This document shows, in pieces, positions 1 to 64,000 of a DNA stretch of 64,000 nt (the stretch's first letter is position 1; each line of letters starts with the position of its first letter). Below the pieces are notes generated by a model that did not search any database, was not told where the DNA came from, and saw nothing but the letters and a program-made list of their open reading frames with translations. Made by a program: the position numbers and the translations under genes. Source of the DNA: Terramyces sp. JEL0728 (lineage: Eukaryota > Chytridiomycota > Chytridiomycetes > Rhizophydiales > Terramycetaceae); assembly GCA_027603945.1 (NCBI GenBank), contig JADIIU010000003.1, positions 303,594 to 367,593 of the forward strand. Direction: 5' to 3'.

Positions 1-2083
1 CTTGTACAAAAAAGTTTCCATTTGATGACACTTCTGTTACCAAAACTTCAGTGATTTTAGCTTCAGTAACTTGCACACTAGCGATTTCTTCAACTACTTT
101 GTCAGCGGGATCATAGTTTGTCCAGATATTCTTTCTAGCAGCTTTTGCAGAAGTTTCGGCATCCATTAACTGATTGGCAAATGGCGATTGTGAAGCTGAA
201 TATTCATGAATGGTGGCCAACCCTTGCTCAAGGATTAGTTGAGCATAGTTTGTTGGTTGTCCATGATGTACCGGAACAAATACGGTTCCAATGAATCCAC
301 CAACTTTATCCACACCTTCAATGGATACTTCCACATCTCGTTGGAATAGCTTACCATTTGCAAACGAAGCTGCTTCATTTCCATATGGCTCAGCTTTTTG
401 AGCTTCTGTCTTGCCAGCTTTTGGAGTTCTAATTCCAGATAAAACAAGCGTCAAGCGAAGGTTCTGAGGTGGTACGTAGACTCGAAATCTCGATCCAGAT
501 GCAACGTACTCAACGACACACTTCAATTTCCCTCCTCTTTGTAACTGGGCTAAATAGTTCTTTGCCTTTGTTGCATTTTCAGAAGCATCAATGGTTCTGT
601 GCACTGGAGCTTCCTTTGTGGAATGAATACCTTTGTTTGCAGAAGTTGCCTTTTCTTCAGCTTCCAAAAGTTTGTCATATGCAGAAGATCTATTGTGATC
701 GTCTTTTTTGTGTTTGATTACAGAGGCGTATCCTCTTGTAACTAGCATTTCGGCAATATTTACTTCACCTTTCAAAACAGAAGCACAGTCTCTCTTTTCG
801 TACTCTCCTTCGGCAGGCTTGGTATAATCAATTTTGACAGTAACTTTTTGGCCAATGAGTCTAGCTCGCAAGTATTCAACAGCATCAACGTAGTATCCGA
901 TATCAAAATCTTGTTCATTCTTTTGTCTTTTAGGGCCACGAATGCTGGAAAATCCAATTTTGCGTTCTTTTCCACCTACTTCAACATTGATAAGATCTGG
1001 ACCGATTATTTTCGTAACTACAGCCTGGAAATTGCTTGCATTTGTTGCTGTTTTAACAAACCCTTTCCATAATCTGAGTTGCTTGGCTTTAGCTGCTGCT
1101 TCACAGGATTTGTACTTTTCAGGGTTAGTTACAGAGGCCAAGTTCCAATCCAAGATTTTGGCGTAGCCTTCAGCAAGTAATAATTCAGCAATATTGCCAG
1201 CAGGATGCGAAATAGAGCCAAAGAATGCCAATCCTTGTCCTTGCCCTGAAACTGATTCGAAAAGGATTTTAATAGACCGTTGTAATAATCTGGCCTCGGT
1301 GAAATATTTTGCTTCTTCTGATAAAGGTTCAATAAGATCAGGAACCCCTGGAATATCTTTGCGATACACAGGAGCTTTGATGCCAGAGATTTGAACAGTT
1401 AGGAATTGATGCACTGAACCAATAATAGCGACAACGCGGAGTGTAGAGCCGTCTCTCACTTGCTCAACGATTGCTATGATTAGGAAAAAATACCATCCAC
1501 AGGAACATTCTTGTATTTTTCAAGAAATTGGCGCGGATCACTTTCAAAGCTGTAAGCGATTTGGCGCTTGCATTAAAAACGCATTACCAATGTATACGGT
1601 TCGTCTGACCAGATTCCTAATCTCTTGGATTTTGCGTGCTCTTCAAGCCCCAACAGATATTCTTGTTCCCTGATTGAGATAAATACTTACTCTGTAGGAA
1701 TCCGCTTTCCATCAGCTTGCTTGACCTTGACAAACCCATTCTTTGCCAATAATCTGGCGATATCGGTTTCTCCATCAATTGGATGCTGAACTTCCAAGGA
1801 TCCAAATTGCCTGTTAGGGGATGCGTATTCCAATTTATATCTGACTTGCTTGCCAACTAAGAGGTTGCGCAAGTATTCCCTGGAGTCATAAGCAAATGCC
1901 TACGTTAGTAAAATTTACCTCTTCTTCCACAGATTTATTTCCCAATCTTGGAGCATTAACGTTGCTCAAAGACAAGATCAATTCTGGAGGTGGACCATTG
2001 GTTGGTTTACCTCTTAGGATAACTGAATCGCCGGAAATGATGGATTTAATTGATGCGAAACCAACATTTGGAAATGCTGACAT
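1..2083 (-). CDS. SND1: Tudor-SN / SND1, N-terminal part
   Basis: Staphylococcal-nuclease/Tudor protein of RNA silencing complexes, RNA decay and transcription co-activation; cytoplasm and stress granules in other eukaryotes. About 667 residues are visible, covering the first nuclease-like repeats up to and including SN4; the Tudor end lies beyond the left edge. Typical family segments are GPPPELILSLSNVNAPRLG in repeat 1, EYLRNLLVGKQV, and later VEYLRARLIGQKV followed by IAEMLVTRGYASV. Start taken at the ATG at 2083; a second possible start lies 15 nt upstream. Four introns restore the frame: 1900-1918 (19 nt), 1670-1690 (21), 1567-1587 (21), 1474-1493 (20). The last visible exon, 1-1473, is uninterrupted. 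Family assignment is strong; the incomplete 3 prime end is only a window effect. Confidence 0.93.
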
Positions 2084-2314
2084 TTGAAAAAGCAACAAAA
2101 TTTTGCCACTGGACTAAAATATCCTAGCAACCAGGATTGCAAATGAAATTGGAATAGTATAGCCGGCAATCTATTCATAATGATATGTGGATCCAACGTG
2201 CGCGACAAACCACACGGTTTCTTATGGTTCAATACAAGAAATCCGAAAAGTATAAATCTATATCTACTTTTATTCTCCATCATTATCAAATTTTAGGTTA
2301 GAATCCACCTGATG

Positions 2315-4734
2315 TTAATGTAATATTACGTTATTTGGAGGAGTGCTCCAACTCTGGGCGAATAGTTTGTCCTCCTCAGTTTTCCATCCAGACTTTGATT
2401 CTGCAATATCCCCATACATGTCATTAACCACGATTTTCAACAATTTCTGGACATCTTTGAAAGAACTGGTATGGATGTTAACTTGAGGTGGTTCCACTTT
2501 CTCTGTAATTTCGTCTTCTTTCTTTCCACGGCGTTTTCCCTTCTGACTATTCTGTCTGGGTTAATCCATTTTACTTTGCTTGGATAGAAGTCCTTCGATT
2601 CAAGATGGCTGGAGGCATTGTTTTGTTTACAGAGTTCATTGCTTCTCGTAGCATACACCCTCTCATAGCATATCGGGGATTGATAGTTTTTAGGCTTTTT
2701 TGTCTAGCTTGGTCTTCCTCAGCCAGTGCTTGAGTTGATTTTCTCTCATTTGGCAATTGCGCAATCAACCTTGTGCGATACATGTGTGCCCAGTATTTCC
2801 ACTGGCTTGCGATTTCATCCAAAGAAGGAAATGGAAGTGGTTCAATCCCTGGACGCTTTGGAGCCTGGATTTGTGGGATTGGCGCTGGTTCAGCAGCAGT
2901 TTCCTGGCCATCTTCGGCTATGGACGGCAATTGAGTAGAATTATTGTCTTTTGTGGGGTTGGTTGGAACTACAAAACTCTCTCTGTTTAACCTTTCATTT
3001 TCGGCTGCCACGTACATTGCATCTTCTTTTCTTAAAGTAGCCAAAGATTTAAGAAGCAATCCCAAGGTATTTGCAGGCTCAGAGGACAATAAGGCTTCTT
3101 CACTGTGTATTCCTCCTGGAAGGTATGAAATTTCTTGGGAATACTTTACATCGCTACATCCAAAATTGCAAATAGACCGGAAAAAAAAAGTGTAGTCAAC
3201 TCCGGTCGCAGCTAATATTTCCAACAGAGGATTGATTATCTGGTCGTAATCTCCCTGCTCAAAGTGATTGATTCCAAGTTTCTATATCAGTCTATGCTTA
3301 CACTACACATTAATTCTCCAAACGTTGCCAAGAATTTGGTGTCATACTCTCTTAGCAGTTCCCGAACAATATTTTCGGCTTTTGAAGCGTCATATAAGAA
3401 TCCTAGGGGCAGTTTTCTTTGTGTGGGAATACCTGGTGTTGTAGCTGGTCTATTTTCCTTCCTTGGAGGTTCGTTAGCACCTCTGGTATAAGGCCTGGAA
3501 GTTGTGGAAGTGTAAGTATCTCCAATCAACATAGCAAGCGTTTGCCCTAATCTTGATAATGCCCATTTTGCCATTTCAGGCTGCTTTTCAAAAGAATAGC
3601 GTCCTTTCCTATCTTTTTTGTTTGGTGTCCATTCTGGATCATACGTATCCATAAATCCCTGTATTATTGATTAATTACGCTAGATTCAAAATGAATTGTA
3701 TCCCCTATTATTGAGAAATTTTCAGTGTTTAAGCATCCCTGTACGAATCCAATTGCCTGCCAATTTGCAACCAAAACCGCAGTCTTTTCAATAATTCTTC
3801 GAAACAGAGCGCCGTATCTATTCAGTGGGATTTTCAAAGGCGTTCCAGCTGTATCTAATTTATCTGCAATGTCTTTTTCTGGTGCTAAAATCCCGCCATC
3901 TAGGATATCTTGATTTTTGTCAAAGAAATCTCCAGAAATCAGTTTAGACGTCGTGATTGATTCATTAAACTCGAACGATTTTACATCCGGATAAAATTCT
4001 TGAATAACATGGTCAGCTAGTGATTTCAGTTCTAACGTATCCCCCCTGAAATACAGATATTCAAACGTGCCGAATCTGATGCATGTCTTTGCGAATTTGG
4101 ATATTATACCTGTGGTATGCATCTTTTCTTCGGCCCCGCGATAACAGAATGATGGCGACCCAACCACAGCTAAACTACGCGATGTCGGTATATTCAATTG
4201 TGCAAGTGTCTCAGAAATCAGAAACTCATATATACAAGTAGATAATTCCATTAACCCATCTTGATTTGGGGCATATGGAGTTGGCCCTATTCCTTTGTAT
4301 TGCAGAATATGTCTGTGGCTATTGGCGACTTCTCCAACTGTCATTGTCCTTCCGTCTCCCAATATATTATAGATTCCGTTTTGGTATCCTCCATAGTTAA
4401 ATGCAATGTGATAAGCGTTTGGTTGGAATTGAGCAACATTAAGATAATCCAGGTTTTGCCAAAATTCCAGGGAAGAAGGTTCAACTCCCAGTAATACAGA
4501 GGCTTTCGGCGATGTTACAACTAATACAGGTTTTGTTAGCGGTGTTGCTATCGTGTGTGTATACAACTCATTGTCAATGATTTTCGGTGGTATTATTAAT
4601 TCTGGATTTTGGTTTTCATCTGTTTCATTTGGAATATCAGTATCTTTGGAGATAAAATCCCCTATTTTGTCAATAAATGAAAGAGTGCGATGATTAAATT
4701 GCAAATCCTTAAAGTCGACTAGTCGTTCGTTCAT
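2315..4734 (-). CDS. SELENOO: SelO protein adenylyltransferase (pseudokinase AMPylator)
   Basis: SelO transfers AMP to protein Ser/Thr/Tyr hydroxyls and is mitochondrial in eukaryotes. 786 residues after splicing, versus about 670 in the human protein; the excess is in the C-terminal third. Seen: GDGRTMTVGE, GIGPTPYAPNQDGLMELSTCIYEFL, IRFGTFEYL, WQAIGFVQGCLNTEN, then GFMDTYDPEWTPN, all in family order. The metal/catalytic Asn (LNTEN) and Asp (GFMD) are kept, although the usual NTDN reads NTEN. I see no selenocysteine or Cys-Ser-Ser type ending; the tail is NNVILH. Introns 3659-3678 (20 nt), 3282-3301 (20) and 2556-2574 (19) join four exons, total 2361 nt in frame. The third intron has a competing AG 4 nt downstream that would shift the frame. 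Confidence 0.9.
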
Positions 4735-4755
4735 CTGCTGAACGCGAAAATATTT

Positions 4756-6002
4756 TCAATATGTTTTATTGGCCAATCCATTGTACAGAGCATTGATTAA
4801 AGACCTTGGGTCTGATACAGGAACATCGCCCGCAGACTCCCAGACAATTACACCCTTCAACCCTTCCCTCCACACATACTCGCATTTTGCTTTTACAGAT
4901 CTAACAGAATCATATGAATTCAAGATTTTCCTCTGTCCATCATAAGAATAATGGGCTTGAGCAGCCTCGTCGTAGTATTCCTCCGCACCAGGTCTCGGTA
5001 AAGTCCTGTAATCGCACACTCCATCTTCCCAAGACTTGTCCGCAACAATTCCAAATGAAGGCTTGCCAAGGCCATCAGTATTTGCAAATCCTCTGGAATA
5101 AAATGCTGCTCCAATCACAATCTTATCTCTTGGGAAGCCAAGCGAAATATATGCTTTTACCGCTTGATCGATAGACGTTGGGCTATACGGAGTTGAATAT
5201 AAATTTGTGTGGTGCCCTGCTGAACATTGTCCATAGGACGAACTTGCCATGTCATAGGTCATAATATTAATGGATTCCAATAATCTTGCCATTACTGTAA
5301 GAGGCAGCGCAGTCATGGCACTTGGCACACCAGTGACGCAGGCAGTAAGAGTAACTTGACTGAAAGGAGAGTGATCCAAATGATTCCGTAACAATTCCAG
5401 CAACAATCCAAAATTTACACCTAATTAAGGTAAAATACCATCATTCGGCGAGGCTGAATTCCCTTCTTTTCCATAGTTAGTTCCAGGAGGACTAATGTGC
5501 TCCCAATCAAAATCTAATCGGCTAATTAACCCAGGGAATTGGTGCAGTATGGCCATACAAGTTGCGACAAAAGCCAATCGGCTTTCTGGAGTACTTACTG
5601 CCTCTGAAAAGTGAGTAGAGAAGCTCCAACCACCAATACTCAATCCGAAATTGAATTTCCATCCAGCTTTCTTTAATTTCATAAACTGTCCTAGGTTCCC
5701 AAAGTACTCTCCTTGGCTTGCAGGCTGCTGATGATCAAGTGGCAGTACTGACTCTGCTTCGTTTGTATAACGCTTATCGGTATCAGACCATGGATCCGAG
5801 AATGCTGGAACATAATATCCTTGTGCATTCTTCTTTAAATCTAAAAATGAATAGTTTATATCGCTAATAAAGTTCACCGGCAACTCCTTGACTTGATAAT
5901 TCCTTCCGTAGCAGGCCCAATTCGTATGGTATACAATTAGTTTCTTTCCAGAGTCTGGGTTAATCAATTCGTACTCCAATTTTCTTGAAGTTTAGATTGC
6001 AT
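4756..6002 (-). CDS. GH18 chitinase-like glycosidase
   Basis: Family 18 glycosyl hydrolase, 402 residues. Seen: an SxGG-type strand (FGLSIGGWSFS), the active-site strand SRLDFDWEH with the acid/base Glu kept (the first Asp of the usual DxxDxDxE is Ser here), MTYDM, and FYSRGF near the C-terminal insertion domain, ending GVIVWESAGD. No signal peptide is visible, so it is not an obvious secreted enzyme; an intracellular or unconventional route is possible. Start: the ATG at 6002 is used because intron 5955-5974 (20 nt) links a short exon (MQSKLQENW) to the conserved core; without it the frame has only a TTG. Second intron 5421-5438 is 18 nt, the shortest placed with confidence in this window. 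The substrate, chitin or a related beta-1,4-GlcNAc glycan, is inferred from family. Confidence 0.85.
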
Positions 6003-6120
6003 TTAAAAAGCTAAATTTCAAGAGCGCTAATTCATTTGTGCTTCATTCGCAGTAGTAATAAGCTCACTGGCAATAGCAAATTCGAAAAATGACGTATCTA
6101 TCTTTTTTCACTCCTTAAAA

Positions 6121-7758
6121 ATGATAGTACTCATTGCTAATATTAGAAACAAAAATCTGCGAATTCTATAAAGCTTGAAGTAACAGAATAATTTTGATTG
6201 TAGAAACCAATTACTGTGATTACGAGAGACAATATTCGGAAACTCCGTCCACACCTAAACAATGAAACTGAAGTCAAAAAGAATAAGCGCGCAATTGTAA
6301 TAGGAGCCGATGAATTGAGTAAGATTAAAGTAAGCGGATTCTAAAGTAGAATGCGGCGAATTTCTTGACTGCCAGTGATTTGCAAGAGCGTGATAAACAA
6401 TTGAACGAACACAAGAACGAACAATTAGCAATTGCAACCAACAGAAAAGTCGGAATGAAGCTAATGATAGATAAAGATGGAGAAGCATGATGTTTTACGC
6501 GCCAAGAATGCCAAGCTGTCAGAGCTGGACAGGGAAACTTTGGAAAAGGCAAACCACTTGCTATCTAAGGCTCAAATGCAAATTGAAGAACAAGAGGATG
6601 ATATTAAACATCTCAACGAATTGATGCTGTATGCAAAATGTGTGTCGATTAGAGATAACCAAGTGGACCAAAAGGCAATCCATGTTTGACGCTAGAAATA
6701 TATCCAACAGCAAAAAAAAGAAGAAGATTTACGATTGGATGCAATAATGGAAAGAGAAAGAGTAAACGAATTGGCGAAATTGGAAGAAAAGGAACGCAAA
6801 CGGATGGAAAAGCTACGAAAAGGTGCTGCCAAGATCAGACAGCAAATAGAAGAACGAAGAGAAGCCGCGCTCTTGGATCAGGAAAGAAAAGACCAGGAAA
6901 CAAAGCAAATTCTAAAAACAATTGCTGAAAACGCTGAGCAAGAAAAAAGAGAGAAAGAAGCCAAAGTCAAAGCTCAAAGAACATTGATGCAAGGAGTAAC
7001 AGCTGCCAACCAGGAATCAATTGAATTGAAAAAAAAGGAAAAACTATTGGAAGAAGAAGAAGATCGTAAAGTCCTGCAATACATTTTGGAAAAAGAAAAG
7101 AGAGATTTAGAAAATGATCGTATCCAAGGCCAAAAGAAAGCAGAAAGAGAGCAAGAATTGGCAAGATTGAGAGCCGCTCAAGAAAAAGTAATTCTCTCTA
7201 ACGGCAGATGTCTGATAAACAAGCTCAGCAAGACGCTGTTCGTGCCCAAAGAGCATATGAAGCGTATGAACGAGATTGGAGACGTAAGGAAAAGGAAGCC
7301 GCTGAAAAGCAGTTGCAAATGGAAAGAGAGCTTCGTGAAGAACGCTCGAGACAGCAACAGGCAAGAGAACAAGCAATTGCAATTGAATCGCACAAACTCA
7401 AAGAAGAATTCGTAGCCTCCCTTCGACAACAAAAAGATATTGAAGCTCGAATCAAGCAAGAAGAGGAAATCAGAGCACAAAAGAACAGAGCTTATGCACT
7501 GGAAGTCAAGGCGCAAATAAGAGAAAAAGAACTGGCTAAACAAAAAAGCAGGGATGAATTCTTTTTGGAGGGTGTCAGACTTGGGCAAGAAAGAGCTGAA
7601 AAGAAGCACAAGATTGATGCTATTAAGAACCGAAAGATTGAGGTGCGTATTACTAATCATAGGAATTACGCAACATGGGCGTTCCTGAAAAGTATTGCAG
7701 CGAAATTGAACGCCAAGTTCATATGACAAACAAACATTCCTTTAGTATGGCGAAATAA
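6121..7758 (+). CDS. CFAP45: CFAP45, axonemal microtubule inner protein
   Basis: Coiled-coil protein inside the B-tubule of ciliary doublet microtubules. 496 residues (human about 550), rich in Glu, Lys and Arg heptads. Family landmarks: VITRDNIRKL near the N-terminus, LNELMLYAKCVSIRDNQ in the middle, DWRRKEKEAAEKQLQMERE, and the ending ELRNMGVPEKYCSEIERQ. Seven introns, all phase 0: 6127-6146 (20 nt), 6180-6203 (24), 6330-6349 (20), 6449-6470 (22, donor GTCGGA), 6675-6695 (21, apparent GC donor), 7188-7207 (20), 7643-7662 (20). The first exon is only ATG ATA, so the extreme N-terminus is less certain than the rest. Convergent with nothing nearby; the upstream chitinase is transcribed away from it. 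It implies a motile flagellum. Confidence 0.92.
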
Positions 7759-7917
7759 GAATGTAGAAATATATTGTTTTTGTGTTAATCGGCTCTCAAA
7801 TTTGATTTTCCTGCGGTTAGTCCGAGTTATTTGCATCCACTGACTAGCGGTCCTTGGAGTTTACTTGTACTGCAAAGTTGAAGTGAATTTTTTCCATCCA
7901 ACAAAAAAAGAAAAATA

Positions 7918-8445
7918 ATGGTTGTAAGAATTAGGTTAGCAAGATGGGGAGCAAGGAATAATCCCTTCTATGGAATAGTGGCAGCAAATGCAAGAGCGCC
8001 TAGGGATGGAAAGCATCTTGAAAGATTAGGAACTTACAATCCAATGCGAGATGAGAATGGACACAAACACTTGGAATTGGCCACAGACAGAATAAAATAT
8101 TGGTTAGGAGTGGGTGCGCAGCCATCAGATAGAGCCGCCTGGTTATTGTCTAAAGTAATTCAGTAGTTAATGTAGGCAAATTTGATGCCAGTACTTCCCA
8201 GGAGACTACAGGATTTAGGAATGCTTGATTTAAATGATATCGATACATGGAGTGTCCGTCTAACTGACGAAAGCGGCAAAGAATTGGGAATAGTTACCAG
8301 CGAAGAAGCAAGGCAGTACAAACAAGAAACAGTTGTGGTTTTAAACAGATTGGATAGGGAAAAGATCCAGTTTGACAAAAAGAGGGATGCTGTTCTTAGT
8401 CCAGAAGAATCATTGGCTGCAATGAAGCAATTTTTAGGAATATAA
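7918..8445 (+). CDS. MRPS16: Mitochondrial small-subunit ribosomal protein uS16m
   Basis: 168 residues. The N-terminal 80 residues follow the bS16/uS16m fold: VVRIRLARWGARNNPFYGIV, then ERLGTYNPM and DRIKYWLGVGAQPSDRAAWLLSK. A fungal-length extension follows (VLPRRLQDLGMLDLND and an acidic tail). One 21-nt intron at 8155-8175 lies directly after SK and restores the frame to ANLMPVLPRR. It works in the mitoribosome small subunit decoding region. Its 3 prime end faces the mL59-like gene on the other strand with about 117 bp between stops, so two mitoribosomal genes are convergent neighbours. Confidence 0.88.
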
Positions 8446-8562
8446 TTTACATTGAAATTTGATAGTCTTGGATGAGGAACACTGTCGGCGCCTGATTATT
8501 AGGACCAGAGTTCAAATTGTCTTGCCTCAACAGAGTCTGTTCTAAATAAGTGAATTGGTTTA

Positions 8563-8943
8563 TTAAAATGGCATATCTGGTTTTCTCGCTTCCTTTCCCT
8601 TCTTTCTTTCCAGTCTGTACTGCTCAATTCTCTTTGGCATACCTTTCATATTTTCAATAATCTTTTCCTCCCTGTTTTTCTTTTCAACTGGTCTCTTGTT
8701 GCCCTTTAGAATCAATTTCGGCTTCGTTTCTTCTGGAGGCGGAGGCAATCCAACGGAGCTGGGGTCAATTCCAGCAAACAAACATGTATTTCTGATTAAT
8801 TGCTGTTTTTGTAGTGAAATTCTTGGTGGTAGTATCCTTCCTTCCGCCGTTTTGAATGGTAAGAAATACTCCTTTGGCGGTGGAAATGTGATTGTTTTTA
8901 GTATCCAGCTGTTGGCCATATTCTTTCCAAATCGTAATGCCAT
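8563..8943 (-). CDS. Mitochondrial large-subunit protein mL59-like
   Basis: 126 residues, single exon, start at the ATG at 8943. It resembles fungal mL59 (yeast MRPL25 type): an FPPPKEYFLPFKTAEGRILPPRISLQKQ region corresponding to the family pattern of a Phe-Leu-Pro segment, a Gly-Arg turn, Pro-Pro, then Ser-Leu-Arg/Gln-Lys-Gln, followed by LFAGIDPSSVGLPPPPEET and a basic helix KGMPKRIEQYRLERKKGKE. The match is by pattern and gene neighbourhood, not by a strict motif, so another small basic mitoribosomal protein is possible. Convergent with uS16m. Confidence 0.55.
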   Translation of the reverse strand: MALRFGKNMANSWILKTITFPPPKEYFLPFKTAEGRILPPRISLQKQQLIRNTCLFAGIDPSSVGLPPPPEETKPKLILKGNKRPVEKKNREEKIIENMKGMPKRIEQYRLERKKGKEARKPDMPF

Positions 8944-9009
8944 TTTGTGATTGACAAAAAAAAAGTTCAAAAATAATAGACACTGAGGTGTTTATTCCGT
9001 TGATAAATA

Positions 9010-10592
9010 CTAGTTTTCCACTTCAGACATTGCAACCTTGTTTGACTTTTCGATCTTTGCATGAGCCATAGAACTGGTATGAGTACCTTCAGTCTTGGAA
9101 TACTTTTCTTTAGAAGCGCGACTGGTTGGTTTAGAGACAATCTTCATAGTTTCATTGATTCTAGTACTCAATGAAATGTGAAGAGAAACAAAAAATACAT
9201 AAAATCCAGTTCCATCTTGATAGGCCAAATCACTTCCCATCCAAGGCGTGCTTTTTCTGACATATCTGTTGAATTCAAAGCCGAAAATTGCAATTACTTG
9301 GCCGAGAAAGAGATACGGCAAGTACGGATCAGATAGGATCAACAATTTAATTTTTCGTTTGAAAGTTTTGTCGCCTGCTACTGCATTAATGAACATCAAC
9401 GAGATCAAGATTGGAGGAATGCAGTTCCAAATAAACATGAAGATTATCCAAATATTGGCTAATTTGGACCAGTTAACCAAGAACTGTTCGTAAGATGCGG
9501 GCATCGAATTGTACATGTAGTTGTTATTCCCACTATTGAAATAGTAGTCAATGTAGTTTCCACCATTCAAAAAGATATGCATTGCGGCTACGAATATCTG
9601 GATTGGATAAATCATGTATTTTCTAAGATTAGCTGAATTTACTGCGACTTGAAAAAGATGATAACATACAAGTTGCTTGTAACAAAAGTAGACAAAACCG
9701 TTCCAAGGTTAAAGAAAGTAGTTCTTGTTTCTGCAAACACAGCCATTTTTTCATTTTCAGTAAATATTGTCAGCCAGAATATCATTGACAAAATTGTCCA
9801 GATAACAATGCATAATTGGGAAATAACTACCACATAATTCAAAAACAAGGGACGTTTTTTCTTCACTATCGCAGCATGGATTGTCACAGCTGGTGGATAA
9901 AGCCCAATAAAAACTGCTAGCAGAAACGCGGCTGCACCAATATAATCTAAAGGCATTTTCCATTGAGGAACCAAGTTAGTTAACGGTGAATATTGGAGCC
10001 AGTCGTAAAACATTGTTGTCTGCTGGAATGTTTTCAGCTGAATTGTTACATTGCCTAAGTTTGGTGACGTAGTATTGATCGAGTTTACAGACATTTGAAT
10101 CGTTTCAAACGAACCGGTGCATCCAGCAGATACATAGTAAGTAAAAACACCAGCAGGGTTACATTTAAAGTGGTTGTCATGGCACACCCCCTCTTGAGAT
10201 AGCAGAAATATTCCCTTATACCCCAGTAGGGCCGAGTTGTCGTATAGGTCGGTTGGAGATAAAAAGCAATAGGTGTTACCATTCGCTGCTTTAGGAACAA
10301 CTGATTCGATATCATCAAAAGTGTCGAACCAATTCGTACTTCCGCTTTGATAGGGAGCCGAACCAGTGATGTCCAAAGAGTTAGTACACGCTGTCCCAGC
10401 AATCGGGACATAGCAGTTGTCAACGTCGTCCACTGCAAAATCAAAGGCATGGAACCTAAAATATGATGGCCAAACTTCATCTAACGTTGGGTCGTACGCG
10501 AATGGGTCGGAAATGTTAAAAACATAGATTGTTGATGGAGCTGTTTGACAGTACGGTGCAAAGAACTGGTTTTCAACTAGCAAAGCAGACAT
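9010..10592 (-). CDS. 7TM-type membrane protein with ectodomain, family A copy 1
   Basis: 520 residues after removal of a 20-nt intron (9623-9642). Order: about 210-residue N-terminal domain with several Cys and N-glycosylation sequons (for example NISDP, NTTSP), a juxtamembrane motif MFYDWLQYSP, then about seven hydrophobic helices and a charged Ser/Lys-rich tail. Two paralogues lie at 44.1 and 45.8 kb, and all share ALLVENQFF at the mature N-terminus and YVFNISDPFAYDP. The paralogues carry a signal peptide before ALLVENQFF, while this copy begins MSALLVENQFF at the only ATG that fits. I could not find an upstream exon encoding a signal peptide. The topology suggests a receptor or sensor; no known family is recognised. 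Divergent from the PPR gene. Confidence 0.75.
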
Positions 10593-10817
10593 TCGCTAGA
10601 ATTCAAAGAAATAAGTTGACATAAGCATGCTTAATAATAGTATTACGTCATGGCAAAAATAATTGAAATGAGCTGTGATAGTAGTGCGAGAATACTGACA
10701 TTTAAGATTATCGGGTAACGCGGTTTAGTATACAGCCCATGAGTTGCCTGGAACGAGAGGTTATAACCGCAATAATATTAGCCAAAATATCTGATATATT
10801 TTTCAAACTTTTTTCCA

Positions 10818-12905
10818 ATGCAAAAACAAAAAGGAATCAAAACAGTCCGGTCCTTGCTGTCAAACGCAGAGTTTGAAGAGCATTCAAGTGAAATTTGGAG
10901 TATATTTCGATATCTGTGCAAAAGAAAGAGAGCTGATTTTGGATTTGAACAAATCAAAAAATTGAATTACCTGATAGTTAATGGAAAGTTTGATTCCAAG
11001 TTGAACGGTACGCCAAATCAGTTTGTTATTGGAAAATCAAGGAATAGAGATTTACCTCCTACTGCTGATGGGTCTATTCAAGGTGCAGATAGTCTACCAG
11101 ACAGAACGATTGATGGTGAAAAACTAGATGAAATGATGTCATTATACCCATTCACAAGGCAGAAGAATATAGACAATATCAATATGTTTTATTTTGATAT
11201 CCTTGGTTGTATATTGGAATCTTCAAACATTTCGCTATTTCGATATTTTGTAAACCAGCTGGTAAAAAGAAAACTGAATCTTGATGAAGCAAAGACAATC
11301 TTTGAATATTACAGAAAATTAAATATCAAGCCGCAGACCAGACTATACTACAAAATCTTGTTTTCATTGGCAAAGAGCCAGTCTATTGAACAAGTGATGG
11401 AGTGGATAAGGATCATGGAGACAGAACTCTGCGAACTAGGAGCTCGAGAAGTTGATAATGGTTCAAAGATGAATATGGATCTAGTAAAATCGGAATACAA
11501 TGATATCATTAAACACGCAATTATGATTTCAATGGTAAAGAATAACGATTTGCAATCCGCAATACAATTATCGAATCAAGAAAACCAGTATCATGAATCT
11601 ACCATAATTAACGGAATACTTCAAAATAATCCAGATTCGTTTCAGCCAAAACGATACGAGTTCAACCTGGTTCTCTATTCGATATTGTTACGATACCACT
11701 TTTACAAAAAGAATTTGGACCAAACCCACCTTTTGTTCAACGAAATATTAAAACACCAGCAGCCAACCACATTCTTGTTGAATATTATGGTACAGGGTTA
11801 CTTTGAAAACGATAGAGTGAGAGAAGGTTTGAACTTGTTTCATAGATATTCGGATTTCAATATACAGCCGGATTCGGTTACATTCACCATCATTCTGCAT
11901 TACTGCACTGTCAAAAAATTGTATCGAACGTGTTTTGGGATCTATCATCAAATGCGATTACTAAATATCCATCTCTCTCTAGAACTATGGTCCGCAGTTA
12001 TACAGATGTATGTAAAACAAGGCGATTTGAACGAAGCCTTGGCTGTGTTTAACGAGTGTAAACACTACCAGCCGAATAGAATCGTCCAAGGAATATTAAT
12101 GAACGGATTAGTACAAGAAAAACAATTTGACAAGGTAATCGAGTTGTACAATCAGCTCTTTGAAGTTGGGGATGATGAAGTCACTAGAAGGTACTTGATT
12201 ATGGCATTACATCATTTTGGAAAAGACAGCAAAGTAATCGAACTTTATGAATACAGTTTGCGAAAAGTAGACTTGAATTCAGTTGGCCTGCTTATTAGAA
12301 TGTGTCAGTTATACAAGTCAAATCCAGATATCCTGCTGATATTTTACCAGCAAATGCAGAAACTGAATCTGTCCACGCTGCCAATCCTGAATATCATTAT
12401 TTTCTCATTAGCAAATCAGAATAGAGAATTCGAAGAGTATTTGTCTGTTCTAGTCCAGAACAATTTAGATTTGCATCCAAAAACTTATAATAGCGTCCTC
12501 CTATACTATAGCAACAAGAACGACTGGAACAAGATTAATCAGATTTATGACTACCCAAGAAAAGAGGAAACGCTGTTTTCATTTACAATGCTGCTCAAAG
12601 CCAATCTTACTGATCCTTTCAAATTCAAGCAAATTCTAAAACAAAACACGTTTGGCAAAGACGAATATTTTTATTCAGTGTTGATCTTGTTCCATCATCT
12701 GCATGGGTCTACAAATGACTTGATGCAAGTGTATAATGAATGTAAATCACTGGACAGTCAAATAGTCCTGAATACGATTGTCACATGTTTAATTGAAAGA
12801 GATGGGCAGGAGTTGTTGAAGAAGATCTTGGATGGCAAGGATGTGGAGCAACTTAAAAGTAATGGGATAGATACAAGCGAGTATCTCAATAAATACGTAA
12901 ACTAA
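10818..12905 (+). CDS. Pentatricopeptide-repeat (PPR) protein
   Basis: 695 residues in one exon without introns, unusual for a gene of this size here. Helical repeats of about 35 residues are visible from residue 280 on: for example TTFLLNIMVQGYFENDRVREGLNLFHRY then PDSVTFTIILHYCTVKKLYRTCFGIYHQMRLLNI, LWSAVIQMYVKQGDLNEALAVFNECK and QGILMNGLVQEKQFDKVIELYNQL. Such proteins bind organellar RNA and govern mitochondrial mRNA stability or translation. The N-terminus is basic (MQKQKGIKTVRSLL), compatible with import but not diagnostic. The specific RNA target cannot be told. Confidence 0.75.
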   Translation: MQKQKGIKTVRSLLSNAEFEEHSSEIWSIFRYLCKRKRADFGFEQIKKLNYLIVNGKFDSKLNGTPNQFVIGKSRNRDLPPTADGSIQGADSLPDRTIDGEKLDEMMSLYPFTRQKNIDNINMFYFDILGCILESSNISLFRYFVNQLVKRKLNLDEAKTIFEYYRKLNIKPQTRLYYKILFSLAKSQSIEQVMEWIRIMETELCELGAREVDNGSKMNMDLVKSEYNDIIKHAIMISMVKNNDLQSAIQLSNQENQYHESTIINGILQNNPDSFQPKRYEFNLVLYSILLRYHFYKKNLDQTHLLFNEILKHQQPTTFLLNIMVQGYFENDRVREGLNLFHRYSDFNIQPDSVTFTIILHYCTVKKLYRTCFGIYHQMRLLNIHLSLELWSAVIQMYVKQGDLNEALAVFNECKHYQPNRIVQGILMNGLVQEKQFDKVIELYNQLFEVGDDEVTRRYLIMALHHFGKDSKVIELYEYSLRKVDLNSVGLLIRMCQLYKSNPDILLIFYQQMQKLNLSTLPILNIIIFSLANQNREFEEYLSVLVQNNLDLHPKTYNSVLLYYSNKNDWNKINQIYDYPRKEETLFSFTMLLKANLTDPFKFKQILKQNTFGKDEYFYSVLILFHHLHGSTNDLMQVYNECKSLDSQIVLNTIVTCLIERDGQELLKKILDGKDVEQLKSNGIDTSEYLNKYVN

Positions 12906-13089
12906 GCAGCTGACATTGAACAATTTGGCTGGAATCCATGAGATGAGATTGCAAACACTAAAATACAATTAATCAGATTTCTTTAATGTGTACAAGCTAA
13001 TTTCTCGGCACAAACAATCCAGAATGCTGTAGCCAAGAGCAAAAGGCTAACCAAAGCATGAATGAAATTGTCTCTAATTAAGGCTACTT

Positions 13090-13783
13090 TTAATAGTTTA
13101 TTGCACCACAGTCTTTGATTGTCAAGGGAACAATGGGTTGGTCTTTTGCTCCCGTTTTAATGGCGTGCATCAGGTACACTATCTCCATTCCTTCCACTAC
13201 CTTACCAAATACAACGTGATGACCATCAAGCCATGAGGTTTTTACAGTAGTAATAAAGAACTGGCTACCATTTGTATTTTTCCCCGCATTCGCCACTAAA
13301 TTAATAATAGCTACTAGATAATACTCCTGGCCCTTCATGCTTTAATTTGAAATTTTCATCATCAAATCGCGGCCCATAAATCGATCCTTTGCCGATATCG
13401 CCTCCTTGCACCATGAAATCCTTGATCACTCTATGAAATACAGACCCTTTGTATCCAAATCCGTTATACCCTGTCGTCAAGTTGTAAAAGTTTTCCACTG
13501 TTATCGGGACATAGTCTCCGTACAAACCCATCACAATTCTTCCCAATTCTTTATCGCCATGTTCGATATCAAAGTACACCAAGTGGCTAAATTCTGTTTC
13601 TTTGAATCCACTTGGTTTTGCAGGCTTCACGGCTGCATCAGACTTTGCCGAGCTGGTTACTTCCTTTTCTGCATGTGTATCGAATTTGAATGATGATTCT
13701 GCTGGTTTATCCATTGAGAGGTATGCAAATATACATAGGATTACTACAAATCCTATAAAGTAAATCCTTGCTCTGAGTTGCAT
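13090..13783 (-). CDS. Membrane-anchored ER cyclophilin (peptidyl-prolyl isomerase)
   Basis: 224 residues. An N-terminal hydrophobic segment ([19 protein letters not shown]) acts as signal anchor or signal peptide, followed by a 40-residue linker and a cyclophilin domain. Catalytic landmarks: [40 protein letters not shown], and [12 protein letters not shown]. One 19-nt intron, 13296-13314, splits the Met codon of SMANAG. Start: ATG at 13783; the frame is open further upstream but without ATG. Expected role: proline isomerisation during folding in the secretory pathway. Convergent with the PPR gene, about 185 bp between stops. Confidence 0.92.
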
Positions 13784-13970
13784 TGAGATTGCTAAAAAAT
13801 TCAGAGTTGAAGACACAAAAATTATCAAATATTCGAATCGAATAGGCTCATCTCTCTCATCAAAGCACTTGGCGCGGAAATAATTATCCAATCTGTTGAA
13901 ATAAGGATAAAAAATGATAAAATAAGGATGATATAAGGCAAATTTCTAGTATATTTATTTCCCCGTATGT

Positions 13971-14550
13971 TCATGCAAAATATTCATTCCAGTACACTCT
14001 ATTCCATTTACCTGAGCCAAACCAAGTCCAGAACTTGTTTGGCTGCTTGTTACTGACTCCGTGCGTCTTTGTTACTAGGTAAAAGTGCATCTCATCTTCC
14101 AAATATTCCACAAGCGCTGGCAATCCGCTATCTTTTGACTGGAGTAAAACCAGCTCCAGCGGCACCATAAATTCAGGTGTGCATTTGTTACATTTACAAT
14201 TAGGGGTATTTATACAAGCTTGAAAATATTGCTCTGCTATTGGCAACCGGCTTTTAGTTATCTTTTTGATTATCACCTACGTTAATTTAGAGTACTGGCT
14301 TCTTGTCATGGTTCCGTTTGCATTTGGCAGCTGTCCAATGACCTGCACTGGCAATACCTTCTTCAACTGTATACTTTTGTTTAATTTCGCTATTTTCAAA
14401 AAAATCGTCTGTGTTTGTTCCGCCCAACTGGTCTGTTAGTTCTGGAGGATAAAATTTCGTTCGAAAAGTCATTGGTATCGGTTGCTGTTCTTCTTCGATT
14501 GTATTTGTAGAGTAGCAACAGCCCATAAAGATAAAAGATAAATTTCCCAT
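13971..14550 (-). CDS. Truncated PIM-like kinase N-lobe with lipidation motif
   Basis: 186 residues from the ATG at 14550, or 178 from the ATG at 14526. Intron 14277-14295 is 19 nt. The body reads as a protein kinase N-lobe: Y-VEEGIASAGHWTAAK in place of a Gly-rich loop (degenerate), VIIKKITKSRL with the VAIK-type Lys, then VPLELVLLQSKDSGLPALVEYL, which follows the PIM/PASK-like pattern of E-helix and beta4. There is no HRD, DFG or C-lobe; the protein ends shortly after the hinge with a Trp/Asn-rich tail and a clean stop. The second start gives MGCCYS, a classical N-myristoylation plus palmitoylation signature; the first start, MGNLSF, is also a possible myristoylation site. Either a membrane-tethered pseudokinase fragment or the remnant of a longer gene. 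Confidence 0.6.
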
Positions 14551-14834
14551 TTTTTGTTTCGGATTACACAAAGTCGGGCCAATCAACTTGTAGATGATTA
14601 TTGAATGGAAAGTTTTCGGAATAATAAAATAAATTTGAGATCAATAACCATAAATGGCAACTAGAAATTAAAGAACCTGGAAATTCTCAGCTGAGATTGG
14701 CATGTCAATTGTCAAACCAAGCCTTAGTATGCCCTCTTGAGTCAAGATGCCAAATTATTACAGGGTCAATGGTAAAACAAAATTATTTTTATTCAAAACT
14801 AACCTTTAGGCTTGCGGCTATTATTAACAAATTA

Positions 14835-17800
14835 TTACCGGGTGGTGTCGTAGATCCTAATAAGATGAGCTTGGCCATCCTCGCTCTGTGAGAACGCAAA
14901 TCCTCTATTTCGTTTACTTCTTTGAGTCAAGCGAACTTTTTGAACTTGTTTGCGGAATAATTCGGCTCTTGGAGTGTAGTCTGGTATGTTGTACTTGTAC
15001 ATTTCCTGAATAATATGGTAGTTTCTTGGATATGCTAGTCTCTTGAAGCTATGTTAATAGTGGATTACAATTTCCAGATAAAATCTCGAAAGTTTGTCAT
15101 CAAAGGAATGATAAAGATTGCCAGCCAGAAAGCCAAGCTCGCATACATTGGAGTGACAGTTCCTAATAATTCGGTGCCAACACCCAGCATAGGGCCAACA
15201 GTTGCATAGATCGGATACAGGATGAACCACAACAAAATGCTACCAAAGATTGCAAAGAATGTAAAGTTTACCCAGGTGTCTGCAACAAGAGCAGCTTTCA
15301 GAGTAATCGCAAGCAAGTCTGCTGTGAATACCATTTCACCAAATACCCAAATATTAGCAGTATTTCCATTACCCAGCATTTCTCCTTCGTTGTACATGCC
15401 GGCAAAGGAGTAGTACATTATCAACGAGTGCAAAAAGGAAGTGAAAATCCAAGCCCAGAAGGTAACCGTGTTGTAAAATTCATTTGTCTGGCCATTTCTA
15501 TACAATTGCGGATACTTGTCCAACATTCTTGCGTTTACAAATTGATCAAAAACACCGATAGACAAGGGTTGGAAAAATGCGAAAGCAATATTGTAGGAGG
15601 ATTGAGTCCAAGTTTCAAACAGTGTCTGACCAGAAAACCCATTGTCAAAAGCAAACCAAAATTGAATCAAATACAGAGTAATATTCTTGTAGAAAGAATA
15701 GAGAGCTACTTTGCAACATCTGGAATAAGCCCAGTTTCCATGCACTAGTAACAATTTCTTCAAGTATCGGAATTGAGCTATTGCAAAATCTGCACTTCTC
15801 GCTGCTTGCAAACCCTCCAAACCGCTAATACCAACACCGACATGTGCTGCTTGGATCATACTAACATCGTTGGCACCGTCTCCGATAGCTAAACTAACTG
15901 CTCCTTTTACGTTATTTCTAACCAATCTAACAACAAGAGCCTTTTGAAGAGGCGAAACACGACAGCAAATAACTGCCTTACACATTACTGCCAATTCCAA
16001 AAAGTACATTTTAACGTCATCTTCAAGAGCAAACTCCAAAGACTTTCCATCAATAATCAAAGCAATAGGCTAATTTAACAACCAAATACCTCTAGATTCA
16101 TATCATTGCTCTTCTTGATCTTGGTTTGAGGGATAAGATAGTTCATGTAAGGAACGCCATTAAAGTACTTCATAATTTTACCTGCCAAGTCTTCTTCTGG
16201 CGCTTGTATTCCCATACCAGTCCTGAGCGCTTGGAGTTTACTTTCCAAAAACTCTTTAGTTTCAAAATGGGTTAGCTCATTGCAAATAATAAGAGACATT
16301 TCATCAGTAATTAGCTTGCAAGAAAACCCGATATTGATGGCAGTTTCTTGACGATCCCCAGTTAGTACCCAAACCCTAACCCCTGCTTGAGATAGCGTGT
16401 GGATAGTGTCAGGAACACCATCTTGCAGTTTATCTTCAATTGCAGTAGCGCCTAACAATATCAACTCTCTTTCGATTAGTTCGGCAGCTTTCATTAGTTC
16501 TTCTCCTCTATTGTTGATCGTGGTTGCCGCCTTTTCATAAACCTGCGACCATGCCTTATATTCTTCATCCGAGATGTCTCTGTAAGCAATACACAAGGTT
16601 CTTAGACCTTCACAAGCATACTCCTCCAACAAGACACATGTTGGATCAACGTAAGGGTTGTTTTCTTTGGCCAATCTTTCCAATATAACAGTATCAGCAC
16701 CTTTGATGTATAATTTGATTTTCCCATCAGGAGTACGAACGAGAGCCGACATTCTTTTCCTTGTCGAGTTGAATTCGTTGATTTGCAAGATTTCCCATTC
16801 CTGATCAATATCTTTTCTATTGAAAATGACGGATTTCGGCTTTCTAGTGTGGAATGTATATCCCAACATTTGTGCTCCTTTAACTAATGCTGCTTCGTCA
16901 GGAGAGGACGCTTGGAAAACAATCTTTTTTGGATCTTCCTCGCTAACCTCAGGAATTACTGTGTGGCATACAGCTAATAGCTGGAGGAATTCTTTGATAA
17001 CATGGGAGGTTTGGCCATTTAGTTCATGGTCCATCAATCTGTTGTAGTCGTACCATCCCGTCATCTTACCTTCAGAATCCTTTTGCAGCTTTTTGTTGTC
17101 AGGAACAACATCAGCGTAGGCTATCCCGCCAATTGTAAGTAGCTTAAATTCCATAATATTGCACGTAAGTGTTCCGGTTTTGTCGGAAAACACGTAATCA
17201 ATTTGTCCAAGTTCCTCAACCAAGGAAGATGTTCTAGCAGTTGCAGGTGTGTCATTTAGTTCATAATACAGATCTTCGTCCGAGCTGATTAATGTTCCAA
17301 TTAAAAACTTTACCATATCCAATGTAACAATCAAACTTTGTTAGTTGGAAATACCTCATTGGAATCAAGTTGTTGTACAAGATGACATAGGTGATGATAT
17401 TGCCAGGGAACAATAGCCAAGCGTTATTTGGATTGATCATGAGAATATTTGATTCAAAGTGAGACCCAAGTTGTCTGCGAAGGGTGCCAAAGGCGCAAAC
17501 AATCGACATTGCAACGAGAATAAAAAACAGATAAATGATGTGTTTGTTTACCAAGGTGTCTAATTGCGTACTTTTGATTGGAGTTTTAGTTGCGTTTTTC
17601 ATCAATTTACTTTCATGTCCTGTGAAAACAACAATGCCGTAAGCCCAGCTGGTGTTTCTCAGCATTGCTCCCTAGATTAGTGACATTTACCCTTAGTAGC
17701 AATTGATCTGGGTTGAGCGGGATTTCTTTGGCACCCAATCTCAATGTTCCTTCGAACGTGTACAGGCTGTTGTTTGGCAATTCGCATTTTATGACGCCGT

Positions 17801-18427
17801 CCATATTTGCAACCATGTCAGGTGATAAAACCTCATTTGTTTCTTTTAATGCTTGTCTGATTTTCAAGTTTGTTTCGCTGCCATTAGCAATATTTACCCA
17901 TCCAAGTTACTAGTTTCGATATATACTAGTCCGTCCGGCTCACTGGAGCTAATCAAGACCAAATCCGCTGGGAAATAGGTTGAATTATCTATTCTTACAA
18001 TGTCTCCAACTGCGAGTTCGTTCCACTTCTTTGGAACAAATGTGGTTCCAAAAAGGGTATTGACCAATCTATTGTTTACCACCTTATCTTGCGCGTGCCT
18101 CTTTAAATCTTCAAGGATTTCCTTTGCTGCAGACACTGCTGTCACGATCGAAAGGGGAATCACTGTGCCAAATTTGTTTGTCGGTGAAAGATCGCCGATT
18201 TGCTATCGTTAATTTTATGAAACCATAATTATCGCAATAAACAGAAAGAACAAGTTGGCATATTTTGAAAACTGCTCGTACAAAAACTTTGGGATGAACG
18301 AGTATAGTTGATATTTTCCGGTTGTGATACCGTTGTGCAAGAACTTTTGTTGTTTGTTTTTTATCGGGTCGTTGATGTGAATTAGACGATGTCTGGCGTA
18401 CTTGCTTTCATCGTCTCCTGAGAACAT
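14835..18427 (-). CDS. P4-type ATPase (phospholipid flippase, Drs2/Neo-like)
   Basis: 1157 residues after splicing. All P4 landmarks are present: SPTNKFGTVIPL after TM1-2, NLDGETNLKIRQAL (actuator loop), NNLIPMSLIVTLD (the PISL-type motif reads PMSL), FSDKTGTLTCNIMEF with the phosphorylated Asp, ASSPDEAALVKGA, KGADTVILERL, GDGANDVSMIQAAHVGVGI, ten helices and the ending GFAFSQSEDGQAHLIRIYDTT typical of the Drs2 group. Six introns: 18203-18223 (21 nt), 17878-17897 (20), 17672-17690 (19), 17336-17354 (19), 16070-16089 (20), 15049-15068 (20). Exons sum to 3474 nt in frame. Start at ATG 18427 (MFSGDDESKYARH). It would flip aminophospholipids in Golgi, endosomal or plasma membranes with a CDC50-type partner. 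The short cytosolic N-terminus is notable. Confidence 0.95.
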
Positions 18428-18514
18428 GGCAAACGTGAAAAGAAACGCGACTCGTGTTCTATTGTCATATACACAGTTCAAATTATCAATCACAAAACTA
18501 TATTATCATATCAG

Positions 18515-21500
18515 TTATTTATTTGCCAGTAGTAGGACAACGAGATCGTCGACCAGGTCGCTCATTACTTCGTCGCTAATTTGCAAGTTAATAGCAATAT
18601 CGTCTTGCTCTCTATTACAGTATATCGGACCATTTTGCTTCACAAAGTTGTTTGTTAGAGTATTGGCTACGGGGATGTTGTTGAATTGGCTGTGGCAGTT
18701 TATCCTACCAAGTACATCCGTTCTAGCTGAAGATACTAAGCTTGCCACGGTAATTGGACGGGGTTTGACTGGTGCTTTTTTGAAAAATTGTCGATTTGGA
18801 TCTGCGTATTCCACATGTGATTGAAATTGAGCGTAAAACGATTCGTTGATGGCATCAAAGATTAGCGGTAGAATATCTCTAGAAATATCTGCAAATTCGT
18901 CCAAATAATTGTGGGGAAGACTGGGAGCAGACACAAATGCTTTGGTTTTTGGCCATGAAGCTTGGAATGCATCCAAAATAGATTCCAGCGCAAACATCAT
19001 TTGCATATCCAAGGGTATCACTGAGAGATCAGGATTGGATGTTTTGAGCTTTTCCTTTTTCTCTTTAGAATCTGAAAGTTGACGATTTGGAAGGGGTGTC
19101 AGTACAATAGCTTTCTCTGTTGCGGTAGGAGTTGGCTGTTCAGTGCCATTTTCGTTCAAAACGTCTGCGACTTTGTTTATTGCGGTAGGAATGCTGAGTG
19201 AGATTTTCGGCGCACCTGCTTTTCCAGGTGTGCCGACAGCAGGTTTTTGATGTTCTACTTGAGCAGCAGCAGGGATTTCAACTATTAAGGACGTAGCACC
19301 CATTTCGCTTGGTTCAACGGTTTCCTGCATGCCAGCCGGTTTTTGCTGTGACTTTACATCCTTTAACGAATCTTGAGTAGTATGTTTTGCGTTCAAATAA
19401 CCAAAGACGATGTCATCCAGCAAAGCAGAGAGTAATTCTTCTGCAATAGTTTCAGCAGCTTCTGTATCAATAGCAGCTTTCTTTGAAGGCGCTATTTCAG
19501 ATGGAATGACTAATCTGGCTTCAACTAAACCAGGGGAGCTGCTTTCTGGAATTAAGTTTTCAATTTTTGTTGGGCTGGTCTCAACCGCTTTTGCAGTAAC
19601 TGTAACATCGTCAATTGTACTTTCTTTTCCAGGGATTGTCAATGCAACATTTGCTTTATCCGACACAGAAACAGCAAAGTCATCGAAATCATCTTCGTAG
19701 TCGATTTCTTCTTTGATTTCTTCACTGATGCCTTGCGATAAGCCAATTGCAGAAGCTGGCCTGCTTTCTTGCACACTTGGTGTTGAGTGGGAAACTGACT
19801 CCTGCAGGGTTGAAGGGGAGTCTCTTGCTAAAGCCTGGACTGGTTCAGCTTCTTTCTTTGTTGCAATTTGAATCAAATTGGATGGATCCTTCACCGTCTC
19901 AGAGATAGGTGGTACAACTGTCTCCTTTTGTAACTTTTCAATAGTCGAGGATAATTCCTTGGTAAAACTGGTAGAGTCTTTGGTGTCTATAGGAACTTTT
20001 TTAGCTTCCAATAATCCTTCGGTGTCACGGCCCTTTACCACATTATCTGTAGAGAAAGCCTTGTTTTCCTGTTCACTCCTTATCTGGTCTTTAATCAGGG
20101 ATATTTCTTTGTCATGGATACTGGTTGATAGTTTAGAGATACTCGATATATCATCAAAATCATCTTCGTAGTCTACTGCTATATCTTCAGATATATCATC
20201 TTTGGGTAACATAAATGTCTGTTTGTGGTTTGCAGGTTGTGGGTTTCCTTGCTGCGTATTATCCTGGACTGTAGCTTTTACTGAAACATTTTCTTCTTTG
20301 GGATGGAGGACTGAAATAGGTTGTTGAATGGCAGATACAATATATTTGCTTTCGACTATTGGATGCATTTGGGAAACATTAGGAACTGGTGGCTGGATTG
20401 AAGAAACCCCTCCTTGCAATTCCGATGTCTGGGTAGAAGTTCTGGGGATTGCATCTGCCATTCTAAGTTTATCATAACCTTGCTTCGTGACTTCCAGCAG
20501 CTGCGTTTGAGTTAGATGCTCCTGTGACAATTCCTGGATTAATAAGCTAATACTGCAGTCTTATTTTGGATTATTTTGATTCCTTCAGAAATTAGTTTAG
20601 TTTGTTCCTGGAACACCAAGTTTTCATTTTCACCTTTCATTCTTAGCATTGCTTCTAGATGCTTGCTTGCTTGATTATATTCCTTAAACAATTCCACAAG
20701 GTGTGCTAACGTAAATTTGCGTGTACCTTCGTTCTTCTTTTCCGCAGGTTCAAGCATGTTGTTCAAAATATCTGTAAATGAATTCACAACACTTGTCCAA
20801 TTCAGATTAACTCCAGATGTATCCTCTTTGGCAGCAGCCACGGGCAGTATCTTTTCGGAAACAGATAAAGAAAGGACGGCGTGCCTTTGCAAAGTTTCTC
20901 GTTGTGGACTATTTAAAGGCGATTGTATAGGTAATGCGTTGAGTTTTAAGTCAGTATGTAACGACGACAAATCATCCTGTATGCTTTCAACAATTTCAGA
21001 GATATCATCATCCTTATTTCGAGCAGTTCGGATAATATCTGACAGCGATTCAAACGAATCTTGATAGATATCTTCTTCAATAGAATCGCTGCTCTTGTAA
21101 GATTCAAAATCTTCTTCAATGCTCGACTCTTCATCGCTGCGTGTAACAGCAGCTACTTTCTTTGCAAAATCTTGCATTGATGATTTTTTAGCAGTTGGGA
21201 TTATAGGTTGCTTGATAACGACAGGTTTTGAAGATATATCTGCAGGAGTGTTCCATCTGGAGAGTGTGTCCCGGAGAGAATCAACGTTGTATTTGGTTAC
21301 ATTTTTCTTGAGGCTTTCGATTTCCTGAAGCTGGCTTTCAAGAATGGATATCTTTCTACTTTTGATGATGTCTCTTTCAACCGTCTTTTTTGCTTTGGCA
21401 AATAATTTGCTCAGTTCGTCCAATTCCAGTAAACTGTTTCTTGATTCGGAGCCGCTAGATTCAGAGTCAACTTCAACTTGCATCTTCTTTAATGATTTCT

Positions 21501-22302
21501 GAGTGGGTGTCTTTGCTCCGTCATTGCTTTGTGTTTTTGCCATCTTTTCCCTTCGCTTGGAAAGATATTCTATTATTGAATCTTCCGAGCATACTCCATG
21601 ATCCGAGTATGCATCCAATGCTACAGATTTGGAATTGATTTCAGAAATTGAAGATTCAGTGTCGCTAGCATACTGTTTCCTAACATTTTCCAATTTTTTC
21701 GTGATTTCCGCCATTTTCATTTCATCCTTCTTTGGTATCTGTGTTTTGACTGGCGGTACTATTTCAGCAATTATTTCTTCTTCGATAGACGGCGTTTGCT
21801 GCCTGATCTTTTCTTCAATTCGCTCTTCAATTTCACTTACGTCGAGACTCTGCAAGTTCCTGTTAATCAAGTTTTCGACTGGCTTTACTGCTGACACATC
21901 AAAAACAGGTGAATAGATCGGTCTAGCATCCTTGTATACCTCTGTTTTGATAGGTTCTGGTAAACCACTTTCAAATGGATCAATAACAGTTTCATTAGTT
22001 TTGGAAAAGAAGTTTTGGTTCAGTACCGGGTTTTCAAAGTTTTGGACATTAGTTGAGGATTTCATCACTGGTTCCACCGAAATTTCAGAAACAGAGTCAA
22101 ATGATTCTTCATATTCGTCTGGAACGGGAAGATTGATTTTGGAAATTTCAGCTCGGTTGTTCTTTGCTTTTTCTAGTTCTTCCAAGTACATTTGAGCCAA
22201 CCCTTGAATTTCCTGCTCGTATTTTGCTTTGTCTCTGTTATTATGTAGTTCGGTAAGTTGAAGAATATTCTCCCCAACAATGTCAAAATAGTTCAACTCC
22301 AT
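18515..22302 (-). CDS. Large acidic low-complexity scaffold, centrosomal CEP350-like (tentative)
   Basis: 1255 residues, exons 22302-20554 and 20533-18515, separated by a 20-nt intron (20534-20553). Mostly disordered with short coiled coils. It contains three acidic motifs of the type YEDDFDD: IAVDYEDDFDDISSISK, IDYEDDFDDFAVSVS and, earlier, YEESFDSVSEIS. The C-terminal 150 residues look folded and end QISDEVMSDLVDDLVVLLLANK. Repeated D/E-DF motifs and a folded helical C-terminus recall CEP350-type centriolar proteins, but I see no CAP-Gly domain, so the name is only a hypothesis. Its ATG starts 24 nt after the stop of the next large gene upstream on the same strand; the two may be one locus. 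Confidence 0.6.
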
Positions 22303-22326
22303 TTCGAGTCAAATGTTAATACAATC

Positions 22327-25300
22327 TTACTTTAAACCGATGCTTGTTGGGTCAAGTCTTCCTTTGGGAGTGAGCAGATCGTCTTTCACAGAAGTAGGCT
22401 TTGAATTCCGCAATTTATTGAAATTTCTGATGGGAGGACTAGATTTACTTGAAGTAGTAGATACAGATGAAGTGTAAGATTCTTCATGATCGTAGGATTC
22501 AGATGGTTCCATTTCTTTCTTTGGGGATGGCACTGGTGCCGGAAGCAGTTTAATTTCGCTTTCAGAAAGTTGTTCAAAATTTTCACTGTATTCGCTATCG
22601 TTATAATCCGAAGTAATTGAAGAAATGTCGTCTTTGAAGGAAAAGTTTGGTCCTAAAGGTAGGCTGTAGTGAATGGACTGTGAAAAATTAGGATTGGCAA
22701 TCGCTTCATTCGGGTTTCCCTCCGTAGCACCTTTTGGGTCTATGACTACAACCTGATTCAGAGTTAATAAGACAGTACCTTTGTATCTTTCGCTCCAGCT
22801 TGGTTCTTTTCTGTATATTGTATATTTTTCTCGGGAACTGCAACAAAATTAGTTTCCTTATCTGGGACTGCTATTTCATTCTCTGTTTTAGTTATTAGAG
22901 TGTTTGTGTCTTTGACGAAGCTATTTTCTCTAAATGGTGGCAGGATTGCTGAATGGCTGCTAGTGTCCTTAACAAAACTAGATTTCCTAAATGGAGGCAG
23001 AATATGCGGTGAAAATAGCTGTCTCTGTAAACCTTGGTCTGTTGCATTGCCGATACTGTTATTGCAATTTACAGAACCGTGTGTAACTGCTATTGGAGGT
23101 GGGGTGACTTTAACTTTGGGAGTCAAAGGCTTTTCTTTTTGCAATACTGAATCTATATTGTCTTGCTTGTCGTAAACAACTCTTTTTGCAAACAAGTTGA
23201 ACATTGAGTATTGATCAGGTTCAAATGTGGGTGGTTTTCCGGTTTCTCCATACAGTTCAGTGTTTTCCTTTGGTTCTGTTTTAGGGGCAAATCGATAGAC
23301 TGATTGAAACAACCCGGTATCTTGAGGAACACTCGATATTTTCACCCCTTCGCTGGCAACAGGGCTCTTTGAGGCATCCGAATATATTTTACTCACGGAT
23401 TCCAAACTATCCCGCTGTTCAATCTGTACCAATCCAGTGTCTAAAATACGATGATTAATCTTCCTTTTTAGTTTACGCTTGTAAAATGCTTGAATCTTTA
23501 CTGCTGCTATATTTCGCTGTTTATTTTGGTGCAGTATGAAATCAAACTTTTGCAATGAGCCAATTCCAACTTGTGAATCGTTTAATTGTATCGGTTGGGG
23601 AATAATTGGCACTCGAACGCTGGGAATGATTGGCTTTTGAACAGAGTGCTCGGCTGAGTCTGTTTTTCTAGGCGCATGTTCAAGTTTGGTTTCAGTTGGT
23701 GTTACTACTTTCTCTACTTTAGCTTTAGCTGGATTCAAACTGTGTTTATCTTCCTTTGATTGCAAAATTTCATCCTCGGTAATTTGATTTGGTAATTCTC
23801 CAACCCGACCATCTGTTTTGGCCACTGGGATAAGCGGATCCTCTTTGGTTTTCTTTTCAATGACAATTTCTTGTTCAGCAGATTTCAATTCATCCTGCTT
23901 TTTAATCAACAATGTAGCCAGAAAATTCATTTTTTCAATCAAACCAGTAGCAGAATGCATATCCCCCGCCTTACTTTCTTGTTCCATACGCTGGATTTCA
24001 TTTTTATCAAGTTTTTGCTTTACTCTTTGCTGGAGTAATTGTATCTGTTGGGCAAACTTTTCTATCCTTGGATCTGATTTAGGTGTTGGTTTTGCGATAT
24101 CTTGAGTTGCTGATTGTAATTCTGATTCAGCAGGCTTTTCAATTGGTGCCAGTACTTTACTTGAAGTCACCGTTGGGCTATTTTCATGCTTGGATACTTT
24201 GGCGTCAACAATATTGGAAACACGTTCGCCTTGTGGATCTTGCTCTTTCTTTGGTGGTGAAGCCTTTTCGCCCGAAATCACGGTATTATGGACCAACGGG
24301 TTAGAATCTGTTGTTGGCTGCACTTGGGTCGATGGTTCAACATTTGAAACTGGAACAATTCTTTCTGTTAGATTTGAATCTTCTGTTTTTGGTTTAGGAA
24401 TAACAACAGGCACATTTCTCTGGTTTGAAACAGGGGCAGCAGAAATAGTATCAGCCATATTCACTATTGATTCTCCCTTTTTTAGGTCCGTTTGGATTTC
24501 TTCATCCTTGACTTTCTTTTCCATTTCAATTTTCTTTTTTACGTTCATATCCAACCTCAACTTTCTTTTTAAATTCAAAATCTCTAAATTCTTTTTCTTT
24601 CGCTCCAATTCGAGTTTACCCTGGGTTTCCTTTTCTAATTCTTTGTCTTTTTCTTGAAGTTTTTTGCTCTTTATAAATTCACGGATTTCTTTACGTTCAG
24701 TTTGGTTGAGTTTCTTTGGTTTTGGCGATTCTGTTATTAGTTCTGGTGATTTTGGTCTTTTTTTCGGCTTCTTTGGGATTGTTTGCCGATCCATCAGTAA
24801 TTGTGCAGCCAGATTTATCTTTTCTACTGGAGCTTTCTTTTCTACTTGTACCAGTCCCAGGGGATGCTTCACCGGCAGCTCAACAGGATTCAATTTCGGT
24901 GTAGTTAAATCAATCTTGACGTCTGTGTTTAGAGGAGGAGTGGATAAATCTATCTTGATTGGTTGGGTAGTCAAGTCAATCTTTGCTGTTTCCGTATCAA
25001 TTTTCTGTCTCGTTTTAGGCTCAATATTAATCCTTTGAATATCAATCTGCTCCTTGTCCAAAGGCTTTTGGGCTGTATTAAAAGAGCTGGATGGATAATT
25101 AACCGGGTTCTGCAAACCAACGCTTGGAGCTATACTTGAAATATATGGATTGAAATACCCTGTAGATATCCCTAGGATACTCTTGTTTTCCTTTCCTGGC
25201 GAAAATATAGGAGACTCGATATGAGCAGTCTTGTTCAAATAATAAATACCTTGCGTGTCTTTTTCTTGTGCGGAATAGTAGGTGTTTTTACTTGAACGTT

Positions 25301-25474
25301 TGTTACTATGCAGCTCTTCCGAACGAGCTTTCGTTTCATTGGCGCTGCTGGCGGAGGAGTTGGCGTTGTATGTAAATGTATCCTTTTCGCTGAGACTATA
25401 GTTCGCTGTCTGGTAGGAATTTCTGGTTTTATATCACTGACTAGCCCATCTAGCGACCGGAAGCTGACTTGCAT
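22327..25474 (-). CDS. Large Lys/Glu-rich protein with IQ-like motif, possible partner of downstream scaffold
   Basis: 1033 residues in three exons; introns 25230-25249 (20 nt) and 22753-22778 (26 nt). Features: an N-terminal Thr/Pro segment, repeated IDLTTQPIKIDLSTPPL-like units around residues 110-160, a basic coiled coil (KEIREFIKSKK to MNVKKKIEMEKK) near residues 250-320, an IQ-like motif AAVKIQAFYKRKLKRKI near residue 670, two near-identical peptides (ILPPFRKSSFVKDTSS and ILPPFRENSFVKDTNT), and a Ser-rich acidic C-terminus with SPPIRNFNKLRNSKP. No enzyme domain. Ciliary or centrosomal scaffold is a guess from style and the IQ motif. The stop is followed after 24 nt by the next gene in the same direction. 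I could not find a GT-AG pair that joins the two frames. Confidence 0.6.
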
Positions 25475-25606
25475 CCTGATCTGCGCGTTTAAAAAGTTTA
25501 ATTTGTTGCAAACAGCAAATCTGGGAAATAGAAGATTAATAAGACATCATATTTATCGCATACATAAACTTTCTTCTAAAGCAGATCGTGGTCTTGCACC
25601 AATATA

Positions 25607-26242
25607 TTATTCGGAGGTTTTAAGTAGTAGAGTGCAGCCATTATAAATCACATTCCTAGAAAACAAACTGTCGATCTTTTCGCTTGTGCTCAACCGGGTT
25701 TCAACCCCAGCTATATCTACACCGTACAACCCCAAGCTATCTTTAAAAACCATTCCCAATTCCTTCACTGCAAGATCCAATAGCTTGCCAACAACAATAT
25801 CCTTTTTGTAGAACAAATTCTTGTCGTTGATTTTGAAATATGCTCGCTGATCCATCGGAATGTCCCCTTTCCCCTTTGCAGACATTTTGAGTTTCATTAA
25901 ATCAACTTTTGGATTTGGTTTGGTGTTTATCTTGACAATTTTCTTTTCCTTGACCACGTTGATTGGTTTTGATATACAGTCGTGATCAGAAGAGTGACGG
26001 TGCTTCAAACAGAATGATTTTGAGCAAGCTGAGCATGTGCTGGCAATAATATCCACTGTTTTGCAGTCCTTGTATTCGCACTCTTTCCTAATGGTCTCTG
26101 GATTAGGGACCGCAATATTTTCAGATTCTCTACATCCATGGTTGAATCGATGATCAGTACAGTACAGATTAGAGCAATTCAAACACTGAAAGGGAAGGAA
26201 ATCTGCATTCTTGCAGAGAGAGCATTGCTTTTGTAAATCCAT
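25607..26242 (-). CDS. ZFAND1: AN1-type zinc-finger protein, ZFAND1/Cuz1-like
   Basis: 211 residues, single exon. Two AN1 zinc fingers: C-x2-C ... FLPFQCLNCSNLYCTDHRFNHGC and CEYKDCKTVDIIASTCSACSKSFCLKHRHSSDHDC, followed by DLMKLKMSAKGKGDIPMDQRAYFKI, then a ubiquitin-like beta-grasp C-terminus. This order is diagnostic for ZFAND1 (yeast Cuz1), which brings Cdc48/p97 and the 26S proteasome to stress granules and arsenite-damaged proteins. Start ATG 26242. Its ATG lies only 35 bp from the ATG of the divergent coiled-coil gene, so the two share one promoter space. Confidence 0.92.
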   Translation of the reverse strand: MDLQKQCSLCKNADFLPFQCLNCSNLYCTDHRFNHGCRESENIAVPNPETIRKECEYKDCKTVDIIASTCSACSKSFCLKHRHSSDHDCISKPINVVKEKKIVKINTKPNPKVDLMKLKMSAKGKGDIPMDQRAYFKINDKNLFYKKDIVVGKLLDLAVKELGMVFKDSLGLYGVDIAGVETRLSTSEKIDSLFSRNVIYNGCTLLLKTSE

Positions 26243-26277
26243 TTTGGTTTTTTCTTCTGTCCGAAACAAAATCAGAA

Positions 26278-29200
26278 ATGAATTTGCAGGAAATAATACA
26301 GTGTATTGGAGATAGACAAGAAATGAAAATCGGAGAGTTTCTTGAACTTACTTTGATAGATACCAACACTTTCCCTGAAGACCCCAACATGGTTTTCCCT
26401 GTTGCTACGTTGGTTGAAGTATATAGGAACTTTTTGGGTAAATAGAATTAATATAGAAAGTATGGAAAAGAAAGAATCTGATCAAATATTAGATGGATCG
26501 TTCCTATTCAATAGCTTGACGGAAATCAGCAAGAAGGATTTGTTTGCGGAATCTGATGATCCAGTTCAAGAGTCGCTCCAGCTGGAAGGAAGATTGGGAG
26601 AGTTGCAAAATAATGAAGACGATTTCCCACACAGCTCGATATTTGCTGATTATAAAGAAAAGAAATTTATTTTGGACAAAGAATTTAGAGACTTTGGCCA
26701 AGAATCCCCAGCAAGGATCAGCTTTGGAAATGATATACCACTAGATTCTCCTGCAAAGATCAGCTTTGGAAATGATGTACCACAGGATTCTCCTAAATTC
26801 AGTTTTAGCAAAGAAGATCCTGGAGAATCGAAACTAGTGGAATCAACTTTTAACTTTGGCAAAGGAGATCCTCTGGAATTAAAACACAGCAGACAAGATC
26901 CAAAGTTTACTTTCAGCAACAATGTACCTGAAAAGTCTGGAAATTTTAGTTTTGGTACTGACATACCGCAAGAATCGCCTGTTAAACTGGCCGAAAGAGA
27001 ATCACGCTTCTCATTTCAAAAAGAATTGGAAGGAGACTCTTTTTTTCAAAAGAAAGACTCAAAGAAACTTGAAGCTAGTTACTTTATTGCAAACAATCAA
27101 TCTCCAGCAGAAGAATTTGGATCTACCAGTGGATTTCAAACTCCGGAAAAGAAGGGTCTCTCAAATGTGTCCAAAGATGAATTTATGAAATTTTTAAGCA
27201 CTCCGGTAAAGGAACAAGAATGGGAAATCAAGAAGCATTATGTAAATATCTTGGATACTCCTGGTACATTTGAAAAGAGCGTTGAAAATCTTCATTCTAA
27301 AATACCTATAAGAGCGGATGAGTCAATGTCATTACTTGAAAACGAATCTGTGGGCAACCTGGCTGGATTAAAAAACACTTCGCGAATAGCAATACTGAAA
27401 AAGAACACAATTAGTGGCAGTCCATTGAAGAATGAATACAAAAGTATATTGGAAAGGAGCAAAATCCCGTCGCCTGTTGTTGAAAAGTCTCCAGCAAATG
27501 ATGATAAAGAAAACCAATCCCCGTTTTTAAACAATTCACCATTATCATTAAAAGACAACAGATCTCTCCTTGCAGTTAAAGATCAAAATTCACTGGTGAA
27601 ATCGATATTAGGCACTGAAGAAGCACTTGGCGTTAGAGATACTAGCAACTTGATTGGATCACCTATTGTACTCGTCAATGCAGAAGCAAGTAATCTTATC
27701 GGATCGCCTCTTGTTAAAGACACAAGGAAATTGATTGCATCTCCACTCGCAAATATTTTGTCTAAAAATGAAACCAATTTGTTAGATATTAGCAATGTAG
27801 AAGTAATGTTTACTCCTTCGAAATATGAAAAGGAACTCAAAAGCCATATACCAGTGTTGTCACCGAAATTCCAAAATGGTTCTCTGGATGATGTTAAAGA
27901 GCTTGCTCGTTCTCCAATCAAGTATACAGAATCTCCCCGAGACATGCATTTAGTTCATGGTGATTTAGAAAAGGAATCACATGGAGATTTCGTAGAACAC
28001 GATACTTCGATGAATATAGGGGAATTAAATGAATTAAGAAAGAGCCACGATCCAATACCACCAAGTTCAAAGGCGGATATAGTCGCCACCAACCCATTTG
28101 AACAAGACAATACAGACTTGAAACTCGACAAAGAGCTATTAAAATTGAACCAAAGTGTATTGGAAGAAAGAGGTCTGGCAGAAGATATTAAAGACCCTAA
28201 AAAGTTGGTGTACCAAGTCAGTAAACCAATTTCCCCAAGACACATGAATGCTTTCAGACGGAAATATAGCAATGAAATTGATATCCCGGCAGAAAATACA
28301 GATCTGCGCAAAGTCGATAATCGCAGAGAATCAAAGTCATTTGCTGAAAATCATTCTCAGCAATTCAAAGACAAGATTGAATATTGGAAACAAACTGAAC
28401 AAGAAGTCATCCCTGATAACTTGTCTCAATCATCCATTTCAATTGATACTAGTTCAGTTCATGAATTAGATTTGCCGAAAGGGGGAATGGCAGGAGCTTT
28501 AGATCCTTTGCAAAATCTTGAACTCGAAAACAGAAAATTAAAGAAACAGCTCAAAAAGAGTCACAAGCTGCTAGAAGATCTCGAGGAATCCCACAGAATG
28601 GTGTCTGAAGAAAAGGTGAGGCTGGATCAAGCCGTTAGTAATGCTCGCCGTGAAGTGACAGCCATGAAAGTGCAATCTGAACAACTTTTGAAAGCAATTG
28701 CTGCAGTAAATTTAGTCTAATATAGAATGAAAACGAACTGGCACTCCTCAAGCAACAGATTCAAAACGATAAAGCTGAACAATCTAAACTCGGCACAGAT
28801 TTAAGGGAATTGAAGAAACAAAGGGACAAAGAAGTTTCAGAATTGACCGCAACAATTATCAAACTATCTTCTAAAATTGATGGGCAGCAGTATGAAATTG
28901 GACAGAAGGAGAAACGATTGCAACAGTACAGAGAGCACATGATGGAGTTGGAGTCTAAACAAGCATCCAATATGGAATTGGAGAAAGCGATTGGACAACT
29001 CTGCGTAACTTTTAGCTGATTTAGAAAGCGAAAGAAGAAAATGAAAAACTGGTACATTTAAACGCGCAACTTGAACAAGAACTATCGGAAATTAAGACCA
29101 GCGAAATATATGAAGTAACAGTTGATGAAAAATGGGTTGAAAGCCGTATTGCACACACTATTAGCAAATGCGAAGCTGAAAAGGTAGCTTTTGAATAACC

Positions 29201-29817
29201 TAGAATGCGCTAAAGATGCAAATTGAGGATTTAAACAAAGGGCTACCACTCGAAAAAAGCGAGCTTTACCAGAAAAATTTATTCATAAACGAAGCTAAAA
29301 ATTGGGTAGCTGAGACACGTGTCAATCTACAGAAAACAAAGCAAAACGTAGAAGATGTGAATGGCGGTAATAGAGATCTGATATAGAATTTGAAAAGGAA
29401 ATAGACAGAGCAAAGAAAATGAAGGAAATCTTTTTTGAAATGATGGAGCAAAAAAAGAATCAAGTCCCAGAATGCTCCAGTTGTCAAAAATATCCTGATC
29501 AGCCAAAATCTGAAAAACACATCGCTAGTGTTGTTGATAATGTCTTTGACAATGAAATTACCAGGAATGAACAGTACTCGCTCCTCCAACAAGAACAAAC
29601 CCAATACTTGAATGATTCCCAAATGTCAGTAGCAACTCCTGGCGTATTCCAGCAGAAAAAGAAGCGCAAATTTTACCAAATCCCTTATGGACAATTGCTG
29701 ATGTTCCTTGTCCTCTCTTTTCTCTATTTCGCTTACAATTTCTCTATTGAATACGAAGACTATTACTACCAAATCGTAGATTCAATCTTTGGTGCTCCTG
29801 ATCGTATTTTAATATAA
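26278..29817 (+). CDS. Coiled-coil, tail-anchored membrane protein with FSFG-like repeats
   Basis: 1146 residues, six exons; introns 26438-26456 (19 nt), 28706-28725, 29005-29024, 29184-29203, 29367-29386 (20 each). A short helical N-terminus (MNLQEIIQCIGDRQE) is followed by a disordered region with degenerate repeats of about 14 residues (SFGNDIPLDSPAKI, SFGNDVPQDSPKF, FSFSKEDPGES, FNFGKGDPLEL), many Ser-Pro sites, a long coiled coil from about residue 750, a CSSCQ motif, and one transmembrane helix (LLMFLVLSFLYFAYNF) about 40 residues from the end. The C-terminal tail would face the lumen. It resembles nuclear-envelope or spindle-pole tethers or golgins in plan; no family recognised. A start at ATG 26462 is possible if the first intron is wrong. 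Confidence 0.7.
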
Positions 29818-29823
29818 TTTTTA

Positions 29824-30003
29824 TTATTTCATCTTGTTGTACATGTACCTGAGAAACATAATCATACACAACTTTCCTAGTGCTTTCGAGAGCATTGGGG
29901 TTAAAAGAATCATCACTTTTGTGGTATCTATTTCTTGGTCTTCCTCCCCGTCGCTGTATTCTGCTGAGCTTTCGTTTTGTATCCTTTCTTCAATTGTTGC
30001 CAT
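29824..30003 (-). CDS. Small hypothetical ORF (59 aa)
   Basis: ATG at 30003, acidic N-terminal half (IEERIQNESSAEYSDGEEDQEID) and a hydrophobic, basic C-terminal half (LLTPMLSKALGKLCMIMFLRYMYNKMK). It ends 6 nt from the stop of the convergent coiled-coil gene. A second, overlapping frame is also open here, so an additional tiny intron could change the C-terminus. No family recognised. Confidence 0.3.
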   Translation of the reverse strand: MATIEERIQNESSAEYSDGEEDQEIDTTKVMILLTPMLSKALGKLCMIMFLRYMYNKMK

Positions 30004-30146
30004 TTTTTGATTTCAAACAAATTGCAAACTTTGGATTGCAGGTATTTCCGCTGCCATCCTGTGCAGTATATAGGACGTCAGTCAAATAATAATGTGTGGT
30101 TTGAAGCATAGTATTGAATGGATTTATTAAACACAAGATATCTGCA

Positions 30147-30647
30147 TTATACAAATAATAAAACTAGTGGCAGGAATGTAAAGCGCTTCAATGCGGAACT
30201 TGAGGAGATTCCTGACGATCCAGTAGTACTGGTGGAAACAAAAGTAATATCGCCGCAGTTATACAAGATGCCATCAGGAGAATTGAAAATCACTTGCAGA
30301 GTAGCATTGACACTTGCTTTGACTTTATCGGGAAACGCTTTTTGGAAATCAAAAGAAACATCGGGGCAGTTACCTAGTGTACATTGCACCACACCACCCC
30401 AAGGTACAAAGTCACTTTGTGATTGGGGGTCTTGAGAGAATGAAATTGAAGTGTTGTATGATGCCTGGTTGTGGTATGAAGCAACTGTTAATGTTGAGAC
30501 AAATTGCCATGGTGTTCTGGCAGCAGCAACAGGGAAAGCTGAACAGGGTGCATTGAATTCTTTCAGATCATCGAATCCTCTCGTTGGCGGGCTTGTTAAT
30601 TTGAAGTGAGCAAGAGCACTAGTTGCTAGAAGAATGGTTTTGAGCAT
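30147..30647 (-). CDS. BIM1/X325-type copper protein, LPMO-like, GPI-anchored
   Basis: 166 residues, single exon. Signal peptide MLKTILLATSALA, then the mature protein starts HFKLTSPPTRGFDD, so an N-terminal His is exposed as required for a histidine-brace copper site. The body has conserved-looking APCSAFP, SFSQDPQSQSDF, and Cys pairs (CTLGNC, YNCGDITF), ending in a Ser-rich stretch and hydrophobic tail (FTFLPLVLLFV) typical of GPI attachment. This is the layout of the fungal X325/BIM1 family, whose members import copper or sit at the cell wall and are related in fold to LPMOs. Whether it oxidises polysaccharide is unknown. An open frame on the opposite strand is a shadow. Confidence 0.8.
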   Translation of the reverse strand: MLKTILLATSALAHFKLTSPPTRGFDDLKEFNAPCSAFPVAAARTPWQFVSTLTVASYHNQASYNTSISFSQDPQSQSDFVPWGGVVQCTLGNCPDVSFDFQKAFPDKVKASVNATLQVIFNSPDGILYNCGDITFVSTSTTGSSGISSSSALKRFTFLPLVLLFV

Positions 30648-30666
30648 TTTGTTTTTTGCAGCGAAA

Positions 30667-30942
30667 ATGGCGCTGATTGCGCTTTTTGTGCGGTAAAGCC
30701 AAAGCCACAGTAAACAGTTTCACTTGGATGAAGTAATAAATGCGATCATAAAGGATAATATTTCTCTTCACTCTGATTCGGTAGCTAACTATTACTGCCC
30801 AGTTTCTGGTAGTCGTGTAACGATTTGCAATCGAAATAAGCAATCGCCTGCAGATGAATATTCCATCGGTTATCTTTCAAACTCCTTTAGCCAACTGAGG
30901 CCACCAGAGTCCATTACAATGTCCGAAATTCTCAATCTCTAA
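30667..30942 (+). CDS. Possible small protein abutting RFC4
   Basis: An ATG at 30667 leads, across an 18-nt or 30-nt intron (both keep the frame; boundaries near 30681-30716), into HLDEVINAIIKDNISLHSDSVANYYC and ends SITMSEILNL with a TAA that touches the ATG of RFC4, in the same frame. About 81-85 residues. The codon pattern looks coding, but no family is recognised, and this stretch could instead be the shared promoter and leader of RFC4 and the divergent BIM1-like gene, whose ATG is 19 bp away. Confidence 0.35.
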
Positions 30943-31965
30943 ATGGCAGATCAAAAAGAAATGTTGTGGGTAGAGAAATACCGACCAAAATCACTGGGAG
31001 AAGTTGTATCTCAAGAAGCAAGTGTACAAGCTCTGCAGTCATCAATTGAATCCAAAAATGTACGGTTCGTTAACAGTAGTTACCACATCTGCTATTTTAT
31101 GGGCCAGCAGGTACAGGAAAAACAAGCACAATCATTGCCCTTGCAAAAGAAATCTATAAATCCAACTACAAATCAAGGGTATTGGAAATGAATGCGTCAG
31201 ATGAACGTGGTATTAATGTTGTACGCACAAAAATCAAAGACTTTGCCAAATTGGCTGTATCTAACGATGGAAATTCGCCTCCATACAAACTTATTATATT
31301 GGATGAAGCCGATTCATTGACTGCGGATGCTCAAGCTGCATTAAGAAGAACAATGGAAACTTACTCCAAGGTTACCAGGTATTTATTGTTGATAAAGATT
31401 CTGTATAATATGTAACTATGTTTCCAGGATTATTGAACCGCTGGCCAGTAGATGTGCCAAATTTAGATTCAAACCGCTTCCTAGAGAACAAATGATTGCC
31501 AGATTGGAGCATATCAGTGAAATGGAGTCATTGTACTGCACAAAAGAAGTAATTATTCTTTAAAAGTAGACTCTTGGAGCTCTAGTTGATGTTTCTGAGG
31601 GAGATCTTCGTCAAGCAATCACACTTTTACAAACTGCCAAGCAGCTATTCAAATCTAATCGAGTCACCCAAGGCGATATTTATGAATTGACTGGAATGAT
31701 CCCTACTTTAGTATTGAATCCGTTAATTACTAAATGGCAAGAAGGAAACTTTGATGAAATCAGTCAAGTTTTGAAATCTCTATTACAGGAAGGATATTCA
31801 GGTTTACAAATCATTTCGCAATTACATAAAGAGATTACTGAAGGTATCCTATTTTCAAAAGTGGAAAAGCAACGATTGGCTGTAACTTTGGGGAAAGTGG
31901 AGCGCAAGATTGTTGATGGAGCAGATGAGCACTTACAATTGCTTTCCCTATTGTGTTCCAAATAA
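30943..31965 (+). CDS. RFC4: Replication factor C subunit (human RFC4 / yeast Rfc2)
   Basis: AAA+ clamp loader subunit that helps load PCNA. 320 residues. N-terminal [14 protein letters not shown], Walker [26 protein letters not shown], Walker [37 protein letters not shown] with the SRC arginine finger, and the collar ending [14 protein letters not shown]. The pattern fits RFC4 better than RFC2, 3 or 5. Introns 31060-31079 (20 nt), 31379-31397 (19), 31549-31569 (21). Total 963 nt in frame. The stop lies one base from the end of a convergent small ORF. Confidence 0.93.
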
Positions 31966-31966
31966 A

Positions 31967-32179
31967 TTACCTTTGTGTATTTTTTGAGCGTGATCTGGCA
32001 TACAATCTGTTATTTCCAAGGTACTGATCACTCTGCATTGTCCAGCTACAGTATGGGATTTGCTTGGAAATGCCAGTTTCGCTTATGGAAGGTCTTTCCC
32101 GTGGCAGTATGCCAGTGATTCGACTCTTGTGGCCAGAAAACCTCGAAACAATTGTACTATGAAATAGTTCAACAGACAT
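31967..32179 (-). CDS. Small basic hypothetical protein (70 aa)
   Basis: ATG at 32179; sequence rich in Ser, Arg and aromatic residues: FSGHKSRITGILPRERPSIS, ISKQIPYCSWTMQSDQYLGNN, ending RSRSKNTQR. Convergent with RFC4, stops one base apart. Codon use looks coding. Short, basic, Tyr/Trp-containing proteins of this kind include microtubule inner proteins in flagellates, but no specific match is recognised. Confidence 0.4.
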   Translation of the reverse strand: MSVELFHSTIVSRFSGHKSRITGILPRERPSISETGISKQIPYCSWTMQSDQYLGNNRLYARSRSKNTQR

Positions 32180-32844
32180 TGTGCAGACTGCGCCTTGCTT
32201 ACTCAGTCTTCAAATGTTGCAGATGGTGGCAAGTGTTTGGGGTTTAATCAATTCAAACGACTTGCCGCAAATCGGGGATTGACCAGTGATTGAAGGTGTC
32301 GAGCGCACTGACCTTTACCTCCAACACAAAAGCGCTTTGGAAATTCCCAAAAGCACAGCCAAAGAAATACAGCCATTGCATGTGATGATATGAGAATTTG
32401 AGGTTGCTGCGCTGATCAGCGCTCGGGAAAACTCTGGAGCAGTCTTATTTCACAATTTGTTTATGGATTTGTTCTTCTACCTTTTTTTTCGTTTCAGGCT
32501 TATGGAGCTTTTTCGGCGGCACATTCGAGTCAATTTCCAATTATGTATTTTTACAAGAGACCACATTGTTACACAAAAACAAGCATTAGATTTTCGTGTG
32601 AATTATTAAGCCTGGAAAACGAAATAAGGTGGGAATTGCTAGTCGGGCCAGCTAGTTGCCCAGCCCACAGTTTTTGAATCATCTAGAATTAATTGCATGC
32701 AATGTATTTTTGTACCACTAATTTTATAGCCACACAGTCTTAAAAACGACCCCTACTGATCACAAAAAAAGCACTTTTTGTTCCGGGACACTCAGAATGG
32801 ATTGATGAAATGGCTTAAATATCGACCCAACCTCATGCTTTCCA
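32180..32844. other. Noncoding gap upstream of the Ndt80-like gene
   Basis: No reading frame of note. AT-rich toward the right; TTAAATA at 32815-32821 lies 30 nt before the next ATG and may be its TATA element. A 15-nt word, TTTTTGTACCACTAA, near 32706-32721 recurs near 53489-53503 in another noncoding gap. Confidence 0.5.
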
Positions 32845-33786
32845 ATGAAAAAAATCGCAAATTCATACAACGTTAATTTCTACACGTCTCACTTCCTGCC
32901 TCTGTCTGCTAATGGAATCCCAACTGAAATCTCCATCAGTTCTGCGTTCGACCAAGGCTTTTCAAAAGAAGGTGAAGATACAGTCTGCTACCGCCGTAAT
33001 TATTTTTCAGTCAGCTCATCTGTAACTTTCCACTCTGACTTTCACCAACCAGGCTATACCGCTAATTGCAATGGGAAAACACTACGCATCAGACAATTCA
33101 AACTTGAAATCGAAGCATCGTCAGAAAGAGAACCAATATTTATTACTTTCTTCAACGCACAGCGTGAAAAACTCGACAACAGCCTGCACTTGACAGAATG
33201 CCTTTTAAATCCCAACCTTGCAAGCTCTTCAGATGTAAGGTTTGAACGCATGCAGTTCAAGACTTCATCTCCGGCTGGCAGTAAAGGCGCAAAGAAATAC
33301 GTTGAACTTTCGGTTAAACTAATTTGTATATTTGAAGACGGCACCGAGGAGCTGGTTTCTATCAGTATATCTGAAAAGTTTATTATTCGCGGTATGTCTC
33401 CGAGCTACTATGCCAGACAGAAATATGCAGATATTACAGCAAGACCTGTCAAGAAAAGCATCAAAGCCGCAAAAGCAGACATTGTTGTCGATCGTATCCC
33501 AGTTGCGCTATCGCTTGAAGAAGAAATGCCCGACTTGATGAAATCCCCAGAATCATTCTTTGGATCTCCAACTACACTAAACAACTCGCCTTCGCTATAC
33601 ACTTGCTTCACATCGCCATACGAAGTTAAGGATTTCGATTTACCAACCTATACCCAGACTTCAGAGCCAGAATCCTGGGTATCTCCAACTACTACTTATG
33701 CTCCATTCTCAGACTTTGATTTTTTGATGGAGCTAAACGAGAATTCAAAGTTCCAATCACTCGAACTACCAAACTTGCTAATATAA
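32845..33786 (+). CDS. Ndt80/PhoG-type transcription factor
   Basis: 313 residues, single exon. The N-terminal 190 residues form an Ndt80-type immunoglobulin-like DNA-binding domain: FSKEGEDTVCYRRNYFSVSS, IRQFKLEIEAS, RFERMQFKTSSPAGSKGAKKYVELSVKLI, and IIRGMSPSYYARQ. The rest is a short acidic, Pro/Ser/Thr-rich tail with SPESFFGSPTT and FSDFDFLMEL, typical of an activation region. In fungi these factors regulate meiosis, sporulation, nutrient and biofilm programmes; in animals the fold occurs in MYRF. It begins almost directly with the DNA-binding domain, and a TATA-like element lies 30 nt before the ATG. Confidence 0.87.
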   Translation: MKKIANSYNVNFYTSHFLPLSANGIPTEISISSAFDQGFSKEGEDTVCYRRNYFSVSSSVTFHSDFHQPGYTANCNGKTLRIRQFKLEIEASSEREPIFITFFNAQREKLDNSLHLTECLLNPNLASSSDVRFERMQFKTSSPAGSKGAKKYVELSVKLICIFEDGTEELVSISISEKFIIRGMSPSYYARQKYADITARPVKKSIKAAKADIVVDRIPVALSLEEEMPDLMKSPESFFGSPTTLNNSPSLYTCFTSPYEVKDFDLPTYTQTSEPESWVSPTTTYAPFSDFDFLMELNENSKFQSLELPNLLI

Positions 33787-33814
33787 TATTCTAATTGTGT
33801 AATTTATTTTTTAG

Positions 33815-34301
33815 ATGCAAAACATGAAATCACAATTCGGAAAGGGATTATATTTTTACCCTACCGGAAACAAACTCCTGGTATCATTTGTCAAACCGCA
33901 AGCTTTCAAACCCTCGCAAATCACAATCGGAACAACCAGCACCGAATCCCTAAAAGATTTCAAAGTAAATTCCAAATTCAAAAGTAATTAATGCTCACAT
34001 AGAACTACTTTATACTACGATTAAAGAGAATGTGGATCAATGCGAGTACAGTAAAGCGCTTGCGCAATACCAGAAGTCGGGATACTTGAATATTAATGAT
34101 CTGCGAGTTGGGACGATTTTTGGAAGAGCCAACGATCCAGAAGATATCTTTGGTTCGGTATTCATTAAAGATGGAAAGATTGATGCGAGCACGTTTGAAA
34201 TCATGCCTACTCACCGCTTGGTATCTACGAATGGCATTTTTCAACTTACAGACTACATTCATGATAAGTTAGTAGAGAATATGGAAAAATCAATAAATTA
34301 A
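33815..34301 (+). CDS. Conserved-looking protein of unknown function
   Basis: 155 residues, one 19-nt intron (33984-34002). Starts 28 nt after the stop of the Ndt80-like gene in the same direction. N-terminal beta-rich segment (GLYFYPTGNKLLVSFVKPQ), then helix and a C-terminal block YLNINDLRVGTIFGRANDPEDIFGSVFIKDGKID followed by MPTHRLVSTNGIFQLTDYIHDKL. The dense Gly/Asp turns look like a compact folded domain. ABITRAM-like proteins have a somewhat similar first half, but the second half does not fit, so no name is given. Confidence 0.6.
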
Positions 34302-34327
34302 ATCGAGGAATATTTATTATTCAGTAG

Positions 34328-35163
34328 CTAAAGCGTAAATGCTGGAGTGACTTTTTTGGCTTCAGTATGTCCAGCACTCGAGAATCCAGTACCTTCGCTT
34401 GCTATCTGGAGCACATCCTTTTCCTTACATTTTGTATCACAAGTAGGGCATTTTGAGGTTTTCTTTATGAATTGATTGACACATTTGTTACAAATTACAT
34501 GCCCGCATGGTTTAATTACTTGTTAATATTCACTTACCAGACATTTCCATTCCCAGTATGACTGATTTAACGCACACTGGACATATTTTATGCATATCTT
34601 CCCCTTCGCCCCTCTCAGTGAATTTGACAGTTATCACTTTTTTCAAGGACAGATTGTGCGGCTCTTTACCTGCTACGCATTGAGGTGTAGATTTGGATAC
34701 TTTGGCTAGCTCAGGGTTAGCTTCAGGCTGTAACTGCGGAATCCAAAACGCTTTCAATTCCCTTTCCTTTTTCCCCGTCTCAAGAGTAGATTTGACTTGA
34801 GTTTCTTGAGAAATAAACTCCTGCACTTTGCGCTCGTGTTCTACCCTTGCTTTCCTTTCTTCTTCGGTCTACATTAAAGATTATTACTTCCACAGTTTGG
34901 TTGTGGAGTGTAACTGCTTTCCCTTCCCTCTCTATTTCCTTTTTCTGCGTAATAATATTTTCAACCACACATTCTTTACAGTACAAGTGTCCTTTTACAC
35001 AACACACTGGATTCCTGGCGGTTTGTAAACAAAGGATACAGCTATCGATCGGTCGCATGGAATCCCTCCCTAGCCTTTGTGATTGAGTTCCATACTTTAA
35101 TTTACTTCTCTCTGCATTTGTAAAGAATCCTAGGGCTGTATTATTTTTCGAATGTCTCGTCAT
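34328..35163 (-). CDS. NOSIP: NOSIP-like U-box/RING E3 ligase
   Basis: 265 residues (human 301). N-terminus MTRHSKNNTALGFFTNAERSKLKYGTQ is the family signature; split U-box: CILCLQTARNPVCCVKGHLYCKECVVENIITQKKEIE, middle AFWIPQLQPEA, then CPVCVKSV and VIKPCGHVICNKCVNQF, ending GTGFSSAGHTEAKKVTPAF. In other eukaryotes it is a nuclear ubiquitin ligase associated with spliceosomes. Introns 34869-34887 (19 nt) and 34519-34537 (19 nt); exons total 798 nt in frame. Confidence 0.93.
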
Positions 35164-35361
35164 TTGTAAATTTTCAAAAACAAAAATGCAATAATTTCAG
35201 GGCCATGAACGGAATTATTGAGCACACTACATCCTAGTACTAGTCAAGCAAGCAAGCTGAGCGATTGAATTTATAGCAACGGGTAAATTTGGTGGTCTCC
35301 AGTCTGGAAATATATACTAGAACAAGAACCAATATCTGAGGCAAAAAATCTTGAACGCGAA

Positions 35362-38300
35362 ATGTCTAGAGCGCAGGACAGACAACTTCGACAACAACTA
35401 ACCGCAAACTTATTCCCATCAAAATCAGATGCAGAATCAGAAAGACTGTTATACTCTGCTCGCGTTATAGAAGGCGGGAAGGAAAAGGACGTCAACCGTA
35501 TGCTGGATATGTTTAAAACATTTCAAGCGGAAGAGGACGACGAAGATGAAAGCAAAGGCCACGGCAAAGTTAGAATTATATGCATATCTAGTATTTAGCG
35601 TTAACACAGTAAAAAAAGGAACAAAAGTCAGATTGACAAAGGTTAAACAGACTGGGACAAACAGCTTCAGTATAATCAAATCGTGGAATTTGGATGATGT
35701 AAAGTCAATAGAATTGGGAAGCGTATCTGATTACTGACTTAGAATGATGGCCAAATGCTGGTTCAAATTGGGAAACCCTACACTTGGCTATTCAATTCGA
35801 TGGGGAAGAAAGTAGAGTTCATCTACACACTGATTAAAGTAAATCCAGCTAATAAAGCTATCCGAGAAATACAATGCCAAAAAAGCACAAATGAAACTGG
35901 TGAATTTTGATGAAGAACTGATTCAAGAACAAATGACAATAGTCAATGAGCAAAATGCGGCCATAGATGCTCAAGGAGATACAACTGTCGAAAAAGGAGA
36001 ATATATGGAAGAATTGGAGGATGAAATGATTGATGATCTGGAAGCCCAGTTTGAAATTGAGCTGCCTCACGTTGATTTGGATGTAATTTTGGCAGATTTC
36101 AATTGGAATGCAAAGGGAGATGCTGCCGCACTAGAGGCAAAGTTAGTTACTGAACTGCAAGCGTTAGAAGCTGTAAGGATAAATTTACTCAGGCAAATGT
36201 CCACGATATTATACAAAGTGAAGAGCAAGCAAACAAAGTAGTCGGCCAAATCGATACTACCCTGCAAGGATTGACTCAAATTGAAAACTGGCTGTCATAT
36301 TATACTGGGCTACTAGAAGTACTGTTTGCTAATACAGAAAATGGGAAATGATGTTCATCAAATTGAAGCGCAAAATAAAGGAATGCAGCAAACAGCTAGT
36401 AATCAAAAAGCACTCTTGCAAGAACTTGATTCCTTTATTAGCAGCCTCAAAGTACCTGGGTATCTATTGGAAGTTTTGCAAAATGAACCTTTAGACTCCG
36501 CAGATGGCATAAGGGAATGTGAAACTGCAATTGAAAAAGTAATGAATATTATCAGATCAAAGAATGATGGTAAGTTGTTGTGACAATAGAGTATGGAGAT
36601 ATGGATGCCACCCACGAAAGAGTATCTTTCCTGCAGGGCCATGCTACTCAATTTACAATGAGAATATGCGATTTCTTGACACAGCAATTTGCATCTCAAG
36701 TAAGACCTATTAATTCAGGCTGAAATATATCTTCAAGATAAAGCAAGAGCTTCACATCGGCAAAACCTCAAACTTCATGGCCATGAAAACTTGGAAGCCA
36801 AGCTCTTCAAATTCAAGAAAATATTAACCTGGGTAAAAGAAATCGATGCAAGAAAACACTATGATTTACAAATGGTGATTTAACTTAATCCCAGAGCTAT
36901 GTAAAAGAAGTGTCCCGTGCGTACAGGAAAGAAATTGGAGAATTCTTGGAAGCTATCAAAACACAGCACTTGTTGAAAAAAGTTGCTCAAGAAGATTTGG
37001 ATTTCCGTATCTTTTCTCTAACGCAGTGTTCATTGGCCATGTATCAGTTTCTTCAGCTGCGACAAATGTACTGAAAAATGCAGTCGGAATTAGCGATAAA
37101 AGTTCTGGCGGCATAAAGCAAAAGTTTGAAAATTGGAGAATAAAGAAAGCCAAGAAGGGGAATGGGATGAAAGACGACGATGATGACGAAGATGAAGCTG
37201 ATATGAAAAGAGGGATGAAACGATCGGATTCAATCGCTAGTGGTGGAACTGGGCTTAATGGTGATGATGACAAAATGAGTCCGGATGAGGCTCTTGGACA
37301 CGCACTGTTGAAGCTAACAAACATTATGATTAGGGAGCAGAACTTTTTGATGGACTTTTTTGGTATTGTAAAGAATGTTGCAATCCTGGCTCATTCTCCT
37401 GGAGCAGGAACTGTCCTTGATGATCAAAATACTGAAGATGAAGCGGAAACATTGCAAAAGTGGCAATCCGCACTATCGCAGCCAAGACAAGTATTTAAGG
37501 ATCCAAAAGCAGAGAAGCGAATAATGTATTGTTTTTGTAATTGAAGTGAATTGCTGGATATCGTTTTCCAAGAAGTGCGCGATTTGATTCTCGCCAACAT
37601 TGATGCAGGATTAAAGTATGACCAATCGTACTCGGTTGGTATGATGGTCAACATCGAGTATCATTTAAGAGAAAACCAACAAACTTGCCACACCTATATT
37701 TTGAACCTTCTCGATTCATTGTCCCGCAAAGTTAATATTGCCTTTGAAAAGTTTGTGGTATTTATTACTAAACCAGTCTGATCAACTAAAGGCAATTGAA
37801 GAGTCTCGTGCTGCTTCAAAGAAGAGAAGTGGTATTATTCCATTTATAAAAACCGTGCCTGTAAGTGTGAATTAAAAAAAGTACTTTGTCGATAGAATGG
37901 AAAAAATGCTATCAAATTGGGACGGAACCGCTAGAAAACAGATTGACAAAGCTTATGCAAAAATATTAAAGTGTATATTTGAAACATTTGAAGCTGAAGC
38001 ACAACAAGTAGGAGTGGACTCAAAGAATGCCAGCGATGAAAAAGAATTCTTGAACATGCACATCCTGTCGGTTGAAAACATGCATCATTTATATTCTGAA
38101 CTGAAAACTAGGCGAATTCCAAGTTTGGATTCTTTTGCAAAACAGGCAAAGACCCTCTACGACGTCAATTTGGAAGCATATTGCAAAGTTGTGATTCGAA
38201 AGCCTCTCGGAAAGTTACTGGTAAGCTAAAGGTCATTGTAGGAATTCTTTGAAGGGGTTGAAGGGCTGTTGAAAACTGGACCTTCTGACGAGGTTGCCTA

Positions 38301-38603
38301 CCATGTCCAATATAGCAAATCTGCTCTCAAGGACGTCATCAAGAAATATCCTGGAAAAGAGGTATGCAAACCTAACACCAGTTGAAGAAAAGCTTGGAAA
38401 TTTTGTACAAGAAAGTCGAAAAGCACTTTTCAGACAATGCCAGTCTGCTACAAGTGGTATGGGCACAAATTCAAATTGATTGTGGAAATCAAGTAAAGAA
38501 ATATGAAGACCTTATTACAAAATGCTATCCTGAATTGGCAATCAGACTAGATTTCACAAAGAAGGACTTGGATTCCTATTTCGCAGCTGCGATGGAGCAA
38601 TAA
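35362..38603 (+). CDS. EXOC1: Exocyst subunit Sec3 / EXOC1
   Basis: About 980-985 residues. N-terminal PH-like lipid-binding domain (KLELYAYLVFSVNTVKKGTKVRLTKVKQ), then a helical CorEx part (IENWLSYYTGLLE, HGHENLEAKLFKFKKILTWVKEID) and the C-terminal rod (VDRMEKMLSNWDG, NMHHLYSELKTRRI, LDFTKKDLDSYF). It tethers secretory vesicles at the plasma membrane. Thirteen introns placed: 35723-35742, 35839-35857, 36173-36192, 36319-36337, 36570-36589, 36700-36718, 36875-36894, 37007-37026, 37526-37546, 37758-37776, 37861-37881, 38221-38241, 38362-38381, all 19-21 nt. One more junction before the PH core (35490-35550) is unresolved; a 25-nt or 37-nt intron would each restore the frame. An Asp/Glu/Lys-rich insert sits near residue 450. 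Confidence 0.92.
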
Positions 38604-38643
38604 ATATTTTTAATTCATCTTTGACAATAGTACATTCATCACA

Positions 38644-40451
38644 ATGTCCACGCGTGATTTCAAGAATGACGTCTCGCTCGAAATTAACTTTCTCGACAAA
38701 ATGGCAACGAATACAACTGTTTCCAGCACTAGAGTAGTAATGTCGGTATTCGAAAAATACCAAAAAGAACGGTTATTGTTTGTACAAACTATTGCAGATC
38801 TGGCTTCGCGTGAAAGCAACATTGATGCTCTTCAGTCAGCAGGAGTGTTATCGCTCTTGCGGCCACTCTTACTCGACACTGTTCCAGCAATTCAGCAAGC
38901 AGCAGCATTGGCATTAGGCAGGTTGGCAAACTATAACGAAGAATTGGCTGAAGCTGTGGTGGAGTCGGATATCCTCCCACAGCTAGTCTTTTCACTGAGC
39001 GAACAAAACGTATTGTATGTATTGATTAAGATTTTAGCGATTCTACAAGAAAGCAGCCGCATTTGTATTGCGCGCGGTTGCGAAACACTCTGCTGAATTG
39101 TCCCAGGCTGTGGTTGATTCCGGCGCGTTAACTGCTCTTGTAAGTTGCTTGGAAGAATTCGATCCTGGTGTTAAAGAATCGGCGTCCTGGGCTCTCGGGT
39201 ACATTGCAAGACATAATGGTGATCTTTCCCAGGCAGTGGTGGATGCTGGAGCAATCCCACTACTTGTACTATGCGTTCAAGAACCTGAATTGTCTCTTAG
39301 AAGAATTGCAGCATCTGCTTTAAGCGACGTATCGAAGCATTCACCTGAACTCGCCCAATCTGTTGTAGATGCAAACACCATTTCGTTTATCGCTCCACTA
39401 TTATCTAACCCTGACGCTAAACTAAGAAGACAAGTTTGCTCTGCACTCTCCCAAATTGCAAAACACACGATTGATTTGGCTGAAACTGTTGTAGATGGGG
39501 ACATTTTCCCAAATGTGCTGACCTGTCTAAAAGATGATGATGGCTACGTACGAAAGAATGCAGCAACTCTTATCTGCGAGATCGCAAAACACACACCAGA
39601 GCTTGCGCAATTAATCGTCAACTCTGGAGGCGTTGCTGCAGTTGTGGACTATGTCAACGAATCTACCGGATCTGCGCGCCTTCCTGGCGTGATGACTTTG
39701 GGCTATATCGCAGCGTTCTCTGAAACATTGGCTCTCTCTGTTATTGTAGCGAAAGGCGTACCGCCACTGTCTAAAGCACTTGAGGTTGAAACTGAAGAAC
39801 ACATTAAGGTATTGATCAATTAACGGCAGGCTGCGTGCGCATGGGCTCTTGGGCAAATCGGCAGACATTCTCCAGACCATGCAAAAACTCTCGCCGATAA
39901 CTCTGTGCTTCCAAAACTTTTGGCCGTATTATCTATGACCACGGATGATAGTGAAGAAGCTGGAGCCGATTTGAAAACCAAAACCAAACGGGCAATTAAA
40001 TGTGTACTGGAAAAGACGTTGCAAATGGAAGCTTTGGAACCACTTTTGCAAACCTCTACCCCAGCAGCTATTCTGAAATATGTAGTAGCTCAGTTTGCAA
40101 AGATCTTGCCTCACGACGTTGCTGCCAGACGTGCATTTGTCACATGCGGCGGTCTTCAAAGAGTGCAGGATATTGCAGCCTCGTATACAGAAAACAATGC
40201 TCTCACTGGAACCAAGTTGGGAGAAGCAATCAGAACCATTAACGAATGCTATCCAGAAGAAATCGTAAGATACTTTTCTCCAGGATACTCTGCGACTCTA
40301 TTGGAAAAGGTACCTTTTACTAAGTTAGATTGATGAATATGGCAGAATGCAAGATTTTAATATGTCTGGTGCCAAGCAAAAGCCTTCAATTGCAAACAAC
40401 ACACAGGCAGGCGATGCGCAAAAACCAATCTCACAGAGTATCCCCGCCTAA
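38644..40451 (+). CDS. SPAG6: SPAG6 / PF16 armadillo-repeat central-apparatus protein
   Basis: 579 residues (human 509), with about 30 extra at the N-terminus and 35 at the C-terminus. Armadillo repeats throughout: LRPLLLDTVPAIQQAAALALGRLANYNEELAEAVV, RFYKKAAAFVLRAVAKHS, DPGVKESASWALGYIARHNGDLSQAVVDAGAIPLLV, HIKAACAWALGQIGRHSPDHA, and the ending CYPEEIVRYFSPGYS. It stabilises the C1 central-pair microtubule, so it marks a 9+2 motile flagellum. Introns: 39010-39037 (28 nt, long for this genome), 39809-39829 (21), 40310-40328 (19). Start at 38644; ATG 38701 is an alternative closer to the human start. Begins 40 nt after EXOC1, same strand. Confidence 0.95.
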
Positions 40452-40497
40452 AACGAAAGTGAAATATTACGAGAATAAATTGTTTTTCTATACTTTA

Positions 40498-41368
40498 TTA
40501 CGCAAATTCTTTTGGGAATTTCGAGTTCTTTTCAAAAGTTTTTTGTCTTTGCTCCAGCAGCATTCTTTCGCATTCCTCCTGAATACCATCTACCAGCCCT
40601 GTAACAGTCTCGAATGCAATTTCTTTGATTTCAACTGGATCAAGCGATTCAAAGATATCTATCCTCAGAAGCAATTACCTATGCTGGAATTAAAAGTATC
40701 TTCATTTTCCTTTTCAAGTTGAGCAAGTCTTTCTTCCTTGGCTACACTTTCAGCTGTCCTTGCCTCACTTAACGGTGGATAATACGGTGGGATCTCTAAC
40801 CACTTGGACCTCAAATTTGTCTCAATCTCCTGCTCTCCAGTAAACAGGTGCTTGATTGCATGGAAATGTTGGACTAATCTACATTAAACTCTACTAACGT
40901 CATTATTCCATACTCGACGATGACTTTACAAGTATCAAACGTCAATCCATGTTCGTTGTTACTTTCCAAATCAGCCCTGAATTGTTTAAACACCAGGTTC
41001 TTGTATTCGTTCAAGCAATAATTCTCATCCTTGAAGCCATTCTCTATCCATTTGTCCAAGGTAAACTTGTGAATCGAAAAAAATAGACTGATTTGCTGAT
41101 TAGTAAATCCATGCGTTTTTCCATGGGCATATATCGAATGGTAAGTCGACAATTTGACACCTAAATGAAAATCGTCTTTAAATCCCTGCAGATCAAATAT
41201 TTCCGAGAAATATCTACAGTCAGCTAGGAAATACATAATTTCAGCTCCCGGATCTTGTAGTTTTTCCAAATCGTCCAGTATTTCATTGGTCAAATAAAAC
41301 CAAAGCATGTTATCCTCATCCCTTTTCTTTGCTGTATCTACCCTCCTTGGATGAGGTTTCTTTTCCAT
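40498..41368 (-). CDS. CFAP119: CFAP119 (CCDC189)-like flagellar protein
   Basis: 276 residues. It follows the plan of CFAP119: MLWFYLTNEILDDLEKLQDP, a helical region with LSTYHSIYAHGKTHGFTNQQISLFFSIHKFTLD, then GLTFDTCKVIVEYGIMT and LVQHFHAIKHLFTGEQE, matching the family block where a tyrosine/phenylalanine-rich helix precedes a Thr-Pro/Glu turn, and a C-terminal Glu-rich coiled coil. Introns 40879-40898 (20 nt, donor GTTAGT) and 40659-40678 (20 nt). It is convergent with SPAG6, 46 bp between stops, so two flagellar genes are neighbours. Family match moderate. Confidence 0.7.
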
Positions 41369-41550
41369 TAAATTGGTGGTGGACGCCAGTACTTTTCAAT
41401 TATAAGCAAGATTATACCTTTTATCTTTTGCAGTTAGTTTGGCCGAACACATTTGCGCGTCAAAAAATCAAAGAATTCACTGCATAACAATTATATATTG
41501 ATCCAGAGTGCTTTATTGAAATCCATAAAATATTACAGTCGATTGAAACC

Positions 41551-42301
41551 TTATTTTTGAGCCTTAACTGGTTCAGCAGCTGGGGTTTCAACGCCGAGTA
41601 AAGCATCACGTTTAGCGGCGAGTCTAACGGCACGACGTTCACGGGTAGCACGGTTCTTGGCACGGTGAGCTTCAGCTTGGTCACTATGTTAATTGATGAA
41701 TTACGCTAAAAGTTTAGCACGGGCTTGTTCGGCCTTGGCTTTGTGAATGTATTCCATGAGAACTCTCTTGTTTTTGAAGACGTTACCCTTTGATTTCATA
41801 TAAAGTTCGTGGTACCTAAAGAATTAGAATCTGTTCCCAAATCAATTGTAATTGGTGCACATCAATCCTTTCGAATTCCATGTCTACAATTTAAATACAT
41901 ACAAGTGCTTATCGATCTTTCCTGATTCACGATACTTTCTCAATAAACGACGGAGAACACGCATGCGACGCATCCACAAAACTTGGGTTGGCATACGAGC
42001 ATCGGCGGTACCACGACGTTTACCAGTTCCGGTGTGACGTCCAAGGCGTTTAGCAGCAGCCATTTCACGAACTCTGAATCGAGATTGAGAAGCTTCTGGC
42101 TTTCTGATAATAAGACCGTCCTTTGCAAGTTTGCGAATGTTTTTGCCTGATGTTAAATTTGAAATACGAGAGTTTGCGTTGGAGATTTCAGTGATTTCGT
42201 TAGGGTCTAACCAGACCTTGCGTTTTCCACATTTCAATACTGCTGCAGCAAGACGTTTTTGGGTTGAAAGGTTTGCCCTGTCGTTAATCTTTGACTCACA
42301 T
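41551..42301 (-). CDS. RPL19: 60S ribosomal protein L19 (eL19)
   Basis: 199 residues: [102 protein letters not shown]. Four introns: 42278-42299 (22 nt) cuts the start codon after AT; 42147-42167 (21 nt, no stop and in frame, removal restores NSRKNIRKL); 41816-41902 (87 nt, the longest but one in the window); 41684-41704 (21 nt). Exons total 600 nt. The C-terminal tail is Ala/Pro-rich. As far as I recall, budding yeast RPL19 genes also have a 2-nt first exon, so this intron position may be ancient. Confidence 0.95.
41816..41902 (-). other. Outlier 87-nt intron in RPL19
   Basis: Donor GTATGT, acceptor TTCTAATTCTTTAG. It interrupts the Leu codon of HLYHELYM. Every other intron of this gene is 21-22 nt. 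No confident C/D or H/ACA snoRNA is visible inside. Confidence 0.85.
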
Positions 42302-42553
42302 TTCTGCTGGTTAAAAAGGTAAATTTTTGAGAGGAGGAGGACGAAAAGAAAAACCAAATAAATATGAGCCAATCAAATTTCCCGGTGTGGCGTTGACCTT
42401 CTGCAACCAAGTGTCGTGATGACTCAAAAGGTACTCAGCAGTGGGAGGTTGAGCAATAGATGAAGATGACGTCTGCTGATTCGAGCAGCTTTAATGCATG
42501 ACTAATATGAGTCATTTGGCTTGAATTTTTGGTTTGAAAAATCTTGCTCGAAA

Positions 42554-42733
42554 ATGTTTAAACGGCTGCTCCCAATTCAAAAAGTATTTCTAGGATGGTA
42601 CTTTTAATTAACAGGAAGGGCTGGAACTGCAGTAATTGGAACATTCACATTCAGTCTAGTAAAGGAGAGGATTGACAAGAGGAGGAAGGGAGATTATTTA
42701 AAAGCCAGAGCAGAGGAATCCAAAATGCAGTGA
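42554..42733 (+). CDS. 52-residue single-pass membrane protein
   Basis: MFKRLLPIQKVFLGW joined over a 21-nt intron (42598-42618) to AGTAVIGTFTFSLVKERIDK and a basic/acidic tail ending EESKMQ. The intron uses an AAG acceptor although a CAG lies 4 nt earlier; only the AAG keeps the frame open. One hydrophobic helix with a short basic N-terminus suggests a small inner-mitochondrial-membrane or assembly protein. Not recognised further. Lies about 50 bp before NAGS, same strand. Confidence 0.6.
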
Positions 42734-42784
42734 GCAGACACCAGAATAAACTAATAAATACCACTTTTTTATGAAATTTTTTCA

Positions 42785-44073
42785 ATGTTTTCTCGAGAGT
42801 TGATTTTCAATATCCTTGGTTCGTATCCAACAAAGAGGGAAGCACAATCATTCCTTAGGAATCCATTCAAGACTGGGCTGGTTGCAATATCGCCAGGGTT
42901 GTCACGGGGGGAAATCCAGACTTTAGGTCGAAATCTTGTCCAAATTCAAAAACTAGGAATACACCCAATAGTGCTATGTAATACGAGAGCCGATACAAAC
43001 AAAAGAAAATTGCACTGGGGCGAATTGGAGACTGCATTTCATATATGCGAAGCAATTGATCAAAACAGCGGACACGGAAAGACCCTCTACAATAATATTT
43101 ACCTTGAAAAATCATTAGATGAGCAGGATACAAATAGATTTGAAATATCTCTGGATTCAATCAAAGATTCGCTCGCGACTGGGAAAATACCCGTAGTTGT
43201 TCCCCTTGTTATTTCAGACTCCATTGTACATTTACGCTCTTCAACATTAACGGACCTGTGTCGATCAATCCTTAAAGACCCAGAATTGCCGACACCGAAA
43301 AAGTTTATTTTAATCAACAAAGCTGGCGGTGTGATTCTTGACCATAGACACCAGGGGCTAATCAACTTGTCGGAAGAGCTGCCGATGCTGCTCAAAAGAG
43401 ATATCTCGGTGCTGAAAGCCATTCAGCCAATGATTGATGATATTCTAGCTATATCTTCAATCTTGGAAATTCTGCCCTCCACATCTTCCGCTATTCTGGC
43501 ATCTGCCAACTCTTCCAGCCAGTTAATTACGAATTTAATTACGGATAAACCTATACAAGCTTCAAATGACAGTGTAACAGCTCCTACGCTTTTCAGAAAA
43601 GGGGTAATAATTAAGCAAGTTACGCTGCAAGATGTAGATAAGGAAAAATTAACAGCATTAATGGAAAAGTCATTTGGAAAGAAACTGAGACTTGAATTTT
43701 GGGATCGTTTAGAACTTGTTTGCCATTCCATTATGATAGCTGGAGAGTACCAAGGAGCAATTGTCGTTACAAATGAAAAAGGGGTCATTTATCTTGATAA
43801 GTTTGCGGTCGATCCAGATAGTCAAGGGTCTGGAGTTGCGGATATACTTTGGAACTCTCTCAAGTCTAATTATGAAAATATGTGCTGGAGGTCAAGAGTG
43901 GACAATCCAGTAAATAAATGGTAAAAGTAACTAATGAAAGGTATTTTGATCGTTCAGACGGGCATCTGCTTATTTCTTCTCAATGGACCCTATTCTGGTA
44001 CGGCCAGCCGAATATCCAAACCAACATTGATATCGCCCTCGATATTCCGGCTTCATTTGATAAACCGGAATAA
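42785..44073 (+). CDS. N-acetylglutamate synthase (Arg2-type)
   Basis: First step of arginine synthesis, mitochondrial in fungi. 422 residues: a kinase-like (non-catalytic) N-terminal region (GLSRGEIQTLGRNLVQIQKLG, ILINKAGGVI) and a C-terminal vertebrate/fungal NAT domain ([48 protein letters not shown]). One 20-nt intron (43921-43940) splits the Trp codon of NKW. The protein starts almost at the folded part; MFSRELIFNILGSYPTKREA could serve as a presequence. 43 nt before the next gene. Confidence 0.9.
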
Positions 44074-44116
44074 AGGTAACTCGAAATTATATATTCTTTT
44101 TCTTGGTTACGTCAAG

Positions 44117-45713
44117 ATGCTATTTTTGCTTACAAATGTGCTACAAGCAGCTTTATTAGTAGAAAACCAATTCTTTGAAACGAAATGCAACGGAGCGCCG
44201 GATTCAATTTATGTATTTAATATTTCAGATCCATTTGCGTATGATCCTGCCCTTGACGAAGCACTCCCTTCATTTTTTCGATTTCATTTCGAAGAATTCA
44301 CCGTGGGACAAACTGATAATTGCTATGTGCCAATAGCAGGAACAGCGTGTACATCATCGCTGCGGCCAGACTTGTCGTTTCCTTACAACAGCGGCAGTAC
44401 TTCTTGGTTTGACAGCTTGGATAATATAGAGTCTGTGGTTGCAAAAAGTGCAAATGGAATCATTTATTGTGAAATCTATGCTTCAGATTTTGATGATCCG
44501 TTTGCACTATTAGGTTACAAAGCAATTTTTTTACTTTCAAATGACAGAGTCTGCTACGACAGACATTTCAAATGTACAGTCTCTGGATCCTTTTCTTACT
44601 ATGAGCTGGACGATTGTAAAGGCAACCCCACATTTTCCTCGTCAGTTAGTACTCAATTATCAGCAGAGTCTTCTGTCCTGGGGAATATCACGCTCAAAAG
44701 CACAGCATTCACAAATGCGACAATGTTTTATGACTGGATACAGTATTCCCCAACTGCAGATCTAGTTCCTCGATTTGATTTGGCGTGGGATTACATAGGA
44801 GCCTCGTTATATGCAATTTCAATGATGTTGGCATTGTATATCCCAATGCATACCTGCTTCAGGCTTTGGAAAAAGAATCAACCACTGAAATTAATGCATT
44901 ATGTGGTAGTGTCTGGTCAAGCATGTATGTTTATTTGGATCACGACTGCAATGATTTATTGGCTAATGATATTTGTAGATAACGAAGGAGTGGCAATATT
45001 TTCCGAGATTAGAGATCTTTTCTTCAATATCGGGACTTTGCTGTCGTCAGTTTCTGCTGGGATCTTGCTTGTCACTGCTGTATACAACAACGAAAGGTCT
45101 GATTGCTTTAACTTTAGAAAATATTTTTATATTACCATCCTGTTTTTAGTGTGTGTGCATATTGCGCTTAATGGAACAAACTACTTTGAATATTACTACA
45201 ATGGCGGCGACAACAACGTGTTTTACTCTGGATCTCCAACAACAATCAATTCGGTCACAGCATGGGAAAATCTAGGCTATTTGTGGATCGTGTTTCTTTT
45301 TGCTTGGAATTTCTCGATTCCGTTAGTGATATCATGGAGATGCTTGACACTAAAGTACGACAATTTGAAAAGCGTCCAAAAGTTTCAGATGATGCTAGCT
45401 GCTGATCCTCAATTGCCCTACTTATTCGCGATTCAACTGTTCTGTCATTGGGTATTCCTTCATTTCGTACACGCTCTTCAGCACATCTTGGCTCGGAAGT
45501 AACATGGAGTTTCAAGATTGTAAATCTGTCGGGATATTTTTCATGATTCTCCACGTAACTTTCTCCGTGAGGATAAATGAATGTGTGCAAAAAGTATTCA
45601 AAGTAAAAATCACGCCAAAGAAGGTTCCATCCACCACCAGGCTGTCAAAAGAACTATCCAGCGCAAAAGTATTGGAAGACTGCGAATGCAAAAATTATAA
45701 TTTTCAAACGTAA
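44117..45713 (+). pseudogene. 7TM-type membrane protein family A copy 2, frameshifted
   Basis: Same plan as copies 1 and 3: signal peptide MLFLLTNVLQA, mature ALLVENQFF, ectodomain with Cys and sequons, MFYDWIQYSP, then helices. Intron 45097-45117 (21 nt, donor GTCTGA, no stop inside) is placed because the paralogues have an intron at exactly this codon. Near 45437-45443 the reading frame shifts by one base: before it the protein reads PQLPYLFAIQLF; the paralogous continuation (VIGYSFI, then WLGSNMEFQDCKSVGIFFM) is found in another frame, and the tail to 45713 remains open. So helices 6-7 are encoded but out of frame. Either a recent lesion, a sequencing error, or a 43-nt intron that would delete helix 6. 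Confidence 0.7.
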
Positions 45714-45756
45714 ATTTCCAGCAATAAAAACGTCATTTTTAGTTCTGTTTCAAATT

Positions 45757-47314
45757 ATGCGGATATTATTCCTACACTTAACACACGTAGTTCTAGGAGC
45801 TCTTTTGGTAGAGAATCAATTCTTTCACGATCTGTGTAGCGGCCCTCCAAATACAATATATGTTTTTAATGTATCCAATCCATATGCCTATGATCCTACA
45901 TTAAATGAAACCTGGCCCTCTTTTTTCAGATTTCACTTTGAAGAATTGACTGTCGGTGATACGGATAACTGTTATGTTCCTATACCCGGAACAGCGTGTA
46001 CTAGCACACTGCGACCAGATTTGTCGTATCCTTACAAAAGCGGAAGCACGTCGTGGTATAAAGATTGGGATAGTATGGATTCTGTTGTTCCAACAAGTGC
46101 AAATGGGCATCAATATTGCAAGATAGCTGCTTCAAACGTTAATGACTCCAGTTCACTGCTAGGTTATAATGGGATATATTTTTTAGCAGATGATTCGATA
46201 TGCTACGACAATCATTTCAAATGTAATCAATCTGGATATTTCTCGTACTTTGTCGAGAGCGGATGTGCTGGAAATAGCGGTCTATCATTCAATATATCGG
46301 AATATTCCATTTCAGAGTCAGATTTATTGGGTAACATTACCGCCGAGATGACAGTATTTCATCAAGCATCAATGTTTTACGATTGGGTGCAATATACACC
46401 GTCCACGTATCTAGTACCACATTTTACAATTGCATGGGATTACGTCGGAGCAGTTTTCTTTGCTCTCGCTTTGCTTCTGGCTGTATATATACCGGTTAGT
46501 ACAATTTACAGATTATGGAAGAAAAAGAAATCAATTAACTCTTATCATTTCATTGTACTTTCATCCCAGTTGCTAATATTTCTGTGGGTTCTCTTGGCAA
46601 CAATATTCTGGCTGACGGTATTTATAGATTTAGAGAAAATGGCTATTTTTGCAGAGCTACGGGAAGCCTTCTTCAACATAGGGACTTTGATGTCGGTTAT
46701 TTATGCTGGAGTACTTTTGGTCACTGCAATATACAAAAGCAGTCAGTACTTTGAATTAATATAGGAAATATTACACACTGGTAATTGCTTTCCTACTCCT
46801 TGCTCATATACTGTTGGATGGCCCGAATTATCTAATGTACTACTATAATGGGGGAGATAATGGAATATTTTATACTGGAAATCCAGAGACTGTATTTACA
46901 ATCACCACATGGGAAAACTTTTGCTATATATGGATACTGTTCTTGTTTTTATGGAACTTTTCGATCCCAATTTACATCTCGGTAAAGTGTCTGTCGCTCA
47001 AATACGAAGAGCTGAACATTATTCAAAAGTTGCAGCTCGTGGTAGACGCAGACCCACAACTGCCATATCTGCTTATTTCTCAATTTTTTGGTGTTGTGGG
47101 TTATCTGGCGAGTTCATTTGTACAACTCAACACCTCCCTTCTTGGAAGTAACATGGCGTTTCAAGACTGTACTGGTGTTTGTGTATTTTTCATGATACTG
47201 CACCTTACATTCTCTGTCAGAATTAACGACTCGATCAAGAAAGTATTTACAGTAAAAAGTAGAGGAGATAAATCGTCAGTCAAAGGATCTTCAATCGCAA
47301 CGCAAAGAAACTAA
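45757..47314 (+). CDS. 7TM-type membrane protein family A copy 3
   Basis: 512 residues, intact. Signal peptide MRILFLHLTHVVLG, then ALLVENQFFHDLCSG. The ectodomain contains paired Cys (DNCYVPIPGTACTS), several sequons, and MFYDWVQYTPS before helix 1. Seven hydrophobic segments follow, with FFNIGTLMSVIYAGVLLVTAIY as the third and FQDCTGVCVFFMILHLTFSV as the seventh. One 19-nt intron (46746-46764) at the same site as in the other copies. It begins 43 nt after copy 2. Orphan family; a GPCR-like sensor is suggested by topology only. Confidence 0.78.
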
Positions 47315-47537
47315 TGGAACAACTTTGGGCTGAATAAATATCTCTTTTAATAATTAGATTTGGGTAACGTCATTGGTAGGAAACGCTTCTCCATACAAGG
47401 GATTCAATGTACCACCACTAGTTGGGGCTATATGGAGAGATAATCAGGTGCAGCATTCAAAGTGATATCGTTCACCGAGATGGAAAGATTGTCACCAACA
47501 ATGCAGATACAAAGTTATTTTCCGCTATTAATAGAAT

Positions 47538-48051
47538 TTATTGCGCATTACCAATGGACTCACTTGTTTCTGCCAGTCTAACTCTTCTTTCCAATTCCAC
47601 TTGCTGCCGTTCTTTTCTTTCTAGCCGATCAAATTCAATTTCTTTCAAGACTTTTTGTTTTCTTTCTTCTTCTTCCTTTCTTACATCCTTGCTCTTTTGA
47701 TAATTCATCAATTCTAACACGCTAGCAATATATTCGTTGATTATCTGGAGCTGGGATTCCTCAGCAAGCCTAAAAGTATATACAGCTTGGAATTCAACCA
47801 CAGATTTCAATGCACCACACGCAATCAATAAATCCTCGCCTCCAATGCAATCCAAGATCTTTTTGATAACTTTGCCCAAAGCTTTTATTGACTTGAATTT
47901 CGGATCGTCAGGATAATTTCGTAAATTAGTAAGAATAAGGGACATAGTCTACATAAGCAAGAGTTACTTGAAGACATGCCAGTGCATCCGGTTTGGTGTT
48001 TTTGAAAATCACAGTTCCGTCAATTAGTCGTCGGAATTTTAGTTCATCCAT
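47538..48051 (-). CDS. PUB-domain protein (p97/Cdc48-binding type)
   Basis: 164 residues: MDELKFRRLIDGTVIFKNTKPDALACLQTM runs into LILTNLRNYPDDPKFKSIKALGKVIKKIL, the PUB/PUG fold signature that binds the Cdc48/p97 tail, followed by a charged coiled coil (DVRKEEEERKQKVLKEIEFDRLERKERQQ). One 19-nt intron, 47949-47967. Similar domains occur in PNGase, UBXN6 and RNF31; no UBX or transglutaminase part is present, so the full-length family is not assigned. Confidence 0.75.
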
Positions 48052-49043
48052 GATCTCGAATTCAGAAAACGAATGAAAAACTAAACCAATTTTATTAACT
48101 TGAATATGAGGTGCGCATTATGAGGACAGGTAAACACCGAAACGTTCTTGTTTTCCTCTTTCTTGATCTTGCTTGTATACTGCGATTGGAGAATTTGTGA
48201 TCTGCGTTTATTCAATAAGCTGTCAGTAGCAATCTACTTGGAACCTTATAGTTGGTTAGACTTTTGAAAAAAATTGAATATTCTCCTACTTTTATATAGT
48301 GGACCGCTTGTACCACAATTGAATATGGATGGTCCCCAGTCGATTTTTGGCAACCCCTAATCAAACGAAACTAGTCGGATAGGACAGCCATTTGAGATTG
48401 TATTTTTATTTAGATCAAGAAAATGTAATTGTTTGTTGGTGAAAAGTTGAACACGCGTTTGAATGCTAACAATTACTGATTCGCACATTCCTGCACGATT
48501 TCTATTAACAACCAGTCACTTTATCTCAACTGTGATGGTTCATCTGACCAAAGTACTTTGTAATTAAAGCAGGATGGAAATATTCGCGCTGCGCTGCCTC
48601 TCGATAATTTGTCAAACTACAATTCGTTTGATACATCGTATGTAGGCTCTAATTTAGAATCAAGGCAGCGTTGGGATTAACTTGGATTTGCTTTATTACT
48701 GAATTTGCTGGGTTGTGTCTTGGGATGTCAATCTTTCACCGCAAAGTCAACACAATCTGTATTTGTATTTAATTCTAGATATATTAACCCATTCGGCTGC
48801 GACAATATGCGTCTCGTTATTCATTACTGAAGTGTGGCATGTAACATCGTACTGGTATATTTTTACATTTTGTTGGTAAGCTCAAACTAACCCTAGCCTG
48901 CTACCTGCGCTTGTAGATTGCGGGTTACTTTATAAAGTACTGGTTTTGAAATATAATCAATAAAATTAAAAGATGTGATTTATTTCGAATGTGGCTTGGG
49001 CTCATGAAAAATTCTCAAATCAAAAAAGTTTCCAAAACTAAGA
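48052..49043. other. Long noncoding gap
   Basis: About 1 kb without a usable reading frame even when tiny introns are allowed. AT-rich, low complexity in places. The phrase GACCGCTTGTA near 48302 recurs near 53209 in another gap. No tRNA or snRNA recognised. Confidence 0.5.
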
Positions 49044-49691
49044 ATGGCTTTGTTTATTGGAAGAATCCCTAACGGTTGGTTTTCATTAATTGTAGACGCT
49101 CGCGCTTCAGATCTTGAAAAGATCTTTGAAAAGTACGGCAAAATCAGTCGCTGTGACATTAAAAATGGACAGTCAGTAAGTAATAGTTTATGTAGTACAA
49201 CTTTGGATTTGTTGAATTCGAAGACAAAAGGGATGCTGATGATGTGGTTAAGGCTCATGAAGAAAAAGAGGTTGCTCTTTCTAATAGTAGTTTGAGCTTT
49301 TTGGCCACCGTATTGTTGTGGAATTCGCTAAAGGTGGAAGCCGCAGGGAAAGGGGAGACAGAGGAGACAGAGATGATCGCAGAGACAGATCTAGCAATGA
49401 CTGCTTCAAGTGTGGCAAGCCAGGCCACTGGGCTAGAGACTGCCCTGACGGCGGTAGCTTCAGAGACAGAGACCGTAGTCCTCGTAGAAGGTATGCCTGT
49501 TTTAACCAATAGACGTGACTCTCGCTCACCAAGACGTCGTCGTGACGACTCTAGAGAAAGAAGACCGGACCGTAATGACAGAGACCGCGAACGTCGCCGC
49601 TCTCCTTCTCCACGCCGTCGCTCTCCTTCTCCTCGTCGTGATAGATCAGCTTCCCGTGAAAAAGGTAGTTTGATGCTGATATATAGACTAA
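49044..49691 (+). CDS. SR splicing factor with RRM and CCHC zinc knuckle
   Basis: 180 residues. [11 protein letters not shown] (RNP2), [11 protein letters not shown] (RNP1), [10 protein letters not shown]; then a zinc knuckle [14 protein letters not shown]; then an RS tail ([20 protein letters not shown]), ending REKD. The order matches SRSF7/RSZ-type factors that bind exonic enhancers and assist 5 prime splice-site choice. Five introns: 49075-49095 (21 nt, in frame and stop-free), 49176-49195 (20), 49271-49290 (20), 49491-49512 (22), 49665-49686 (22). The last leaves only two bases plus stop. Interesting in a genome with introns of 20 nt. Confidence 0.92.
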
Positions 49692-50157
49692 AAACAAGGA
49701 CCAATCATGTGCATTCCTGTTTTTCATAACGACTAAAGATCTTTGATGCTACTATGCTTTTCCGTTTGCGATGCCATGCCATCCGAGTTTTCGAGAGTCT
49801 TTTCATTCTAATGGGGGCATCTACAGTGTTATCTGCAGTCCTAGCTCCCTTTGAGCCAAGTTCAACCCGCCAAATACTGTTTCACTTCTCTGCTTGTCAG
49901 ATTATTCCAGCTATTCAGGTACTGTCCACTATCAGTATTTCTCGTTCCGAAATGGCGCGTACTTTATTTTGATTCCATTCTGTTATTCTTGCTAGAGCTA
50001 TATTGGACTGCATCTAGAGGCTCAGAATACTTTGTTGAGCCTTCCATATGCATTAAGCCGTGCAGCAGTCCATGTTGCTACAAGAAGAATTTAAATATAT
50101 TTGAATGGGGTTCCATTTTGTTTCATTAATTAGTGGGGCAAAAAAAAGTCTGCCTAA
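49692..50157. other. Gap with a disrupted membrane-protein-like frame
   Basis: From an ATG at 49754, a hydrophobic frame (FESLFILMGASTVLSAVL, RQILFHFSACQIIPAIQ) can be joined over a 17-nt GT-AG segment (49919-49935) to YFSFRNGAYFILIPFCYSC, then an in-frame TAG at 49993-49995, and an open continuation SYIGLHLEAQNTLLSLPYAL to a TAA at 50092. It may be a pseudogene of a small membrane protein, or a gene whose last intron I cannot place. Confidence 0.3.
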
Positions 50158-50895
50158 ATGTTGAAAGCTAAAATTGCCCCATCCATGTTGTCGAGCGATT
50201 TTGCAGCGCTTGCTGATGAATCAAAGAGAATGAAGGACTGCGGGGCCCATCTATTGCATATGGATGTCATGGTAATTCATCCTAATTCAAGGACGGCCAT
50301 TTCGTACCAAATCTCACTCTTGGTGCACCAATTATTAAATCCCTTCGCAAACATACAGATATGTTTCTTGGTAATCAATACTAATGAAGATTGCCATCTA
50401 ATGGTCACCAATCCAGAAAAGTGGGTCAAGGATTATGCAATGGCAGGATGTTCCAGCTACACTTTCCACATTGAGGCAACTGGTACTTTATATGTAATGC
50501 AGATAAACCTGCTGATTTGATTGCACTGGTCAAAGCAACCGGAATGAAAGTTGGGATTGCTGTAAAACCAAAAACCCCAGTGGAAACAGTAATACCATTC
50601 TGCAAGTCAGTCGATATGATCCTCATCATGACTGTTGAAGTAATTATATCTAATTTAGCCTGGATTTGGTGGCCAAAAAATGATGCCTGATTGTTTGGAA
50701 AAAGTTAAACTATTAAGGTCCAAGTTTCCTCTTCTGGATATCCAAGTTGATGGGGGAATTGACGTATCCAATATTGAACAAGTCGCTGCAGCTGGTGCCA
50801 ACGTTATCGTCGCTGGAACTGGGGTTTTCGGACATGCGAGTCCATCTGAAGCAATTTCTATTATGACTAAAGCAGTCGAAAAGAATTTGAAATAA
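50158..50895 (+). CDS. RPE: Ribulose-phosphate 3-epimerase
   Basis: Interconverts ribulose-5-phosphate and xylulose-5-phosphate in the pentose phosphate pathway. 219 residues, complete TIM barrel: KIAPSMLSSDFAALADE, LHMDVMDGHFVPNLTLG, DCHLMVTNPEKW, TFHIEAT, GIAVKPKTPVE, MTVEPGFGGQKMM, VDGGIDVSN, VAGTGVFG. The metal and catalytic residues (His, Asp, His, Asp) are all there. Introns 50272-50291 (20 nt), 50371-50389 (19), 50483-50502 (20), 50640-50658 (19). Exons total 660 nt in frame. Confidence 0.96.
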
Positions 50896-51012
50896 ACATT
50901 CATTATTGGTCAAATAATGCTGCTGTGCATAATTCATGCCTTCAATTCAAAGCATAATGCGCATTGTGCGTAGACTCTGGAAATATTTAACCAAGCATGG
51001 CATACTCTCTTC

Positions 51013-51513
51013 ATGTTGCCAGTCATCTTTTGTATTGCTTTAGCAACTGGAATCTTTGCCCAAACGCCTACTGTTACTACAACACAACCTGCTACAACTT
51101 TGACACAACAGTCTTCTCAACCTGCCGGCACTGGAGCTTCACCGTCAGGTTCGCAACATTCTAAAAGATGGGGTTACGGATATCCTGGCTTTGGTGGGTA
51201 CTATGGTTCAGCTGCTCCTGGCCAATTTAGTGGTTATGGTCCAGGATTTGCAGGTAGTTACAACAATGGCCAATTCTCTGGTTATGCCCCTGGGTTTGCA
51301 GGTAGTTACAATAGCGTTCGGAAGAGAGACTCTGATGCAAACACCGACTGGAGCAGTATTGGTAATATGTGTTACTTGGCTGCTCAGTCTAATAGAAACG
51401 ATCCAACGTTTTCTCAATGTGCTAGTTCTGCTTGCCGTGAAAACTCTATCCAAATTTTGAATCGCTGCTTTGGAATGCAAGAATCACCCAGTTCCAGAGG
51501 ACAAGGTGGATAA
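51013..51513 (+). CDS. Secreted Kex2-type repeat precursor, Gly/Tyr-rich
   Basis: 166 residues, single exon. Signal peptide MLPVIFCIALATGIFAQ, a Thr/Ser/Gln pro-region, a dibasic site HSKR at residues 51-52, a Gly/Tyr/Phe-rich block with two 16-residue repeats (GQFSGYGPGFAGSYNN and GQFSGYAPGFAGSYNS, residues 70-101), a second site RKR (103-105), and a C-terminal domain with four Cys (NMCYLAAQ, FSQCASSACRE, NRCFGM). Kex2 cleavage would release a Gly/Tyr-rich peptide and a four-Cys protein. This is the design of fungal Kex2-processed repeat proteins, pheromone-like or wall-associated. No homologue recognised. AATATTTAA lies about 31 nt before the ATG. Confidence 0.75.
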   Translation: MLPVIFCIALATGIFAQTPTVTTTQPATTLTQQSSQPAGTGASPSGSQHSKRWGYGYPGFGGYYGSAAPGQFSGYGPGFAGSYNNGQFSGYAPGFAGSYNSVRKRDSDANTDWSSIGNMCYLAAQSNRNDPTFSQCASSACRENSIQILNRCFGMQESPSSRGQGG

Positions 51514-51906
51514 ACCAATGACAAACAAGGTCGAAAGAACTGATGATTTGCCTTTACTTGCTGAATAAAACTCTTTTGCTTGAATTGCCATATAATTAGC
51601 CTCTGATTAACCAGACATAATTTGGCGGAGGTGTTTGATTTGCACTCTATAAACCACTTATTGGATTTAGCGCTAGATCTTCCTCCAGAAGAATGTCGAC
51701 GATGCTTCTCCATCGGAATTGATATACTTATCTTTGGGATTTCCGTCCGACAATCCTGGCGCGGCCGTTAAAGACAAATTTCAACCAAAAAACTTATGCA
51801 AGAATTTATTAACTTAATGTGGAAATTAGCTTCGCTGCAAATCCCAAAGAAACTGAAATCTAAACTTTAAATAAATCTAATCGCTGGTTCTTTTTTGCAT
51901 TCTATG
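51514..51906. other. Gap with unresolved minus-strand frame
   Basis: On the minus strand a frame from ATG 51713 reads MEKHRRHSSGGRSSAKSNKW and stays open into the 3 prime end of the secreted-precursor gene. Neighbouring frames are also partly coding-like, as if tiny introns interrupted a small gene, but I could not find a convincing exon chain. Confidence 0.3.
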
Positions 51907-52353
51907 TTATCGAATAGTTACCACTTGCTTTCGAAGGATTTCCAGTTTGATTTTGGCGAGATTCAGATCAGGCGGTAAGTTTGTAAGCGCCTGGTATCTA
52001 TTTATCTTATCCCTATAGCTATTGTACAACCTCATTACCAGCTGTCTCTTTTTTTCCAGCAAAGCGACATCAACAATCTCATGCTCTTGCATTCTGTTCA
52101 TGTACTGCAGCTTCTTTTCCTTTAACAAATCAATGTTGTACTCTTGCTTGTCCCTGGGTTTCAAGATATCCAGTTCTTTTGAAATCTTGTAATGCTCGTT
52201 CTGTATTTTTTCCAGCAGTTTCTGTAATTCATTTGATTTCAATTGTAATTGAGTTTCAATCAGGTTCAGATTGTATGCTTTTGCGAATAAATCATCAGAT
52301 AAATTTGTATCTAAAATCGAGCAAATCTGATTTGCAACTTCCAGTGATTGCAT
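51907..52353 (-). CDS. Small coiled-coil protein, HAUS1-like (tentative)
   Basis: 148 residues, single exon, almost entirely helical: ANQICSILDTNLSDDLFAKAYNLNLIETQLQ, then NELQKLLEKIQNEHYKISKELD, and ending RYQALTNLPPDLNLAKIKLEILRKQ. The last block resembles the C-terminus of augmin subunit HAUS1, where a leucine-rich helix is followed by a Pro-Asn/Asp-Leu-Ala-x-x-Lys-Ile motif. Augmin recruits gamma-tubulin to microtubules. HAUS1 is normally longer (about 280 residues), so this may be a shortened form or another coiled-coil protein. Confidence 0.5.
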   Translation of the reverse strand: MQSLEVANQICSILDTNLSDDLFAKAYNLNLIETQLQLKSNELQKLLEKIQNEHYKISKELDILKPRDKQEYNIDLLKEKKLQYMNRMQEHEIVDVALLEKKRQLVMRLYNSYRDKINRYQALTNLPPDLNLAKIKLEILRKQVVTIR

Positions 52354-53692
52354 TTTAAATTCAAAAAATTAACAGTTTGATTTTAAAGAGGAATAAAAAG
52401 TCAATTGCGGTTAACCAAGCGAGGCTGGATTTGCTAGATCAATCTGACAAAAGTATTAATAGATCAACCAAATATTAATAAGCCAATCCAACAAAAGTAT
52501 TGATAGATCAAAGCAAATCATGGCTTGAAAGTATTCCCATATCATTCCGCAATTGAATTACACAAACTTTGATTTCATTTCCTATATTAATTTCAGGAAT
52601 CTTTTTTGTAATATCGGATAAATTTCCGAAATGTTGAAAATTGATCGCGTGATAAAATTTAGCCTGCAATCCAAGAGAAAGAAATGTAAATCTGCGCTCG
52701 TAGTTGAAATGAATCGGAAGGTATCCAATCCACGATCGCCATACCTTTGTACAGCGTGGTTGCGCTGCGAAACACATTTATTCACATCACGCTCATCTCA
52801 GGAGACTCTGTCCAGCCCCATAATAGAGCAACCTCAACAAAACCGTGATTGAAAATTAAAACAATTTATAATACATTTTTCCTCAAATCAAGGAGAATAT
52901 TGGCAGCTTCAACATCTTGCTTCACCTGCATCTTGTGCATCGCCCACTTTAATTTAACATCCAAGATAAACGCAAGCTATATTAGGTAATTGTACTGTTT
53001 GATAATCCGTCTTGTCCATGAAAAAAAGTGAAAAATATTTTGCCGTCGATTTGCTTTTTCTGGTTAAAGACTTTTAAAAAAACGTTTTTCGAAAAAAATC
53101 TTATTGGACTGGTGGTGATGTACGGATTTGGTCTGCAATTCAAATCTTTATTGGTTGGGTTGCTGAACGTTTTATTGTACTATTCCATGCTGATCGGATA
53201 GTTGACCGCTTGTATCAGTGCGCGCTGGGTCTGGGCTCCCATTTTAATCCAATAGAGTTACTGCGATTATGTGAATGAAAACATGTTGTGCAAGTTTCAT
53301 TGAGGAAACCGCCAATATTCCTTGTTGTTAACAGCTACCCAGGTGCTAATGTGCTTATCTACCGCCAATTCAAGGAATTTATGTTTATTCTTCAAATTTG
53401 TGGTGGATTTGGTATCAAGAACTGCTACTCACCAAAAATAATTTAACTTGGAACGTTTGCTTGCTCTCTTAATTTTCTTGGTTTGAATTTTTTGTACCAC
53501 TAAATTTAGGCTGAATAGGGAATCATAAATTTTACCTACAACTGGAATGCAAAGGATAGTACAACTACAAACAGTGTCAACAGAGGATAAGAATGGCTGT
53601 GATTATTCTGCCAACCGAAATCCATGGCTTTGAAATGGTGGCGATTCGTGGCTATACCTTACTTATAAAAGTTTCAAAAAGGAATAAAACTT
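52354..53692. other. Long gap, mostly noncoding
   Basis: About 1.3 kb. A minus-strand stretch at 52508-52777 is open in two frames but lacks a convincing start or family. The rest has no usable frame. TATAAAA at 53664-53670 belongs to the following gene. Confidence 0.45.
53664..53670 (+). promoter_or_regulatory. TATA box of the PY-motif membrane protein gene
   Basis: TATAAAA exactly 29 nt before the ATG at 53693. The same spacing is seen at 61491, which suggests very short 5 prime leaders. Confidence 0.55.
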
Positions 53693-54229
53693 ATGTTTGG
53701 CAAAAAGGACGATCCACCACCGTACAACGACTATTTATCTAACGCCAATTATCAGCCATCAAATTCCACAAGCCAGCCTAGCAGTACGCATTATGCACCA
53801 CCAATAAACCAAACCTCGGAAGCTACAGTCCAGATTCCAACTGTACAGGTATTGCACATGGAAGAGCCGCACACACCTAAAGATCCGTTCAAACTCTTAC
53901 GAATAGTGTTTCTAGCAATCTTTATTCCAGCAATCCTTGGTGCAGTTGCATATGCCATATACGAAGTAGCGCAACCACCATTCAAATTCACACCAGCAAC
54001 AGAGTTTGGGGATTTCGCAATCATATGCCAGTTTTGTAAAGTTGCATTCATCTCTCAGTTTTCTTACATTTCAATAATCTCCCAGTTTTCGGTGATTAGT
54101 GTTTTTTCAATGGGAAGTGTGTTTACTTTTGCTGCCATGTTTTCTGCATTTTCTTGGTATTCAATGTTTACTATTATCAGCGCCAAAGTATCTTGCTTTA
54201 GATTCTACTCGTTAAATAAAGATGATTAA
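53693..54229 (+). CDS. PY-motif membrane protein with Ser/Phe repeat tail
   Basis: 178 residues, single exon. Starts MFGKKDDPPPYNDYLSN: the PPPY is a WW-domain (Nedd4/Rsp5) binding motif. A Ser/Gln/Pro-rich cytosolic part follows, then a transmembrane helix (LLRIVFLAIFIPAILGAVAYAIY), and after it an odd C-terminal region in which Ser and Phe recur every 3-5 residues (ISQFSYISIISQFSVISVFSMGSVFTFAAMF in two overlapping blocks), like a pentapeptide-type beta-solenoid or an array of amphipathic strands, ending in a polar tail. No family recognised. Confidence 0.6.
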   Translation: MFGKKDDPPPYNDYLSNANYQPSNSTSQPSSTHYAPPINQTSEATVQIPTVQVLHMEEPHTPKDPFKLLRIVFLAIFIPAILGAVAYAIYEVAQPPFKFTPATEFGDFAIICQFCKVAFISQFSYISIISQFSVISVFSMGSVFTFAAMFSAFSWYSMFTIISAKVSCFRFYSLNKDD

Positions 54230-54417
54230 TATGTAAAGTTGGATTTGCATTCATAGCCAGTCGTTTGCAAAGGATCTGTTGCCTTTTACAGGAGACATGG
54301 CCGGCCTCAATTATGTTTCGCGTTAATTTGACAAAATATTGACAAAATATTCTGGTAGAAAACCTGTTAAAGTCTCTGATTTCGACAACCATAAATAAAA
54401 ATGTATATTAAAACTAT

Positions 54418-55868
54418 TTATCTTTTTGCAGAAGCAATTTCAGGCGGAGCTGTAGCTCTTGCTCTCCTTGGGCCAGACTTTGGTGCAGATTCTGGCTCTT
54501 CTACTATTTCAGGGCCTGGTGCTTCTGGCAGCACTTCATCTTCAAAAACCTTCTTTTTCCTTCTTGCCTTGGCTACTGGGCCAGAAGTAATTAGCGATTT
54601 TGGTTTGAGTTCCAGAACAGGTAGCTTTTCTTGTATTGGCAGTTCTTCAAATGTTACAGTTTTCTTTGGTTTTGGCAAATCTTCTGCCTCGGATTCCTTT
54701 TCATCCTGTTGCAATTCTTGTTCCGCTTTGACTCCTTCTGTAATTTCTCGTTTAACAAACATTGAATCTGGAGGCTTGTTGACATACTGTGCGTTTTCTA
54801 AAGTGCGCTTTGCATCTATACTAGCAAGAATCCTATGTCGTAACTCTGGAGGCGCTTTCTTTCGTTCTCTGATTGCTCTGGTAACTAAGTGATGGTGCTT
54901 AGCTTCCTCTTGCTTAAATTTTAGCTTGATATGTTTATGTGTCATCCCAGGAAACATATAACTGATCATTTTCATATCTGTTCCGAAATACGACAGTCCC
55001 TGCTGTTAAATCGTAAATACATCGTAAAACTTTGCAGTCATTTGATCTGTCCACTTTGAGGCCGATAGTTTGTGTTTCCTTCTGAATGAAGCTGATGTGA
55101 CATATCTCAATTGTGCATCTTCTTCAATAACGTCTCCTTCTTCGATAAATTCTTGTTGCGCTGGCATTTGAAGAGATGCTTGATTAAACACCAACTGTCC
55201 ATCCACCAATACGAATGCTTCCGCAGGAGCCGATCTAGATCAATATGCAGTTACTGTGGCTGCAGAACAACTTTGATTTTGACATCCTCCTTTACATCCT
55301 CTTCCGACTTTTTACGTTTTCTAGCCTCTTTTAGTTCGAAAAGTCTCGCTTCTTCCCTTTTAGATTTTTTGCCCTTAGGGAATGGGTGGGTAATCAGTTC
55401 AGTCATAGTTGCTGTTTCAATATTAATTTCTGGGTTTGTAAATATTGGTGGTATATCAATTGGAGCGTGCAGTGAAGCTGAGAGTGGGGCTATACTTTGT
55501 CGCCGCTGCGGGATTGATATCACACTCCCTTTCTGAATAGGCTTTGAGGTTGATTTGTGTGCATCACTTGCTGGAGTGGCAATTACTGTTCCTTCACTCA
55601 CGGTATCCAGGACAGGTGGTGAGGTGAACGTCAATACTGGCGATTTCAATCCTTTTGGAAGGCCTGATATTGATAATGATCTTTTCCGTTTCACTGCTGG
55701 CGCATTTTCCGCTTCTTCCTGTTCTGGAGCATTTGAGTTGCCTACTGGAGGAGCTGTTGTGGTTGCACTTCCCACATTAGGCTTCCTTCTCGCCGCTTTC
55801 GGTTTTATGCTTGGTGCAAACTTTGAAGTTCCCTTATCGACTCTTGAAGTTGTGAGTTCCACCACCAT
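54418..55868 (-). CDS. BDP1: TFIIIB subunit BDP1 (B double prime)
   Basis: 469 residues. A disordered N-terminus, then YVTSASFRRKHKLSASKWTDQMTAKFYDGLSYFGTDMKMISYMFPGMTHKHIKLKFKQEEA, which is the extended SANT domain of BDP1, and a basic/acidic tail. BDP1 with TBP and BRF1 recruits RNA polymerase III to tRNA, 5S and U6 promoters. Introns 55235-55254 (20 nt) and 55000-55020 (21 nt). Start ATG 55868. Exons total 1410 nt. Confidence 0.92.
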
Positions 55869-55935
55869 TTGAGTTTGTTTTGAAAAAGTCAAAAAAATTC
55901 ACAAAACAAAAAGTTGATATTTACAGGCTATTTAT

Positions 55936-56784
55936 TCAATTTTTGCTTCTGCTATCGAAATAGTCATCGCCGTAGTGAGTCAGCAACTGTTGACCCTTTT
56001 GAATTGGCTTTATAGCAAGGTAAAAGTAATGCCATCGGTTGTTGTACGGAACCCTGTCGCAAATAACGTTATAGCGGGTATCGTGATGGTTAACGAATCT
56101 GAAATAGTTGCCTTCGGTCAAAGAATCAATTCCAAGCTCAAGATGGTTGCCAGCAAAATCGTCTGAAGCATAGAACCAGGTAAAGTCAGTGTTTTCATCG
56201 TCATCATGCAAAACACCAGTGTAAATACCAATGACTTCACCTGGCTGGATGTCAACCTTGGCAAACAAACCAAAACCAGTGTCTTTGGATGCCCATTTGA
56301 CAGCGTATCGGTCCATATGCTCCTTTTTGTGGCTCTTTTGTTGCAGGTAAGGCAAGAATTTCTTTGCATAAGCGTCTTTGGTTTCCTGGTCTGACAGGTA
56401 TTCTTCATCAGTGTAAATGTCGTGCTTGTTGAGCATGGCTTCCAGAGCAGAGTTCTTTACAGCCACGTTTTCCAAGTACTTTAATTCAAAGATTGATTCA
56501 AAGTCATCATAAGAGTACTCGCGATCAGGATTTTGGGGGATTTGAGGATCGTCTGCACGAGTTGGGATATTTTTCAGGTAGTGGCCGTGGGGCAAGTGCT
56601 CTTTTTTCGGAACAACAGCTGCTTTACTTTGCAGTCTGGCTTGGTTTTGTTCAACCTTGCATTTCAGACTTGTCAGGTCGGTTGAGAGTTGGAGGATGGC
56701 ATAGAGCTGCAGACCCAAGATCGCGGTCAATAGCAGATTCCAAATCTTTTTTTGTTTCTTTGGCAAGATTGAGGATTTGTACAT
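55936..56784 (-). CDS. SET-domain protein with N-terminal membrane anchor
   Basis: 282 residues, single exon. KKQKKIWNLLLTAILGLQLYAILQLS near the start is a signal anchor with a positive flank, so the rest would be lumenal or extracellular. After a linker comes a SET fold: GFGLFAKVDIQPGEVIGIYTG, NHLELGIDSLTEGNYFRFVNHHD, NVICDRVPYNNRWHYFYLAIKPIQKGQQLLTHYGDDYF. The FVNHxD and the YGDDYF closing strand match the cofactor-binding knot. No pre-SET or post-SET Cys clusters. SET methyltransferases are normally nuclear or cytosolic, so the anchor is unusual. Confidence 0.78.
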   Translation of the reverse strand: MYKSSILPKKQKKIWNLLLTAILGLQLYAILQLSTDLTSLKCKVEQNQARLQSKAAVVPKKEHLPHGHYLKNIPTRADDPQIPQNPDREYSYDDFESIFELKYLENVAVKNSALEAMLNKHDIYTDEEYLSDQETKDAYAKKFLPYLQQKSHKKEHMDRYAVKWASKDTGFGLFAKVDIQPGEVIGIYTGVLHDDDENTDFTWFYASDDFAGNHLELGIDSLTEGNYFRFVNHHDTRYNVICDRVPYNNRWHYFYLAIKPIQKGQQLLTHYGDDYFDSRSKN

Positions 56785-56976
56785 TTCTAATTCTGTCTGG
56801 CGTTTTTAATATTTATAATGGCTTAGGGGGCACAGTTGCCTTCCATTAATGAAACACTGGTTTTGAACAAATCAGGCCCCTCGAAAATTAGGCAGGCTTT
56901 CAACTTTTAATGAGCAAATGCATCCGTCATACACTAATGCTCATTAATAGGATTGGTAAAAAAATATATTTGCTGA

Positions 56977-58719
56977 TTAATTTGGTTCAAATCCAACACA
57001 GTTCAACACACGCATAATATTGGTAGAACCTGCAATTTGTTCCAAAACGCCAGAAGTCACAACCACTGCATCACCTTTTTGAGCCATCCCCATTTTGACA
57101 CCCCACAGCATTGCACGATGGATGATGTTTTCCGTTCCCATCATAGATTCAACAACCAATGGATATATGCCTCTTAGTACTTGGCATTGACGGGCTAAGT
57201 TAGACAATAGAATACCAACTTGATGAGACGATGTAACAGCCAAAACTGGAGCAATTGGGCGATATTTGGAGATGTTAATGGCAGTAGCACCACTTTGGGT
57301 TAATACTACAATAACAGCAGCATGGACATCCCAGCTGGTTTTTACTATGATTAGTCTGCTCAATTGTTGTTCAAAAGCGCCAACTAAATGCCGCACAGAG
57401 TCTAACTCATCCATGTATCTCTACATCAGAGGCTCCCTGACTCTTATCATCATGACAACATGTGTAAACATACCTGCATTTGCAGCAACTGCCTCAGAGA
57501 CTGATATTGGGAGTTGTAAATGTCTTCTTAGAGATGGATATAGTTCAGAGTAGTTGATATCTGCTTCTGCTTCTCGGCAGATTCTAGCCATCATAGATAC
57601 AGCCAGGGTTGGGAAAGCTCCCTTTGCAGTTTCACCAGACAGCATGACACAATCGGATCCATCCAACACGGCGTTTGCAACATCGGTAGCTTCTGCTCTG
57701 GTTGGACGTGGGTTTACAATCATAGACTCCAACATTTGGGTGGCAGTAACTACAGGTTTGCCAGCAATGTTGCATTTTCTAATCATCATCTTTTGGAATC
57801 TAGCAACTATGATTAACAAAATGCACCTTGTTCGACAGGAATCTCTACTCCCAAATCACCCCGAGCAACCATGATACCATCAGACGCATCCAAAATTTCG
57901 TCGAAATTGTCTAGACCTTCTTGGTTTTCAATCTTTGAAATGATTTGGATTCCAGTCCCCTTGATCAGATCTCTGATTTCATTAACATCAGATGCTTTTC
58001 TAATGAAAGAAGCAGCAATAAAATCTACATTATTTTCAATCCCGAATTGAATATCGGCTGCATCTTTCTTTGTAATAGCAGGGAGGTCAATGATCTTTCC
58101 AGGTAAATTTACACCTTTTGTTTCGCCCAAAACACCGTCGTTTTCTACAGTGCAGACAACTTGCATTTTTGCAGTATCGACGGATTGAACAACCATCCCA
58201 ATGAGACCGTCATCAACCAAGATTCTATCACCTGCAACAACGGTGGTAGCTAATGATTTGTAAGTAGTTGCAACTTGAGTAGAATCCCCCAATCGGGATT
58301 CATCATTGTGGAACGTAAAGGTACTTCCAGCAACCAAATTCTTATCGCAGTGATCAACCAACTTTCCTGATCTAATATTAGCGAATGGCATACCGAATTT
58401 CCGGTCCTTTGGTGTCCAATAATACGGCAACAGTTTTTGGAGACTTTGACGATGAGAGATAGGATCGTAGGTTATCGACGGTTTTTTGGTGATACTAGGT
58501 TATATACATGGTACTTCATGGGTTCCGTGCGAAAAGTTCATTCTCATTACGTTCATACCAGCGTCAATCAACTTTGTAAGCGCTTCGGTAGACTGAGTTT
58601 TTGGACCTTGGATAAAAATTTAGTTACCGATAGTACAGATGATCTTGCTTTTTATCTGTACCGGGCGAGCTATTTTCAGATGATTTCTTACTAGATTGTT
58701 CGATATACGAGGAGTTCAT
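56977..58719 (-). CDS. Pyruvate kinase
   Basis: Last step of glycolysis, phosphoenolpyruvate + ADP to pyruvate + ATP. 502 residues: [96 protein letters not shown], and [29 protein letters not shown]. Catalytic Lys of ISKIEN and the metal-binding Glu/Asp are kept. Six introns: 58670-58691 (22 nt), 58607-58627 (21), 58495-58514 (20), 58372-58393 (22), 57807-57826 (20), and an outlier 57345-57473 (129 nt). Exons total 1509 nt. Start ATG 58719. Confidence 0.96.
57345..57473 (-). other. Outlier 129-nt intron in pyruvate kinase
   Basis: It separates EAVAANA from [10 protein letters not shown], which are contiguous in the family. Donor GTATGT, acceptor GACTAATCATAG. It contains ATGATGA about 20 nt in and a CTGA about 20 nt later, but no closing D box near the 3 prime end, so a C/D snoRNA is not established. 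Confidence 0.85.
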
Positions 58720-59071
58720 TTTTTGCAATTAAAAAATTTCAAAGTCGAGTCCTTTATAGAGATGGGCAAGCCTCAGCGCTTAATTAAAGCCAAAAAGGAA
58801 ACTCGTGTAACATTTCCCCATGATGAGGTGTGGTTAATGAAATGCGTTGAAATAAACGAGATTCATTGGTTCCGCTTCTTGTGTAACAAGAGATAACGAT
58901 ATCGATCGTTTGATATAGTCGAGCTGATGGATACGCATTGCATTTCCACAGAATCGCTCATCAGTCGAATATTACAATACTCATCAGCCAGATTCGCAGC
59001 GAATATGCTCCAATAATATGAGGAATAGATTTGGATAATATCGAAAGGTGGGGTAATAGTATTTGGGGGCA

Positions 59072-59252
59072 AGGAAATGGAATCACATAAGGAAGGAAAT
59101 GGAATCAAATAAGGGAGGAAATGGAATCAAATAAGGAAGGAAATGGAATCAAATAAGGAAGGAAATGGAATCACATAAGGGAGGAAATGGAATCAAATAA
59201 GGGAGGAAATGGAATCAAATAAGGGAGGAAATGGAATCAAATAAGGGAGGAA
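59072..59252. repeat. 22-bp minisatellite, eight copies
   Basis: Unit GGAAATGGAATCAAATAAGG plus a variable dinucleotide (GA or AA), repeated eight times with little divergence; two copies read CACATAAGG instead of CAAATAAGG. Purine-rich on the plus strand. Not coding in any consistent way. Confidence 0.95.
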
Positions 59253-60269
59253 AATACTGTTGAAAGATTTTGTGCAGGCGGAAATAACATACCAAACCTT
59301 CCGCTTATTCAATTTCTGCACCAGAGAATGAGTAGACAGCTGAGCCAAATGTTACAGCTGTCGCGAGTGAAATGGGATATTCAAAGAAATGCTATCGCCA
59401 TGAAAAGTAGACAAATTTTGTAGTTTGAGCTAACACCAAATTATGTACAGCACATTTATTTCCACTGATCAACTTGGATCACCAACTTTACAGACCTTTC
59501 TCAGGAGTATCGTACGAAACAACTAAGCGGTTGAGTATCTTTCCGCCGTTCCAAGAAGCCACCGACATCATTCAATTTATGCACGCCGCAACCAGCACAT
59601 TCCACGGTAAAGCTTGGCAGTTTATTATTGTTGAGTATCCTACATTTCTGTGTTGATTCCCCGCAGTGCATGACGTCAGTTATTTGCGGTTCCACAGTTC
59701 AACTGCGGTCTACCAGTCTGCACAATCAAAGATGAATACCGTCTGTCCATTCAGTCAAACGTAACTAGAACATAAACCAGCTGCTTTCCTGATTATTAGT
59801 TGAAATACCAAAATCACCTTCAATTGCTGGGACTGAAACTTGGGACTCTTGTAATTTTTTGTGGCCATCATGAGCAATGAAAGAAACCAAGCGATTGATG
59901 AGCATTACAAAAATCCAGATGGATCGATACTAGATTCCCGTAGTAAATATCCAGCCAGCTTTAAATCTGATTTTAACGGGTTTTCTATGACCGGACAAAT
60001 ATTCTCCTTATGAAACTCGATATGATTTCTCGGGACCAATCTCGCTATTTTGGCTACTCGAAAAAAAAAGGTTCAAACTATTGGGATGCAACAGATAAAT
60101 AATATAAATTTTCTTGTCGTCTTACCAACGAGGTGTGTCCAACAGTAAGAAATATTTTATGCTTTGGTCCTCGGTGCAAAAGGGGCAATGCAACGATAAG
60201 AAGCTGGCGCTAAAAGGGGTACTGTAGCGCCTTAACAAAAAGCCCACCCTCAGCTGATACAACAGGTTT

Positions 60270-60276
60270 TATAAAA
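60270..60276 (+). promoter_or_regulatory. TATA box of family B copy 1
   Basis: TATAAAAGG context, 39 nt before the ATG at 60309. Confidence 0.5.
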
Positions 60277-60308
60277 GGCAACACAAAGAATTGTAAAACA
60301 TATAGACG

Positions 60309-61220
60309 ATGCTTGCTAACCTCATACTCTTCTTGTGCAGTGCACTAATGGTCTCTGCAAATCCAATCGAATCTGTACATTTATTTGTCCGTCAAGCTTC
60401 TCCAACTTTATTCAATTCTACTACTGCTTACGATAGACTTGGAGAATTCATGTTGTTTGTGACGTTGGCTATGGATTTAGCTACTATTGTTACTACTACT
60501 ACCAGGAAAAATAGATTCATGGCTATGGGCTTGTTTGTTCTTGTTAATATGTACTACTTTTTGGTGATGATTATTCACTGCAACGATGTCTCTAGCAATA
60601 TCAGCGCTTTCTTGGGTGTCCTTGCTTCATTATTCTGGTGGGCAGGTGCCACTACTATTGCATTTTACGAATTTGTCCAATTTATTGCAATTATGAAGGC
60701 AGTAAGGCCGTCGCAAGTTGTTGTCGCTGAAGGTCTCAGAGTAGTAATCATGCTTGGTATCTTTGTTACCGGATTCCTTTTATTGCTGGATTATTCGACA
60801 GCATACAACATTCAACTGCCACTAATTTTCAGCAACTTGACTTTGGTAAACTTGATTCAATGTGCGGTTTGTATCCCACGTTTGCTCTCTACCTTCTGGA
60901 TTTTATACGTTCTTAAAGATATCGCCAGGATTACCGATGGAGTCGTGCGTAAATTAGGAAAGAATTACATCAGAATCTCTGGTATCCAGATTGTAAATGG
61001 ATTAGTTGGGTTGGCGATGATGTTCCCTGCGTTGAACCAAGACAGCAGATTCGTGTCTCTGGTTGGAAGCATTGTGGAAATCTTGCTCCACTACTCTATC
61101 TGCCACATGCTTGCAGCCGAGTTGAATAATAACTCTAGTGAAGATCAAACCACTTCATACAAGGACCAAAAGACTACCGCCATGTATAACGCGTACTTTT
61201 CACAATCCCAAGGACCTTAA
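60309..61220 (+). CDS. 7TM-type membrane protein family B copy 1
   Basis: 303 residues, single exon. Signal peptide MLANLILFLCSALMVSANPIES, a short ectodomain with one sequon (NSTTAYDR), then about seven hydrophobic helices: LGEFMLFVTLAMDLATIV, MGLFVLVNMYYFLVMII, FLGVLASLFWWAGATT to FVQFIAIMKAV, VVIMLGIFVTGFLLLL, TLVNLIQCAVCIPRLLSTFW, GIQIVNGLVGLAMMFP and LVGSIVEILLHYSICHML, with a polar cytosolic tail. The block DGVVRKLGKNYIRISGIQIVNGLVG is nearly invariant among the three copies. Unrelated in sequence to family A. Function unknown; sensor or transporter-like. Confidence 0.75.
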   Translation: MLANLILFLCSALMVSANPIESVHLFVRQASPTLFNSTTAYDRLGEFMLFVTLAMDLATIVTTTTRKNRFMAMGLFVLVNMYYFLVMIIHCNDVSSNISAFLGVLASLFWWAGATTIAFYEFVQFIAIMKAVRPSQVVVAEGLRVVIMLGIFVTGFLLLLDYSTAYNIQLPLIFSNLTLVNLIQCAVCIPRLLSTFWILYVLKDIARITDGVVRKLGKNYIRISGIQIVNGLVGLAMMFPALNQDSRFVSLVGSIVEILLHYSICHMLAAELNNNSSEDQTTSYKDQKTTAMYNAYFSQSQGP

Positions 61221-61519
61221 TAAATCTTTTTGTAGTATAAATAATACTGTATTTATGCAATTGTTTGAAGGAAAGCATTGGATAGTCTCTAAATTAGGAC
61301 CTTTACCAGCCAGTTGGTTGAGCTAGAAAATCTAAATGCCTGCATAAATTAAGTTCCAAGGTACTTTTCCCCTACAAACACTTGCGCTGATCACTACTGC
61401 TTCACAAGCTTGTGCTTGAGCCAAGTCGTAATTTAATTTACTTCCATAAAGAAAAACTTAACAAACGGCAAAGTTTCAACGCCCCCACGATATAAAACCG
61501 CGCTATTTTCTCTTTCCTC
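61221..61519. other. Spacer between family B copies 1 and 2
   Basis: No coding potential; contains the copy 2 TATA box. Confidence 0.5.
61491..61497 (+). promoter_or_regulatory. TATA box of family B copy 2
   Basis: TATAAAA 29 nt before the ATG at 61520. With a usual TATA-to-start distance of about 30 nt, transcription would begin at or next to the ATG. Confidence 0.5.
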
Positions 61520-62335
61520 ATGTTTGCAAATTCCTTTACACTCCGATTACATACTCGCCAAGTCGATATCGAAAGTGACTTGAAATACGATAGAATAGCA
61601 GAATTCGTCATCTGTCTTACACTAGCAATGGATTTGCTTACACTCGCAATTACAACTACCAGAGTCAACAGGTACAAATCACTTGGATTATTCGTTTTAG
61701 ACAACATGTACTATTTATTTGTAATGCTGATGCAACTGAATATTTTTTCAACTGATTTCAACAATGCTCTGGGATTGATTGCAGCTTTGTGTGGATGGAT
61801 AGGCGCAACTGCTATTTCGTACTATGAATTCTTGCAATTTATCGCAATTATGAAGGCCGTCAAACCAAGCTGTACGTACATTGCAGAAGGCCCTAGAATG
61901 ATTATCATCATCGGTGTATTCCTCAACGGGTTATTGCTTTTCTTGGCATTTTGTTCACCGTATATTCAATTACCTGCTATTCTCAGCAGCTTGACTTTGG
62001 TGAACTTGACTCAATGTATTATTTGTATCCCGCGTTTAATCTCTACTTTTTGGATTTTGCATGTGGTTAAAGATATTGCTCAGATTACTGATGGAGTTGT
62101 AAGAAGACTTGGAAAGAATTACATTAAAATATCTGGCATCCAGATTATTAATGGAATTGTAGGGCTGGTAATGATGTTCCCTTCTGTAAGAGATGATGGC
62201 AGATTTGTAAGTTTGGTCGGAAGTATTGTTGAAATCTTGCTGTATTATTCTATTTGCTACATGCTTGCGGCAGACATATCTGGTAATCCTTCTGATATCA
62301 GTACTTCTTACAAGGAAAGAAAACCACACCATTGA
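61520..62335 (+). CDS. 7TM-type membrane protein family B copy 2
   Basis: 271 residues, single exon. Helices as in copy 1 (IAEFVICLTLAMDLLTLAI, LGLFVLDNMYYLFVMLMQL, ALGLIAALCGWIGATAISYYEFLQFIAIMKAV and so on), and the hallmark DGVVRRLGKNYIKISGIQIINGIVG. Unlike copy 1 it has no N-terminal signal peptide; the N-terminus is the short polar MFANSFTLRLHTRQVDIESD. The C-terminal tail is shorter and ends SYKERKPHH. Confidence 0.72.
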   Translation: MFANSFTLRLHTRQVDIESDLKYDRIAEFVICLTLAMDLLTLAITTTRVNRYKSLGLFVLDNMYYLFVMLMQLNIFSTDFNNALGLIAALCGWIGATAISYYEFLQFIAIMKAVKPSCTYIAEGPRMIIIIGVFLNGLLLFLAFCSPYIQLPAILSSLTLVNLTQCIICIPRLISTFWILHVVKDIAQITDGVVRRLGKNYIKISGIQIINGIVGLVMMFPSVRDDGRFVSLVGSIVEILLYYSICYMLAADISGNPSDISTSYKERKPHH

Positions 62336-63136
62336 AGCCATTGTTTATTTATCCTTCTACTATAATCAATAAATGACCTTGTATTACCGTTACTGTCCTT
62401 GCAGCGTTTGCATTCTTGATTCTCAACAGAAATCTTCATAACCTCACAAAGTAAACTTTAGCGCATGTTCCATCGACACTGTTCAGACGGGCTTGGCCAT
62501 ATTGTAAGATGGTCTTTGTCTTGGAATCCTCCAGCAGTTATTTCAAAGATGCCTCTAACAGAGATATCGCCGCTTCAACGAGGGACAGCAACCGATATAA
62601 CATAATTTACCGCATCTTTTGGTTTATGTACCAACTCTTATCCTTGAGTTTCCAATTCCAGCTACACAAAAAAAGCCCTACTAGCCAAAATACAAAAAAA
62701 TTAAAGTGTAAAATGTTTACCTCAGAGTTATTTATCTTGAAATCATTGGTGAGGTATGTGTGAGCTAAAGCGCAGATTAGGCAGACTGCAATTGTATTGG
62801 CGATAGCGCAATCAATGGGGACTTTTTAGATTCCTTGTTTCATGCGCAAAAATGGAATTACAAATTTGGAAATTGAACAATGAACATGTAGTTCAAGCAT
62901 CACTAAACAGTCCATTTAAGCCAGCTTTATTCATGAATTCGATAGTAAAGGCAGGCTCTTGGCTGCAGGATTTGATTGATCCAAAGTAATACAATTGTCT
63001 GTAGAACCTGACCAGTTGTTGTAGCACAAAAATTACGCCCCAAATCACCTGCTGTTTTCGCTCGTAAAGAAACACCGAAATTCCCGTGATTTAAAACGAC
63101 AATTTTAGTTGCTCGAGTTCTTGGCAGTCATCAAAT
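62336..63136. other. Spacer between family B copies 2 and 3
   Basis: About 800 bp without a supported gene; short frames on either strand have no recognisable content. Confidence 0.5.
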
Positions 63137-63970
63137 ATGCATTTGTACAAACGCTCTTTGCTTTTTACAGATGATACCGCCTACGATAGATTGGGAGAGT
63201 TCCTCCTCGTACTAACTTTGGCTATGGATTTGCTTACCTTGGTCACAACGAGCACAAGAAGTAACAGGTACAAAGCGCTTGGATTGTTTATACTGGATAA
63301 TATGTACTACTTTTTCGTCATGCTAATTCATTTCAAAGTATTCTCTGATGATTTGAACAATTTCTTGGGACTAGTCGCTGCTGTTTGTGGGTGGCTAGGC
63401 GCTACTGCACTCTCATACGAGTTTGTGCAATTCAGTGCGATTATGAAGGCTGTAAGGCCAAACTACAGCTATATAGCTGAAGGTCCGAGAATCATCATTA
63501 CTATTGGCGTATTCCTCAGTGGTGTGTTGTTGGTGTTGGATTACTCTACAGCATACGTAAATCTACCTGGGATATTTAGCGATTTGACACTTGTGAATCT
63601 AGTTCAATGTATAGTATGCATCCCTCGATTGCTGTCTACCTTTTGGATCCTGTATGCTGTCAATGACATTGCAAAAATCACGGATGGAGTTGTTAGAAAA
63701 TTGGGAAAGAACTACATTAAAATCTCTGGGATCCAGATTGTTAATGGGTTGGTTGGGTTAGTCCTATTACATCCATCTATTCAGCAAGATGACAGACTGG
63801 TCAGCTTAGTTGGCAGCATTGTCGAGATCCTGCTTTACTACTCGATTGCACATATGCTTTCCTCTGATCTATCCAATGGTAAATCTACTACAGAATTCAC
63901 TTCCAACGTCCAAAAACATCCTTCAGATTTTACTTCGACCCACTACAAAAGCCCTTCCGTGTACTTTTAA
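63137..63970 (+). CDS. 7TM-type membrane protein family B copy 3
   Basis: 277 residues, single exon, complete within the window. Begins MHLYKRSLLFTDDTAYDRLGEF without signal peptide, then the same seven helices (LLVLTLAMDLLTLV, LGLFILDNMYYFFVMLIHF, FLGLVAAVCGWLGATAL) and DGVVRKLGKNYIKISGIQIVNGLVG. The tail is Ser/Thr-rich (STTEFTSNVQKHPSDFTS). It is closer to copy 2 in helix 2 (LDNMYY) and to copy 1 in helix 4-5 (LLVLDYSTAYVNLP), so the array probably arose by serial duplication. Confidence 0.75.
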   Translation: MHLYKRSLLFTDDTAYDRLGEFLLVLTLAMDLLTLVTTSTRSNRYKALGLFILDNMYYFFVMLIHFKVFSDDLNNFLGLVAAVCGWLGATALSYEFVQFSAIMKAVRPNYSYIAEGPRIIITIGVFLSGVLLVLDYSTAYVNLPGIFSDLTLVNLVQCIVCIPRLLSTFWILYAVNDIAKITDGVVRKLGKNYIKISGIQIVNGLVGLVLLHPSIQQDDRLVSLVGSIVEILLYYSIAHMLSSDLSNGKSTTEFTSNVQKHPSDFTSTHYKSPSVYF

Positions 63971-64000
63971 TAGATTTGTATTTGATCTTGACCATTCATA

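Follow-up and report, generated by a model that had tools for sequence, protein, structure and literature searches.

Introns in fungi are as a rule several times longer than about 20 nt. Previously, genome-wide ultrashort introns had been found in ciliates, in a relict nucleus and in intracellular parasites, and their shortness could therefore be blamed on the odd nuclei or the reduction of these hosts. The chlorarachniophyte nucleomorph is given more than 800 introns of 18–21 nt (cited in PMC10245619), and mikrocytid introns measure 16–17 nt, with 224 introns and only 17–19 spliceosomal proteins reported for Mikrocytos (PMC10245619). Stentor has introns of 15–16 nt in which the branch A lies at position 10 or 11 (PMC9505925). 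The introns of Paramecium and Nyctotherus are about 25 nt long, with a constraint on lengths divisible by three (PMC5014332). The introns of Cryptococcus neoformans have a mean of 56–63 nt, and this species is credited with the top share of introns below 60 nt among the fungi compared; a figure has a 20–40 nt bin, so that introns of that size are on record in a fungus (PMC11913375, PMC8476143). An earlier note on the DNA studied here had named the nucleomorph and the heterotrich ciliates as precedents. Both do have short introns, but its list omitted the mikrocytids.

We analysed a window of 64,000 nt, which is the whole stretch of DNA under study and part of contig C3 (367,593 bases) in the 15.0-Mb genome of the chytrid Terramyces sp. 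JEL0728. The earlier note had counted 84 introns in 28 genes of this window, 79 of them 18–22 nt and 35 exactly 20 nt long, and had read them as spliceosomal introns with a mode of 20 nt. Our decode of the window gave 92 intron calls, with introns in 29 of 38 gene models. There were 72 calls at 18–22 nt, 35 of exactly 20 nt, 4 at 24–28 nt and 16 above 30 nt. The reading of the earlier note is supported by reading frame, splice motifs, junction homology, decoy controls and a comparison of natural indels. The Terramyces introns are close to the shortest known from any organism. We consider it about 95% probable, judging from sequence, that they are ordinary U2-type introns of a chytrid, served by the major spliceosome, and that most have been shortened to the spliceosome's physical floor.

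The length class appears when no splice motif is supplied. We used a motif-free gene finder that was given GT…AG alone and a flat length prior of 10–120 nt, and found that 143 of its 284 GT…AG calls were 18–22 nt long. Consistent with U2-type ends, GT…AG was preferred: 19 decoy dinucleotide pairs yielded 5–22 calls at 18–22 nt. The decoy GT…AA reached a total score of 10116 versus 10146 for GT…AG, and at 18–22 nt it gave 22 calls versus 143. Since each decoy gave 165–290 calls in total, close to the 284 for GT…AG, the motif-free calls outside the 18–22 nt peak are largely chance.

We then decoded 264 kb with a motif-aware decoder that learned splice motifs and whose motif model was retrained with its own calls. 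This gave 418 calls, of which 336 were 18–22 nt and 165 exactly 20 nt long. The DNA beyond the window behaved in the same way: ten contigs, which included a part of C3 about 184 kb away from the window, contributed 200 kb, and 264 of the 326 calls there were 18–22 nt long. The sampled DNA is in total less than 2% of the genome; at 1.27 introns per kb in the sample, the 15.0 Mb extrapolate to about 19,000 introns. The lower length limit is steep, with 4 introns of 18 nt versus 77 of 19 nt. An in-frame stop was present in 55 of the 63 motif-aware calls of 21 nt and in 113 of the 165 of 20 nt. Because detection is biased toward introns that break the frame, we set aside a test of lengths divisible by three.

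The splice motifs are a GT donor, a YTRAY branch site and a YAG acceptor. The branch A lies mostly at intron position 14–16, with 4–7 nt after it. A clear YTRAY was seen in 124 of the 165 introns of 20 nt, with its A mostly at position 14–15 and so 5–6 nt from the end, and was lacking in 41. This geometry confirms that donor, branch point and acceptor are packed closely together, as had been proposed from the first reading. In U2 the stretch that pairs with the branch site, GUGUAGUAUCUG, is intact.

We compared 33 junctions in six genes with homologous proteins and found that 31 of the introns removed were 19–22 nt long; in some homologues small gaps lie near three EXOC1 junctions and one RPE junction. 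In the P4-ATPase gene (14799–18427, minus strand) gap-free junctions support introns at 17336–17354 (19 nt, against Drs2), 17672–17690 (19 nt), 17878–17897 (20 nt) and 18203–18223 (21 nt). Those at 14818–14838 (21 nt), 15049–15068 (20 nt) and 16070–16089 (20 nt) come from the decode, and the last adjoins an unaligned stretch and lies outside the checked count. The RFC subunit (human RFC4 / yeast Rfc2 type, plus strand) has gap-free junctions at introns 31060–31079 (20 nt), 31379–31397 (19 nt) and 31549–31569 (21 nt). Ribulose-phosphate 3-epimerase (RPE, plus strand) has them at 50272–50291 (20 nt) and 50640–50658 (19 nt). Removal of its intron at 50371–50389 (19 nt) restores CHLMVTNP, and at 50483–50502 (20 nt) the junction lies in a loop where the proteins differ in length by one residue. 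The spliced SPAG6 protein (plus strand) matches Boothiomyces SPAG6 over 560 residues aligned gap-free when introns 39010–39037 (28 nt), 39809–39829 (21 nt) and 40310–40328 (19 nt) are removed. In pyruvate kinase (minus strand) the junctions are gap-free at 57195–57215 (21 nt), 57345–57473 (129 nt, a clear exception), 57807–57826 (20 nt), 58372–58393 (22 nt) and 58495–58514 (20 nt). Two N-terminal introns, at 58607–58627 (21 nt) and 58670–58691 (22 nt), were missed in the decode and placed by eye; position 58691, where the earlier note ended its range, is the end of the second.

The EXOC1/Sec3 gene (35362–38603, plus strand) has the most junctions. Homology supports introns at 36173–36192 (20 nt), 36319–36337 (19 nt), 36570–36589 (20 nt), 36700–36718 (19 nt), 36875–36894 (20 nt), 37007–37026 (20 nt), 37526–37546 (21 nt), 37861–37881 (21 nt), 38221–38241 (21 nt) and 38362–38381 (20 nt), and also at 35723–35742 (20 nt), where several relatives have a one-residue gap alongside. 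Splicing at 37758–37776 (19 nt) yields SDQLK, present in 10 of 11 aligned proteins. At 35591–35609 (19 nt) several relatives carry an IKKGTK-like junction; other relatives have small gaps nearby. At 35839–35857 (19 nt) the resulting LSEKYN is present in both Boothiomyces proteins. The public Terramyces EXOC1 model is 3 residues shorter at each of the introns 35591 and 35839, which it thus makes 28 nt long. In two Boothiomyces EXOC1 models all eight deletions touch Terramyces intron sites. This suggests that the intron positions are older than the split of the two genera, and also that missed tiny introns affect protein sequences.

Further introns, on the minus strand, come from the decode. The Tudor-SN-like (SNase) gene has four, at 1474–1493 (20 nt), 1567–1587 (21 nt), 1670–1690 (21 nt) and 1900–1918 (19 nt); position 1474, the start of the range in the earlier note, is the low end of the first. 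The Pfam SNase match (residues 38–147 after splicing) crosses the introns at 1900 and 1670 but neither of the other two. A putative chitinase-like gene has introns at 5421–5438 (18 nt) and 5955–5974 (20 nt), and a putative cyclophilin-like gene has one at 13296–13314 (19 nt). NOSIP has introns at 34519–34537 (19 nt) and 34869–34887 (19 nt); its RING match (187–229) spans the first at residue 203, and no domain match crosses the second. The flagellar C1a-32 (CLAMP) gene has introns at 40659–40678 (20 nt), 40879–40898 (20 nt; 35 nt in an early decode) and 41214–41234 (21 nt), and the CLAMP match (74–164), which was made on the early model, spans the middle one only. A BDP1-type Myb protein has introns at 55000–55020 (21 nt) and 55235–55254 (20 nt), and its Myb_DNA-bind_7 match (255–329) spans the first at residue 277.

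Public gene models already splice introns of this size. For the coiled-coil protein gene (26278–29817, plus strand), our prediction was made before we saw the public model HDV01_004198, and the spliced protein of 1,146 aa is letter-identical to it. It contains five such introns, at 26438–26456 (19 nt), 28706–28725 (20 nt), 29005–29024 (20 nt), 29184–29203 (20 nt) and 29367–29386 (20 nt).

Two near-identical loci, on contigs C199 and C111, provide a natural comparison. Their 142 bases of intron show two indels of 1 nt, in two of the tiny introns, and the 2,280 exon bases contain 16 substitutions and no indel. Single-base indels in introns but not in exons give indirect support to the predicted removal of these segments from RNA.

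A minority of longer introns exists. In the 264 kb, 59 of 418 calls exceeded 30 nt. We checked four calls above 30 nt, taken from various decodes, by homology: three became 19 nt (34 nt in EXOC1 and 88 nt in the RFC subunit, both from early decodes, and 46 nt in RPE) and one was real. Two of the 16 such calls in the window were among those checked, the 46-nt RPE call, which is really 19 nt, and the 129-nt pyruvate kinase intron, which is real. The longer introns with homology support are 28 nt (SPAG6) and 129 nt (pyruvate kinase). The 129-nt intron contains a box C/D-like unit, recognised by motif. Among the 34 calls that reach 70 nt or more, one has such a unit, the random rate being 0.00045. 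Rfam gave E 0.7–1.3 for it, and at curated cut-offs Rfam had no match in the window or the 200-kb sample. A connection of long introns with genes for box C/D RNAs is a lead.

We sought six splicing proteins, SF1, U2AF1, U2AF2, Slu7, Prp18 and Prp8, and found all six. U2 was also found, as was U5 with its loop intact. Covariance models detected neither U1 nor U6, and U6 was also missed by three patterns allowing up to 3 mismatches and by BLAST at E up to 10 with a human U6 query. Rfam matches to U6 on C199 and C111 were rejected, as they are below the family cut-off and straddle a tiny intron in a protein-coding gene. The failure to find U1 and U6 may, as we read it, reflect limits of the search or the assembly. 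We had considered that Slu7 and Prp18 could have been lost because the arm from branch point to acceptor is short, about 6 nt, an idea drawn from yeast biochemistry. This is ruled out by the presence of both, and loss of U2AF1 or SF1 is ruled out in the same way. The reduction of mikrocytid or microsporidian type was not seen, SF1, U2AF1, U2AF2, Slu7 and Prp18 being retained. Since the early-recognition and second-step factors sought as proteins were all found, the splicing machine has not been gutted.

These observations are consistent with a simple mechanism. Two arms seem to add up to the length floor: one of about 14 nt that holds the 5′ splice site and the branch helix, and one of about 5 nt that runs from the branch A to the intron end. 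Splicing would proceed by intron definition and would do without a polypyrimidine tract upstream of the AG, because there is no room for one after the branch point. U1, SF1, U2AF and U2 are probably too many for 20 nt at once and would have to hand over to one another in turn. Old introns may have shed bases, under deletion bias or under selection, down to this floor, and part of the loss at least would be older than the split between Terramyces and Boothiomyces. On balance we favour the broader proposal that a fungus with the full set of factors has most of its introns, perhaps 19,000, at a mechanical floor, that their splicing needs no polypyrimidine tract after the branch point, that 14 + 5 nt is the shortest substrate that an unreduced spliceosome can handle, and that the other members of its order, the Rhizophydiales, would have ordinary introns.

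It is possible, although we consider it the less probable course, that the same introns owe their length to direct selection, either for fast splicing or for an economical genome, and not to deletion bias against a functional floor. Lengths of 20 nt were observed 124 times versus 95 expected from independent arms, an excess that misassigned branch points inflate, and sequence alone does not separate direct selection from deletion bias. We think it unlikely that the tiny introns are recent introner-like insertions of a fixed-size element. A mechanism of size-limited insertion would be in keeping with a fixed size of about 20 nt, but among 336 short introns no two were identical, identity alone being compared, and the Boothiomyces deletions at the same EXOC1 sites suggest positions that predate the genus split. 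Very improbable is loss of the segments at the DNA level or by ribosome bypass, as in ciliate-like elimination or programmed bypassing, with no spliceosome. The lengths are as tight as in some DNA-elimination systems, but the segments carry spliceosomal donor, branch and acceptor motifs, U2, U5, SF1, U2AF, Slu7 and Prp18 were found, and we know of no germline-soma elimination in fungi. Assembly or sequencing artefacts, or pseudogene frameshifts with chance GT and AG ends, are in our view refuted for the bulk of the segments, as they would not give GT, YTRAY and AG at fixed spacing, would not favour GT-AG at 18–22 nt over every one of the 19 decoys by a factor above six and would not coincide with sites where the spliced protein aligns to homologues.

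In the open-access literature, subscription journals being outside the scope of the search, we found no remark on such introns in the chytrid group, none of seven papers there that combine terms for tiny introns mentions Chytridiomycota, and the sanchytrid genome paper names introns in its references only. The earlier note, which knew of no described fungus-like organism with such introns, needs correction in that Terramyces is a true fungus, a chytrid, whose public models already contain them. One intron survey excluded introns below 30 nt in all species (PMC10639083), and surveys with such a minimum would miss these introns.

If the spliceosomal reading holds, Terramyces would uncouple intron shrinkage from reduction of the spliceosome and would mean that almost the same length floor arose independently in another kingdom. 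Many chytrids are in culture, and the minimum intron would become testable in them. As far as the cited passages describe the other systems, Cryptococcus neoformans is likewise fungal and intron-rich, but its mean is nearly threefold longer and no genome-wide mode near 20 nt is described. Paramecium and Nyctotherus share a genome-wide ultrashort class with Terramyces, but their introns are longer and they are ciliates. Stentor, also a ciliate, resembles Terramyces in its many tiny introns and the fixed place of the branch A; its 5′ arm is 10 nt versus 14, and no strong branch consensus is described for it, whereas Terramyces keeps YTRAY. The chlorarachniophyte nucleomorph has nearly the same narrow length range, but it is the relict nucleus of an endosymbiont with more than 800 introns; in Terramyces, a fungus that has flagellar genes, they are in the main genome and number about 19,000 by extrapolation. 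Mikrocytids, as Terramyces, have a uniform length at the physical minimum; they are parasites with few spliceosomal proteins, whereas in Terramyces every such protein that we sought is present.

We decoded 264 kb of sequence, consisting of the window and 200 kb from ten contigs, among them the window's own contig at about 184 kb away from the window. In a control run the codon model of the gene finder was trained only on 91 uninterrupted open reading frames of at least 200 codons each, and introns of 10 to 120 nt were allowed at a flat cost with no motif except the two terminal dinucleotides. With GT...AG we obtained 284 calls, 143 of them 18–22 nt and 76 exactly 20 nt long. When 19 decoy dinucleotide pairs were run with identical model and costs, 5 to 22 calls fell at 18–22 nt, with 0 to 10 of exactly 20 nt. 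The pattern is not trivial. The total score of this motif-free decoder was 10116 for GT...AA vs 10146 for GT...AG, and since the decoys yielded 165 to 290 calls in total, its calls outside the 18–22 nt peak are mostly chance.

A motif-aware decode used motifs learned from the first call set and a broad two-part length prior, with half of the mass over 14–30 nt and half over the rest of 12–150 nt. It gave 418 calls in the 264 kb, of which 336 were short introns of 18–22 nt (4 at 18, 77 at 19, 165 at 20, 63 at 21 and 27 at 22 nt); the others were 16 nt or less (2), 17 nt (1), 23–30 nt (20) or above 30 nt (59). Using a wholly flat length prior, 280 of 419 calls were 18–22 nt. The 200 kb beyond the window contributed 264 such introns in 326 calls, while the window by itself gave 92 calls, 72 at 18–22 nt and 35 at exactly 20 nt. 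An earlier note on this DNA had claimed introns with a mode of 20 nt, which these lengths bear out, and its count of 35 at exactly 20 nt was reproduced. These predicted introns confirm Terramyces as a fungus whose genome stands at the ultrashort end of intron lengths. We also observed an apparent multi-copy membrane protein family at 8563–10592 (minus strand) and 44117–47465 (plus strand), with motifs such as LVENQFF and ISDPFAYDP in common; at the latter the decoder seems to fuse tandem copies, and five calls above 30 nt fall there.

Junctions were compared with homologous proteins at 33 sites in six genes: the exocyst gene EXOC1 (14), SPAG6 (3), RFC (3), RPE (4), P4-ATPase (4) and pyruvate kinase (5). 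The predicted introns were 19–22 nt at 31 junctions, 28 nt at one and 129 nt at one. We aligned EXOC1 to 11 public proteins, and the first model agreed with them at 13 of the 14 junctions; the first three lie in a variable region, with small gaps in some relatives. The fourteenth intron, called at 34 nt, was rejected for one of 19 nt because the five residues swallowed by the longer call are kept in 10 of the 11 proteins; the later motif-aware decode yields 19 nt unaided. The same homology correction replaced an 88-nt intron in RFC and a 46-nt intron in RPE, each by 19 nt. One RPE junction coincides with a one-residue length difference. SPAG6 aligned without gaps to its Boothiomyces counterpart across 560 residues, 17 of which differ, and the four of seven P4-ATPase junctions visible in the alignment were all gap-free. 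In pyruvate kinase two further introns of 22 and 21 nt were found by eye, and the 22-nt intron ends at 58691, the coordinate at which the earlier note had closed its set. Homology argues that the 129-nt intron of this gene (57345–57473, minus strand) is real. This is the one long intron so backed, and it holds a unit resembling a box C/D RNA, with the sequence ATGATGA, a terminal stem of 6 bp and TTGA as D box, for which Rfam support is negligible (E 0.7–1.3). Long introns may have been retained where they house a small nucleolar RNA.

Near-identical copies of one locus are present on two contigs, C199 and C111, and are either alleles or recent duplicates. Their comparison involves small numbers, is independent of homology and is touched by the motif through the gene calls only. 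We found 16 substitutions and no indels in 2,280 exon bases, two 1-nt indels and no substitutions in 142 intron bases, and three indels and four substitutions in 684 bases beyond the gene models. The two intron indels lie in separate genes; at each site one copy has an intron of 21 nt and the other of 20 nt, and translation through either indel would shift the frame. More locus pairs of this kind would yield an intron mutation spectrum.

The genome comprises 15,016,339 bases in 231 contigs, and the window is bases 303594–367593 of a contig of 367,593 bases. The predicted EXOC1 is 99% identical to the public Terramyces sp. JEL0728 protein HDV01_004203, and a second window protein agrees with the JEL0728 protein HDV01_004198 at every residue. 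After Terramyces, EXOC1 matched two Boothiomyces (order Rhizophydiales, family Terramycetaceae), followed by Kappamyces, Polyrhizophydium, Globomyces, Entophlyctis and Batrachochytrium. These protein matches identify the organism as a true fungus, a chytrid. The window carries the flagellar genes SPAG6 and C1a-32. Terramyces is a soil saprotroph.

HDV01_004203 is three residues shorter than our prediction at each of two junctions, 35591–35609 and 35839–35857, where it is probably wrong in using 28 nt instead of 19 nt. In the public EXOC1 models of two Boothiomyces species, 3 and 5 stretches are missing, and all eight touch Terramyces intron sites; the fraction of random placements that reaches this overlap is 0.005 and 0.0006, respectively, the species not being independent. 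The test covered 7 of the 11 aligned proteins, and missing stretches at Terramyces intron sites numbered 0 of 6 in Kappamyces, 0 of 0 in Polyrhizophydium, 0 of 1 in Entophlyctis, 0 of 9 in Gorgonomyces and 1 of 1 in Batrachochytrium dendrobatidis (p 0.46). This indirect evidence suggests that Boothiomyces EXOC1 has tiny introns at the same positions and that gene prediction programs mishandled them. A second gene (26278–29817) likewise shows gaps at its junctions in the two Boothiomyces, 3 of 5 in one and 2 of 5 in the other, but the proteins there are just 50% identical.

The donor consensus is GTA(A/T)TT, the branch adenosine lies in a Y-T-R-A-Y context and the introns end in (T/C)AG. Among the 266 of 344 introns of 17–24 nt with a clear branch site, the adenosine is at position 14–16 in 245, and in 250 it is followed by 4–7 nt. 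Two minimal arms, 14 + 5, sum to 19, and between 19 and 18 nt the counts drop steeply from 77 to 4. The short introns are distributed along genes in phases 0, 1 and 2 (157, 103 and 76), and no identical sequence pairs were found among the 336. Each kb of predicted coding sequence holds on average 1.54 short introns and each kb of genome 1.27, which from a sample of less than 2% of the genome extrapolates to an estimated total of about 19,000 in 15.0 Mb.

U1, followed by U6, would engage the 5' splice site, and SF1, followed by U2, the branch site. Within 20 nt, few free bases would remain between the 5' splice-site helix and the branch helix, and a polypyrimidine tract would not fit between branch point and AG. 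We infer intron definition, in which factors would hand over sequentially, not all bound simultaneously, and the AG would be recognised directly beside the branch helix. The 14-nt arm would be a limit of the Terramyces spliceosome and not an absolute one, since Stentor manages with the adenosine at position 10 or 11 (PMC9505925); the strong branch consensus kept in Terramyces is perhaps why its limit is 14.

Matches to U2 (140 bits, conserved branch-pairing stretch intact) and U5 (86 bits, conserved loop intact) were found, as were Prp8, Slu7, Prp18, SF1, U2AF2 and U2AF1. The U2AF2 model and the partial U2AF1 model themselves carry predicted introns of 19–20 nt, and introns were called at 19, 15 and 17 nt in a tentative SF1 model. 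Downstream of the U5 gene (locus L025) lie two tRNA matches of equal score, at 1901–1982 and 2330–2411 (plus strand). Neither a covariance model nor three patterns nor BLAST found U6 in the genome, and covariance search did not find U1; the covariance searches scored best candidates only. The missing U6 would be explained by a gap in the assembly, by divergence or by introns within its gene, and such a gap is also possible for U1.

The tiny introns of Terramyces are implicit in public gene models and their sequences are not new. We found no account of ultrashort introns for Terramyces or Boothiomyces in the openly accessible literature, judged partly by title, and the observation that they are genome-wide in Terramyces appears to be new. 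Introns are 18–21 nt in nucleomorphs, 15–16 nt in heterotrichs and 16–17 nt in mikrocytids (PMC10245619, PMC9505925), and about 25 nt in Paramecium and Nyctotherus (PMC5014332). A 23-nt Trichomonas intron was described in 2025 as one of the shortest known (PMC12316389). Work on Cryptococcus, where introns average 56 nt, termed those below 60 nt ultrashort and used a 20–40 nt bin (PMC11913375), and a pan-eukaryotic minor-intron survey left out introns below 30 bp (PMC10639083). In mikrocytids 17–19 spliceosomal proteins are reported (PMC10245619), whereas in Terramyces intron shortness goes with retained recognition factors.
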